NCBI GenBank assembly: GCA_021229015.1
Contig: CM037777.1
Span: forward strand, 21,884,110 to 21,948,109
DNA: 64,000 nucleotides
Direction of reading: 5' to 3'
From: Solen grandis
Taxonomy: Eukaryota > Mollusca > Bivalvia > Adapedonta > Solenidae
Shown: positions 1-64,000 of the stretch, piece after piece
Layout of the letters: each line of letters begins with the position of its first letter
How positions within the stretch are numbered: position 1 is the first letter of the stretch
Notes under the pieces: generated by a model
Told to the model about the DNA's origin: nothing
The model's database searches: none
The model's input: only the letters and a program-made list of their open reading frames with translations
Position numbers and translations under genes: made by a program

Positions 1-387
1 TTCTAAAGCAAAATTAGTTCATTTTAAAATGAGATGTCCATTGGCAGGAAGTGGGCTGCTTAACAGTATATTGATCATTGGAAGTGGGCAATTTTCCTTA
101 GATAATCTGTATGGAAAATTCAAGAAACACTTGGCCAAAATTTAATTTAGATTTTGCCTGTCTGCCGTAATTGCTTAAACAATGTTGATCCTTTGAATAT
201 TGATGCTTTCAGTATTCATCAAGTCATAAATTTGTACATGAATATTCATGGGTTAAGGAGTTTAATGGTTGTACTTGGGTTTTCTAATCCATTTGAACCA
301 TTCAAGAGAGATCATGCCATTTTGTAACATCCTCCATGAGATAAATAAGATATAAATTGCAAACTAAATTCATAAGGATTGTTGTAT

Positions 388-626
388 TGGGGTTTACCAT
401 CGCTGCGATAGTATTTCAATCATATAGCGACGTCCAGCTAATTGCAGGTGGAAGAAGACCCCAAGAACACAGAGGTACCCGGGTAAAACCACCGACCTAC
501 CGCAAGCCAGCTGGAAGGCTTCCTCACATGAAAAATCCGAAGTCCCTACCGGGATTCTAACCCACAGCGGTGAGAGGCTGAGAGATTTGTTGTCCACGAC
601 TGTAACCGCTCGACCACGGCAGCCCC
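388..626 (-). mobile_element. tRNA-derived SINE, family S1
   Basis: On the minus strand the head reads GGGGCTGCCGTGGTCGAGCG (box A-like) and GGGTTAGAATCCCGG (box B-like). The body contains GGAAGCCTTCCAGCTGGCTT, and the tail ends TGACTGAAATACTG-like GGTAAAC. Other copies: 28868-28916, 39805-40010, 45838-45886 plus 47015-47210, 56405-56610. It resembles V-SINE-type elements known in molluscs; I did not align it. Confidence 0.72.
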
Positions 627-789
627 AAATTCATAAGGAATCTTAATTAATATTGTTTAATTATGTTGAAAAGATTAATTACTCCTATTTTTACTGAAGT
701 AGATTCTACTTCAACACTTTTAGGAATCAGTTGTTGTTTTTTCTTTTTCTTATTTACAGTATCGGATGGCAGAATTGGACATGTTTTGC

Positions 790-965
790 TGTCTTAGACC
801 CAAATCAGGGTCTCCTCTTTTTGCTCATACAGTACTATGGCTCAGATTCTACACAATCTGCATCAGTCTGGCAAAAATAGCCTTTGTAACATATACCATT
901 TAAAGTACAGTATTACTATTCATCAAATTATAAATTTGCACATGAATAATCATGAGGTAAATTCT
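790..965 (+). repeat. Short dispersed repeat D
   Basis: It contains CAGGGTCTCCTCTTTTTGCT, then CATTTAAAGTA and TTCATCAAATTATAAATTTG with CATGAATAATCATGAGG. Other copies: about 190-260 (partial), 4280-4440 (reverse), 21500-21650 and 35030-35130. Some copies carry the perfect palindrome CATGAATATTCATG. No TIR or ORF is recognised. Confidence 0.6.
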
Positions 966-1544
966 TTCTTGACCGTCTTAGCCAAGGCGGTGGTTGTTTC
1001 GCTTAGGCCTTTTTGTGTTTGTTTAGTGTCCCATTGGTGCAGTATTTCAGTCATTTAGGACTTTGACCTACATGCTAAAGACAGATTTAGTGCTGCCTTA
1101 CTGTGATATCTTACCGTGGAGAAGTGGCAGTCACATTATCCTGAATAATGGGCCGCTTACTGCCAGTCAGTCTGAGCCCTTATAGTTCTTGAAAAATACT
1201 TTAATACAATCACAGGTTCTATGAATCTAATGGCCATAATTTCAATATGAACATGAAAACAATATTTAAATATGTTTTTCTGCCCAGGGGTCTACAGACC
1301 AGGGCATATTGTTTTTGGTCTGTTTGTCTTGTTTGTTTGTATGTTTGTCACAAAATTTTATCCTTGACCATAACACGGAAGTCTTCCACCTAAGTCTCCA
1401 AACTTTTACAGGAGCATGCACCTTGATGAGCTTTACCCACCAGGTGACCTTGATGTCCAAGGTCTAAGGCCCTCCCATTTGAGTAGGCTTCTTAAATGAG
1501 GGACTTAAAAACATATAGGGGTCCCCTAGGGGTTCTGTATTATG

Positions 1545-1822
1545 TTTATTTGTTGGGTTTACATCCCACCGACAGCATTTCAGTCATTTTGAGACGATGT
1601 CTATTTGAGACAAAGTTATACGGCAGTATCACACCATAGACATGTGGCATGATACCACACCCAGTCACATTATCCTGACACCAGGCCAGCCAGTCCTGCA
1701 ACTACCCTTATATGCTGAGTGCCAAGCAAGGGAGCTATAACAGTACCATTTTTACAACCTTGGTATGTTGTGGCCGGGAATCAAACCCACGACCTCCCAC
1801 TCCAGAGGCGGACTCTGTATAA
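1545..1822 (-). mobile_element. SINE S2 copy
   Basis: On the plus strand it begins GTTGGGTTTACATCCCACCG and ends around a box B-like AATCAAACCCACGACCTCC. A second, more decayed S2 piece lies at 1010-1190. Confidence 0.7.
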
Positions 1823-2572
1823 TGAATTCACAAAAGAAAAAAGAAAAAATACAGGCATAACTTTAAAAAATAAATCTTAAGTATTAAACACACACAAAGT
1901 GTTAGGTGCTAAACATTGATAGTTTGCACCTAACTTTCTCATTAGGTAAGAAATATAAAATATCTGATTCTGTTACCATTGAAGCTCAATTAAATGATGC
2001 TACTCATGGGTTTTATGTCGTCTTTGAAATAATTTCATTATCTTTAAATTAATAATGCTTGTTATGAAATATTAGTTTCTTGTGATTCATTACCAATTAA
2101 AATTGATTTTACAGGGATGTTGATTGATTAACAGTTAATCCGAAGAGCAGTAATTAATAACCATATTTGAGGAGGGAATAATTCACTGTTTGAGACCCAT
2201 TATTTTTTTATAATTTCACATGTTCAGTATTGCAGCCTGAAGAGTTCAGCATCCTAAAAGTCTTGGTCATAATGCTAAAAGTGCATAAAATAGTTGAAAA
2301 TACAAAAAAAAAACCCGCAGGACATGATTAAAGGTCAATTCTTTGCAAGACATTTTTGTTTCTTGGTTGATTATTGTTTCAGGCGATTCATGTAATTTGA
2401 ACATGATGGTGGTAATTTAGAAGACAGTGGATTGAAAAGCATTGCCAGAGTTGAATGTGGATAAATTTGTGTTGAGGAAAGTGGTGTTCAAATGAATTCC
2501 TGACCCAAACTCCGCCACAGTAGTTACCTCCCCTTACTGTTATAGATAACCACAGTCACCACAAGTAAAAAA

Positions 2573-3939
2573 CAAGAGCTGTCCGAAAGACAGCATGCTC
2601 GACTATTCGGGTATTTGATAGTGACACAATACCATTGTATTAAAGCGGTATTAAAATAATTTATGTGACTCAATTTAGCAGCATGTTCTGTTTAATTCTC
2701 AGTAAAACTCAGGTCATAATTCAAAAAAAAAATTCAAGGAAAAGTTCATCTTTGATATGTTGGTTGTCTTGTTAAATTAAATATTATTTAAATTAATATA
2801 TAATAGTTATTGTATTAAATAAAAAAAGTTAATGCAATTTTTTAATTTTCTATAAATATTTAATAATTATTATTAACTTAATTGGTTCATGTCTGGGATG
2901 ACTTTTGTGAAGTTTAAATCCAATACACCAAGGGGTTACTGAGTAATGACATTAATTTAGTTGCAAAAAACTTTAACCAAAAATGTTAACGCAAATTTCT
3001 AAGTCGAAAAAGGCCCATGATTTAAGTAAAATTCTAGCAAGAGTTGTTCATCTTGGTTCTGCAGGTCCATTTCATGTTTAGGAAGACTTGTGTGAAGTTT
3101 AAATCCAATACACCAAGTGCTTACTGAGTAATAATATTAACTTAGTTGCAGAAAAACTTTAACCAAAAATGTTAACGCAAATTTCTAAGTCGAAAAAGGC
3201 CCATAATTTGAGTAAAATTCTAGCAAGAGTTGTTCATCTTGGTTCTGCAGGTCCATTTCATGTTTAGGAAGACTTGTGTGAAGTTTAAATCCAATACACC
3301 AAGTGCTTACTAAGTAATAATATTAACTTAGTTGCAGAAAAACTTTAACAAAAAATGTTAACGCAAATTTCTAAGTCGAAAAAGGCCCATAATTTGAGTA
3401 AAATTCTAGCAAGTGTTGTTCATCTTGGTTCTGCAGGTTCATTTCATGCCTAGGAAGACTTGTGTGAAGTTTAAATCCAATACACCAAGGGGTTACTGAG
3501 TAATGACATTAATTTAGTTGCAAAAAACTTTAACCAAAAATGTTAACGCAAATTTCTAAGTCGAAAAAGGCCCATAATTTAAGTAAAATTCTAGCAAGAG
3601 TTGTCCATCTTGGTTCTGCAGGTTGGTTTCATGCTTAGGAAGACTTGTGTAAAGTTTAAATCCAATACACCAAGTGGTTACAGAGTTATGATATTAACTT
3701 AGTTGCAAAAAAAACTTTAACCAAAAATGTTAACGCAAATTTCTTAGTTGAAAAAGGCCCATAATTTGAGTAAAATTCAATCAAGAGTTGTCCCTCTTGG
3801 TTCTCTAGGTTTGTTTTGTGCCTAGAAAGACTTGTGTGAAGATTGATTGCAATACACCTACTGGTTTCTTAGATATGACTGCCGACGCCGACGCCGGGCG
3901 AGTAGAATAGCTCTCATATTCTCCGAATAGTCGAGCTAA
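2573..3939 (+). mobile_element. Family A tandem-repeat element, copy 1 (186-bp monomers)
   Basis: The element starts CAAGAGCTGTC-CGAAA-GACAGC (6-bp hairpin stem), then GCTCGACTATTCGG. It ends with the hairpin TAGCTC...CCGAATAGTCGAGCTAA, so the terminal motif is repeated in inverse. About five 186-bp monomers lie at roughly 2880-3890; repeat landmarks (TCTTGGTTCT) are at 3051, 3237, 3423, 3608 and 3795. A GCCGAC simple repeat (about 3878-3898) precedes the 3' hairpin. It has no coding capacity. Architecture resembles bivalve pearl/HINE or tandem-repeat MITE elements. Confidence 0.78.
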
Positions 3940-4279
3940 TAACAGAATTTAGCTGATTTTTCTTTTTTCCCAAAAAATTATTTTACTGTGTGTCATTTCC
4001 CTAAGTATGTTTTCTTTAATAAACATCAAATATCGCCTCAAGGTAAAAAAATAAATCATTTTGAAAAATATTTTTGTTGTTTTGACAGCAGATGGAGATG
4101 CCATTTTGTTAGTTTACCATCATCACGTGAAATTTGTGACGGCAGTGATTTTTTTGCTTGCAAGGAAGATCAGTGTGTGGAGTTTGTTCCTGACCTTGAA
4201 GAAAGCTGATAGAGATTTCATGCTTATTTTGTGACATGCTTTCTTATATAAAGTATTTCTCTTAGGAGTCTTTATTCTT

Positions 4280-4440
4280 TACCTCATGAATATTCATGTT
4301 CAAATTTATAACTTGATGAATGATTATTGATTGCATATGAAATAATGGATTTTTCTCTGCCATACAAACTGTACAGAAACTGAGCTGCAATGTTGTATGA
4401 GCAAACAGAGGAAACCCTGATCAGATAGCTCCGATAGGAG
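4280..4440 (-). repeat. Short dispersed repeat D, reverse copy
   Basis: It contains CATGAATATTCATG (a 14-bp palindrome at about 4286), AAATTTATAACTTGATGAAT and GTATGAGCAAACAGAGGAAA. It directly precedes the cruciform minisatellite. Confidence 0.6.
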
Positions 4441-4499
4441 TTGGGAGTCCTCTATTTGCCATTGTGTCGAAAAGAGTTTATATGAAGTACCCTTCTCAA

Positions 4500-5235
4500 A
4501 TAAGTGTGGAAAACGTGCGTTTAACGCGCGTTTTATGCGCGTTTTATCCGTGTAAAACGCTGCGGTATTGGCACCGCGTTTTAAGTGCGTTTTTTCTTAC
4601 CGACTGCGTTTAAAGTGAATAAAAATGAACAAAAAGTGTGTTTTTTCTGTTCAGAAGTGCATTTTTTATCTGGAAAAATTCACTTTAAACGAACTTAAGT
4701 GTGTTTTTTCTGCGGTAAAAGTGTGTTTTTTATCAGATAAAATACACTAAAAACGCACTTAAGTCGTTTTAATGGTAAAAGTGTGTTTCATGAGAATAAA
4801 ATACACATAAAACGCACTTAAGTTCGTTTTTACTGTGGTGAAAGTGTGTTTTTTATCAGATAAAATACACTAAAAACGCACTTAGTGCGTTTTAAACTGG
4901 TTAAAAAGTGTTTTTTTATCAGATAAAATACACTTAAAAAACGCACTTAAGTGCGTTTTTACTGCGTTAAAAGTGTGTTTTTTGGTCAGATAAAATACAC
5001 TAAAAACGCACTTAAGTTCGTTTTTACTGTGGTGAAAGTGTGTTTTTTTATCAGATAAAATACACTAAAAACGCACTTAAGTGCGTTTTAACTGCGTTAA
5101 AAGTGTATTTTTTGGTCAGATTTAATACACTTAAAACTTTACTGTGTTGAAAGTGTATTTTTTTGATCAGATAAAATACACTAAAAACACACTTTAGTGT
5201 GTTATAACTGCGGTAAAAGTATGTTTTCTGTCCTA
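4500..5235. repeat. Cruciform-capable minisatellite, about 64-bp period
   Basis: About nine units contain two palindromes each: AACGCACTTAAGTGCGTT-like (perfect in some units) and AGTGTGTTTTTTATC paired with GATAAAATACACT. Landmarks (ATCAGATAAAATACAC or variants) are at about 4732, 4790, 4854, 4918, 4984, 5049, 5114 and 5166. The first part (4500-4640) is a GCGTTTTA-rich degenerate version. The ORF at 5051-5245 is an artefact of the array. Confidence 0.85.
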
Positions 5236-6144
5236 ATAAGTGCATCTTTTACTTCACTTATTTTCTGTGGTAAAAATATATTGCCTTCAAAAGATGTTTT
5301 TGAGTCAGAAAAATAAAATTAATTTGCTTCAAAAACACACTTCTTTCAGCAAAAGAAGGCATTTATTTTGCAGAAAAAAACACATTTTTCAGCACAAAAA
5401 TAGGTATTTAAAATGCAGAAAAGATGCACTTTGTAAAGAAAGATTTTTTTTATATCATGATGTTATTTCTTGTTTAAAGGTTTAAAAGTAAATAATATTT
5501 TTTTTAATTTTTTTAAAAACCTTTAAAATTTGAAACACATCATTTAATTCTTGAATGCAATTACTGTTTTATTTTCAAATAGAAGCTTTAATAAAAGGTA
5601 AAAAAAGGAAGGAAAAAAAGGTCCTGTGAAATATCTTCAATATTTTAAAAATAAATTAACTCCAGCATAAGGTGTGTGTATATGGGTAAAAAAATGTGTA
5701 AATAATTTACAAAAAATATGGCTAAATAAATCTAAAGATTATACAGAAAAAAGGACTGAGAAGAAAAAAAGATATATGTGTCATTTTTTTAAAAATTTGT
5801 TTGTTCAAAGAAGTGTAAAAAAAAAAAAACACTAAAGGGAGACAATTAAAAAGTAACCCTGATTATCATTACACTACTGCAACTCACAATCTATTTTTAA
5901 TCACTACTGCAACTCACAATCTATTTTTAATTTAATTTTCAAAATCATTACCTTAAAAAGTTGGGAGTTATTTTGATATGAAATCAAGGGAAATAATACA
6001 AAATTGGACGAGGTACTGTAAAGTTAAGAAATTTAGTTTCTGCACTTTCACAGTTGCTGTCTTCTTATATATGAAATTCAAAGTCAAAGCCTTAGAATAG
6101 TTTTCAAGTATGTAGTAAAAAATTATTCTCTGGACTTAAATTCA

Positions 6145-6244
6145 NNNNNNNNNNNNNNNNNNNNNNNNNNNNNNNNNNNNNNNNNNNNNNNNNNNNNNNN
6201 NNNNNNNNNNNNNNNNNNNNNNNNNNNNNNNNNNNNNNNNNNNN
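6145..6244. other. Assembly gap (100 N)
   Basis: A run of exactly 100 N, the usual placeholder for a gap of unknown size. Confidence 0.98.
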
Positions 6245-6326
6245 TTGATAGCTTTTAATCTGCCTCTTAAATAACAGGGATTCTATATGACATATATAAT
6301 AGTATGTAGAATCCCTGTATAATTAT

Positions 6327-6580
6327 ATACCGCACTGGAGGATTCAAGGTGGGGGGGGGGGGCTCTAAAATTCCCGGACCATAAATAAATGTAGACACAT
6401 AACCCCCAAACAACTCACAAGAATGCACTATTTAACTGCTTTCAATTAAAGAAATTCGCAGGCGAACTCCCCTGGACCCAAATCCAACCGGAACTATAAC
6501 CTTCTCACGCTTCGTGCAAAGCGGCAAGCCACTTGCCTTGCTACTGCCTACATTTTTCAGTATTGCGACCCCCATCCCAA
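6327..6580 (+). repeat. Dispersed repeat with poly-G, related to 16820-16960
   Basis: It contains ACTGGAGGATTCAAGGTGGG and a G run (about 6351-6362), then AACTATAACCTTCTCACGCT and GCAAAGCGGCAAGCCACTTG. The copy at 16820-16960 has GTGGATTCAAGGGGGGCGGC and CACCCTTCTCACGGCTCGGG. Unclassified. Confidence 0.5.
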
Positions 6581-6589
6581 CCCCCACTC

Positions 6590-6613
6590 CTACACACACA
6601 CACACACACACAC
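6590..6613. repeat. (CA)n microsatellite
   Basis: About eleven CA units. Other simple repeats: GA-rich 7004-7082, A36 at about 22482-22517, CT at 26693-26715, AT at 58420-58454, GT at 58738-58772. Confidence 0.9.
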
Positions 6614-6830
6614 ATCTAACATGAGCTATTCACAATTCACTATCAAGAACAAACATTAAATCCCAGACTTTGGATTGTCACATTCTAATTAATTTCAAGT
6701 ATATTGTTATTAGATCATAGTTAAATGAGTGGAGAGAGGAGACAGAAAAGAATGGTCTGTCAGTTCGACAAGTAGGCAAGGAGCTCACCTTTAGACAGGC
6801 CAGTGAGACTTGTAGCACAAAGCCTTATAT

Positions 6831-6979
6831 GGACTAAGACCACAATTAATTTTATTATATGTTCTATATAAGTATATATACAAATGACAATTTCTGTAAG
6901 GGAAATTGACATCCAAACTTATCCTCATTAGATAGATCTATTCAAGAGAAATAATTCTGTACATTTTAAACATGGGGTC
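6831..6979 (+). repeat. Truncated copy of the 437-bp inverted-repeat element
   Basis: It begins GGACTAAGACCACA and matches 7869-8017 until ACATGGGGTC, then diverges abruptly. A GA-rich simple repeat (about 7004-7082) follows within 30 bp. Confidence 0.65.
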
Positions 6980-7038
6980 TGTTTTTTGTATTGATTCTTT
7001 TTCAGAGAGAGAGGGGGGGGGGGAGAGATAAAGAGAGG

Positions 7039-7078
<40 letters not shown>

Positions 7079-7868
7079 AAGAAGCATGAAAACACTACAA
7101 ACACATGGTCCACCAAAGACAGCACAATCCCTTAACAAAGAATTACATAACCAAAAAATAAAATAAAATAAATAAATAAGAAGAAAGAAAATTTGCCAAA
7201 TACTTACACTAGCTGTCACGGCATTCATGATAGCCATCATGGGCTAAACATCTCTCCTTATTAATACAAATCTGCTGTCTCATGTTCCTATTATGGGGCT
7301 CAAGTCTGAAGGGTTCCACATTTATACAGAGTAACTCATGGCACAGATGCGGAACATCACAATCATGCTTTTCAAGCAGAATTCTATGATTCATAATGTG
7401 TCGCAATATGTCAACATGGATAGTATGCTAAACTGCATCTGAAAAATTTTCCTTGAGAGTCTCTGGTTTGTGGAACCTGACTACCCATGGCAGTTTTTCT
7501 CATTTTGGACATTTTTTTTCTGCTAGTAAAATGGAATATTTTACTTCCATTTGCCCCATTCTGCTGTTTAATACCAAATTGAGGCATGATTTTTTTATTA
7601 TTTTGAACCCTGCTATTGTCATGGCTATTATAAACCTGTATCTTTCAAACTGAAAGTAGATTCTGATAAAATTTTAGTACGATGGGAAAAAGTTATATAT
7701 TTTTACATATATATTATATAATATAAAGAATATTATATATTTTCATAGTAAACATTATATCCTTATAAGCAATAACTGTGTCCAAATTTCAAGTCGAAGA
7801 CATGCATAATAAAAAAAGTTATTAATAATGAAAGTAGGTCACCCCATCTCAAAAAACAGTCTATATCA

Positions 7869-8305
7869 GGACTAAGACCACAATTAATTTTACTATATGT
7901 TCTATATAAGCATATATACAAATGACAATTTCTGTAAGGGAAATTGACATCCAAACTTACCCTCATTAGATAGATCTATTCAAGAGAAATACTTCTGTAC
8001 ATTTTAAACATGGGGTCACCCGACTACTTTTTGACCTATTTAAGGCCAAATAACATACGTATGAATTAAGTGCACCGGTCGGCCATTTCACACCAATTTT
8101 CTCAAAAATTCCCCTCTCAGCAATGCTCAACATTTAAGGTTGTTGTGCAATAAGGCCTCCAAATTGGGCATTTTATGACTATTTTAACTGTGTTCTATAG
8201 GATTTAATCCTTATTGCATGTCTTTCTGTCAAAAACTCACCTTAATTCAGCATTAAATAGGGTCACTATTTTCTGTGTAGGCACATCCGGATGTGGTCTT
8301 AGTCC
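7869..8305. mobile_element. Short inverted-repeat element (MITE-like), 437 bp
   Basis: The left end GGACTAAGACCACA and right end TGTGGTCTTAGTCC form a perfect 14-bp inverted repeat. The first 149 bp also occur, nearly identical, at 6831-6979, where the rest is replaced by other sequence. No clear target duplication is seen (TATATCA on the left, ATATGCA on the right). Non-coding. Confidence 0.6.
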
Positions 8306-9517
8306 ATATGCAAAGGTCCCGTATAAACTGCTAAGACACTTAAAATTAGGCAGCCATCTTGTGAAGCTTTAGTTAATGCAGGCAAAAAGTTGAAAATACA
8401 TGATGTTTTTATATTTCAGTCTATCTTACTAAAATTTATGCCAAATTAAACAGCTTTAAATAATCATTTTAAATATGAAAATGATATTTTGAAACAAATT
8501 AATATAAAAACTTTGTAACCAAAACAGTTACACTGTTAATTTTGTTTAAGGATGAACCCATACTTTTCTTCTTTACTGTGCTTTTATTTTTTGTGCTTAT
8601 ATACAGATAAGAAATATTTTATCCTAAAATTATGAATTATTTTGATTTTGGAGCAGAAATAATGTAATTTCTGCTTTTATGTAATTCATATAAAAATCCC
8701 TTGAACTTGCCTTTCAAGATGGCCACTAAGAGTAGGGATATTCACTGATGTGGGAACTATGTATAACCAAATCTCCCGCCAAAATGGTACATCACACTTT
8801 GCATGAGAAGCTTATGAGTATTCAAAACAATCATGAGAAAGCAGCAAGTACAATCGTGATTAATGTTACACAATATGCTTATAAAAACATACCATAGGTA
8901 CGCAACACTTGACATCGATATTGGAATGGGATATTCTTCAATCGCTCACTGAATGCGAAAAATACAAGTAGTGTGTGGCGCTTCTGTTTTGATGTATCAA
9001 GTAACAGTAAGAATCCATGTGCCAGATTAGTGTACAGGCCATCTGCTTGCTCTTGAGAAATGGTATTTGTTGCAATGAAAGACAGATATTGTCTACTTTC
9101 GACGCCATCTTCAAAATACTGCTGTTGTTTTATTTCTGCTTTCTTGTTCTCACTAACATCGTTGCGTTGATCACAAAAGTACCTAAAATTTCAGCATTGG
9201 AAAGCTTGGCTTATGCAACATACCCCTTTTTTGTTCTTAATATGGAGGGACAAAAAGGTCATATCAGAAATCCGACACGTATTAAAAAATGAACTTACTC
9301 TCGAAGGAAGTGCATGTAAATGGAAAAAACAAGACACTGAGACGGGAGATTACATGACATAGAGTAACACTAACAGTTTCCTTGTAACGGTTAGACGACA
9401 AAAGAACCAGCTGAGGCGCTTAAACCAGGTGTCAAGGGGCCCCATCCTCGCACTTCCGGAGGTATTTCTCTGATACTAACAGTGTAAATAAGATATTACA
9501 TCAAAGTTTTGAGGTAC
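8306..9517. other. No gene recognised
   Basis: AT-rich sequence downstream of the receptor gene's stop. A 91-codon plus-strand ORF at 9017-9292 has one hydrophobic stretch (ILLLFYFCFLVLTNIVALIT) but no homology I recognise, and I do not call it a gene. The first part may include the receptor's 3' untranslated region near 9518. Confidence 0.5.
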
Positions 9518-10991
9518 TCAATTGCCTCTACATATTCGCCAAGAATTTGCCACTCTCAAGGAGTATATTACTAGTAACATTCCCATGAAAGAATCAAGTA
9601 CAACATTAATATAAATCAAAGACATATTTTGGAATAGTTCACTGAACACTCCAAAGACCCAGCTATAACTAAAGAGAGACCAGAAGCAAAAACAGAAGTT
9701 AGCGACGGTCATGACTTTAATTCTTCTGTAGCTTTCATTCTGGCCGATACAAAGACGTCCCAATAATTTGGTAATGACCCGCGTCTGTCCAATATTAATT
9801 ACAAGCATTATGACAGCCATTCCTATGGGATTCCGAAGATGAACTGGGTAGGTGTAGGAACCGGACGATTCAACAGATGTTCCACCTACACTTGACATTA
9901 AAAGTGCCTCTGAGACTGCAACAATAGCTATTGGCAGGGTTACTGCAACTAAAGATAACGTAAGCAGTAGTTTGTGCATGTTATGCTGGTCCATGATTTT
10001 CAAAGCTGATATGTTAAAAGCTATAGGTAAGAAATTCAAAACCAACCTTAAGAACTGTAAAACAACGGCCAGATATGGTTGGGTTGCAGATGTTGAATAA
10101 CAGAATACAAATCGAACAACATGAAATAACAGCAGAAAGAAACTGAGAGACAGCATGTAGCAAGAGAGGATCCTGGTGAAATTGTTACTCCAGATAAGCC
10201 AAATGTTTACAACGATTGCAACGACACTTAATAAAACAGAAACACACGAACAGAAAACAACCATGAAAAACAAAATTCTGGTTTAGCCGTTCACTTTCGG
10301 TTTTCTGACGACTGACTTTCAAAGCAGACAGGTAGTATTTGTAGCAAACAAGATAAGATGCATTAGACCTAGTGGTTTGGTTATCAGCGTTGTAGTCAAA
10401 TATATAACTGTCTTTTTCAGCGTTTAAACCTAACATTTCAACATTCTGAGCTGAAACGGCTATCTTAGAACAGTTGTTAAAAGGAAGAGGTACATCTATA
10501 GATTCTTTACATACAGACACACCTTTGCGACTTATTATACGCATATTGGATCTAACCATTTCGTCTTTTTTTATTTTGTAATGCATTTCACCCGTGACCC
10601 CAGAAACTTTGATTCTTTTCTGGTTCCACTCCATAGCCATCAGTAGGCGGTTGACAAGAGTAAGGTAATCACATGTTGAAGTGGTGTATAAGACAAGTAA
10701 TACTGTGTAGATGTCAGAACTACCGATTGTACCATACAGACTTGTCTGACAAACTCCACAACCTATGGTCTCCACCCCAAGTCCGCCAATGGATTCATCT
10801 ACAAAAATCTGATGCACTCGATGGCCCTTTCTTTCAGTTAGTAGTTCCGATACAACTTCAGCGAGTTCTGCTGTTAAGGACAGGTCGATATACATTACCA
10901 GTCCCAATCCATTCATTGCAGAAGAGACAGGGACGCACATTCCGTTCAGTGGAATGGTCCCGGGGGGACAATATAACTGTGTGCACTGATT
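9518..10991 (-). CDS. Receptor gene, exon 2: distal ectodomain plus seven membrane segments in two frames
   Basis: The acceptor is CTCTTTGCAG at 10992-10993. The first frame starts NQCTQLYCPPGTIPLNGMC, a short Cys motif seen before the membrane-proximal domain in related receptors, and continues to about VCYKYYLSALK. The membrane part (ORF 9518-10273) has seven hydrophobic stretches at roughly residues 1-28, 38-63, 67-93, 103-125, 149-170, 188-213 and 218-245. TM6 carries SYSWVFGVF and TM7 carries VVLDSFMGMLLVIY, reminiscent of the W.FG and N..QG..I motifs of family B receptors. The reading-frame change lies within 10250-10282, beside a T-rich run (TTTTGTTTTTC on the coding strand). The stop follows RVANSWRICRGN, so the cytoplasmic tail is very short. 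Confidence 0.7.
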
Positions 10992-13900
10992 CTGCAAAGA
11001 GAAAATTAAATTCTTATAAAGTAATGCATATCTTATATGTGTATCCAACGGCTTAGATTATTGATTTTGAGGAGTTATTTTTTAATCATTTGAAACGATA
11101 GGTATAAACCTCACTTTTGGTTCCAAAACATAATACGGTAAAATCATAAATTTTCGACGACATTATATTTCGTTGATTAAGTACATAAGGGAATTTCGTG
11201 GGTACATTTATTCGTGTAATGAAATGAGCGGTTTTTGTAGGGATTAATATTCGTGCATAAAACTTTCGACGAAGTCAGCGAAAATTAGTGACTCACGCAA
11301 AATTTACAGACATATAATATATTGATATACCATATAAAAATGAAGGTTGTGTATTTTAATTCGTGGAATAAAATGCAGTACTAGAGTTGCATACTGCAAA
11401 TGCAACGGTTTTCGTGATGATCAACAGTTTCAAACCTGATCAGCCAAGTTAAAATTCCAGAAAAACAACAAAATGCAAAACGTTTATATATCTTAGTGTT
11501 TTCCTTCATTGGTGAATTCAGCTGTGACCAAGACTTAAAGGCATCTCGAAAGGAATGTGATGTCCCACTGAGCCAGGCCCTCATCTGCTGTGATCAGACC
11601 TGTTAATTGCTGGTCATCACTGCAGGGAGTCTTTAGCCAATATAGTAGCTATATGGTAAAACCTCTAATGGGTTGATGCGTAACTAAATTACCTGCTACA
11701 ATGGAAGTGAGATAGTAGGCTAGTTTTACACATACATTCATGACCCGTTACATCCCACCCTAAAGGTAGCAGAGCCTGCATCTATTTATAGAACATAGGT
11801 AACCAGTGATGCTCATTCTGTCAATTTTTCTCTGTTTTTATTCTAGGTCATGTATTTAAATTCTCTATAAATTCATCAATTCTTGACAGATTTTCAAAAT
11901 TCTTTTTTTGTTGACGAGGTAAGACATTCTTCTTCCAATGATGACAAAATATATCACACATTTAAACTTTAAAGGCTTTAAAATCATTCAAAGTATGACC
12001 AAACTTCAAACTGCCACCAAACAACCAAATCAACCCCGATCTGAAAAAAATAAAATTCTTCAAAATGTACTCTTTAGAGGCTTTTGATTTTACCCATATT
12101 CTTTCGATAAAATATTTTTAGATTTTAAGATTTTTAAGGTCAAGAAAAAAACAATAATCGCAATATGACCTTGACCTTTGCATTTTTTTTTGAAATTTTG
12201 AAACTGTGAAGACCCTTGAAACAACAAACAATACAATCTGTGAAAATTTCATAAAGATTGATTCAAAAATAATGGCAGAATCATCAAAAAAACTAAAAAA
12301 ACTAAAAAAAATGCCTATTCTCGAAAAATTGTTTCCTCCATATTTTAGTGCACTTTGACCGCTTATTGAAAGCCATTTTAAGCATTTTCTGAAATCGCCA
12401 CCCCATATATTTTGTGCGCAAAGAACTTCGGAATCAATTTCAAAAAACAGAATGAGCGTATCTAATCTCTAACAAAAAACGGGCATGTTTTTCGTGGACA
12501 CACCCTAATTTGCCAATTTTTTTCAAAGATTCAAACATTCAACCTCTTCTAACTCAAAAGTTTCAGAGGTATGGATATTGCCACTCATCATACTTAATTG
12601 GGAAGTTGACAGAGAACAGAATGCAAAATACTGCATACAAATAAACTGTCAAATGACAGAGTTATCAGCAATTATATGTTTTGATGCTAAACGCCACCTA
12701 GCGGCAAAACTTAGTACTAAAATGAAAAACCAATTAAATAGTGCACAACTTCAGATACATGTGAGTATGCATGGAAATTTTCACATTTGTAGCACTTCTA
12801 ATCATGCCGCAACAGCGGTCACAATAAAAGTGCAAAGAATAATAATGATGGAAACAAATTTTTTAAAAAAAGAGAGAGAGAGAAAAAGAAATACAAGAAG
12901 AACAGAAGGTTTTCGCGGCTGCGTTGCAGTCCACGAAAACCTAAAAATATATCAAGCAAATTGTATGAGAACTAAATGATTCAGATAACTCTATATCCTT
13001 GTCTGAATGGTATGATCTTATCCAACTGTAAATGTGTTTATACAATATTTATGGAAGGGGAATCTCCGCCAGTTCATTTCTGTTTCTATTTGAGGTTTCA
13101 CAATGCTTATATGACGATGCTTATAATATTTACAAAATTCTTATTGCATTTTCATAATGCTTATTACAAGCTTGATATTGTAACTTGAAAATTACTTTTA
13201 ACGATCGAGTTTCTGTTTGATGTATTTACGTTAAAAGTTTTATTTTGGAGTTAACGTTCGTATGTTACAAATTGTTAAATATATATTGTAGTTTTTACTT
13301 GCTTATTTTTGACTTTTGAATTACATTTAAGATTAAAAACGTTTTAGTCGGAAAGTTCTGCTACAGATAAGGATCAGGAGTTTTATAAGTATCTGGGCTG
13401 AGGTTCTTTAGAACCGGTATCACGGTGTGATGTATGGAGGCTATTCGTTGCCAAAATCCAGCCTTGTAATCATGACAATTTATACTTCGGTTCAACTAAA
13501 CAGATTTGTAAAAGTATAAACGTTTATCCGAGAGGTACGTATTGTGCTCGTATTGTGCGTTTTGATTATCTCGATTAAACTAGTAACGTTTTTACTTCTA
13601 TAATGTAATTTGGTAACATGCAGCTAAGATAGAATGCAAATAATATTTATAATTTTTCAAACTCAAATTTACGAAATGTACAACGACATACACGACACGT
13701 TTTACGCCGTACATCACGACATTCGAGAATGGAGCCGCCTCAGATAACACTCTCAGGTTTACAACTGCATACTTGACTTTTACATTTCTACGCGATTAAA
13801 ATTTGTAGACGATTTTGCAACTTCCATATATGGCAGTATCACGGAAATAGGCGAAGATTTAAAGGCGGAGCCAAATTTCACGAGCGGAAAATAAAGAGAG

Positions 13901-16900
13901 GTAACTCTTACACCATGATAAATCGGTAAGTACAGAAAGATTTCGTATTTACCTGAGTCTGAAAATGGTACTTTGTAGATAAAATAATTTTATATACATA
14001 ATTTTAATTTTCCTTTGGAAAAGGTTAAAAAAATGTTATGTAGATCTATGAAAGGGAAGTTGCTATGTACAGACATTTAAGCTTCATAATTTTGGTTTTA
14101 ATTTTACTAACGTTATAAGTGAATATTAAGAATTGAAAGCTTTACATTAGAAACTGCATAGATTTTTTTTCCTCTTTTTTCTTATCCAATCATACCCTAG
14201 TATTAAGGTTATATTTGTGATATAGTAATTAAATGTTACTTAATATTACTGGGAAAGGCAGCAATCAGAATTTGGCTTGTAAAAATTATTATATAGATCT
14301 ATCTGTAGCAAATCTTCCATCTGTTTTGACTTGAAAATTCGACAATAGTAAAGCAGCAACTTAACTGAACCTTAAATATCAATTTGACTTATTCCTTCTA
14401 TAAATATATTTGTTTTGCATAAAAAAATCTTGATTTATAGTCAAGCAGTAATTTTACTGTCTGGAAAAAAAAACATTAAGAGTTGGATTAAGACACAGAC
14501 AGTTGATGGCATGTAACTTTTGTGTATTTTCTTAAAGAAATTAATCAATCTGCAGGTATGAACAAACACAGAGATTCAAAATAATATTGGAAGTCAGACA
14601 CTTTTTTGCATTTAAAACATTGATATACTAGGTGACAAGCAAAGGATCAGTCTTTATTAAAGCAGGAGATATCTTATATCTTTATAGAACATCTCCTGAT
14701 TAAAGACATAATGAATACTTCAACTTGAACTTTATACTGCCAATAGTCAATATTGACTACTTAAGGCACCTAAATTTTGGATGTGTTCTTGAATTGTTAA
14801 TCAAAAAATTGAGTCCGGTACACCTCAGCTCTGTTTGTGAAAATTATGCATTGTTTTTCTGAAAATTGTGAATAAAAAAATCGACTTTTTTATGGAAGTG
14901 GCATTGAGCGCGAATTCACAATACCAGTAATGGCAGTGGCTAGATATCAAATTTTGAAAAAATCTCAATTGTGGTGAAGTGGGTTCTCATATCACGTGGC
15001 TTTGGTGGCTCTACTAAAAAAACATCAAAGTTAAAATCCTGGCCAGGGATATAAAAATCTAAATATAAATTTACGCCATGCTGCGCTTATATTGCTGGCT
15101 TTACAATGTAGGTTGGGGTACGTTTCAAAAACTAATCTTTTTTTATCTTCTGATGTTGATTTAATACCTGCATACAATGGCACTCATGCAACTGAAACAC
15201 ATGATGCTTAGTAAATAATTGTGATACTGTTGAATTCTCATAATACATTTACTTTGAATGTGTAGACCTACACGCTGCAACACTTCCCTTATTTTTACAT
15301 GGGAGATAACTGCGTGGAGATTTCCAGTGGTTGTCGGAAAATACCGAAAGTGAGCGGACAATTACGTTTATTTACGATGATGTAGTGGGCGGGGAAATGG
15401 CGGAGCTTATTTATCAACATTGCAAACGTGTAAACCTGGATTCAGCTGAGCCGAATCATGATGGCCAGACAATGTAAAGTTGCGAGCGTTAAAGTAAGAA
15501 GGCGTTTTGTAGTTTATCAAAATGCATTTTGTTGAAATACGTATTTACAATGTTGCATCGACAAATTCAGTCCAAGAATGTATCTCTGGAGTTTCAATAC
15601 TAAGAAATTCAAATGAATTGTGTATTTTGTCGGAAAATAAACTGTTCAACTCAGATCAACAAGGCTGGATTTTTGGCAACGAATAGCCTCCATAGTGATG
15701 AAGTCTCCAAGAGTGGCATTGCGCTTATGTGCATTTCTGTCCGTCTGAGAATTTCATCTGGGCTCAGATTTCCAACATCTTGTATATATGTAATATTACA
15801 GGTAAATATGGTAGAGACCGGCCCCGGTGGTCGAATGGTTAGAGCGTCTGCCCCGTGAGGTCGGGAGGTTGTGGGTTTGATCCCGGGCCGCAGCATACCA
15901 AAATCGTAAAAATTGGTCCTGGTAAAACTCCCTTGTTTGACGCTCAGCATAATGGCAGTTCCAGCACTGGCTGGCTCGGTGTCGGGATAATATTTTTGAG
16001 TATAGCATCATGTAATATGTCTACTGCAGGATACTGCAGTGTGGCAGCATTATATCTGTCTCAAGTACACAAATTCTCCAAATGACTGAAATACCGTCGA
16101 TGGGACGTTAACCTAAAACAAACAAACAGACTCGATGGAAACATGAGTCTGTCTAGTGGGCCGAGATTTCGAGTAATTTAGTTTAAGTTTACGAGTAATA
16201 TCTTAGCTATACAAAAATGGTATTGTAATAGCTCCCTTGCTTGGCGCTCAACATATAAGGGTAGTTCCAGGACTGGTTAGCCCGATGTCAGGATAACGTG
16301 ACTGGGTGTGTTATCATGCCACATGTCTACGGCGTGATATCGCAGAGTGGCAGCACTATATCTGTCTCAAGTAGACATCGTCTCCCAAAGACTGAAATAC
16401 TGTCGGTGGGACGTTAAACCCAACAAACAAAAAACTTAGTTATACATGGTAGAGATCAAAAGACTATCAGGTGAGTGGGCTGAAATTTATACACAAAATC
16501 AGATTTGCGACAAATGTGTACTAGAAATATCAGAAGTGTGTATGGTAGAGATAGAAAAAATGTTTGTGTACAAAATGGGCTTAGATTTCCACCCGGGCTT
16601 AGATATACGAGAAATATCACATATACATATGACTGGCCCGTGGAAACATCAGCTCGTCTATTAGATGGATTAGATCTCCACCAGGACTCATGTTTCCAAC
16701 CTGAAATATACGAATAATATCGCCCTTATAATAACTATACTGAAATCAATACTGGCCTATGTGGAACCTCAGCTAAGCAAACTACCCGCAGCACATTTAA
16801 GAAGCACCTGTCATGTAGCCACTGGTGGATTCAAGGGGGGCGGCGGCGCGCGGCATAACTACACCCTTCTCACGGCTCGGGCAAAGCGACAAGCTGATTG

Positions 16901-18881
16901 CCTTGCCACGGACTACATTTCTTACTTTCTACATTTCTTATAGCGCGCCCTTACCTGAACTTCTAGATCCAGTACCGGCATGAACCTTGCGAAATATTTT
17001 TAAATTATTGTGTTTGAAGAATTGATATCTAGTGTTAATTTCCTCGTGCCTGTTTCTTCTTCAAAAATAATGATAGTTAATACTTTCCGATTTAAACGAA
17101 CTTTTTTAATCTTAAATGTAAATAAAAAGTAAAAAATAAGCAAGTTTAATCTTCAACATAGAATCTACAAAAGAATTTCTAATATACGATTCAACGTTAA
17201 AATGGCAAACAGAAACTCGATTGTTAAAAGTTTAATTTTCAAGTTAAAATTTCAAAATTGTATTAAGCATTTTGAAAAAGTAATAAGCATTTTCTAAATA
17301 TAACAAGTAACTGGTGATGCACGCAACACATGAGTTCCCTTCCGGTGAGGAGCAGAATTTTTCCGTTACCATAGCAACCAGAATTTTGGTCCGAGAAAAA
17401 AAAAACAAAGTGACGTGCAGAATCTCTATACTGCCATCTATTAATATACCAAGTCAACGGTTTTTAAGTTATCGCGGGATCCAGAATTCTGGACATCCGG
17501 ACGGACAGACAGACAGGCGGAGGGCAAACCTATAGTCCCATCCGGTGTAAACACCGGTAGGGGATTAATAAGCACGGTAAATATGCAATGAGCAATGTGA
17601 AACTTTAATTAGGAAAAGAAGTGAACTGGCAGATATCCCCTCCCATAACAAATAAACTCACCACGTTGCTTGTGTGCATTATTTGAGCTCACAGCGATGA
17701 TTGTTGAGTTATTTTTTCCTTTACTTTTTACTATTATTATTACTATTATTATTTTAAATTTGTAGCCCATCGGTGATTTCACCAAGAAAATGCAAAATTG
17801 TTTTAATCAAACGCCACAAAGTATGGATGTTTTTGAATACTCTGGAAAAAAAGAGTGTATTTTGGGTCGTTGCACTAAACAAAAACTCCCCTTTAGATCA
17901 GCAAAAAACATTCAAAATAAGCGTCAGTCTTACCTCCAAGGCGTCCATGACTTCATTTTCCAGGCATATTTCATCACTTGAAGACTTAAGACCATCTTCA
18001 TTCTCACTATTGACGTCTATGAAAGCGGAAAAGGAAATATCCGAAAATTTCCCCCAAACGTCTTCGGCCTGTATCTCGTCACAGTTACCTGAAATTTCCA
18101 TCTTGGAGCCTTTGTTGCAGAGATAACAGAATACATTTCTGTATGAAGTAATTCTGTGACCATTTATATCCATGTAATACTGTCTGTATGCGGAACAACC
18201 AGCTTCTAGTTTTGTGTCATGGTGTTTGGATTCATTCGAACATTTTGATACGATTAACGGTGGACAGAATGACATCTGGCCTATTTTCGGCATTGGGGGT
18301 CGTGAAGTGACTAAGCAATTAGCCAATATATAATCATTCCTGTCCTTAACAGACTTAAACGTTTCTAACAGAATAGCTGAACACCCTGCGTACAATTTCC
18401 ATTTAATCAAGTCATAATACCCATTGCACTCAGCGACCTTTTTGTTTTTGAACACGAATTCATTTTCAACATCGGATACCATAACATAATCATTTATGTC
18501 ATTTGGATCGAAAAGCGGGGTATTTCCAGAGTTAACCCAGCATTTATCTATTATCCGGTACATCCTGTCAGACTTGTGTACGAAACCACGGAACGAGTTA
18601 AAGACGGTGTCGATATCAACGCATGGAAAGGTGACATTATGCTGTATACCATGTTCAACATCCGGGCAACAGCTCTCAATGAGAGAGCAGTCCTTGTAAC
18701 ACGAACAAGGCATGCAGCAAGGCATGAAGTTTTGGTTTGGGTGCTGCAGTGCTCGCTTCCTGGTACAAAAGTCGTTATACGGGCACTGTGCTGACGCCAT
18801 ATCAACAGGCTGAGAGAGACCACACGTGGTCATGGTGGCCATGACGCTGACAATAAGGTAGATAACTCTGACAAAAGGCAT
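9518..18881 (-). CDS. Two-exon seven-transmembrane receptor with somatomedin-B-like ectodomain, frame-disrupted
   Basis: Seen: exon 1 (17934-18881) and exon 2 (9518-10991) join in phase 0 across a 6.9-kb intron, using donor GAG|GTAAGA and acceptor CTCTTTGCAG|AAT. The conceptual product has a signal peptide, a Cys-rich N-terminus with the spacing C-x2-C-x-C-x3-C-x5-CC-x-D, a second Cys-rich stretch and seven hydrophobic segments. Known: this layout fits the large molluscan set of secretin/adhesion- or Methuselah-like GPCRs with somatomedin-B motifs, which act at the plasma membrane; ligands are unknown. I see no canonical GPS cleavage site. Odd: the extracellular frame runs on to 10185, but the membrane region is read in another frame that opens only after a TAA at 10283-10285, so a 1-2 nt indel (or a sequencing error) must lie at about 10250-10282. 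It is either a recent pseudogene or an assembly error. The intron holds a family C element, SINEs and a long inverted repeat. Confidence 0.7.
11381..12944 (+). mobile_element. Family C element, copy 1 (in the receptor intron)
   Basis: It begins CTAGAGTTGCATACTGCAAATGC (hairpin GTTGCAT/ATGCAAC) and GGTTTTCG. It ends AGGTTTTCG...CGAAAACCTAAAAA, a hairpin carrying the inverse of the start motif. Shared interior landmarks with the other copies are ATATGACCTTGACCTTT, GAAATCGCCACCCC.TAT and CGCCACCTAGCGGC (12694). Interior simple-A and GA runs are present. It is non-coding; the 133-codon ORF at 12578-12979 is not conserved between copies. Confidence 0.75.
15810..16128 (+). mobile_element. tRNA-derived SINE, family S2, full-length
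   Basis: The head has CCCCGGTGGTCGAATGGTTA (box A) and GTGGGTTTGATCCCGGGC (box B). The body has CTCCCTTGTTTGACGCTCAG. The tail is TGACTGAAATACCGTCGATG, GGACGTTAACC and an (AAC)-rich end. Other S2 copies: 1010-1190, 1545-1822, 16215-16432, 23590-23855, 40518-40719, 42815-42865, 44715-44835, 46540-46855, 47270-47310, 55425-55625. Confidence 0.78.
16215..16432 (+). mobile_element. SINE S2, headless copy
   Basis: It starts at TAGCTCCCTTGCTTGGCGCT without a tRNA head and ends ACTGTCGGTGGGACGTTAAA followed by CCCAACAAACAAA. It lies about 90 bp after the full-length S2 copy, same orientation. Confidence 0.75.
17310..17565 (+). repeat. Dispersed-repeat 3' end with GGAC/AGAC run and terminal hairpin
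   Basis: It contains TTACCATAGCAACCAGAATT, then GGACGGACAGACAGACAGGC, then CCGGTGT-AAA-CACCGG and a final ATTAATAA. The pattern (simple repeat, hairpin, TAA-type end) parallels families A and B but the sequence differs. Related monomers are at 53880-54150. Confidence 0.5.
17934..18881 (-). CDS. Receptor gene, exon 1: signal peptide, SMB-like motif, N-terminal ectodomain
   Basis: This exon encodes 316 residues in phase 0. The first 23 or so residues (MPFVRVIYLIVSVMATMTTC) are hydrophobic and look like a signal peptide. Residues of about 33-75 form a somatomedin-B-like cluster ending in CSLIESCCPD. Further cysteines follow to about residue 270, including the YRNVFCYLCNKG motif typical of this receptor group. 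Several N-glycosylation sequons (for example NVTF, NESK) support an extracellular location. The last part is acidic. The exon ends at the strong donor GGAG|GTAAGACTG; reading through the donor adds only VRLTLILNVFC and a stop. The start was chosen because it is the first Met before the hydrophobic leader. Confidence 0.75.
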
Positions 18882-19428
18882 GTCGCTTCAAGGTCAGTCC
18901 AAGTGTGGTCAAGCTGATTTTTGGATATGTTTGTTGAAAAATCACGACGCCCCTCAAATCACACTGCGATATACGTCCTTGAGTAAATGATTTTTGTATT
19001 ATATTAGAAGTAATTCTGTCTCCTTTTCATAGGAATACATCTAAAAAGATATTTGGTTAAACAAGATGGAGAAAGAGCCATTTTATCCTAAATATAGTAA
19101 TGTGTTCGACAATAACAAATACAGAAAGAAAAACACATACAAAATAATACATGCAATTTTATGAAATTCTAATGCATTTTAAGGCTCGTTGGTATTTACA
19201 TGTATACATGTCGGACGTGTATCAGATAGCTGATAGAAAAGGTATTGTTTTCTATCAATAAATCAAATCCTTATTTATGGAAACGTTTCGGAAATCTCCT
19301 CGGACATGTATATTAACATAATGTTAATATTAGTATATGATATTGATATTTAGCGTAGTGTTGATATTAGTATTCGTGTAATGTTAATATTTTACCGTGT
19401 GTTAATATAACTGTATTGTTAATATGTA

Positions 19429-20296
19429 CTGACGGGCAAAAGAAACGCCCCATTCCATGTTCTCGACAACGCAATTGTCAACGTAGCGTTCGTGACGTCG
19501 CCTGTACACACGGATACGCCCGTCGGCGTTCCATAAGTTGAAACGCGACTCGTCGCTGAACACCACGTTCTGCCAAAGCTGACCGCGATGGTTGCGGGCC
19601 CAGATCAGACGATGGTGACGATGGCGTAAAGTTAGAACTAAACCACGGTAAGGTCTACGGCAGGTAATCCCGCGTTCCCTCAGTCGTGTCGTCTTCTAAC
19701 CGTATAACGACTTATTGGGCGACCACGGTTACCGACTACTAAACGCGACGTCGATTCCGCCGTCACAAACTTGTCACGCAAATGACGTTGACGTATGAAA
19801 TTATCTTGTCTTACAGACGTCACACGAGGTCTTCCTGAACGTGGCCGATCGGCAAACGTTCCCGTAACTCTAACACGTCGAACAAGACGCCGAATTGTCG
19901 AACGCGAGACGTTAAAACGTCTGGCGACTTGTTCTTGCGTTCGCCCGCATTCGAGCATGGCCAAAACGCGAGCTCTCTCTTCAGAATTTGGCCTTTGCAT
20001 TCTTAAATACGAATGTTTAATCAGAAAATCTCTGAAACTGTGATTGTCTATCGACTAGCACATGTAACTGTGTAAAATGTGATCGATTTCACGACATGGT
20101 AAACATACACGAGGTGCACGTGGAAATCATGTGCAGCCACCGGAAATGGACATCGGGCTGAATAGAAGCGCACGATTTTTTCTTTGCCGTGATTGTCGGT
20201 CAATGTACATGTATACAGACTACATTTCACTAAAATTTCAATAGGTACGAGGAAAACAACGCCAAATTCCGTTGGGGCGTTTCTTTTGCCCGACAG
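19429..20296 (-). mobile_element. Tc1/mariner-type element, internally deleted, with intact ends and TA target sites
   Basis: Seen: left end CTGACGGGCAAAAGAAACG and right end (reverse complement) CTGTCGGGCAAAAGAAACG form terminal inverted repeats of at least 23 bp. Each is bordered by TA (19427-19428 and 20297-20298), the duplication made by Tc1/mariner transposases. The element is 868 bp, about half the normal autonomous size. Inside, on the minus strand, is the N-terminal DNA-binding half of a transposase and the first catalytic Asp motif; later catalytic residues are absent. It sits in an AT-rich run of GTTAATATT-like repeats. Confidence 0.88.
19680..20000 (-). pseudogene. Transposase fragment: paired-type helix-turn-helix DNA-binding domain
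   Basis: The fragment (106 codons) starts MQRPNSEERARVLAMLECGR and carries TQEQVARRFNVSRSTIRRLV, a first HTH, then the linker SGRPRVTSVRQD with the GRPR motif of Tc1 transposases and a second HTH (AESTSRLVVGNRGRPISRYT). A frame change follows. The sequence at 19441-19675 in another frame reads QNVVFSDESRFNLWNADGR, containing the first catalytic Asp of the DDE domain, and then meets the left inverted repeat. Roughly the last 150 residues are missing. Confidence 0.85.
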
Positions 20297-20544
20297 TAAA
20301 TACACGTTATGTTACTAAGAACGTAGTGTTAAAATTAACGTAATATTTATATTTACTCAACATAAAATCTTATCAATTTTCAGAATATGTCGGGTGAATG
20401 TGTCTTTCAACAGCTGAATCAGCGTCAGAAACCCATGGGCGCTCATTCTGTTCCTTCATACAGCGCAGCCGTGGGTATCCGACGCTGCAGTTAAATATGA
20501 CTTCTTAAAGCATTTAACAACTTATATCCGAACATCCATTTAAT

Positions 20545-20815
20545 GTAGTCAAACTGTCTGTTTTGTATGGTGGCTGATTTCTGCCATTTCGTTTGTCGGT
20601 TTCCCGCGAAATAACGAAATTTTAACAGGCGAAAGGACGAAAAGTTTCGCCTTTGAATGTTTCGTGTCCGCGGGTCGAAACCTTTGGTGTTTGCGCCTTT
20701 GTTTGTCGTGTCTTCGTGTCTTTGCCCCGAAACGCGAAAGGCAAAATAACGACAATGTTGCAGATTTCGTGTTGTCGTCCTTTCGCCTCGAAAGGCGAAA
20801 GTCTATAATAATAAT
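20545..20815. repeat. GC-rich block with nested inverted repeats (MITE-like)
   Basis: AGGCGAAAGGACGA (20627-20640) is the exact reverse complement of TCGTCCTTTCGCCT (20775-20788). Immediately after is a near-perfect hairpin CTTTCGCCT-CG-AAAGGCGAAAG. CG dinucleotides and GAAACG/TTTCG motifs are frequent, unlike the flanks. The two overlapping ORFs are not convincing. Confidence 0.55.
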
Positions 20816-21499
20816 ACTATACGTAAAAACAGAAAGTGACCATTTATTTATTCATTATTTGAAGAAATTAAAGTTATGTTAAAAGTATGAGTATCTCTGT
20901 CGTTTGAATTTTCAGTTATACTCTTGCATGATTCCAGTTTCTGTATTTTGGTTGAATCGCAGAATAAAAGAAAAAGAAAGGTATATATAATTATGTGGCG
21001 TTGTTCACAAACATCTTGAACTATGAACATTTCGAAATAGAGAAGACAAAGAGAGCGCCTTGGTTGATATGTGGGCAACTGGATAGATTTACGCCTATTT
21101 CAACATGTATTAAAATATCAAAAGTAAATCACCTACTGTGTGGTCTCCGACGATGTTAAACCCATTACCTCACGTAGATGTGTTTGATGCCCTGCAAACA
21201 AAGCAAGCCCTTCTAAGATAACTCCTTCATGGAGACATTTTCCAGACATTGTACCCGTAAAATAAACCGCTATGCTATCTTATTTAGACGAGGAGCGTGT
21301 CGTCACCTCTACATGCTAGAATGCTTATCAGGAGCTATCTGATTTTGGTAAAGTCCCTGTAATTGTTCCGCTACATTTCGGACCTCATAGCCTTTTACGG
21401 AGATAACCAAGGTTTCCTAATGTTTCATTAGGGTACATTGGTTATCTAGGTAGAGGTTAAGTGGTCCAAGACATAGTGGAACCATTACTGGGACTTTAT

Positions 21500-21650
21500 C
21501 TTAAGGTCTCCTGTATTTGATTATACAATATTGCAGCTCAGATTCCATTCAGACAGCACAGCAAAGGAAAGTTCAATGTTTAAAATACCATTTAAAGTAA
21601 AAATATATTCATCAAATCATAAACTTGGACATGAATAGTCATGAGGTTAG
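21500..21650 (+). repeat. Short dispersed repeat D
   Basis: It contains AGGTCTCCTGTATTTGATTA and CATCAAATCATAAACTTGGA, then CATGAATAGTCATGAGG, matching repeat D elsewhere in the window. Confidence 0.58.
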
Positions 21651-22477
21651 GATACAAGACATGGCACAAAGCGTACATGTGTTAATAATAACTCCGCTTC
21701 ACAGAATCACGCTCGTCACCGACGCCACGTCAATCGTACAATCTCATTACATGAAAACAAGTTGCGATACGGTTTTAATTATCAAAGCAGTTCGCTTAAA
21801 GATTATATGATGAAATTAAAAAAAAAATGTTTTTCTAATCCGTTCGTAAACGCACTTCGGGGAATTCTGGTTAAATAAAGAATAAGGTATCCTAGTGGCA
21901 AGTGCTTCTAAATATAGTTTTATAATTATTCTTAACATATGTTCAGTACCGTTCGTAACGATATTGTCTGTGACGGAGAAACTACCCAATTTTTACAACA
22001 ATGGAATCTTGCGTCTATAGATGTGTATCTGATACACAGATTCTTTTAAATCAAATTCTTAGTTAATGACCATCTGTGACTGAGCTGCTCTTATAGTGAT
22101 AGGTTATATTCCTAGTTAATAAAAATTATACAATATCGCAGGAAGGAAAACATCAAAACTTACTACAGAAATACGTCGAGATATCAAAAAATGTCGATTT
22201 AAAAAATGTCGAAATACAAAATGTCGAGATTAAAATGCATTTTGTTTACGAGTCTTAACAGGAAGAAATCTTGATTTCAAATTTAAAAAAAAGTCCAGAT
22301 ATAATTAGATTTGCATACTGCAAATGCAATGGTTTTCGCGAGGATCAGCAGTTTCAAACATGATCAGCCGAAAAAAGTTATTTTGTACTGTTTCAATCAC
22401 AAGTAACGTCTATTTTAAAAACAGTTATAGCTTATACAAAACAAAAATCATGCTTAGATGAGCCTTTCTCTGTAATC

Positions 22478-22517
<40 letters not shown>

Positions 22518-22518
<1 letters not shown>

Positions 22519-22900
22519 AAGAACCAAAGATGACGTAAAAAATATCGCAACCAAGTAACAAGATAATGATGAAATGCTGTCTATCAGCGATTCAATGGTC
22601 AGTCGTTCTTGAACGGTATTCAGTGTGGTTCATTTGTTAAACAAATTGAAATCTTTGCGCTGGATGTTTTATTAAATAAAGTAAATTTACGTTTGATTGG
22701 CTAAGTGGTATTTTTTTTATACATTTGGTCCTTGCACAGTAAAAATAATAGGCCGATTCAGTAAGGTTGATGCATTTTCATAACTTTTTAATTACATAAT
22801 CATTTGTAAACTGAGTTAAAGTGTATTAAAAATGTTTTGATATGTTCCTACAGAATTTATATATTTAATTTTTGGATTTTTCTTAATATCTTGTTGTGAA
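22518..22900 (+). repeat. 383-bp dispersed repeat, copy 1
   Basis: It begins CAAGAACCAAAGATGACGTA after a long A tract and ends near TCTTGTTGTGAA. It matches 27035-27416 at most positions over its whole length, including the motif CAGCGATTCAATGG and TGCGCTGGATGTTTTATTA. Unclassified. Confidence 0.75.
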
Positions 22901-23589
22901 TTTTACGTCGAGATATAAAAAAATCGATATAAAAAATGTCGAAATACAAAATGTCGAGATAAAAATGCATTTTGTTTACGAGTCTTAACAGAAAGAAATC
23001 TTGATTTCAAATTAAAAAAAAAGTCTAGATATAACTAGATTTGCATACTGCAAATGCAATGGTTTTCGCGAGGATCAGCAGTTTCAAACATGATCAGTCG
23101 AAAAAGTTACTTCTGCTACTGTTTCAATCACAAGTAACGTCTATTTTAAAAACAGTTATAGCTTAATTCAAACAAAAATCATGCTTAGATGAGCCTTTCT
23201 CTGTTATCTTTTAATTATACAGAAATATCAACCAATCTCTTAGAAGAAGAAACAAATCAAAACCTGATCAGCCTTAACTTCAATCTCATTGAAATCATGT
23301 CTCTACTATCCGATTAGGGTCTGACAAAATTGCATTAAGGGTTACGTCATATGTACGTCATATGTACCTGTTAGGTAATACATACATGTACACACAAACA
23401 TATGGCAAATATTAATATCTGCATACGCACACATATGTGCTCTTCAAAATAAGTTTAAGCATAGGAGACCGTCCCCGGTGCCAGGCGCAAAGTACTGGTC
23501 CAATCCAGGAACCGTTGAATGGGATTAGGATAAGTTGTAAGAACTTGTTTCCCAATCGATGTAAAATAAATAAGTTTAAATTTTAAACG

Positions 23590-23855
23590 TTAAAATGGTA
23601 CTGTTATAGCTCCCTTGCTTGGGGCTCAACATATATGGGTAGTTGCAGGACTGATTTGCCTGGTGTCAAGATAATGTGACTTGGTGTGGTACCATGCCAC
23701 GTGCCTCCGGCGTGATACTGCAGTTACAGCACTATTACTGTTTCAAGTAGACCAGGGTATCTTAAATACTGTGTATATATAGAGACCCTGGGTAGACATC
23801 GTCTCCAAATGACTGAAATACTGCTGGTGGGACGTTAAACCCAACCCAACACACA
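23590..23855 (+). mobile_element. SINE S2 copy
   Basis: It contains TAGCTCCCTTGCTTGGGGCT, CGTGATACTGCAG and the tail GGTGGGACGTTAAACCCAAC. The head is absent. A short duplication (TAGACC..GGGTA) interrupts the body at about 23748-23795. Confidence 0.7.
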
Positions 23856-25921
23856 TTAACCATAGCAAATATCAAAATTAATTTCTTTAAAGGGACTCGG
23901 GCGATATATGTAGGATACATGCATGGGAAGTTACAAGCTCAGGGATGAATGGATCTGTGATTTGTTGTCTATTATGTTCATTGTTTCATTTTTTATTTAC
24001 TTATTTTTTTTTTTAGCCGACCATTGGAGCGTACATAAATATATCGCAAACTGATCAGATTTACAAATCTATTAAATGTGTAGAGAATTAATAGAAATAA
24101 TCAATTCAAACTGATCAAACTTCAAACTGCCATCAAACAACCAAATCAATCCCGATCTGAAAAAACTAAAATTCTTCAAAAAGCACCCTTTAGGGGCTTT
24201 TGATTTTACCCATATTCTCTCGATAAAATATATTTAGATTTTGAGATATTTAAGGTCAAAGTAAAAAAAAAAATAATCGCAATATGACCTTGACCTTTTT
24301 TTTTTAAAAGTTTGAAATTGTGAAGTCCTTTGAAACAACAAATTTTATAATTTGTGAAAATTTCATAAAGATTGATGAAAAAATAAAAGCAGAATCATCA
24401 AAAAAAAAACGCAGATTTTCTTTTTTTTTCCCCACATTTTAATGCACTTTGGCCGCTTACTGAAGACAAAATATGCATTTTCTGAAATCGCCACCCCAAA
24501 TACTTTGTGCGTAATGATCTTCTGAATCAACTAAAAGAAACAGAATGAGCCTATCTTATCTCTAACAAAATTGAGAATGTTTTTGTAGACACCAAATGAA
24601 TGCAGATTGCAATCAACAAAACTGCATTTCCCAAAAGTTAAATATGTGGAACAAGCACGTCAGAGGTTTTTAGCAATTATTTGTTTTGATGCAATGCGCC
24701 ACCTAGCGGAAAACTGAGGACAAAATAAAAAAAAATCCAAATGGTGCACAACTTAAGGAACATATGATTATATATGGAAATTTCCGTATTTATAGCTTTT
24801 CTTAACACGCCGCTGTCGATGGTACAAAAAGAGAAAATTATAATAAAAAGAAACAAAAGGAGAGCAATAGGTTTTCGCCTATAGCGCGAAAACCTAAAAA
24901 AAAAAGCAATAGATTTTCGCCAATAGCGCGAAAACCTAAAAAAAAAAAAGGAGACGAATAGGTTTTCGCGCTAAAAAAATATCGAAATTCAAAAGAAAAT
25001 CTGCATAAAAGTTGAAAGTAAACAGCATGATAGGACTTACTTAACATATGATTAAAATTAAGATAAATAAATAAATGATAAATGAATTCCTTACCGTTTT
25101 GTTCAGTTTTCAGCAATGAATGATATTTCATATCCCGAGAAACAAAACTTATAGTAATGAACCTCTATTTTTTTATTTATTTTTTTCACATAATGTCTTA
25201 AATAATACGAAAAGTGATATCTGATCTATTTACTTCTCAATACATTACCCTATTCAATTTCAGCGTCTGCAGGTGTTTCATTAACACGAGATGGATCGAA
25301 ATTCTGATTTAATTAATTATCTGAAAATTATATTTTTTGTTGCTTTTTTGTTTGTTGTTTTTTGTATAATTTTTACATAATTAGATGCATTGTTTGTAAG
25401 TACATCAGGGTATTTCTTTCAGTACTGGCCAGAGACATTTAAATATTCTGTGACTTTCCTTCGACCCTTGCCGGTTTTCGACGTAAAGCGTTTGGTAAAA
25501 CAAGTACCGGTTTATATATTACATAAAAGCATTTACGCATCAATCATCCTACTGCCCTTAACTGAAGGTTGTTGTTTCGAATCTAACTTAGACCATAGAT
25601 ATACTCTTTTTTCGGCTATATTTTGATGAAATTTAACCACTACATGTATGTTTAATATTGTACAGTCACATCACCAGAGATTTATTATCTCTGACATCAC
25701 ACGATTTTATCAAAATATTTATTTGAAAGTTTTAGACGGTTTACTCAATATACGACTGTTTATATTTACACACATACAAAAACTGTAAGAGATGAAATAA
25801 AAAACGAAAACAATCTAAGATTCCTGGCGTCTTATACTATTATACACACATAAACTCAATCTGCGTGTACTTATGAACGATTAATACGTATAATGATATA
25901 TAAATTTTAGAAAATATAAGT

Positions 25922-25992
25922 CTGGATGCAGGATTCGAACCTGCTGTTTTCGTGATAACAAGACCGCAAAGCTTACCACCAGGTCATAGGGA
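25922..25992 (-). repeat. tRNA-like sequence, probably a SINE head or tRNA pseudogene
   Basis: On the minus strand it has TGACCTGGTGGTAAGC (box A-like) and a perfect T-arm GCAGG-TTCGAAT-CCTGC. The acceptor ends do not pair and no good anticodon stem is seen, so a functional tRNA is unlikely. Confidence 0.45.
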
Positions 25993-27034
25993 ATTATTTG
26001 GTATGAAGTATTGCGAACCATACAAGCATTATCTTAATAATTCAAGAAAACTAACGAAGAACTTCCAAAAAATTAACCAGTCTCCTGTCAATATTGCCAG
26101 ACAGTACCAGTCAACATTAGCAGTGCATGGATTTTATAAAAAGGATAAAACTGGGCGAAAACGTGTTTTTCTATGAAAATTTAAAGTTTTAAACACTTAA
26201 AACATTTTTCTTTTTTAAGATAAATGAGAACAATGAATTTGTTGAAGGAATTAAATAATAAATTCATATACAATATCAATAGCTTAGACCAAAAAGAGTC
26301 TTTCAAATACTTAGGTATTAATTTATTCGAAAGTGGAAACTGGTATCGATCACGGTAACCCTGGCATCTCAATCACTTCATATACAACATACTTTTTTTA
26401 TCAGTTACAATCAACTTCCTTTAAAACAGCGGTGTTTGTTTCAACGAATTTTGCTGTTATAAAGAAATTGTCATTGCAAGAAATAGAGACAAAGAAGGAC
26501 TATGTACTTTAGTTTTCAAGACCACTGCTGTTATAAAGAGGATGCTGTTATAATTAATGCCGTTTTAAAGAGGTTTAGCTGTACAACAAACTCGATTTAA
26601 ATATAAGTTATAAATGTAAACTTTTGACAGTTTTGATAGGTATAGTATATACATATCCTATTTTGAATTACTTGGAAAATAACCTACGTTACTCTCTCTC
26701 TCTCTCTCTCTATCTCTATCTCTGTATTTGTAGAAATGTTAATGAACGTGTGAATACAATCAATAATTGTGCTAACATTCTCTGTGATAATTTCTCTTCC
26801 ATTTTTAAATCCTCCAAACTCTTCTCTGATTTTTCCATTACTTTACGCACACGTATGTATCAATGTTTACTATCGTGGATATGCTGCATTGCATATGTTG
26901 CTGTTATATACCAATAAAAAGATTCAGGTAGTTATAATTAGGGCCAAGTGATATTATTGAACTGCAGGTGATATATTGATTCGTACTGTACAGTCTGAAA
27001 AAAAAAAACAGAAAAAAAACAAACAAACAAAAAA

Positions 27035-27416
27035 CAAGAACCAAAGATGACGTAAAAAATATCGCAACCAAGTGACAAGCTAATGATGAAATACTGTCTA
27101 TCAGCGATTCAATGGTTAGTCGTTCTTGAACGGTATTCAGTGTGATTCATTTGTTAAACAAATTGAAATCTTTGCGCTGGATGTTTTATTACATAAAGTA
27201 AATTTACGTTTGATTGGCTAAGTGGTATTTTTGTATACATTTGGTTCTCGCACAGTAAAAAAAATAGGCCCATTCTGTAAGGTTGATGCATTTATCATAA
27301 CTTTTTAATTACATAATCATTTGTAAACTGAGTTAAAGTGAATTGAAAATGTTTTGATATGTTCCTACAGAATTTATATATTTAATTTTTGGATTTTTCT
27401 AAATGTCTTGTTGTGA
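27035..27416 (+). repeat. 383-bp dispersed repeat, copy 2
   Basis: Same unit as 22518-22900, here also preceded by an A/C-rich tract but not flanked by the 315-bp block. The A-rich run on the left side of both copies suggests either orientation-specific retroposition (tail on the complementary strand would be T-rich) or a shared unit boundary. No ORF. Confidence 0.75.
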
Positions 27417-28867
27417 GTGCTATATTTTATGTTGTTGTTGTTTTCTTTTGTTATTTGTTGTTATTTTTATTAGTAGTGGTGGTGGGATGACTTTAGTGAT
27501 GTTCTTCAATAAGCTATACCTCTAAAGCGAGGAAAGAATCTCCATATCTTAATTCATGTTTTAGTTATGGTCAAATGTACAATGTACTTCCGTACACAAT
27601 TTAATTCGCGCTAGAAATCAAGGTAGGTTAGATTACAATCAGAATCATGTAGGAACCATTACCTTAATTGACTTTGGTCGACATGGACAGTAATCATATA
27701 TACTTCATGAAAATGAATAGTGTATTGAACGTTTGGTATGACATATATAAATATACTACTGAGGAAACAGGTGTATGCCCCTCGGGCCTAGAGCTCTTAC
27801 TTGTTCTGATGTACATAACATATTGTTTATTGGCATTAAACATTTACAACATATATAGCCTTACAAAAATACATATGTAAAGTGCACAACACTGATATAT
27901 ATACATATGATTATGTTTTCGTATAAGAATTATAGCATTATGAGGGTTATATCAGTATAGAAATGCATAATCAAACAAATATTTCTTTGTTTAATTCGAA
28001 AAATATATATTTTACTACATTTGTGAATGATTTTTGTAGAATCTGAAGACATAAGAGATACGAATTTTTGTATATTAGGCCACTTAAAAACACGGTTGGA
28101 CTAATTGTTTTCTTAAATCACTATTTAAGACATACTAGAAAAAATGTACTGATTTTCAATCATTCCAATGCTGCAATTGAGACTCACGCGTTAGTGTTGA
28201 TCAGTAAAAAGTTCTTTTATCAAATTATTCAAATATAGTCTAAATTTTGCCAGTGTCAATATAAACAGATGAAAGTCCACTTAGTTTATATACATCACTG
28301 CACCTTGATTGGTCAAACACATCTGGCATCATTTGTTTAGTGACAGACAAAATGGAACAATTGTATTTTGCATTATCCATAATTTCTAGGGGCGTAACGA
28401 TACGGCTACCTCACGATACGATACGCATCACGATACACACTGACGATACGATACTTTTTGATACGATACAATCGCCATCATGAAATATCATTGAAGAAGA
28501 CTTCTAAAGCTTTAATACTTTATATTATAATATTCCACGTACTCCATTAAGTTGAACATTAGCTTATTTATAAACTATATCATGGATTTTTTACTACACA
28601 ACAAAAATTCCAAAAAAATAACTAGAAATAAGTTGAAATAACCACAAAAGGAGAGCTCAAATGACTACTCCAATACTCTGTCCGTATTGTCTAATCATAT
28701 ACAAGGTCCCAAATTCCTAACAAAAACTCATTAAATTTGCTATTAATATAGATTATCACATCATTTTTACTAATTGTTAATACTGATTAAAAAAACAAAA
28801 CATTCAACCACTGAAAAAAAAATCTCATATAAGTAATAAAAATATTGTCTTAGCTTTTGGGTGCATT

Positions 28868-28916
28868 TGACTATTTGAGTTTACCGTCGCTTCGGCAGTA
28901 TTTCAGTCATATAGCG
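28868..28916 (-). mobile_element. 5'-truncated SINE S1 fragment with target-site duplication
   Basis: This is only the 3' end of the SINE (GAGTTTACCGTCGCTTCGGC and TCATATAGCG). It is flanked by TTGGGTGCATT at 28857-28867 and 28917-28927, an 11-bp duplication that marks a retroposition event into the hAT-like element. Confidence 0.8.
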
Positions 28917-30110
28917 TTGGGTGCATTGGACCAAATTTAGATGAATGTTTTATGACATCAGTTAATTTTTGTCGTCCATTCCATTTGACATTAAAAGGTT
29001 CAACTGGGATGCATGAGGCTTGCTTTTCGGATGTTTTGGAACTCGCAAAGATATCAGTGGAATGTTGACGATTAAGATTGGTTGTTATGTTTGAAATGTT
29101 GCCCCTTTGTAAAAAAACAAAAACAGATATTACATGTAACATGCATCTGAGACTGAATCTGTTTACATTCTCTAAACCCGAAGTATTTTCAAACCGCTGA
29201 CCGAATTTACAAGACTGATAGTTCGACTTTTTGTTCCTTCCCATGGAAAGAACATCTATAGTCATACATTTCAACTTGACAGTTTCAGATTCGCTTCCTG
29301 CGGAGATGTTATCCCGCTTAGTATCTGATTTGCCTCATGATACCTACGATGAGACGGGATCCAGTCGGAAGTGACGTCATAGCAGAAACCGCCATTTATC
29401 CGCCATTTTATTTCACGTGATGTCCGCCACTTAACCGCCATTTTATCGGCCATTTTAGTCAGTCTAGCAGGTGCGCGTAGGCTTAAATTACGGCTTCGTG
29501 TTGTCCCGTTTAAGAAAATACGATGTCAGCCTAAATTAAACTTAGCCCTATTTAAGTCCTTGAATTTCTTGCTTCATTTCCTGTGCTACCATGATTTAAA
29601 GAAAAAAGAAGAACTTAAGAAAGGTTTGAATTGGAGAGAAATGTTCAACCACCAATACAGTTTGTCCTTTTCGTACTCTTAGGTTATCCCTTCCATATGC
29701 AAATGCTGAAAAACAGCTTTCACTTCATACTTCATAGTTTAGAAATGCCCTGGAAGGAACTTTTGGTAGGCTAAAACTTGTAGAATTATTATTTTCGTCC
29801 GCCATTTTTAAACAACCTATAAGACAAATGTAAATGACGGCCCCACGCGGCCCCAATATATATATATTGAAATAGGTGAATTAAAGTTATTAAACTGAAA
29901 CTTGTAGCATTGTTGTAAAATTTTGCGAATAAAAAAGATTTATTACTGATCTATAACAAAATATGCAATAATGCATACAATGCTTCATATAAAAAAAATT
30001 TTACATTTGGGGTGCATGTGACTGCTTGATGCCGTCATTTAAACTTGTCCGAAAAGAAACCAGCGAACGATTGGATACTTAGATTAAACCTCGACAAAAA
30101 AAAAAAGAAA

Positions 30111-31441
30111 CTAGAGTTGCATCCGCAACATCATCGGTTTTCTCACTTAGATAAGCTTCATACAATGCTATTGTTACTTGACCAGCATTAGACTGCAGGA
30201 AAGTCACTTGACCGCGAGTTGTTTACATCATCCCAGCTACGCTGTGGTCAAATGGCCAATAATACACTGAGAAATATACACACCCCAGTACAGGTAAGAT
30301 AAGCGTTGGACTGAAATATTTTAAAAATTGGGCTTTCGCTACGTATGGGAAATCTAACATAACTCGACCATTTTTTACCCGATCTTCAAAAACTGCATAT
30401 CGTTAGAAAGGTAAATAAACATTCTATAAATCTGATAATAAAATTATAATGATATGTGATTAACCTCTGAGATAAATGCAGAAAACCACTGTGTGTACCT
30501 ATAATTGAGTTTTTTCATAATTATTTTTTTCATTTGATGTCTGACTTTTAAAATTTTGGTACCGTTAGAAAGGTCTCTTAAAGCATAACATTTTATACCC
30601 GTTATGTCTCGATAGAATATTTACCGTTTTTGAGCTATATGAGGTCAAAGAAAAAATCGATATTGCTGATATGACCTTGACCTTTACTACCTTTTATTAT
30701 TTTAAAGTATAAGCTGATTAAGAACATCATACTGCACATTCAGTGAAAATTTCATGAAAATCGAACAAGAAATAAATACAGGAGAACGAAAAAACATGAA
30801 AAAATGACGAAAAATGAAATATTTTAAAAACTTGAATTTTTTATTTTTTCCGTATTCAGTGATCTTTGAACGCCTCTAGCGGATAAACGGTGCATTTCCT
30901 GAAATTGCCACACTATATATTTTGTGCGGCTAGGTCTTGCGAATCTGTTTAAACAAACAAAATTCTTCTATCTTATCAAAGTCGGCCAATATTTCTGTTT
31001 AAAGGGACCTACCATATTTTCTCTTAAAAAACGCGTTATTTCCAAGATTCGAACTTTGGTCCCCTCCTGAACAGGAAATGATATCTTTTTTGAACTTCTA
31101 GACCTATATATTTTGTTGGGGTGCCAATAAGGAACAGAATAAAAAAAACCGTATCTAAATCCGACTTTGGATTTTGGAGATTTTTCAATACAATCAATTA
31201 CATAATAAACGCCACCTAGCGGCACAATGGGAGACAAATCTGAAAAAATGGCTCCTAAGGATCTAAGTCAGGACAATGTGAATAAGTGTTAAAAATTTCA
31301 TGGTCGTAGCTTAATCCTACGTTACTGTAGGCTCGGGACAAATTTTTGACAGAAAAAGAAAAAAAAAAAAAAAAAAAAAATGACAAATAAACACAACGAG
31401 AACAATAGGTTTTCGCACTTCGCAGTTGTGCGAAAACCTAA
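30111..31441 (+). mobile_element. Family C element, copy 3 (inside the hAT-like element)
   Basis: It begins CTAGAGTTGCATCCGCAAC, then CGGTTTTCTC, and ends AGGTTTTCGCAC...GTGCGAAAACCTAAAA. Interior landmarks shared with copy 1 are ATATGACCTTGACCTTT, GAAATTGCCACACTATATAT and CGCCACCTAGCGGC (about 31210). A 24-A run precedes the 3' hairpin by about 30 bp. Confidence 0.75.
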
Positions 31442-31812
31442 AAAAAAGTGGGAAAATGAACCAAGAAACAAAATGAAACACCTCAAGTATGCTCAATTAA
31501 CCTTATGGACGAGACCGCGTTGACGAACCGTGAATCGTGCCGTGAGGATAAATCACGGAGCGTACCGCGGTGAACCGTTACGCCTCTAAATTAATTCCAT
31601 CCCAAGTCCAATATCTAAAAGTATTTTAATATATTGAGCCCAATTCATACAACTGTATTTGATATTTTAAATAGTATTTTACTAGTTTTTTATCAATACA
31701 AATTTGTACTGACCATTTAATAAGTAATGTTACATGTACATGTTTGTTCATTAATACTTCGGATGACTTTCTCGGCAATGACATCAAACTTGAAGAACTA
31801 AACAATGCTATT

Positions 31813-31847
<35 letters not shown>
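31813..31847. repeat. (GTT)n microsatellite
   Basis: About eleven TTG/GTT units; it produces a poly-Asn stretch in an antisense frame, not a gene. A similar GTT array is at about 61433-61460. Confidence 0.9.
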
Positions 31848-32167
31848 CCTCAAAGTAATAATAAAAGTAGTGGAATTGATGATTTGATAGCAGATATATA
31901 CAAATATACAGGCATTCATCTGAGGCCGCCAGCATGCGCGCCGACGATACGCCGTATGGCTACCTCCCAAACCCGCGGATCTCATGCGATATGGCAGAAA
32001 TCAGTCACCATTAACAATTTAAACATTAACATTTGTATTGGTTTGAGATTTAAAACCTTGTAGTTTGTCTACATATGTGCTCCAGTATATTTGTTAACTT
32101 ATTTAGATCTTATGGCTGAGGATATAATTATATAACCCACGTGCAAGTTCAAGCATTAATTTCCAAT

Positions 32168-32270
32168 GGGGGTTCCGGTTAAGGAGGCTTCCGGTGTCCG
32201 GTTCCGGTTAAGGAGGCTTCCGGTTTCCGGTTCCGGTTAAGGAGGCTTCCGGTTCCGGTTAAGAGGAAAA
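32168..32270 (+). repeat. Short GC-rich minisatellite, three to four units
   Basis: Units of about 25-35 bp contain GGTTCCGGTTAAGGAGGCTT and CCGGT variants. The array ends about 390 bp before the L1-like ORF1 relic and could be part of that element's 5' untranslated region. It stands out from AT-rich surroundings. Confidence 0.75.
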
Positions 32271-32663
32271 CAACAATGAATTTTCGGGGCTAAAAATACG
32301 GTAAAGGTACATATATATGGACTTGTGTAGGAAACAAATCTAGAGGCATGTTTCTTGAATACTAGTGACTTACGTTTGGAGTTATCTTAACAAAATGAAT
32401 GCGGCTTTTTGAGTTTTAGAATGTTTTTGCTAGAACTGATTGGATTTGGACCGGGTGGTGTGATGGTCTGTCTTCACTGGTCTACACCTTCAATTGTGTT
32501 CAGTTGTGTTCAAATGTGTTGAATGCTTATATTGTGTACACATCCATCGAGAACTATCTTTAATGCCTCACATAACGGTCTGGTCGTCACGCATGACTGC
32601 TTTAAAGTGAAACGTTTGTTGTGAGCACGAATGCACTGATTTTTTTTTAGCGCTTATACATAC

Positions 32664-33699
32664 AATGAATAGAACTGGTGTAAAGCGGGGCCGTGCTTTT
32701 ACAAATACATCGAGCTCTGAACTCAATACAACTTGTACAGACAGTCAGTAAGAGTCCTTTTGAAAACATCCAGTTTTTAAGAAAAAGGAAGAAAGGAAAA
32801 AGAAAAAGAAAACATCAAAATCACCAAAAAACGGATGACATTTCAGAAACAATGACGACCCAAACTTCACAAACAAACACCGTCAACCCCAAGGAAAAGC
32901 AAACCATTTGTTTTGAAACTACAAATGCCGATCAAATCTTAAGTCAAATTAACCTGAAATTATCAAAAGTACTGACAAAAGATGATCAATTATATATTAA
33001 ATCAATGATCAAAGAGTCGGTACAAGATAGCAAGGAGTAGCTATTAGGCTGTTTTAATAAACATCTGGAGGTGCTGGAGAGTGTGGTTCACGATTACCGA
33101 AATGAGGTAAAAGCTTTGAAGGGTGAGCTTAAAGCAAGAGATAGAGAGGTTGCTGATATGAGAGACCAGATAAAACAAATGAATGAAGACTATAGGTCAG
33201 AGAGCAGATTCAAAGAGGTAAAAAATGAGAGTGAACAGTATAGTCAAATGAACATCAAAATAAGAGGTCTTCAAGTGTAAATGCTGGAAATGAAACATCT
33301 TTAGATGTTACTGTTAATAAAAACGATCAACAGCCAAACCGGCTTATCCATTGAGGAGAAGGACGTCGACATGGCACACAGGCTTGGACCTATTGAGAAC
33401 AATAAACCGCGAACAGTGTTGTACGTTTAGTGCGTAGACAAGTGAAAATAAACGTGATGAAAAATGCAAAAAAAATTAAAAAAAATAAAGTTACAAACAT
33501 TTTCATAAACGAGGACCTTACGTAACTAAATGATGAAGTCTTAGCGTCCCTCAGATTAAAGGAAAAGAACACTGTTGAACGCGCGTGGTCATTCGAAGGA
33601 AAGTTTTTTGTACAATACAAAGGAAACACGAGAGGCGAACGGGTTAGATTCGAACAATACCAACACTGGCTGTCAAAACCATGGCCTGTCAAGAGATAA
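32664..33699 (+). pseudogene. L1-like LINE ORF1 relic (coiled coil plus RNA-binding C-terminal domain)
   Basis: Seen: after a frame change near 32693-32750 the frame reads a Lys-rich segment, then ILSQINLKLSKVLTKDDQLY. A TAG at 33038-33040 interrupts it, and the same frame resumes with LEVLESVVHDYRNEVKALKG and NESEQYSQMNIKIRGLQV. Later pieces in shifted frames read EEKDVDMAHRLGP, RRQVKINVMKNAKKIKK, IFINEDLT-stop-LNDEVLASLRL, and ERAWSFEGKFFVQYKG..FEQYQHWLSKPW, ending at TAA 33697-33699. Known: this order (coiled coil, NIR.GL motif, AHRLGP, INEDLT) is the ORF1 protein of L1-type LINEs, a nucleic-acid chaperone. At least two frameshifts and two stops make it dead. No RT (ORF2) follows. Confidence 0.8.
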
Positions 33700-35133
33700 A
33701 CTTTCTTTTTTTTTCCAGGAAGAAATTGAAAGTAATAAAAGTTTGAGTTTTTCAAAACCAACTTATGAATACAAAAAAGATTCAACGCATTATTGCCAAA
33801 AGTGTTATATGTTAAACATATTAATGTATTCATTTGAAATGTGTTAAGCCAAATATGTTGCGAATTTTGAATCAATATTTAAACAACTCTCTTAATTTCA
33901 TTCAGACTGTTGTTTCTTTTTGAAATGTAGTGCATATTAGTAAAAAGTATTATGTAATATAGTTTACTACAGAACACTAACTGTCGCGATCTTCAGATTT
34001 TGCCCACACCCCCTTTTTCCCTTTTTCTTAATTGTTTCTTAAAATCTTGTATACATGTTTTGAAAAAGAAAGAGTTATGCCCATTAAAAAAATAAATATA
34101 TAAATAAGAAAATAATAAAATAAATTTATACGAATCATATGAATCCAGGATTGGTTCCAATAAAGTATGTTGTATATTTCCAGCTGTCAAGCACAGGTCT
34201 AAGATCTGTGACCTTCATTCATATGAGACCTTGACCTTGAACTAATACATAGGTTTTGTGCGATCTTGCAAGACTGAATTACATCGCTCATAATAAAATT
34301 CTTAAACTAAATAAATTTGTTCACATTTTAATGTTTAGTGTGAGTTGTTAATGTTTGTGTAAAAACTGAAATTAAATTTGGGTATACGAATGTGAGATGA
34401 AAATATATATACGCCCCACATTTTCAGATCACAAATGTTTTTAATATTAGAGATAATTGTACATTACTTAGTACAAGTTGAGTGTGCATCATTCAATATA
34501 GCAACTGTGAAAAAAATGATTAGTGTACATTTTATTGTCTTGAGTTTTTGCATACATTTAAGATTAAATTGGATGATTGCATTTTTTTTTCGGTTAACAT
34601 CTCGAAAAACATTTATTGTTGTGTTGACATTGCAAGAATATGATTAAATACAATACTAAATAAGATAAAAGATTTTGGAAAATGAATTGAGCATAATTTC
34701 TTAAGAAAACCGATTTAAATGCAATACTAAATAAGACCTATTTATGTGGCGTATATATAAAATATATATATCACCACATATATTGGTTTGATATTTGCTC
34801 CACTCCACTGTTTGAACAGTTAAATTATCAGGATATAATCCACTGTTAGGTAATCCATCGAAAAGCAATACATAAAAGATGATTATATTTCAAAACAATA
34901 AGTAAATCGGTTGTATTACCAAAAAAATACAGGCAATAAAAAGTGCCTTTAAAAGTGTATTAACTAGATGTATTCAGGCGCTTTGGCAAACAGAGCAGAG
35001 CCAGACCAATTGTTTAACGGTCATACGTACAATATTGTAGTTCACATTCTCGCAGTTAATTCATATTCTATGTAAAATTCTTATAGTAAATTACTATTTA
35101 TCAAATCATGAACTTGTACATGATGACTCATTT
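33700..35133. other. No gene recognised
   Basis: AT-rich; contains a near-palindrome TATGTGGCGTATATATA with ATATATATCACCACATA near 34740-34775 and a repeat D fragment at 35030-35130. If the ORF1 relic had an ORF2, it should be here; it is absent. Confidence 0.5.
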
Positions 35134-36288
35134 TTAGCTCGACTATTCGAAGAATATGAGAGCTATTGTAGTCACCCTGGCGTCGGCGTCGGCGTTTGCG
35201 TTGCAGCTTTTGGTTAAAGTTTTGCGTGCAAGTTACTATCAACCTTATATCTCAATAACCGTTTATGGTATTGACTTGAAAGTTTAAAAATATGTTCAGG
35301 GGCATCAGACAACCAAGGTAGATAACTCTTGACTGAATTTAATATGAATTATGGCCCCTTTTTAACTTAGAAATTTTGGTTAAAGTTTTGCATGCAATAG
35401 AAAATTTGGTTAAAGTTTTGCGTGCAAGCTACTATCTAGTTTGTATCTCAATAACCATTCATGGTATTGACTTGAAAGTTTATGAATATGTTTAGGGGCA
35501 TCAGACAACCAAGGTAGATAACTCATTATGGAATATGTTACAAATTATTGCCCCTTTTTAACTTAGAAATTTTGGTTAAAGTTTTGCATGCAAGATACTC
35601 TCATGCTAATATCTCAGTATCCATGCATGTGATTGATTTGAAACATCTTTAATATGTTTAGGGGTATCATACTTTCATAGTAGAAAACTCTTGATGGAAT
35701 ATATTACAAATTATGGCCCCTTTTCAACTTAAAAAGTTTGGTTAAAGTTTTGCATGCAAGGTACTTTTATGATAATATCTAAGTATCCAAGCATGTGATT
35801 GATTTGAAACATCTTAATACATTTAAGGATATCATACTATCAAGTTAGATAACTTTTGATGGAATATATTACAAATTATGGCCTATTTTTGAACTTAAAA
35901 ATTAGTTAAATTTTTGCATTCAAGCTACTTTCCAGCTGATATCTCAGAAATTGCTTGTGGAATTGACTAGAAAGTATAGGAGTGTCTTCAGGGGCATCAG
36001 AAAACCACTTTTGGACTGAAGTTTATGCAAATTTGGCCCTTCTCTAACTTTGATTTTTGGCAAAAGTTTTGCATGCACAGTGTTATTGTGCTTATGTCTC
36101 AGTTACTAGGCATGGGATTGATTTTAGACTTCATAAAAAATATTCAGGGGTGTCAGACTATCAAGGTATATCATTTTTGACTAATATTATGTACAGGGTA
36201 TGTGAAGGGAAAGAATTGAAATAGATTTCATTTGATTTACCAACAAGCATTTTGAATATTCGAGCGTGCTGTCCTCTGACAGCTCTTG
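35134..36288 (-). mobile_element. Family A tandem-repeat element, copy 2, reverse orientation
   Basis: On the minus strand it starts CAAGAGCTGTC-AGAG-GACAGC and CGCTCGA, and ends GAATAGTCGAGCTAAAAA (plus-strand 35134). A GGCGTC repeat near 35180 corresponds to the GCCGAC block of copy 1. Monomers are of a second type, with landmarks AAGTTAAAAAGGGGCCATAA and GGTAGATAACTC recurring about every 165-180 bp. This uninterrupted copy shows where the nested copy at 48585 was broken. Confidence 0.78.
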
Positions 36289-39200
36289 TTGTACTAAACA
36301 GTACCATAGCTTTTGTGGGGCAATTACGCTTGTATTTTCTCGTGATCAACTCTTTTACTTCTAACTACAAACGAGAGGAGTATGTAACTATCAAAAATTA
36401 TTTCCATTCCTCTCTTTAATTTAAAATAAACGTTATTTTTTATAATGTATTCACTGTCGTTTTTTCTTTCTTTTTCCCCCCATCTAATGGGCATTATCTG
36501 GCGTATTTATGCCAGATATTGTAGGTGAGAAAAAGTCCAAACATATTCCAGGATTGTTGGTCTTAAACTAAACGTAAAATGAAGTTTATTTGACAGGTGT
36601 AATATGAATTTCCAGGCTGAACTAACAACACAAGTCCCTGGTTACTTCCTCTAAGTATCATAAACCAATACAAGTCAGGTATACAAGCTTACATTTTTTT
36701 ATTTTAAACAGACATATTCACCATATGTCTCTTTTTTTAATTATTCGTGAAAGTATTTTTTTAAATAATCAGAGAGAGAGGGGGATACTAAATAAATATA
36801 AAAATACTTTCTTGTAACAAGATAAATCGAGACGCAGTTTATTCTATCGAAGGTAAAATCATACATGTAAGCCATCAATGTAATTTTTTTTTTTTTTTTA
36901 ATTTTTGAAAAGCCCCCACTCTCAGTTCGGTGTCCGCTTCAAAATCCCGCACTCCGAACTCCGTTAAAGCGTCTATTAGTTACTCTGTCCAACACGTTTG
37001 CTTCTATTTCTATAAGTACGATATTACATTTTACCAACATGTTTGATGTTTGATATATAAATTTGCCATAAAAAGATGATAATTCTTACACCGAACAGAG
37101 TCACTTTACTTAGTAGTTATAGTAGTTCAGAGATCCTGCACCGGGCACTCAACGGATCCACTATCTGACTTAGTCAAGGAAAAAGAAATGAGATACTCAC
37201 GAAGCCTACTTACATCGTTTATGTAAGTTCTGTTTTAAAGTTCAACTCGCGTGCAGTGTCACAATAAATTGTCGTCGGGACATTATCTTGTTTACAAAAA
37301 ATGCAGTGAAACTGTGAAATGAGTTCATCACGGAGCCTATTTACACCGTTTATGTAAGCTCTGTTTTCAAGTTCAAGTGTGCAGTGTCCATACATTAGAC
37401 CAAAGATGTGAACTGGTACAAGTTCAATCAATGAACAAAAAACATCGAAAACAAGGACAGGAAAACCACGGATGTAGATTTCACAAGTATTGATCGAAGT
37501 TGCTTTGAGAAAAAAACACAAATCCATAACACAATAATACTGATAATATTGGCTATGGTTCAGTCTCAAGTATAGTAATCTGAATGTTCAGGTGAATATG
37601 GGCAAACATACTTATCTAAATAAATGTAAGAAACAGCTACATGTATGAGCTGTAAATAAAAAAATCAATTGGAAAATATTTGTATACTTAGATGCAGTGT
37701 TCAACCGTAAAACAATGCTTGTACAAGACTAGAGTAAATCAAGACACGAGATATTCTATAAACAATATAAAGGTCCTGATCAAGTAAATATATTTCATTA
37801 AGCAACATTTCTATGTGAACAAAAATATGTGATACAAATGAATGCAACTTAACATTGCGATAGTGGTTCCATACGATTAGCACATAATATGGGAGATATG
37901 GCCAGTTCTGTAACAAAGCTCTTGCTTTGCAAGTAAAAAGTCTAGTGTTCAGTTTATGATTTTCTCCACTGGGTCTCAAAGTTTAATGGGTTAAATACCA
38001 TCGTATAATGGTAACATTAAATAATGGTATCAATTAATGTTACCATTATATGTTAGGATAGCATTTGCCCAATCATTAAATGTGACCATTATATGATAGC
38101 ATTTGCCACATTCAACTTTGAGCCCCTGTATGTCGCACTTCTGATTTACAGCTATCTCTGTCAGCTTACATCCAAGGGTCCATAACTCTTAACATTTTGG
38201 TCAGAACCTCAGTAAAATTTTACCGATGTATGACAACTAACTGATAAGTATGAAGAATTTAAAAATGTGGGAGTAGTTTCAAATATATGCAATAACTTAC
38301 ATAACAAACTGAACTACTTCAAAAGGTGATTGACCTTCTACCATTGAAAGCATATGGGAATGCTCCTTTGCTAATCATCAAAGTTTTATTGAACTTTCTG
38401 TCAAGCTGAGATACTCATATCAATACTGAACATAATACATGTACTTGGTTTTATACAAAGAAGAATGCGTAAGACAGTTGCATATTTTTATTTTTAAATT
38501 GTAATGAGTGGGGTTGCTCCACAATATAACAATTTTACCTGCCATACTAGGACATACTCTGTCATTCTAATCGTGCAAAGAAATAAACAACATTACAAAT
38601 CAAATCAATAAATAAGTGTAAGTCTATAAAGACCCCTTCCATCAGAGAAAGGTAAGTCAAACAAAGCATTGCTAAAATACTCAGCACAATAAGTGCCAAG
38701 ACAAGAATAAAAAAATAACAAAATCACAGATCAACATATACTGTACAACTGGCCATACCAGTTTTTGAAACGAAAATGTAAGCAACACCATTGGATTGTT
38801 GTCCAACTGCTTACAGCTGTATCCAAACAAACCTGTCTTTCTTTCAGTAAAGTAGGTCAACTATTTGTCACATGAGTCCCAGTGTAGCTATTGGATAATC
38901 TATCCCTTAATTTGAATACAAATGTAAACATGATGAATGGTTCACTGAGGCAACACTTTATTAAAAACTTAATGATTAACAGTTTCCTTAATTCAAATAG
39001 TAGCTTATGGAATGATTACCAAAAAATTGTCACAATGATCACTAATGACAGATCTATTTTATGAAAATTCATTTTGGCCTAAATGTTTGGATTTGAAAAA
39101 TGTGACAATTTTAGTTAAGCAACAACTTACCACCCAGAAACATCCACTTTCTGTTGGTTCAAATGAGATAAATAATTTAAAAGTTTTCAAAAGTACAATG

Positions 39201-39804
39201 CAGGGTAAAACAAAATTTAATGAATTCCAGTACAATATTAAATCAAAGTTTTCATAAGATTAAAATTGATTATGATTAATTATTTTAACAAGCCTGCATA
39301 ATAAATCAACAGAAGGGATTATGCTCCCTTCTTACCACCACTTAATGCTGACTGACATCCTGGTATACGCGTATAATTACTTGTTTTTACCCTAATAAAT
39401 ACAAAGAAAATATCAGAATACCATATAGTTCACATGATTGGCAAAAAAAAGTTTGTTGGATAAACAAGGAATATCAAATTTCATATACTACACCAATCAT
39501 TATTACGGATTACTACGAAAGTTCTAGTATGCAATATATTCTTTTGATACTGTGATATCAATACTTGCTAATTCATTGAGAACATCTGATGATTTTTTGG
39601 TAAGAACATAATTATGTCCATTCACATACAAGTATGTTCTTGAGTGCCAATGCCACAAGTGAAAAAACTTATTTTCTAGGACAACAAGTTAAGAAATCTT
39701 CAAAAAATATCTTTTACATATTTCATGCTTTTTTCAATGTTTTTTCTGTAGCTCCCTTATTTTGGTAAAAAGTATTTCCCTCTTAGAACAGATTGTTTGA
39801 TTTC
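36289..39804. other. No gene recognised; one local duplication
   Basis: AT-rich. About 60 bp at 37203-37262 (TTTATGTAAGTTCTGTTTTA) recur at about 37335-37393 (TTTATGTAAGCTCTGTTTTC). A minus-strand ORF of 116 codons spans both, but I cannot assign it. A small hairpin ATCTGGC/GCCAGAT lies near 36495. Confidence 0.45.
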
Positions 39805-40010
39805 TTTAGTTTACCGTTGCTATGACAGTATTTCAGTCAAACAGCAACGTCCAAACGTATTACAGGCGGAGAAAGACCCAGAATGCATGAAGGCATCCAG
39901 TCAGAACCACCGACCTACCGCAAGCCAGCTGGAAGGCTTCCTCACATGAAAATCTGCCAGGACTTGAACCTATGTGATGAGGGGCTGAGTTACCCTCTTG
40001 GCCACCTTAC
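39805..40010 (-). mobile_element. SINE family S1, diverged copy
   Basis: It contains TTTACCGTTGCTATGACAGT at the tail side and CGCAAGCCAGCTGGAAGGCT in the body. The tRNA-like head is decayed (GACTTGAACCTATGTGATGA). Confidence 0.65.
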
Positions 40011-40329
40011 CTTAAACACATATAAAACATATGACGATTCCTATTGCTTGGCTTTAGTAATCACTTAACATGTAAATACATTTATTTGGATCCTTCAAGC
40101 AAGCTCAACACAACCCGATCAATCAGTGTATGGCTAACAACTTCCTTTTCTTGAGAGACAGGTTAGTCTGTATTCTCCTTGGTCATGATGTTACAACCGG
40201 TATTCAATTCCTTCGCCAGTACCAGTTTGCTTCTATTGCCATATAAAAATTAAATGCCATTGTAAGCAATACAGCAAAATATTACGGTAATCTTTTTTTT
40301 TTCTTGATGAACACAGAAAACAGCATTAT

Positions 40330-40335
40330 TTTATT
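40330..40335 (-). terminator. Candidate poly(A) signal of the CFAP20DC-like gene
   Basis: AATAAA on the minus strand begins about 50 nt after the TAA stop. It is the first canonical hexamer downstream. Such AT-rich sequence makes chance matches common, so support is moderate. Confidence 0.45.
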
Positions 40336-40386
40336 GCAAAAATTTAATGGTGATTATTTTCCACATGTTTTGATGCTGCAGTTGTT

Positions 40387-40496
40387 TTAACTCAGTTCGT
40401 AGTATTTCTGTGTGTTTGGATCATAATAGCAGTTGAGTTGCTGGTCATACAGCAAGTCGAGTTCCTCTTCATCATCAGTTGTCCGTGGGGAACTGC
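40387..40496 (-). CDS. CFAP20DC: CFAP20DC-like gene, terminal exon
   Basis: The exon encodes [20 protein letters not shown] and [15 protein letters not shown], then TAA. The acceptor is TTTTTATTACAG. The [11 protein letters not shown] ending, preceded by an acidic patch and LLYD..LNCY, is the most diagnostic part of the gene. It resembles an OCRE-like aromatic repeat but is a single unit at the extreme C-terminus. Confidence 0.82.
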
Positions 40497-43400
40497 CTGT
40501 AATAAAAAGCACCCTTATGTTAGTTTATAGGGTTTAATGTCCACCAACAGTATTTCAGTCATTTGGAGACTATATCTACTTAAGACAGAAATAGTGCTCA
40601 CATCATTCTGACACCAGGACTGGAACTGCCTATCTATATGCAGAGAGCCAAAAAGGAGCTACTAGTACCATTATCAATGACTTGGATATGTCATGGTTAA
40701 GGATTGAACCCATAATAAACAAGAGGGCCAAGATGGCCCTTGGTCGCTCACCTGAGAAAGATGATTGCTTAAGAAATAAAGATACTTGAGTGTAAAAGTG
40801 AAATCTAGCTTTTTTTATGGTGAAATGGGCATAACTCCTAAATTTACAAGTCAATATCAGTTATAATTGAACCCGATTGTGAGATTATGGGCATAAACAT
40901 TGTCTTAAAGTTTAAAAATGATTGTTAAAAAAATGAAGTTGGTAGAGAATAAACAAAGTGAAATCTTGCATTTTTTGTATTAAAAGGGGCATAACTCCTG
41001 ACCTAAATGACCCATCTCAGCCAATTGAACTCAATCGAGACTTTTGGTCATTAACAATGTCATAAAATTTGAATATGATTGCTAAAAAAAGGAAGATGCT
41101 AGAGTGTAAACAAGTGAAATTGGCTTTTTTTTATATTAAAAGGGGCTTAACTCCTGACCTAATTGATGGATCTCAGCCATAATCGAACTCAATCGAGACC
41201 TTATGGTCATAAGCATTGTCATAAAGTTTGAAGATGAATGCTCAAAAGATGAAGATGCTAGAGTGTAAACAACTTGAAATATGGCATTTTTTGAATATTA
41301 AAAGGGGCATAACTCCTAACCTAGAGGTACGATATCAGCCATAATCGAACTTGGCCGTGATTTTATGGTTATAAACATTGATATAAAGTTTGAAGATAAT
41401 TGCTCATAAAATGAAGATGCTAGAGTGCAAACAATGTGAAATCTGGCTTTTTTAATTTTAAAAGGCCATAAATGAACTTGGCCGAGATTTTATGGTTATA
41501 AACATTGTTTTAAAGTTTGAAGATAATTGCTCATAAAATGAAGATGCTAGAGTGCAAACGAACAAATTGTGGACGACGGACGACGGACGGACGGACGGAC
41601 GGACGGACGGACGGACGACGGACATTCATCGATCCTAAAAGCTCATCCTGAGCACACGTGCTCAGGTGAGCTAAAAAGTTTGATATACCTTACCTGTATG
41701 AAGTTTCCGTGGGGAAATATTGCTGAGAGTGGAGACATCATCCAGAGATCCGGCCACACCCGGTCCCCGGGGTACAGGGGGACTGCAGGCCCCACTCAGG
41801 AACCATTCTTTGCTGGAACCCACACCACAATATATAGACAGCATTCTTATATTTATATGCAATATACCGGTACATGCCAAACAAACAGCAAGTGTGATAG
41901 AGATCCTACCACTTGAATTTAGTTGTTTTTTGTTTTTTTATATACAGCACTTGGTGCAAATCGATTGTAACATTTTCTTTATTTTTATGTAGTAAACATA
42001 GTATTGCACTAACCCTCAATATGGGGGTCGGATATTCAGACATGGGTCTTTACAAGGTATTCCAGTTCCTCATTCCAAGGCTTTATTGTTGTAGTATAAA
42101 AAGTGAGTTTTGTGGCTAATGTAACAAATACACTTGTACTAGTCTTCCTTTTAGTTCATTAATTTTTACCCCTTCATAATTTTGGCCTAGAATAGAGACC
42201 ATTCCCAATTAGAAAGAGTGACTTTTTTCTATAAGATTTGAACATAACAGAAAATAGTTAAAGACTAATAGTTAAACAAATAATGTCAAAATTACTTGTT
42301 ATATGTTTCCTTTAAATTACAACAAATAATGTCAGAATTACTGGTTATGTATTTCCTTTTAATTACAATTCACCAACTTTTAGCAATCCATTTATTGTTC
42401 AAAACTTATTAAATGTGTGTTATTGTCCTTCAAATAAGCTAGAATTTTTTTTTTTTCGAATTGCCTATCATGACTATAAACATCACCCACCTTGGGTTAG
42501 AAGAGGTCAAAGTGTCGGAGCTGAGACGCGCCTTCATGTCCGATATCATGTGTTGTCCTTTGTATACAGGCTGCAATTAAAACTTAAGTTGTTGTTGTTT
42601 TTTTTCATTTGAATAAAAATCAAGTTTGTCCCCTATAATCAGACTAACGTTTCAAAAAACTAAAGAAAATTTTATAGATCAGTGACACAAAAATCAGTGA
42701 CAAAGACCTTTCAGTACTGACACTGATATGATCCTCTTTCTTATCACAAGATTAAGTTTCGTACTAAAGGAAAAATTTAGCAGCTGCTACTTTAAAAGAG
42801 GAATGAATAGTGTGTTTATTTGCTTGAGTGTAACATCCCACCAATAATATTCCAGTCATGAGACTAATTGCAATAAATTACACGTAATGATTTAAATAAC
42901 ATTGTAATTACATTACCGGAGCCTTCCAAGTACTGAAGCTGGTATCATCATCGCTCATGGTGGTTGGCGAGTCATCATTGCCTTCCCGCATCACACCTTC
43001 TACTGTAGGGGCCGGGGCTTGATTGTTGGGGGGTGGACTGTGCTGCACCTCCTGTCTCGAGGAGATGATGTTCTCGGGTTCAAACTCGGCACTCCGGCTG
43101 CCCTGGATTTCAGCCAACATCTGGGCCTCGGCTGAGTCTGAGAGTTCTTGCATCTTGTATCGCCGGAAGTCATAGCCTCGCTGTATACAGGTATAAGATG
43201 AAACAATCATAATTAGTTAATTCAATATGTCAAATGGTATCAACTAATATCAATGTAAAACCAGGTATGTTTTTGTAATTCAAAAATAAAATACAACAGT
43301 ACTTGCATATTGAATTTCCAGTTACTAGAATATTAAAAAATGAACCTCAAGAAACACAGTCTGACTGAATAATTCAACAAGTTCTGTTATTCTTTTTCTA

Positions 43401-46400
43401 AATCTTTTTTTACGCCACAATTCATTTTCTATGAATGTTTGTTATGCTCCTTATTATATAAAAAGAACATGTTTACTTTTATATTAACATCAATTAATTA
43501 CAAATCTTATTTCAAATATAAGTCATCTATGTTTTCTTTTCTTATCTGAATATATACCCGTATTACTTACAAAGTTACCTCTACACAGAGCATCCCTCCT
43601 AAACTGAATCTGCCTTTAGATTATTCATCATTACCTTAACCAGAAGATAATAAATAAAGTCCCTCCAAAAAGACACATTCCTAATATTCAAATTAATACT
43701 TATATTGTTTTTTCGATGAGTTGTTTTTTATTTTTTGTTGTTGTTATTGTTAATAATAATAATTCTCTAGTCTTCCTTCATCTATTACAAAACTTTAGGA
43801 TGTGTACATCTGCTGGAGGCCTTTTGTACAATTAATCACTGAACTGAATTGAATACATACTTCCTGAGTGATTGATTTCGCAAACCGAACATCAGATAGT
43901 GGCACCTCTCGTAGAGATTTCCGACTCAGCCTGGACACACAGCTTCTGTCTGTGACGCCATGCGTGAATGTCGGGCTGCCAACCAGCGCTGGGTGATCCC
44001 CATCTTCCATCCCATTTGGAAGTCCTCGTAGGCCAGGGATGGGTATCCCACCAACAGTCACAATATCCTCTACCTTATTGTCTGACATAGCACCATTGGT
44101 AGCACTCACTGTTCTCTGGGCAGCATGATGTGAGGGACTAGTCCCCAGTTTGTTTTTCTGGTTCACCACCACATTCCTACTCTGTGTTCGACTACCACTG
44201 TTGGGTCTCTTGCTCGAGCCAGGCCTAGACCCACTATTGGGCCGGCTCCCTGAATTGGGCCTGGTGCCACTGTTAGGCCTGCTGCCACTATTAGGCCTAG
44301 AGCCTTGTCGTGAAGTCACAGGCTTCAACTTATCATCACTGTCATCACTGGAGTCATCATTGATGAAGTCATCTTCTGGTCTGGCTCCCCTTGACTTTGA
44401 GGATGGTTTCTTTGACCTTGACCCTTTAGGAGGGGTTATCATCACCTATAGAAATATATATATATACAGTTTCTGACAAGTGTTTCACAAAAAAAATCAA
44501 CCCAAAATATTCTTAAACAAGAGCATCACATGCGGATGTTAATGCTTGTCTGTTTATTGTTGTTTTTTATTAAAAAGGGAGATAAATTTGATAAAAATGG
44601 ATCAAAGAGTTATGGCCCTTGATGAGAATGTTGCCCTTGTGATAGTGATAGTATGTGAAGATTGATGACAGGTTTAATAGTTTAGAAATTATGGCAAAGG
44701 TTAAAGTCACAACACCATGTGGCTATCTTAGACATATATAGTGCTGCCACACTGAATCCACATCTAATTACATCATACTGACACAGGACCTACCAGTCCT
44801 GTAACTACCCTGATGCTGAACATTTAATGGGAAACTGCAAGCACCTTGCACCTTTTTGACGTCTTTAGCAATGTCTTTATCAGGCTTAAACCTCTTGCAC
44901 AAGAAGTGGTCACTCTTAACCACTCTGTCACCAGAGATAAGACAAAAAATATACACAGTAAAATTTAAAATCATTTCAAACTAATTTAAAAGCACCATGG
45001 TCCTAAGGTAGTGTATAAAGACCATGAATCTGAAGAATGTTGCCCCGAACCCTTGGGAATGCAAAGTACTTATATGATCTTCCCAGGATCTTATCCAAAG
45101 TACTGGTCCATCCCTGAAGGATTTAAACTATCTCTTAGGATGATTAATAACCCTGCATTCCATCTTGTTTTCATGTAATGTGAGTCTAGGATGTGACTAT
45201 GAGCAGACGGGACAGGATATGCTGGGATGTTATAGCCTGATTCCTATATGGCCCCCCATTTCTGTGAAGGGGGTGCAAGGGGTATTGTAAGGAGGGTAAT
45301 AATGATTTCTCCTTAATGACAAAAGAAAGAAGGTGAACATTCAATTAAAAAGCAACAAAAATTGAAAAAACTCTCACCTTGGTGGGGTCATTATCCAGCA
45401 GGTATTGGGATGGTGAGGCATTCTTTTGTCTAGGGGCAGGCTTGGGCTGGGACACAAACAGGTACATGTCAGTGTCATCCCGCACCTCACTGAAAACATA
45501 CATCCAGTACTAGTTGTGAACATAGAAGCATACACTTTATAATTGTTCATGTAATTTTTTTTCAGTTTTGTACCACACTTGATGATCCAATTGAGAAGGA
45601 ATTTTAAAGTTACTGGGAATTTTTTCTGAAATGCATTATGTTCATGTTCTTTAAACTTTGATTAAACTCACTTCCCATGAATAATAAATCATATGACATT
45701 CAAGTAATTTTCCTTTTCCTTGCTGGGAAGTTCATGGATTTTATGACATTGCAAAATAAACAATAAATGAAATTAAGGACATATTCTGAACAATGCTGTA
45801 TATGAGATCTAATCTAGATACCGTGCTGTGTGCACTGGAGTTTATCGTCACTGTTACTAATCATATAGCAACGTCCACATGCTCTTGACCATAGATAGTG
45901 CACACCCATGATACATTGCACCCCTACTGTGGGGACAAAATCCTAGGAAAAAGTTCAGGTCCCACATGAATGTGCTCAGGCCAAATTCATTAATTCCACC
46001 AGCTGCCATTTCGGATTTACCAGTATAACTCTATTTTGTTATCATTCCCCAAAAGTCTAGTCTATGCCCTATTTCTCAACACATTCATTGCAAGGAAACA
46101 AATAATGATTAAAACGACAATAAAGGGCTGGAGGTGATGATAAATGACCCGGTTCTACTTGTAAATAGTGATTGAATATAGGGCAATGTGTCAAAGCCGC
46201 ATCTTCACTAACTACTGGTACCATTTACTAGTATTGTTAATAAATAACAATATCAATCATAATGCAAACATTATTATACAATGCATAAAAAATAGCCAAT
46301 ATACTATAATCACAATGAGAATCAAACATATATACAAATGACTATGATATGAACACTGTGTTTCGGTCATTGAATTGAAACATGATAAGCTGTTTACTTC

Positions 46401-49400
46401 CTATATCAACATGAGTACATTTCTTGAACAAGCATTGCTTTTAAGTTGAATATATAAGTCATTAAACTTTTTTTAACAACTTTCATTGATGAAAAGTTCC
46501 TTTTATAGCATCATATGCATGAATTCACAAATGTATTTGTTTCTTTGTTAGGTTTAATGACCAACCAATAGTATTTCAGTCATTTGGAGACATTGTCTAC
46601 TTGAGACAGACATAGTGCTACCACACTGCAGTTTCATGCCATAGACATGTGGCATGATACCACACCCAGTCACATTAACCTGACACCGGGCCAACCAGTC
46701 CTAGAACTACCCTTACATGCTAAGCGCCAAGCAAGGGAGCTATACCAATTCCATTTTTTACAACTTTGGTATGTCACAGCCAGGGATCAAACCCATGACC
46801 TCCTGCTCCCTGGACACTCTAACCACTCTGCTACTGGGGATGGTCAATCACAAATTTTAAACAGAAAGGTATTTATATGATTGTCAATGGCTGATACCAT
46901 TAGGTTCTATTAAGATTGTTGAAAAAGGAAAATTTAAGTTCCCATTGATTGTGCACATCCCAAACTTTTAGATTATAATTTTGGGAGAACACACAATGCA
47001 CACTATCTATGGTCTTCTATGGTAATTACATGTGGAGGTGAATCATAAGTACACAGAGAACTCTGGACAGAACCACCAACTATCTACAAGCCAGCTAGAT
47101 TGCTTCATAACATAAAAAACCTGACCCTGCCAGGACTTGAACCAACAGCAGGGTGGTGCAAAGTGAAAGCAAGTGAGTGATTTAACCACAGAGGCCCTCT
47201 AGATACCATGTTGTAACTAAATGACAGTAATTTACAAAGATTAGGGGGCCACTGTTTGAGCTGCCTGATACTGTGTTTGTTGGGTTTAACATCCCACCGA
47301 CAGTCCTGAAACTGTTAATCACATGGTAACGGTGCTTTTTCATATACTGCAGTAAGCAAACTTAGCAATAGACTTATAGTCAATCCATCCAATGAATCAC
47401 TTTGGGATAAGAATGATACAGTTTTAAGAGCAGGTGGGCCATTGTAATACAAATGTCTGAATTAAACAGCATTTTTCTTGTTCAAATTAGAGAAAACTGT
47501 TAGCTATAGCATTAATCTTCTTTACTTGAATAATTACAATCAAGCCTAAACTTTAGGCACAACTTCTAGCTCTCATATGACACAACATTATATTGACATG
47601 GATTTCCAGTGGCACTATAAAAATTGGTAGAAATATGAAAGCCTGATTGTTAACAGTCCAACTGGTCACAATGTAAATGTCACAATGTTACTGTACTGAT
47701 TTTGGTGACAGCCTGACCAATTACCTCATTCTGTGTATGTCTTTGCATTGTCACTAAATCATTAATCAAACTTTATTTTGTCTGACAAACTCCATCTCCT
47801 TCAGTTTAATTTCAATAAACTGTTATAATAAAAACATCTTCAGTAAATCCCAGGGGAGTGGTTATAATGACATAGCAATCCGTTGATTGATGGACTAAGG
47901 TCTGCCCTACCTATCACTATCAACATATCCCACTTCCTCCTCCTCATCATCATCTTCATCCTCCGCTGACGAGGACAGCGCATCGGTGGGCTCTAGGTCC
48001 ATCTGATGTTTGAGTATTTCTATCACGTCCGACACAGACTCCTCCATTTCAGCTCCATCAGGCTGGTAGTTGGATGGTCGGTACTCTATAGTAAACATCA
48101 CACATATATCTCCCTCTGTCACAATTCTCATTATATAAATAAACAAGAGCTGTCCATAAGACAGCGCGCTCGACTTTTCTCAGTTCGCCATTAAAGAAAG
48201 GGCCAATCTTTGATGTTATTAGAAGTTGTTGCCCAACCTATTTGCTATTTGTAAATACAGCCAAAAAATATCTAAGTATAAAAGGGTAAAATTGAAAATA
48301 CACTGCATATAGGATTATGGGCCCTGCCAGTAAAGTTGAGGTAGTGTGGGTAAACAATAAATAAGTATTCCAAGTTATGGTGGAATACCTGTGATAGTAT
48401 TGAAAATATACAACTTTGTAAAAAAATTAACCATGATTTCGGCTGTTTTCTAAGTATGAAAGGGGCATAATTCAAGAAGTAGTACAGCCAGGGTTATGGG
48501 CCTTGCTAGTAAGGCAGAGGTAGTGATGGTGAATAAGTACCTGAAGTTTCAGTCAAATACATGTGATAGTACAACTATGTAAAACAAGAGCTGTCAGAGG
48601 ACAGCACGCTCGACTATTCAAAATGCTTGTTGGTAAATCAAATGAAATCATTTTAAATTCTTGCCCTTCATAGTAATAGTAAACAAGAGGGCCATGATGG
48701 CCCTGGATCGCTCACCTGATATCATTAGGCTATGTAAAATCAAGTGACCCCTGGGGCAGAGCCAATTTTGACCCCAGGGTCATGATTTGAACAAACTGGG
48801 TAGAGGTCTATTAGCCCATGTTACATACCAAATATCTAAACTCCAGACCTTGTGGTTTTTGAGAAGAAATTTTTCTAGATTTTTTTCCAAAATAAGTCTA
48901 TGTAAAATCAAGTGATCCCTGGGGAGGGGCCAATATTTTCACCAAATATCTAAATGCCAGGCCATGTGTTTTCTAGTTTCCTAAAAAGAAGAATTTTCAA
49001 GTTATTTCTATATTAGCCTATGTAAAATCATGTGACCCCTGGGGCGGGGCCAAATTTGACCCCAGGGGCATGATTTGAACAATCTTGGTAGAGAGTCATA
49101 AGATCATGCTACATACCAAATATCTAAACTCCAGGCCTTGTGGTTTCTGAGAAGAAGATTTTTTCAAGTATTTCCTATATTAGCTTATGTTAAATCAAGT
49201 GACCCCTGGGGCAGGGCCAAATTTGACCCCAGGGCCATGATTTTAACAAATTTGGTTGTGATCTACTAGACAGTGCTGCACACCAAATATCTAAACCCCG
49301 GGCCTTGTGGTTTCTGAGAAGAAGATTTTTCAAGGTTTTTTCCTATAGTAGCCTATGTTAAATCAAGTGACACCTGGGGCGGGGCCAATTTTGACCCCAG

Positions 49401-52400
49401 GGTCATAATTTTTACAATCTTGGTAGAGAGTCATAAGATCATGCTACATAACAAAAATCAAAAGGCTAGGACTTGTGGTTTCTGAGAAGAAGATTTTTCA
49501 AGTTTTTCCTATATTAGCCTATGTAAAATCAGGTGACCCCTGGGGCGGGGCCAAATTTGACCCCAGGGCCATGATTTGAACAAACTTGGTAGTGATCTAA
49601 TAGACAATGCTGCACACCAAATATCTAAACCCAGGCCTTGTGGTTTCTGAGAAGAAGATTTTTCAAGTTTTTCTATATTAGCCTATGTTAAATCAAGTGA
49701 CCCCTGGGTTGGGCCAGTTTTGACCCCAGGGTCATAATTTGAACAATCTTGGTAGAGAGTCATAAGATCATGCTACATACCAAATATCTAAACTCCAGGC
49801 CTTGTGGTTTCTGAGAAGAAGATTTTTTCAAGTATTTTCTATATTAGCCTATGTAAAATCAGGTGACCCCTGGGGTGGGGCCAATTTTGACCCCAGGGCC
49901 ATGATTTGAACAATCTTGGTAGAGATCAAAGACAATGCTACATACCAAAAATCAAAAGGCTAGGCCTTGTGGTTTCGGAGAAGAAGATTTTTCAAGTTTT
50001 TCCTATATTAGCCTATGTTAAATCACGTGACCCCTGGGGCGGGGCCAATTTTGACCCCAGGGTCATAATTTGAACAATCTTGGTAGAGAGTCATAAGATC
50101 ATGCTACATACCAAAAATCAAAAGGCTAGGCCTTGTGGTTTCGGAGAAGAAGATTTTTAAAATTTTCATTTTTAAAATCTATTTTTAGCTCCTGTGACCT
50201 AGATTTTTGACCAATCAAAATAATTTTAACAACTTCGGATAAGGGCCCCATAATGAACATTCCTGTGAAGTTTTATCAAAATTGACCAAGCGGTTAAGGA
50301 GGAGATGTCGTTTGAAGCAAAATGTTGACGGACAACGGACGGACGGACGACGGACGGACGACGGACGGACGGACGACGGACGAAGACCGGTCACAATAGC
50401 TCACCTTGAGCCTCTGGCTCAGGTGAGCTAAAAATGATATACCTTGATAGCCTGATACCCTTTAATATATTTATGATCCCATGCCTAGTTACTGAGACAT
50501 AAGCACAATAACACTGTGCATGCAAAACTTAAACCAAAAATCCAAGTTAGAAAAGGGCCATAATTTGCATCAGTCCAAAAGTTATCCTCCTGTTTTCTGA
50601 TGCCCTTGAAGACACACCTTAACTTTCTAGTCAATTCCACAAGCAATTTCTGAGATATAAGGTGGATAGTAGCTTGAATGCAAAAATTTAACCAAAATTT
50701 CTAAGTTAAAAAAGGGGCCATAACTTGTAATATATTCCATAAAAAGTTATCTACCTTGATAGTATGATACTCCTAAACATATTAAAGATATTTCAAATCA
50801 ATCCCATGCCTGGATACTGAGATATAAGCATGAAAGTAACTTGCATGCAAAACTTTAACCAAAATTTCTAAGTTAAAAAGGGCAATAATTTGTAACATAT
50901 TCCATCAAGAGTTATCTACCATGAAAGTATGATACCCCTAAACATATTAAAGGTGTCTCAAATCAATCCCATACCTGGATACTGAGATATTAGCATGAAA
51001 GTACCTTGCATGCAAAACTTTAACCAAAATTTCTAAGTTAAAAAAGGGGCCATAATTTGTGATATATTCCATCAAGAGTTATCTACCTTGGTTGTTGATG
51101 CCCCTAACATATTATAAACTTTCAAGTCAATACCATAATGGTTATTGAGATAAATGATAGTACTTGCACGCAAAACTTTAACCAAATTTTCTATTGCATG
51201 CAAAACTTTAACCAAAATTTCTAAGTTAAAAAGGGGCCATAATTTGTGATATATTCCATCAAGAGTTATCTACCTTGGTTGTCTGATGCCCCTGAACATA
51301 TTTATAAACTTTCAAGTCAATACCATAAATGGTTATTGAGATATAAGGTTGATAGTAACTTGCACGCAAAACTTTAACCAAAAGCTGCAACGCCAACGCC
51401 GACGCCGGGGTGACTACAATAGCTCTCATATTCTACGAATAGTCGAGCTAAAAATTACCATGATTTTGGTTGTTTTCTAAGTATGAAAGTGGTATAACTT
51501 AAGAAGTAGTACAGCAAGAGTTATGGGCCTTGTTAGTAAGGTAGAGGTAATGATGGTGAATATGTACTTGAAGTTTCAGTTGAATACCGTAGATAGTATT
51601 GAAGATATACAACTTTGTAAAAACTTTAACCTTGATTTTGGCTGTTTTGTAAGTATGAAAGGGGCATAACTCCAAAAATAGGGTAGCCAGGGTTGTGGGC
51701 CTTAGAAGTAAGGTAGAAGTGATGATGGTGAATAAGTATTTTAAGTTTGGGTGGAATACCTTTGAAAGTATTTAAGTTATTGATGTTTGAAAAAAACTTT
51801 AACCTTGTGTTGCAATGCCGACGCCGATGCCGACGCCGACACCCGAGTGACAGTATAAGCTCTCATTTTCTTCGAAAAGTCGAGCTAATAAGTCCTGGCA
51901 ACATAATGTATAACAACTTAGACTATTGCAGTGTAATAAAAGTCCACTACCAGAATGGGCTTTGTCACACTAAATAGAACCAAAATTAAACAAGAGGCCC
52001 ATGATGGCCCTAAATCGCTCACCTGAGATAAACAGGTTGACCCAAGGAACATCTGTTCCAATTTATTTTAAAATCTGGCCAGTAGTTTTGAAGAAGATGA
52101 TTTTTAAAGTTTTCATATTTTTTTTCTTTTTGTAGCCATGGCAACCAGAGTTCTATATGGATCAAGTTTATTTTAGGAACTTTTGTGAAGGTTGACCCAA
52201 GGATCATTCCTGTCAAGTTTAATCAAATTCTGTCCAGTGGTTTCAGAGGAAATGTTGATTAAAGTTTTCCCTATATACATATAAGGCAAATAAGCCCCGC
52301 CCCTGGCGGCCATGTTTTTTACGGATTGGAATTTTTTTTAGCAACTTTGGTAGAGGTTGACCCAAGGAACATCTGTACCAATTTATTTTAAAATCTGGCC

Positions 52401-55400
52401 AGTAGTTTTGAAGAAGATGATTTTTAAAGTTTTCATATTTTTTTTCTTTTTGTTGCCATGGCAACCAGAGTTCTACATGGATCAACTTTATTTTAGCAAC
52501 TTTTGTGAAGGTTGACCCAAGGATCATCCCTGCCAAGTTTAATCAAATTCTGTCCAGTGGTTTCAGAGGAGATGTTGTTTAAAGGTTTCTCTATATACAT
52601 ATAAGGCAAATAAGCTCCGCCCCTGGCCGCCATGTTTTTTTACGGATCAGAATAATTTTAGCAACTTTGGTAGAGGTTGACCCAAGGAACATCTGTACCA
52701 ATTTATTTTAAAATCTGGCCAGTAGTTTTGAAAAAGATGATTTTTAAAGTTTTCATTTCTTTTTTCTTTTTGTTGCCATGGCAACCAGAGTTCTTCATGG
52801 ATCAACTTTATTTTAGCAACTTTTATGAAGGTTGACCCAAGGATCATCCCTGCCAAGTTTAATCAAATTCTGTCCAGTGGTTTCAGAGGAGATGTTGTTT
52901 AAAGGTTTCTCTATATACATATAAGGCAAATAAGCCCCGCCCTTGGCGGCCATGTTTTTTTACGGATCGGAATAATTTTAGCAACTTTGGTAGAGGTTGA
53001 CCCAAGGAACATCTGTACCAAATTATTTTGAAATCTGGCCAGTAGTTTTGAAGGAGATGATTTTTAAAGTTTTCATTTTTTTTTTCTTTTTGTTGCCATG
53101 GCAACCAGAGTTCTACATGGATCAACTTTATTTTAGCAACTTTTATGAAGGTTGACCCAAGGATCATCCCTGCCAAGTTTAATCAAATTCTGTCCAGTGG
53201 TTTCAGAGGAGATGTTGTTTAAAGGTTTCTCTATATACATATAAGGCAAATAAGCCCCGCCCCTGGCGGCCATGTTTTTTTATGGATCGGAATAATTTTA
53301 GCAACTTTGGTAGAGGTTGACCGAAGGAACATCTGTACCAAATTATTTTGAAATCTGGCCAGTAGTTTTGAAGGAGATGATTTTTAAAGTTTTCAAATTA
53401 TTTTTCTTTTTGTTGCCATGGCAACCAGAGTTCTTCATGGATCAACTTTATTTTAGCAACTTTTGTAGAGCCTCACCCAAGGAACATTCCTGCCAAGTTT
53501 CATTAAATTCTGTCCAGCGGTTTCAGAGGAGATGTCGTTTAAAGCAAATTGTTGACGACGGACGACGCACGACGGACGACGCACGACGACCGACGCCGGA
53601 CGAAGGGCGATCACAAAAGCTCACCTTGAGCACTTTGTGCTCAGGTGAGCTAAAAATATTGACATATCTTAGCTGAAATCAAGTTTGTTGTTAATGATAC
53701 ATGATGGTTTGTTTTATACAACAGATTTTCATGTGGACAGAGATCAGGTTGCCAAGGAAATTTAATTTTTATGTTGCTCAGACACTGGCAACATATTTTA
53801 ATCAACTCTTGGATTTGGTTGGAAAAAAGGAATAATAATATTAAGAATAACATAACAAACCCTATACATTTTCCGTAGGTTTTCAGAAAGCCGTAACGAT
53901 GTGCATAATCTCCATATTGACATCTATCCATATTTCAAGTTCATGAAAATATCCGAGTACTTTCAGAATTATCACATGATCCAATTTTTGCAATATTTCA
54001 AGTCTATCTATTTGTTACCATAGCAACAACATTTCTCAAATAGGGACAAAATAAAATGATGTGCATAATCTCGATATTGCCATCTATCCATTTTTGAAGT
54101 TTCATGAAAATATTGCAATGTTGCCGATACTGACACCGACAACGGACAAAGTAATCCCTTTGTGTTTGCCATGCTATGCAGGTGACACAAAAAATGGTAC
54201 ATAAGCCCTAGTGTCATTTTCAACCTGATAGGAGATTTGATATCCTGCATGCATTGAGGACTGTCCCATCTCCTTCTAAATGGGTTTCTATATGCACTTA
54301 GAATAGTTGCACAGTCTGCCCTCCACATGCAGATGGACAAATGATGGAAAAGTAATCCCAATGTGTTACCTCTGCTTACAGCAGGTGACACAACAAATGA
54401 CCAGACCTTAAGTATCCTATTATCTAACAGCCATCCCAGGATACCATGTGATCAATGGATAACCTGGTTTACACAAAATGACACATGGGTTTGTCTACGA
54501 TACTTGTTGTGATCAATTTACCAAATCATGAATTTAAAATAATCCAATATGATAACTATAGGGAAAGTTGGAGCTTAAATTTTCATTTCAAAATGGAAAA
54601 GGTCATTTTTCATGATATCTACATGTTTATATATAGAGCAAAACTGATATTCCGAGAATTTTTTCCAAGCATTGTGCCTATTCTGAGGAGAATTTCTGGC
54701 AGCCTATTCTGAGGAGAATTGTTCCCAGCATTGTGCCTACACAAAGTTTTATCCTAGATGCTATGAGGAGAAACAGAGGGAAAATATTCTCAATAAATGG
54801 AGCCTTGCAACTATCTGAATATTTCCCTATCAGTCCCTGGAATATGGCAATGTTGCTGTATAAAGATTGCTGGCAATTTCTCTAAACTCACCTTTCCTCT
54901 GAGGTCGGTTGATGCGGATATCAACCGGAGGTTTTCTCTGCTGCTCCACAGACTTCCCATGGGGACCTGACTCATTGCTGCTACTGCTTGTGTTCAGCTC
55001 TGTACCATGGGCAGTGTCCTGGTTACCACTGGCACCAGTTACCGAGGAAACACTGGTTCCTATACCCTCATCTGGAGAATAAAAACAACAAGCAATGTCT
55101 AAGGTGTCAAGATCTAGAAATAGGTCTCCCTCAATCATGCAAAAGAACTTTAAAATGCAAATTATATTTCAAACTAAAAAAAAAACAAAAAAAAAAAGAT
55201 TTTTACAAAAATTTAAAAAATTTTTTTTTTAAAAATTAAAACCCATTTTGAGAACTTCATTTATGTTTGACAAACCTTTGCCAACAAGTGGTAATTTTAA
55301 TCTAAAATATTTTTTTCATAAAATGCCTGGATAATTAAAAGCTTAATGAATGTCACCATTTATGGGAAAACTGAGCCACTTTAAGGCAAATCGAGGATGT

Positions 55401-56098
55401 GGTTTGTTTTCTTCATTCATACACGTTATTGTTTGTTTGTTAGGGTATAACATCCCACAGACAAATTTCGGTAATTTGGGGACTTCAGTCTTCAGGAGAC
55501 AGATTTAGTGCTGCAATACTGTGATCACCTCATAGACAAATGGCATGATACCACATCCAGTCATATTATCCTGGCAGCCGGAGATCAAACCTACAACCTC
55601 CTGATTCCAGGATTCCAAATGGGACTATAATCATGTACATAAGAAATGTATAAATCATGAAAAACATCTAGTTGGTGTAAACTGTAGACATAATTGTAAA
55701 CAAGAGTCTGATTTCACCTGAATACCATTGCTAAAAAAAAATCAAAAAGGTCCCTATTGAATTTGACTTGGTGTCCATCTAACTTTGATCTTACCCATAT
55801 ATCCTCTGCAGCTAGTACACTCAGATATCTTTGACTTTAACAGTTTTTCAGATTTCTTCAAAACTATAATGCAAAAGAATTTGAGAATCATCATTTTTTT
55901 TAGGAAAATTCAGTTTGAGATGATTTGTGAAGAAATACAAGCTTAGAATCATAAATATAAAACCTTTCTGAGAGCCGGCACTTGAGATCCTGTCCTTTCC
56001 TGCACTCCCTGCTTTCACACGTGGTCGACGCCTCACCCTCTCGTAAGAAGGTTCTCGGGGAGGGTGGGGTTGTACCATATGGACCTCAAGGGAATTTT
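40387..56098 (-). CDS. CFAP20DC: CFAP20DC-like (C3orf67-like) protein, C-terminal 585 residues, nine exons
   Basis: Seen: nine exons (55964-56098, 54892-55071, 47911-48085, 45378-45489, 43861-44445, 42917-43180, 42491-42570, 41694-41812, 40387-40496) have GT/AG borders, and every junction keeps one open frame (phases 1,1,2,0,0,0,2,1). The product is hydrophilic: a basic start ([11 protein letters not shown]), Ser-rich and acidic stretches ([12 protein letters not shown]), an SRPNSG repeat, [13 protein letters not shown], then NPSKEW and the C-terminus [22 protein letters not shown]. Known, from memory: CFAP20DC ends in a very similar LYD..LNCY.DP.T.KYYEL signature after a disordered tail and has an N-terminal CFAP20 (DUF667) domain associated with ciliary doublets. 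Inferred: this is the 3' two-thirds of that gene. The N-terminal domain is not visible between 56098 and 64000, so it lies in the gap or beyond the window. The gene structure is near certain; the name is less so. Confidence 0.62.
40518..40719 (-). mobile_element. SINE S2 copy truncated by the adjacent family B element
   Basis: The tail (inverse) GGGTTTAATGTCCACCAACA is at the left. Sequence ends at GATTGAACCCATAAT directly before CAAGAGGGCC of the family B element. The tRNA head is missing. Confidence 0.65.
40720..41674 (+). mobile_element. Family B element inside the last intron of the CFAP20DC-like gene
   Basis: It begins CAAGAGGGCCAAGATGGCCC and TCGCTCACCTGAG and ends CCTGAGCAC-AC-GTGCTCAGG, then TGAGCTAAAAA. 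A (GGAC)n run lies at about 41575-41625. Monomers of about 160 bp carry AAAAGGGGCATAACTCCTGA and AGATGCTAGAGTGTAAAC. It abuts a SINE on the left and ends 19 bp from a splice donor on the right. Confidence 0.82.
41694..41812 (-). CDS. CFAP20DC: CFAP20DC-like gene, penultimate exon
   Basis: The 119-nt exon encodes [20 protein letters not shown] and [19 protein letters not shown]. The acceptor is GTGGGTTCCAG and the donor ATACAG|GTAAGG. Phase 2 in, phase 1 out. The donor is only 19 bp from the 3' end of a family B element (40720-41674), so the transposon sits right against the splice site. Confidence 0.78.
42491..42570 (-). CDS. CFAP20DC: CFAP20DC-like gene, 80-nt exon
   Basis: The exon encodes [20 protein letters not shown] and LTSSNP. 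The acceptor is TTAATTGCAG and the donor CCAAG|GTGGGT. Phase 0 in, phase 2 out, fitting the single C that opens the next exon (AG+C gives Ser). It was found only by phase tracking. The WKAP-PVYKGQ join agrees with my memory of the vertebrate protein around this point, which supports the family assignment. Confidence 0.72.
42917..43180 (-). CDS. CFAP20DC: CFAP20DC-like gene, exon ending [13 protein letters not shown]
   Basis: The 264-nt exon is 88 codons, phase 0 on both sides. It reads [20 protein letters not shown], then an acidic/Pro-rich segment and [18 protein letters not shown]. The first part (residues of about 1-27) may be helical. The acceptor is CTGTATACAG. The donor used here is CTCCG|GTAATG; an alternative GT 5 nt further would give phase 2 and would also stay open into the exon at 41812, skipping the 80-nt exon. 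Confidence 0.78.
43861..44445 (-). CDS. CFAP20DC: CFAP20DC-like gene, largest exon, with SRPNSG repeat
   Basis: The 585-nt exon is exactly 195 codons and phase 0 on both sides. It begins [20 protein letters not shown], then an acidic [10 protein letters not shown] patch. A 5-6-residue tandem repeat (SRPNSG with variants [18 protein letters not shown]) lies at codons of about 49-85, position 44191-44301. It closes with [20 protein letters not shown] and SITQE. The acceptor is TTTCTATAG and the donor GGAA|GTATGT. Composition indicates disorder; basic and phosphorylatable serines are frequent. Confidence 0.8.
45378..45489 (-). CDS. CFAP20DC: CFAP20DC-like gene, short exon
   Basis: The 112-nt exon encodes [20 protein letters not shown] and [18 protein letters not shown]. 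The acceptor is TATGTTTTCAG and the donor ACCAAG|GTGAGAG. Phase 2 in (AG+T gives Ser), phase 0 out. It is too short to stand out as an ORF; it was found by following the splice phases. Confidence 0.8.
45887..47014. mobile_element. Inverted-repeat-bounded insertion splitting a SINE
   Basis: The left end GACCATAGATAGTGCAC and right end (reverse complement) GACCATAGATAGTGTGCA match over about 14 bp. The outside sequences are the two parts of one S1 SINE (GCAACGTCCACATG on the left, CATGTGGAGGTGAATC on the right). It is about 1.1 kb and non-coding, with an S2 SINE inside. Class unknown. Confidence 0.5.
46540..46855 (-). mobile_element. SINE S2 copy inside an inverted-repeat element
   Basis: It contains GATCAAACCCATGACCTCCT (box B, inverse) and TTAGGTTTAATGACCAACCA (tail, inverse). 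It lies inside the 45887-47014 inverted-repeat interval. Confidence 0.72.
47911..48085 (-). CDS. CFAP20DC: CFAP20DC-like gene, acidic exon
   Basis: The 175-nt exon encodes [20 protein letters not shown], then [20 protein letters not shown] and a run of 11 acidic residues in the next 13, ending GYVDSD. The acceptor is TTTACTATAG and the donor GATAG|GTAGGG. Phase 1 in, phase 2 out. The exon starts only 59 bp from the left end of the nested repeat block at 48144. Confidence 0.8.
48585..51451 (+). mobile_element. Family A element (middle shell of the nest)
   Basis: It begins CAAGAGCTGTC-AGAG-GACAGC and GCTCGACTATTC, and ends GAATAGTCGAGCTAAAAA. The left piece (48585-48683) and the right piece (50432-51451) are contiguous in the intact relative at 35134-36288, which proves interruption by the element 48684-50431. 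Right-hand monomers carry AAAAAGGGGCCATAATTTG and ATGCAAAACTTTAACC. A GCCGACGCCGGGG block precedes the 3' hairpin. Confidence 0.8.
48684..50431 (+). mobile_element. Family B element (core of the nest), about nine 166-bp monomers
   Basis: It begins CAAGAGGGCCATGATGGCCC (hairpin) and TCGCTCACCTGA. It ends with the hairpin GCTCACCTTGAG...CTCAGGTGAGCTAAAAA, after a (GGAC)n block at about 50327-50385. Monomers start at about 48733, 48901, 49021 (shortened by about 48 bp), 49188, 49356, 49522, 49686, 49852 and 50016, with the motif GACCCCTGGGGCGGGGCC. Monomers are GC-richer than the surroundings. Confidence 0.82.
51991..53653 (+). mobile_element. Family B element with 320-bp dimeric higher-order repeat
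   Basis: It begins CAAGAGGCCCATGATGGCCC and TCGCTCACCTGAG. It ends with the near-perfect hairpin GCTCACCTTGAGCAC-TTT-GTGCTCAGGTGAGC followed by TAAAA, after a GACGGACGACGCACGACG block (about 53554-53600). Five repeats have the landmark GCAACCAGAG at 52141, 52461, 52781, 53101 and 53421, exactly 320 bp apart. Each is two related halves of about 160 bp (GGTTGACCCAAGGAACATCT and GGTTGACCCAAGGATCATCC). Recurrent minus-strand ORFs here are by-products. Confidence 0.85.
53880..54200 (-). repeat. Two-unit tandem repeat, 160-bp period
   Basis: GTGCATAATCTCCATATTGA at 53901 recurs as GTGCATAATCTCGATATTGC at 54061. Both units include CATCTATCCAT and a TTCATGAAAATAT motif. Related to the repeat at 17340-17460. 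Confidence 0.6.
54892..55071 (-). CDS. CFAP20DC: CFAP20DC-like gene, exon with Ser-rich segment
   Basis: The exon is 180 nt and encodes [16 protein letters not shown]..., a Ser/Thr-rich stretch with NTSSSSNES, ending [12 protein letters not shown]. The acceptor is TTCTCCAG and the donor GAAAG|GTGAGT, a perfect consensus. It is phase 1 on both sides, so the exon could be skipped without a frameshift. The 6.8-kb intron that follows carries most of the tandem-repeat elements. Confidence 0.8.
55425..55625 (-). mobile_element. SINE S2 copy
   Basis: It contains TAACATCCCACAGACAAATT (tail, inverse), CATGATACCACATCCAGTCA and GATCAAACCTACAACCTCC (box B, inverse). It lies in the intron upstream of the exon at 54892-55071. 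Confidence 0.68.
55964..56098 (-). CDS. CFAP20DC: CFAP20DC-like gene, first visible exon
   Basis: The frame begins with two bases completing a codon, then [20 protein letters not shown] and a basic [11 protein letters not shown] run. The acceptor is TTAAAACAG (AT-rich and weak). The donor is AAAG|GTTTTATA, also weak, but its phase 1 exactly fits the next exon (G+AT gives Asp). Because the frame is entered in phase 1, at least one coding exon must lie upstream; the 100-N gap is only 146 bp away. Confidence 0.65.
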
Positions 56099-56244
56099 CT
56101 GTTTTAATAATTTTATTACGGTAATGTTTATTTCTAACTGATCAAAATTAAAGCTGCTGATGAGGAGGATTCATATTAAAAAAAAAAAACAAGACACGAT
56201 TCACTTGTTATCGGCACTAGTGGTGTGAAACCAGCGTTGTTCAA

Positions 56245-56344
56245 NNNNNNNNNNNNNNNNNNNNNNNNNNNNNNNNNNNNNNNNNNNNNNNNNNNNNNNN
56301 NNNNNNNNNNNNNNNNNNNNNNNNNNNNNNNNNNNNNNNNNNNN
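56245..56344. other. Assembly gap (100 N)
   Basis: A run of exactly 100 N. It lies 146 bp upstream of the first visible exon of the CFAP20DC-like gene and could hide an exon. Confidence 0.98.
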
Positions 56345-56404
56345 TTCTGAAAGCTACATTATCAAAAGAATTGTCGTTATACCTGAATGATTTGACTTGA
56401 CTAG

Positions 56405-56610
56405 ACTTGACTATTTGAGTTTACCGTCGCTTCGACAGTATTCCAGTCATAAAGCGACGTCCAGCTAATTCCAGGTGAAGGGAGACCCCGAATGCACGGA
56501 GGCATCCAGGTAGAACCAACGACCTACCGCAAGCCAGCTGGAAGGCTTCCTCACATGAAAATCCAAACGACCCTGCCGGGATTCGAACCCACGCGGTGAG
56601 GGGCTGATTG
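56405..56610 (-). mobile_element. SINE family S1, copy beside the LINE
   Basis: The body CGCAAGCCAGCTGGAAGGCT and box B-like GGATTCGAACCCACGCGG are clear. It runs into the truncated LINE at about 56612 without a visible boundary repeat and begins about 60 bp after the 100-N gap. Confidence 0.7.
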
Positions 56611-56611
56611 A

Positions 56612-58418
56612 GTGTTAAAGTCAACCTGAATGACAGCATGTAATCCATTCCTTCAAGCAGTACATTACTTTAAGGATTTACAGCCATATCTAGTTAAATC
56701 TTGTGTTAGAAATTGTAATAATTACTCTGATTACTTTGAATACTCCATAGGCTTGAGACAAGGCGAGATTATGTCACCGATACTTTTTTCTCTTTTTGTT
56801 GAAGATCTTGAACTTTATTTACAGGAAAATGCAGATTCTGGTATTCAAATTCATGATTTAGTGTTAATTTTGTTATTATTTGCAGATGATTTGGTTGTAT
56901 TTGGAAAAACAGCACAGGAGTTGCAGTCTATTCTCGATCGTTTATACAATTATTGTAATCAATGGGGGTTAGAAGTTAATACAGAAAAGACAAAAATAAT
57001 GATTTTTAGAAAAAGAGGTAAGTTAGGAAGACAGGAAGCATGGACATATAATGGTAAACAAATTGAGATCGTAGATGATTTTAATTATTTGGGAACAGTT
57101 ATAAGTTATAATGGGAACGTTACATTGCATCAAAAACATTTAGTGGGGAAAGCTTTAAAAGCTTTAAAATTTCTTAAATTAAATTGTAAAAAATACAAAT
57201 TAAACCTAAGTTAGCTTGTCAGCTTTTTGATTCATTTGTTGGGTCTATCTTAAATTATTCATCAGAAATATGTGGTTTTGAAAAACATAAAGATATTGAA
57301 AGGTTACATTTAAAATTTATTAAATATATTTTAAAAGTTAGAAATAGTGTAGCAAATCAAGATATTTAAGAATTATCAAATATTGGTTTAAGATTTTAAA
57401 TACAGACAATATAATTATTAAACAAGTTTATGAGCAATCACTTAGTGATTGTAATATAGGTTTAGATAAATGGGCTAAAAAGGTAAAAATATTGTTGTGT
57501 AATTATGGTTATGTTGATGTTTGGAAGCATCCGGAATTATATGATTTAAAATGTTTTTTACCTATTTTCAAGCAAAGAGTTATTGATAATTTTATACAAA
57601 GTTGGCATTCAGAAAAAGAATCGAGTGGTGTACTTGGTCTTTATAATAATTGTAAAAGTATCTTTGAATATGAAGATTATTTAAATATTTTACCACAAAG
57701 TCTTAGATTTAGTATTACAAAATTAAGAATTTCAGGTCATAGTTTAAGAATACAAACGGGTAGGTATGGGCAAAATAGAATTCCTAGAAATGAAAGATAC
57801 TGTCAATGCTGCAATACTTTAGATATAGAAGACGAATACCATTTTATTTTAAAATGTTCGTGTTATGAAAACTTAAGAAAAGGTTTCATAAATAAATATT
57901 TCTATAATAAACCTAGTATGTATAAATTTATGTTATTATTAAAATCAAAGAATAAGACAACACTTACTAAATTAGCTTTATATGTGCAGAAAGCAACGGA
58001 ACTTAGAAATAGTTTACTAAATAATGTGGCTAACTGAATATATAGGCATTATTATATTTATTTAATATAAAGTTTGTGGTGTATTTTAGTACAGCCATAT
58101 ATAGCATATTAAATTAGCTTAACCTTTCTTATGTCATTGTATAGTGTTTGTATTGGTCTAAATTAATTACATTCCAATGCTGTTTTATAATGGATATTCT
58201 ACCAATATACGACAATTGTGTATATGTGTTTATCTTTTTGAATTACGTTTTGCTTAACCCATTAAACTTCCCCTTACGTTTCGTTTCGGTAAGGGAGGTA
58301 ATCCAGGGTGCATTTATCGGATATACCTTTGAAATTTACTATATTATTACTACTATAATTATATTTTTATGTAATATATTTCATATTTAGAAAATTACTA
58401 TAGTATTACTACTACTAC

Positions 58419-58457
<39 letters not shown>

Positions 58458-58910
58458 AATAATTTGTTGATATGCATTTTATTTAATTCTGTCGTATAAT
58501 TTCCTTGTTTCTTGACAAGGGAACCGCCATGGTACAAACAATTTTGCTAATATGCATTTAAGAGAACAATTTTGTTCAGTTCATTATTACTACACATATC
58601 TTAAATAACAAGTTAATCTTTGTTATTACGATCGAATGTACTTGTAGATTATCACAAATCTGTAATTAAAAGCCATAAAAATATTTTTTGAAAAAAAGAA
58701 AAAAGGAAAAAACAACAACAATAAAATATATGCATATTTTGTGTGTGTGCGTGTGTGTGTGGGTGTGTGTGCTTACCTATTATGTGGTTCATCCTCTATC
58801 ACAAGAAATTGTCTTTATTGTATGTGACCAAATGGATTATGTGGTTACTTTATTTATATTGACTATGTACATTGTACACGTCGAAAAATAAAGCTTTGTC
58901 TTGTCTATTC
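56612..58910 (+). pseudogene. 5'-truncated, frame-broken LINE: reverse transcriptase and C-terminal zinc knuckle
   Basis: Seen: ORF 56630-57214 reads GLRQGEIMSPILFSLFVEDL, then FADDLVVFG (active site FADD at 56879-56890) and LEVNTEKTKIMIF..NYLGTVI, standard RT motifs. A second open stretch at 57492-58037 carries YCQCCNTLDIEDEYHFILKC, a CCHC knuckle found at the C-terminus of RTE/CR1/Jockey-like elements. Frames break between 57214 and 57492. The N-terminal RT fingers and endonuclease are missing: the relic starts right after a SINE at about 56610. The 3' end is probably near 58910, where AATAAAGCTTTGTCTTGTCT resembles a LINE tail. An (AT)n run (58420-58454) and a (GT)n run (58738-58772) lie inside. 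It is very AT-rich, unlike the right-hand LINE. Confidence 0.82.
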
Positions 58911-61804
58911 TTAACTTGACCTTTTCCATGTGAGTGCCGAACATTTTGAATTCAGTTTTTCAGTGTTGATCTATGGAGACAAAGGGACATCGTGCATGAT
59001 ATATAGTTGGAGCTAATCAGACCAGCATATTACATTCAAATTTGTCATGTCAAGATGAATATGTTGTTTGGTTTGTCTGTTTGATTTATAACGAACGTAG
59101 ATTTTTTTTTGTGTGCAAATATCATGTTATATAATAGCGTAAATCTCGATTTTCTAATTTCGTGTGCACTGTTCCATAATGACAGAGATGCATTGCTCGA
59201 CTTTAACACAGCAATAGCCATTAAAACATACAGGGGATCAGTTCAAGGCCAAAACCATGCAAAAGAGTATTGTCGTGGAATGTCACATTACAAACGCCCT
59301 ATTTCATGCCTAGAAAATCATTTGGATAAAAACAAACTTTGCATGAGAGTCTTAAATATCCCGTGGGTGGGTAAAAACATGTAACACCCCAAAAGTGACA
59401 TTTTTCCGATCGTTCCTAGGCAGTTTCGAGTCGTATCAGGTCTGTTTTGGTCATTTATAGAATTAATATGTTTATGTACTCTTTAAAATTATTATAATAT
59501 TGTGTTTGCATATTCATAATTCAACAAATATCTTAACTTAGAACATTGTAAAGTTCACAGATGTATATTCTCATATATATATATTCGACTTTATTTGTTG
59601 TTTTCATCACGAAAACAAAGCTGTTTCATATATAAAATAACAGCATTGCCCCCAGAACTCATTTTACATTTGAATTTGCTGGAATATTATTCACTGTGTA
59701 TCATTTTATGAATGGCCTTGCTGTAATCAACTATTTTAACCATGCATCAAAAAGACTAAGAACGGTCTTAAAATGGAAAGCATAAACTGGAGACAAACTT
59801 AATAAATTTGTTCGTTTAACTTTTTTTTTAAATTATTTGTTCTTACATAACTTAAACCGTGCGTTTTAAACTACGGTCACTATTTTCGACTTAAGGGTAA
59901 GAAAAATTGCTTTATCTTTTAACACATGACATCGCAAACGATTTTGATTCATCAGTGGAAGCGATTCTTTCATTTGGCCGATGTATATAGACACATCGCA
60001 GTAAAAGAATAATGTATCCTCTCACACAGTGTAATCATTCTATTTGATTAATGTGAGGAAAGTGAAATAATAAGTGCGATATAAACGTTTTTCTATACTG
60101 TACACATTTCAACGACTCATATAGTGTAGCATTTTGGCCATTGTAAGAACCTTTCGGTCACTCTACATATATCACTCATGGTTGCTCGTAAAGCAGCGCT
60201 CCTATGGCTGCCCCATATATGTATTGAGGATTTTTGGACCATTGGAAACTGTCTTTCTTACTAAGTCATTTCTATCTGATGGTGCACGTATTTTGCAAAT
60301 TGCTTGTTAATTGTGAATTGTGAGAATTTTTAATGTAGACAAGGTGTGTCCTCATATCTACTAGATTTTACCAATCATGACTTAGAGGTAGTCATTTGTG
60401 TAAAGAACATTTTGATTGGTCGTTATAATTTTAATTAGTATCCGACATCACCTTGTATCTTGTTGAACTATTTTCAATTAAACACAAGATATTATATGCA
60501 TCTTTAAATTTCGGAGAATTTATTTCAAGAGTGGTCTAATAAATGGAAAACATATCAGTTATACGCCAACTAGAAATAAAATACTACCATCTGTATATCT
60601 TATGATTTACATGTCATTATAACTATCAGCCATTTTTTCTTACCGTTTTAGAGAAACTAAACAATCGGGTGTCAATGTTTCAAAGCTAATAGGAAATCTG
60701 GCATCATCATCATCTTCATCGTCGTCATCATTAAACATGGTAGGTAAAAATTAAAGACAATGTGATCACCTTATTCATCCAATACGATATTTTGTCTGGA
60801 TGTTAGTTTTCATTTCCTATTTATGTGTTAAAACCTACATTTCACTTCTACATTACATATATACTGGAATTATCAAAGACAAACACAAAATTATTTAATT
60901 ACTTTTTTGCAATTGTAGTAAGCACTCGGGCAACCGACTGAACACATTGTAACAGTCTAGCACCCCATCTTACAAATATTTTGTATTTTGCACGTAAAGA
61001 ATAAGTATGATGAATCATAGTACATATATCACATAACTCACTGACCCTGAAAATCTGAAGTCGATTTACATATCTTAAATTAAAAAAAACACAAAAAACA
61101 ACAACAAAAAAAACTCTAATTCAAAACAAACTTCTAGACATGTAAATCACTTGATATAAAATTAACGCTGTTGCACTGTCGACTGCCCAAAGCTGAATGA
61201 CTTAACTACTGGAAAGACTCACGTGCGTGACAGCGACACCTACCCGTATATATTTCACGACAAGGGAAATTATTTACCTGCTCATTTATTTCATTCAAAC
61301 GCAGAAAAATGCGTTACATGTGTATATTACGTAATAGATTAGGTGTTTCATCTGTTTCAACAACAGTTTCACTTGAAATGTTTGAAATATGTAATAAATT
61401 GTTACTTTACCCATTTTAAAAATGGTTTTGCTGTTGTTGTTGTTGTTGTTGTTGTTTGTTGTTGGTGTTGGTGTTGTTTTTCCCTCTAATTAAGATGTCA
61501 CTAAAATCTACATAATAAAGAGACATATTTCAAAGTTTACCAAATACTTTTAAGAATCGTTTTGGTTGATCTCGCAAAATTTTAAATACGTTTCTCTAGT
61601 GGTTTTGATTTGTTTTGATGTACAATAATCGTTCTATAACTTGGTATGATTTATCCAAAAAATAACTGAACAAAATGTAAGTAAATATACAGCATATAAA
61701 GCTTCAACACCACTTCCATCTTCAGCCGAGTCAAACCGTCAACAAGTGTTTCGACCCCTAACTCGGAACACTCTCGGGAAGGGGGGTCCACAGTGGTGAT
61801 CAAG
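58911..61804. other. AT-rich sequence without a clear gene
   Basis: Only the candidate exon at 60644-60738 and a GTT microsatellite (about 61433-61460) stand out. Part of it could be an intron or promoter region of that candidate. Confidence 0.45.
60644..60738 (-). CDS. Candidate first coding exon of an unidentified gene
   Basis: Seen: an ATG preceded by an in-frame TAA opens 31 codons, MFNDDDDEDDDDARFPISFE then TLTPDCLVSLK, and ends at a good donor AAACG|GTAAGAA in phase 2. I do not recognise the protein. It cannot be spliced directly to the exon at 56098 (that needs phase 1, and the join would hit a stop). The Asp run comes from a GAT/GAC simple repeat, so this could be chance. It might be the first exon of a small gene whose next exon lies leftward or in the 56245-56344 gap. 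Confidence 0.27.
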
Positions 61805-64000
61805 TCACTGTGTGGTTGTGGTGGGTTTCCAGCTGCTAGCGTCTCGTCTTGTCCACACCCAACAAGATGCTCTCTCAGCTGCCTGAGCAACTTTTCGGAC
61901 TGAAGCCTTTCTGCTTCGTTCTGTCACTTCAAGGGCACTAAACATCCGCCACACTTATTGGGCGGGAAATCCTCTCACTACAACTTCAACAGGGAAGTTC
62001 CAGGTGGACCATCCCTACTGCCTGCACTCTACGAGAAGGTCCTCATACTTCGCCTTTTTCCTTTCGTGGGCCTCAGCACGTCTCTCCTCCCATGGTACAG
62101 TTAGCTCAATGGCGATGACCTTCCTCGTTCCCCGGGACCACAAAACAATATCTGGCCCGAGAGTTGTGGGCACAATCTCTGGGAAAGTGAGCCTTTTATC
62201 AAGGTCAACTGCCATTGACCAGTCATCTGCCTGCTCCAGAATTCCAACTCTGTCTGCTTGCCTGGCTTTGCTTGGCTTCTCTCCTTCTTTTACGAATTGG
62301 ATCGACATTCCCTTCTTCTTTGGGCGAGATTTGCGTTCCTGCTCAAGAGTATCAGCAAACTCCCTTAGAACTTGGTCGTGCCTCCATGTGTATCTCCCTT
62401 GTGTGAGTGCAACTTGTCATGAAGAGAGCACATGCTCAAGGGTTCCTCGTTTCCCACATAGAGTGCATTCGGGAGTATCACTGAGATTCCACCGGTGGAG
62501 GTTTGCAGGTGATGGTAGAGTGTCGTATACTGCCCGTAAAAGAAAACTGAGCTGGTATGTTTGATATCTCCATATCTCAGCCCAAGTGAGATTTCTGTCC
62601 TCAGTTTCCCATCTGGTCCAGGCTCCCTGGCAGCCCAGCTCTACTGCTTTTGTTCTCCTCTGTTCCTCCTCTTCTGTCCTTATCTCCTGTATGAGGCTTC
62701 TCCTCTCTGCAACACTGGCACCTTTCCAAAGGCAGCTGCTTCTTGTACCAAGCCCCTCACGTCCTTTACACACTGCACCAACAATTTCCCTATGCTTCAG
62801 TCTACTTTCAGCTTCATCAACTGCTTTGCTGGCTGACCATTTCCTCCCTGTCTTGTCTTGAACCCCTGCCATCCGAACTTTCTCATCTCTGGAGTCCTTC
62901 AAGGTCATAATGAGCCTTGCCTTGCCAACCTTGTACTCTTTCATCACGGATGTCAGAGGGAGCTGCAGTTTGGCTGTTGAGCTGTAGAGTCCGATGCTGG
63001 TGAAACTTGGTGGGAGGCCAAGCCACTTGCGAAGATGCTTGTTTACAATGCGCTCCAGTTCTCCACTCCTGTTGCAGTAATCTCATACAGCATCAGCGGC
63101 CAGGTAAGTCTTGGCAAAAGCCCATGCTGATAGATCCAGGCTTTAAACTTGCCAGGCAACCCAGTCTTATCAATCTTCCTCATGCCTTCCTCTACTTGTT
63201 GCTCCATTTTCCTGATGTTGTCCTTATCACACAGTGTGTCATTGAACCACTTTCCTAGACACTTGATGGGGTTACCAATTGTTGTTGGAATTTTCTCCCC
63301 CTGCACAGTCAAAGTGGACTGCTGTGAAACTCTCCCTTTCCTTATGACCAAAGCTCTCGACTTCTTTGGCTTGAAAGTCATCCTTGCCCATGTTGCTGCA
63401 TCTTCGAGTGCATTGAGTATCCATCTAGCTTGGATGTATGACTGCGTTGTTATCGTCAAGTCATCCATAAAGCCTCTGCTTGGTGGTAGCCTGATATTTG
63501 TGGCTGTCATTGGGCCTCTTGTCCCTCTCTCTCTCTCCTGCTTTTATAAGCATGTTCTTGCCCATCACAAACAATATCACAGATATTGTACATCCTGTCA
63601 CAATTCCCTTCTCTATCTTCTGCCAAGAAGTTGTGAAGCCATTGACCGAGAAGCGAAGGTGGATTCCGCTGAAGTAGCTTTTTATGATCCCTCTGATGTG
63701 TTCTGGCATATGGTAGTGCTTCAGAGCCTCATCGATCACCATGTGAGGAATTGTTCCATATGCATTCGTCAAATCTAGCCACACCACTGTCAGGTCTGTC
63801 TTGTTGACCTTGGCCTCATGGATTAGTTGGGATAACACACTTGTGTGCCCAATGCACCCGGAGAAACCAGGAACTCCTCCCTTCTGGACAGAGGTATCGA
63901 TGTATTCGTTGCTTGTCATATATGGAGTCATTCGCTTGGCCATGATGGAAAAGAAAATTTTCCCCTCCACATTCAAAAGTGAAATGGTCTTGAATTGGCC
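61805..64000 (-). pseudogene. Decayed non-LTR retrotransposon polyprotein, restriction-like-endonuclease type (R2/NeSL/Hero-like)
   Basis: Seen, on the minus strand from the window edge leftward: reverse transcriptase with motif LDLTNAYGTIPH, then GIVTGCTISVILFVMG, the active site FMDDLTI, the thumb region (PIKCLGKWFNDTL, GLPGKFKAWIYQHGLLPRL), a CCHC knuckle (CTLCGKRGTLEHVLSS-stop), and a PD-(D/E)xK-like nuclease core (LGPDIVLWS, then VIAIELTVPWEERRAEAHER). Domain order and motifs fit site-specific LINEs with a C-terminal restriction-like endonuclease. Breaks: frame changes at about 63511-63540 (inside a GA run) and about 63047; in-frame stops replace the last knuckle Cys (62414-62416) and two codons near 62012 and 61960. 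The frame ends at TGA 61805-61807. The element continues beyond 64000. It cannot encode a working protein. Confidence 0.85.

What the first reader, a model, noticed from the sequence alone, without database searches (positions are those of the whole stretch)
2573..53653. Three repeat families share one terminal design ending in a hairpin plus CTAA
Seen: families A (2573, 35134, 48144, 48585), B (40720, 48684, 51991) and C (11381, 30111) all start CWAGAG with a small hairpin and a motif (GCTCGACTATTC, TCGCTCACCTGA or GGTTTTCG). They end in a hairpin containing that motif's reverse complement, then CTAA and A. The stems stay while the loops vary (CGAAA, CATAA, AGAG in family A). Known: Helitron-type rolling-circle elements end in a hairpin plus CTRR; bivalve pearl/HINE elements have tandem cores and simple repeats near one end. 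Inference: A, B and C are non-autonomous elements moved by one enzyme that reads the shared ends. The 5' end is not the canonical TC, so this may be a variant type.
Basis: partly seen in the sequence, partly recalled or inferred. Interest (0 to 1): 0.8.

Follow-up and report, generated by a model that had tools for sequence, protein, structure and literature searches.

The report
Rolling-circle hitchhiker elements, read backwards

Summary
The repeats are real and far beyond chance, but were read on the wrong strand. Turned over, each copy runs TTAG + subterminal repeat + inverted copy ... reverse complement of the repeat + palindrome + CTCTWG, in T-rich sites: the published anatomy of HINEs, non-autonomous Helentrons. 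'Hairpin + CTAA' is the 5' end (TTAG) read backwards, not Helitron CTRR; 'CWAGAG' is the 3' end. The genome holds at least 150 Rep matches. In four lineages whose 3' end was fixed, that end (CTAG/CTTG, three with a clear palindrome) lies downstream of the endonuclease tail, which sets the orientation. One lineage ends, in 2 of 2 copies read, with family B's 36-nt 3' end: B's probable partner. Its 5' end was not found, and no firm partner for A or C. Four filled/empty pairs show no duplication longer than an ambiguous TT. C forms head-to-tail clusters; 22 of 38 close end-to-end junctions are seamless CTCTAG|TTAGG. A, B and C differ in subterminal repeats, so 'one enzyme reads the shared ends' is not supported. 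Verdict: new members of a known kind, with two useful extras, B's probable partner and the joined-end clusters.

The parts
2573..3939 (-). HINE family A copy; 5' TTAG end at 3939, 3' CTCTTG end at 2573; ~186-bp central repeats
35134..36288 (+).
48144..51888 (-). HINE family A copy (outer), interrupted by the next one
48585..51451 (-). HINE family A copy inserted in the 48144 copy; paralogous empty site at 48409-48484
48684..50431 (-). HINE family B copy inserted in the 48585 copy; paralogous empty site at 36131-36249
40720..41674 (-). HINE family B copy; 162-bp central repeats, 4-base (GGAC/GTCC) microsatellite near its 5' end
51991..53653 (-). HINE family B copy; 320-bp central repeats, GTC-containing microsatellite
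11381..12944 (-). Family C copy; no long tandem core found
30111..31441 (-). Family C copy; no long tandem core found
3908..3939 (-). Example of the 5' end: TTAG + subterminal repeat GCTCGACTATTC + inverted copy (hairpin with internal loop)
   Evidence: fold
2573..2608 (-). Example of the 3' end: GAATAGTCGAGC + palindrome GCTGTC..GACAGC + TCTTG
22305..24939 (-). Degenerate C material: 3' ends at 22305 and 23035, two 5' ends 42 bp apart at 24897 and 24939

Best explanation
A, B and C are non-autonomous Helentrons (HINEs) copied by rolling-circle enzymes (Rep + PIF1 helicase + endonuclease) made by autonomous Helentrons elsewhere in the genome. On the working strand each starts TTAG + subterminal repeat + inverted copy and ends with the repeat's reverse complement, a palindrome and CTCTTG or CTCTAG. 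Inferred mechanism: Rep and endonuclease nick at the 5' end in oligo-T, a strand is peeled off and copied until the 3' palindrome signals stop, and the strand or its circle joins another T-run; when the stop is missed, head-to-tail units with joined ends result. Shown: end design, orientation, T-rich target, no long duplication in four site pairs, autonomous genes in the same genome, an autonomous lineage with B's 3' end, seamless C junctions. Inferred: the enzyme steps, and that the B-ended lineage moves B.
For: Anatomy matches published HINE/Cg_HINE/DINE-1 features (passages; section in 13). 150 Rep matches scored of 228 candidates. Of 30 Rep loci read, 30 have S in RGSPHxH and 25 fit my regular expression for the whole signature. 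One ORF piece (L042) has Rep, PIF1 and endonuclease domains, four others parts of the set. For C8, C18, C16 and C14 copies the Rep match and the endonuclease match report the same open-frame length, 1,503, 1,513, 1,507 and 2,575 aa, so presumably one frame. 3' ends fixed by divergence between copies: L043/L046, L044/L047/L067, L042/L062. C8 and C18 copies (L058+L083, L059+L084): 95.6% over 4.3 kb from the endonuclease tail, then an identical 36-nt B 3' end, then unrelated flanks. L065+L080: 781-bp derivative with HINE-type 5' end, its last 501 bp identical to L043's 3' end; L064 is the empty site. B insertion in L072+L081 against empty L073: T3|TTAG..CTCTTG|T3 versus T6. Two more empty sites in the window. 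C: 70 of 100 listed copies clustered, 48 of 48 neighbour pairs within 10 kb same-strand, 41 of 48 spaced 1,250-1,700 bp; 38 close 3'-to-5' junctions, 22 seamless.
Against: No firm autonomous copy with A or C ends: a scan of 77 loci found A 3' ends in two (L047, L075), each without an A 5' end, and no C end. For the B-ended lineage the 5' end was not found: upstream of two copies homology begins without TTAG or the B repeat. Its aligned block stops 36 nt early, where L059 has 44 extra bases before the B end, and the tail holds, by eye, a short piece like a B core monomer in reverse, so the B end there could have been acquired. C lacks the microsatellite and tandem core usual in bivalve HINEs. 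B's identical subterminal repeat is 10 bp, below the published 11-bp family rule. A second paralog of the A site (51552-51671) does not match exactly. C 11381 has TA, not TT, after its 3' end. The L044 palindrome is weak. Five of 30 Rep loci miss part of the Helentron signature.
Confidence: 0.93

Rival explanations
1. Canonical-like Helitrons as the first reader oriented them: CWAGAG 5' end, 3' hairpin + CTAA (a CTRR end).
For: A hairpin is followed by CTAA on that strand, which fits the CTRR rule by letters.
Against: All 30 Rep loci read carry the S of the Helentron motif and five ORF pieces scanned carry an endonuclease domain. In the four lineages with a fixed 3' end the CTAG/CTTG end is downstream of the ORF tail; L065+L080 shows both ends in the HINE order. 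Sites are T-rich, not A^T. Some published Helentrons have reversed ORFs, so ORF direction alone is not absolute.
Confidence: 0.04
2. MITE-type elements moved by a cut-and-paste DDE transposase, with a TT target duplication and subterminal inverted repeats.
For: Subterminal inverted repeats exist, and neither the four site pairs nor the seamless junctions exclude a TT duplication (element AG..CTWG).
Against: Repeats are subterminal and asymmetric. B's 3' end and the end design are shared with Rep-helicase-endonuclease elements. Head-to-tail C clusters fit rolling-circle copying better. DDE partners were not searched for.
Confidence: 0.03
3. C clusters arose by unequal crossing-over, or by repeated insertion at the neighbour's TT, not by rolling-circle overrun.
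For: Equal spacing near 1,440 bp and constant orientation are what tandem duplication gives too; insertion at a flanking TT with a TT duplication would also give CTCTAG|TTAGG.
Against: 22 of 38 close junctions join the exact ends with no base between; crossing-over between separate insertions would keep flanking DNA between units unless they began adjacent.
Confidence: 0.4

Closest known systems
Cg_HINE elements of Crassostrea gigas (PMC7492417, passages)
   Same: 5' subterminal repeat + complementary IR, GTC-type microsatellite, satellite-like tandem core, 3' subterminal repeat + palindrome, oligo-T target, no duplication, different cores between related ends
   Different: No sequence comparison was made. 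There no autonomous partner could be tied to them; here one lineage shares B's 3' end. Family C has no tandem core
HINE-Mo / DINE-1 and Helentrons (PMC4067079, passages and sections 7, 15)
   Same: Terminal design, T-rich target, Rep-PIF1-endonuclease partners, deletion derivatives sharing the 3' end, clusters
   Different: Here four site pairs fit ends TT..CTWG; C shows seamless end-to-end junctions
Pearl family (CvE, MgE) of bivalves, as described in PMC7492417
   Same: Elements with ~160-bp core repeats, reclassified as non-autonomous Helentrons
   Different: No pearl sequence was compared here
FoHeli (Helitron2) of Fusarium oxysporum (PMC5148889, passages)
   Same: Asymmetric inverted repeats, hairpins, joined ends
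   Different: No endonuclease; joined ends there seen as PCR products, here as junctions in the assembly
Canonical Helitron (Helitron1)
   Same: Rolling-circle Rep-helicase, 3' hairpin
   Different: TC..CTRR ends and A^T target not met

Membership tests
HINE / non-autonomous Helentron | Subterminal inverted repeats of about 11-15 bp at both ends | tested here: inconclusive
   By eye: A 12 bp, exact in 3 of 4 copies, one mismatch in the fourth (met); B 10 bp identical in 3 of 3; C 10 bp exact in one copy, one mismatch in the other. B and C fall just short
HINE / non-autonomous Helentron | Inverted copy of the repeat next to the 5' repeat | tested here: met
   5' hairpin in 10 of 10 folded copies, degenerate C included
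HINE / non-autonomous Helentron | Palindrome near the 3' end | tested here: met
   by eye 84 of 99 distinct A ends listed keep the consensus 6-bp stem, one of the 15 others by a compensating change
HINE / non-autonomous Helentron | Microsatellite and tandem central repeats (frequent, not required) | tested here: inconclusive
   Present in A and B, not seen in C
HINE / non-autonomous Helentron | Insertion in T-rich sequence without target duplication | tested here: met
   4 filled/empty pairs; they cannot tell element-borne TT from a 2-base TT duplication
HINE / non-autonomous Helentron | Autonomous Rep-helicase-endonuclease partner with the same ends | tested here: inconclusive
   B: same 36-nt 3' end in 2 of 2 copies read, 5' end not found; A and C: none firm
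Helitron1 (canonical) | 5' TC and 3' CTRR | tested here: not met
   Ends are TTAG..CTCTWG on the working strand
Helitron1 (canonical) | Insertion between A and T | tested here: not met
   T-rich sites, empty sites within T-runs
DDE MITE | Terminal inverted repeats at the very ends and multi-base target duplication | tested here: not met
   Repeats subterminal; no duplication longer than TT in 4 pairs
DDE MITE | DDE transposase partner sharing the ends | not tested
   No search was made

The most novel reading that the evidence does not exclude
Family C clusters are chromosomal fossils of Helentron joined-end molecules: the machinery passes the 3' end and continues exactly at the 5' end, laying down seamless full-length units, so the exact element ends (TT..CTAG) and the circular or overrun intermediate can be read from the assembly itself.
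Probability: 0.4. Interest if true: 0.5.

Novelty: new member of a known kind. Interest (0 to 1): 0.35.

Why it matters
It corrects the reading direction of a very abundant repeat class (B alone about 18,563 places by its 3' end). It proposes an autonomous lineage for an abundant HINE family, a link that the oyster study reports it could not make (passage), and gives end-to-end junctions with which the exact ends and the intermediate can be tested.

Tried and rejected
Tried: an A-ended autonomous copy near C1:236860; L039 showed Polinton-like ORFs and L003 a HINE tail, so rejected. L075 has an A 3' end about 780 bp after its endonuclease match, but with HINE-like DNA before it and no second copy to compare: a weak lead only. 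Autonomous 5' ends: not reached in 1.5 kb upstream nor in longer pieces. Strict C pattern: one hit, replaced by a looser one. 3' ends not settled for the lineages of L041/L045, L040/L052/L082, L054-L057, L064, L066, L068-L071 and L072-L079. L042/L062: a HINE-like module lies inside the tail, so that end may be acquired. Junction tests for A and B did not complete. Species not identified; bivalve relatives of one ORF (best 59% identity) are only a hint.

Considered and rejected: canonical Helitron (wrong ends and target); DDE MITE (see rivals); chance (controls 0).

Full report
Observation. The listed ends are in the window. Nine copies could be bounded: four A, three B, two C, plus degenerate C material at 22.3-24.9 kb. 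One stated start, 35134, is the far end of a minus-strand A copy. Three copies are nested at 48.1-51.9 kb. Genome-wide places against reversed-pattern controls of zero show these are families, not chance.

Reading direction. Turned over, each of the nine copies starts TTAG, a subterminal repeat and its inverted copy. A and B then have a GTC-containing microsatellite and a tandem core of about 160-320 bp; each copy ends with the repeat's reverse complement, a palindrome and CTCTTG (A, B) or CTCTAG (C). This is the order described for HINE-Mo, DINE-1 and Cg_HINE (PMC4067079: passages, abstract and outline, sections 7 and 15; PMC7492417: passages). Cores differ between copies with the same ends, as reported in the oyster.

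Autonomous elements. A search with Pfam Helitron_like_N gave 150 scored matches of 228 candidates. Of the 30 loci read, 30 have the S of the Helentron motif RGSPHxH and 25 fit my regular expression for the whole signature; L028 and L033-L036 differ at the first diagnostic position. Of five ORF pieces scanned, one (L042) has Rep, PIF1 and endonuclease domains, two have PIF1 and endonuclease, two endonuclease only; loci are cut, so absence says nothing. The 1,368-aa L042 ORF piece has relatives in Pinctada (59% identity), Mytilus and other animals.

3' ends of autonomous copies. Comparing near-identical copies, homology stops at ...GTGGGGGCATCCGTGTCCTTTGGACACAGTTCTAG (L043/L046), at ...TTCTAG (L044, L047, L067) and at ...GTGTTCCAAGGAACACCCACATCTAG (L042/L062), all downstream of the ORF. 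L044's palindrome is weak, and L042's tail contains a HINE-like module, so that end may be acquired. In the C8 and C18 copies (L058+L083, L059+L084) 95.6% identity runs 4.3 kb from the endonuclease tail; then come 0 and 44 extra bases, then the identical 36 nt TCAGGTGAGCGATTAAGGGCCATCATGGCCCTCTTG, which is the B 3' end, then unrelated flanks. Two of two copies read this far end so; others were not read. Their Rep and endonuclease matches report the same open-frame length, 1,503 and 1,513 aa. Upstream of two copies of this lineage (C8, C14) no B 5' end was seen. I call it B's probable partner, about 0.7.

A and C. In a scan of 77 loci (all held but L001-L008 and L039) A 3' ends occur in L047 and L075, B ends in L048, L049, L062, L072, L080, L081, L083 and L084, and no C end; all ten lie in the sense of the neighbouring Rep/endonuclease frame. 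L075 is a weak lead for A.

A complete small derivative. In L065+L080 an element of 781 bp starts ATGCCCCCAC + inverted copy + GTCC microsatellite, and its last 501 bp are identical to the L043 autonomous 3' end; L064 is the empty counterpart. So within this genome a HINE-type element shares the 3' end of an endonuclease-coding element, with both ends in one copy. The 5' end of an intact L043-type copy was not read.

Target sites. Filled and empty: A 48585 against 48409-48484, T4 + T3 for T7; B 48684 against 36131-36249, equal length with one mismatch at the site; B in L072+L081 against L073, T3 + T3 for T6; L065+L080 against L064, T6 + T3 for T7, which fits if the element carries TT. All four fit ends TT..CTWG without duplication; an element AG..CTWG with a TT duplication would fit as well. 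A second paralog of the A site fits less well, and C 11381 has TA after its 3' end.

Clusters. Of the first 100 listed C places (of 356), 70 lie within 10 kb of another; all 48 such neighbour pairs are same-strand and 41 are 1,250-1,700 bp apart, mode near 1,440. Junctions with up to 30 bases between C ends number 38, control 0; 22 are seamless. Many cluster neighbours are therefore joined in some other way, not read. A and B neighbours within 10 kb also share strand, 10 of 11 and 24 of 26, against 54 of 98 and 64 of 99 for all neighbours in the listed places; nesting and local duplication may explain part. Tandem arrays of Helitrons are described (PMC4067079 section 15), and joined ends in Fusarium (PMC5148889 passages).

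Mechanism. Shown: ends, orientation, target, partner-type genes, seamless junctions. Inferred: nicking by Rep/endonuclease in oligo-T, strand peeling, stop at the palindrome, overrun giving joined ends. Not supported: one enzyme for A, B and C; by the published rule elements with different subterminal repeats are different families.

Novelty. New families of a known kind. In the listings of searches I saw no title or abstract start that ties an autonomous Helentron to a bivalve HINE; most of those papers were not opened and the library lacks most subscription papers and preprints, so this is weak. Opened as passages only: PMC7492417, PMC5148889, PMC10294476, PMC11136912.

Noticed in passing
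G000 C-family places: Head-to-tail C clusters with ~1.44-kb spacing, and seamless CTCTAG|TTAGG junctions
   Followed up: partly
G000:C1 A-family 3' ends: Three pairs of A 3' ends only 99-112 bp apart on the same strand
   Followed up: no
L047, L048, L049, L062, L072, L075, L080, L081, L083, L084: All ten A or B ends found in the Helentron loci lie in the sense of the Rep/endonuclease frame
   Followed up: no
window 24897-24969: Two to three C 5' ends in tandem, about 42 bp apart, separated by T-runs
   Followed up: no
L039 (minus strand): ORF pieces resembling a Polinton/Maverick DNA polymerase and packaging ATPase, by eye, beside Helentron helicase remains
   Followed up: no
L083, about 50 nt after the B 3' end: A degenerate B 5' end with GTCC microsatellite just downstream of the autonomous copy, same strand
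   Followed up: partly
L040/L052 and L042/L062: Other HINE families (repeats GTGTCACCTGCTGC and GTGTCGCCTGC) sit in the 3' tails of autonomous Helentrons
   Followed up: partly
window 56630-58037 (+) and 62015-63543 (-): ORFs that look like LINE reverse-transcriptase pieces, by eye
   Followed up: no
window 9518-11057 and 17898-18887 (-): ORFs that look like exons of a membrane receptor, by eye
   Followed up: no
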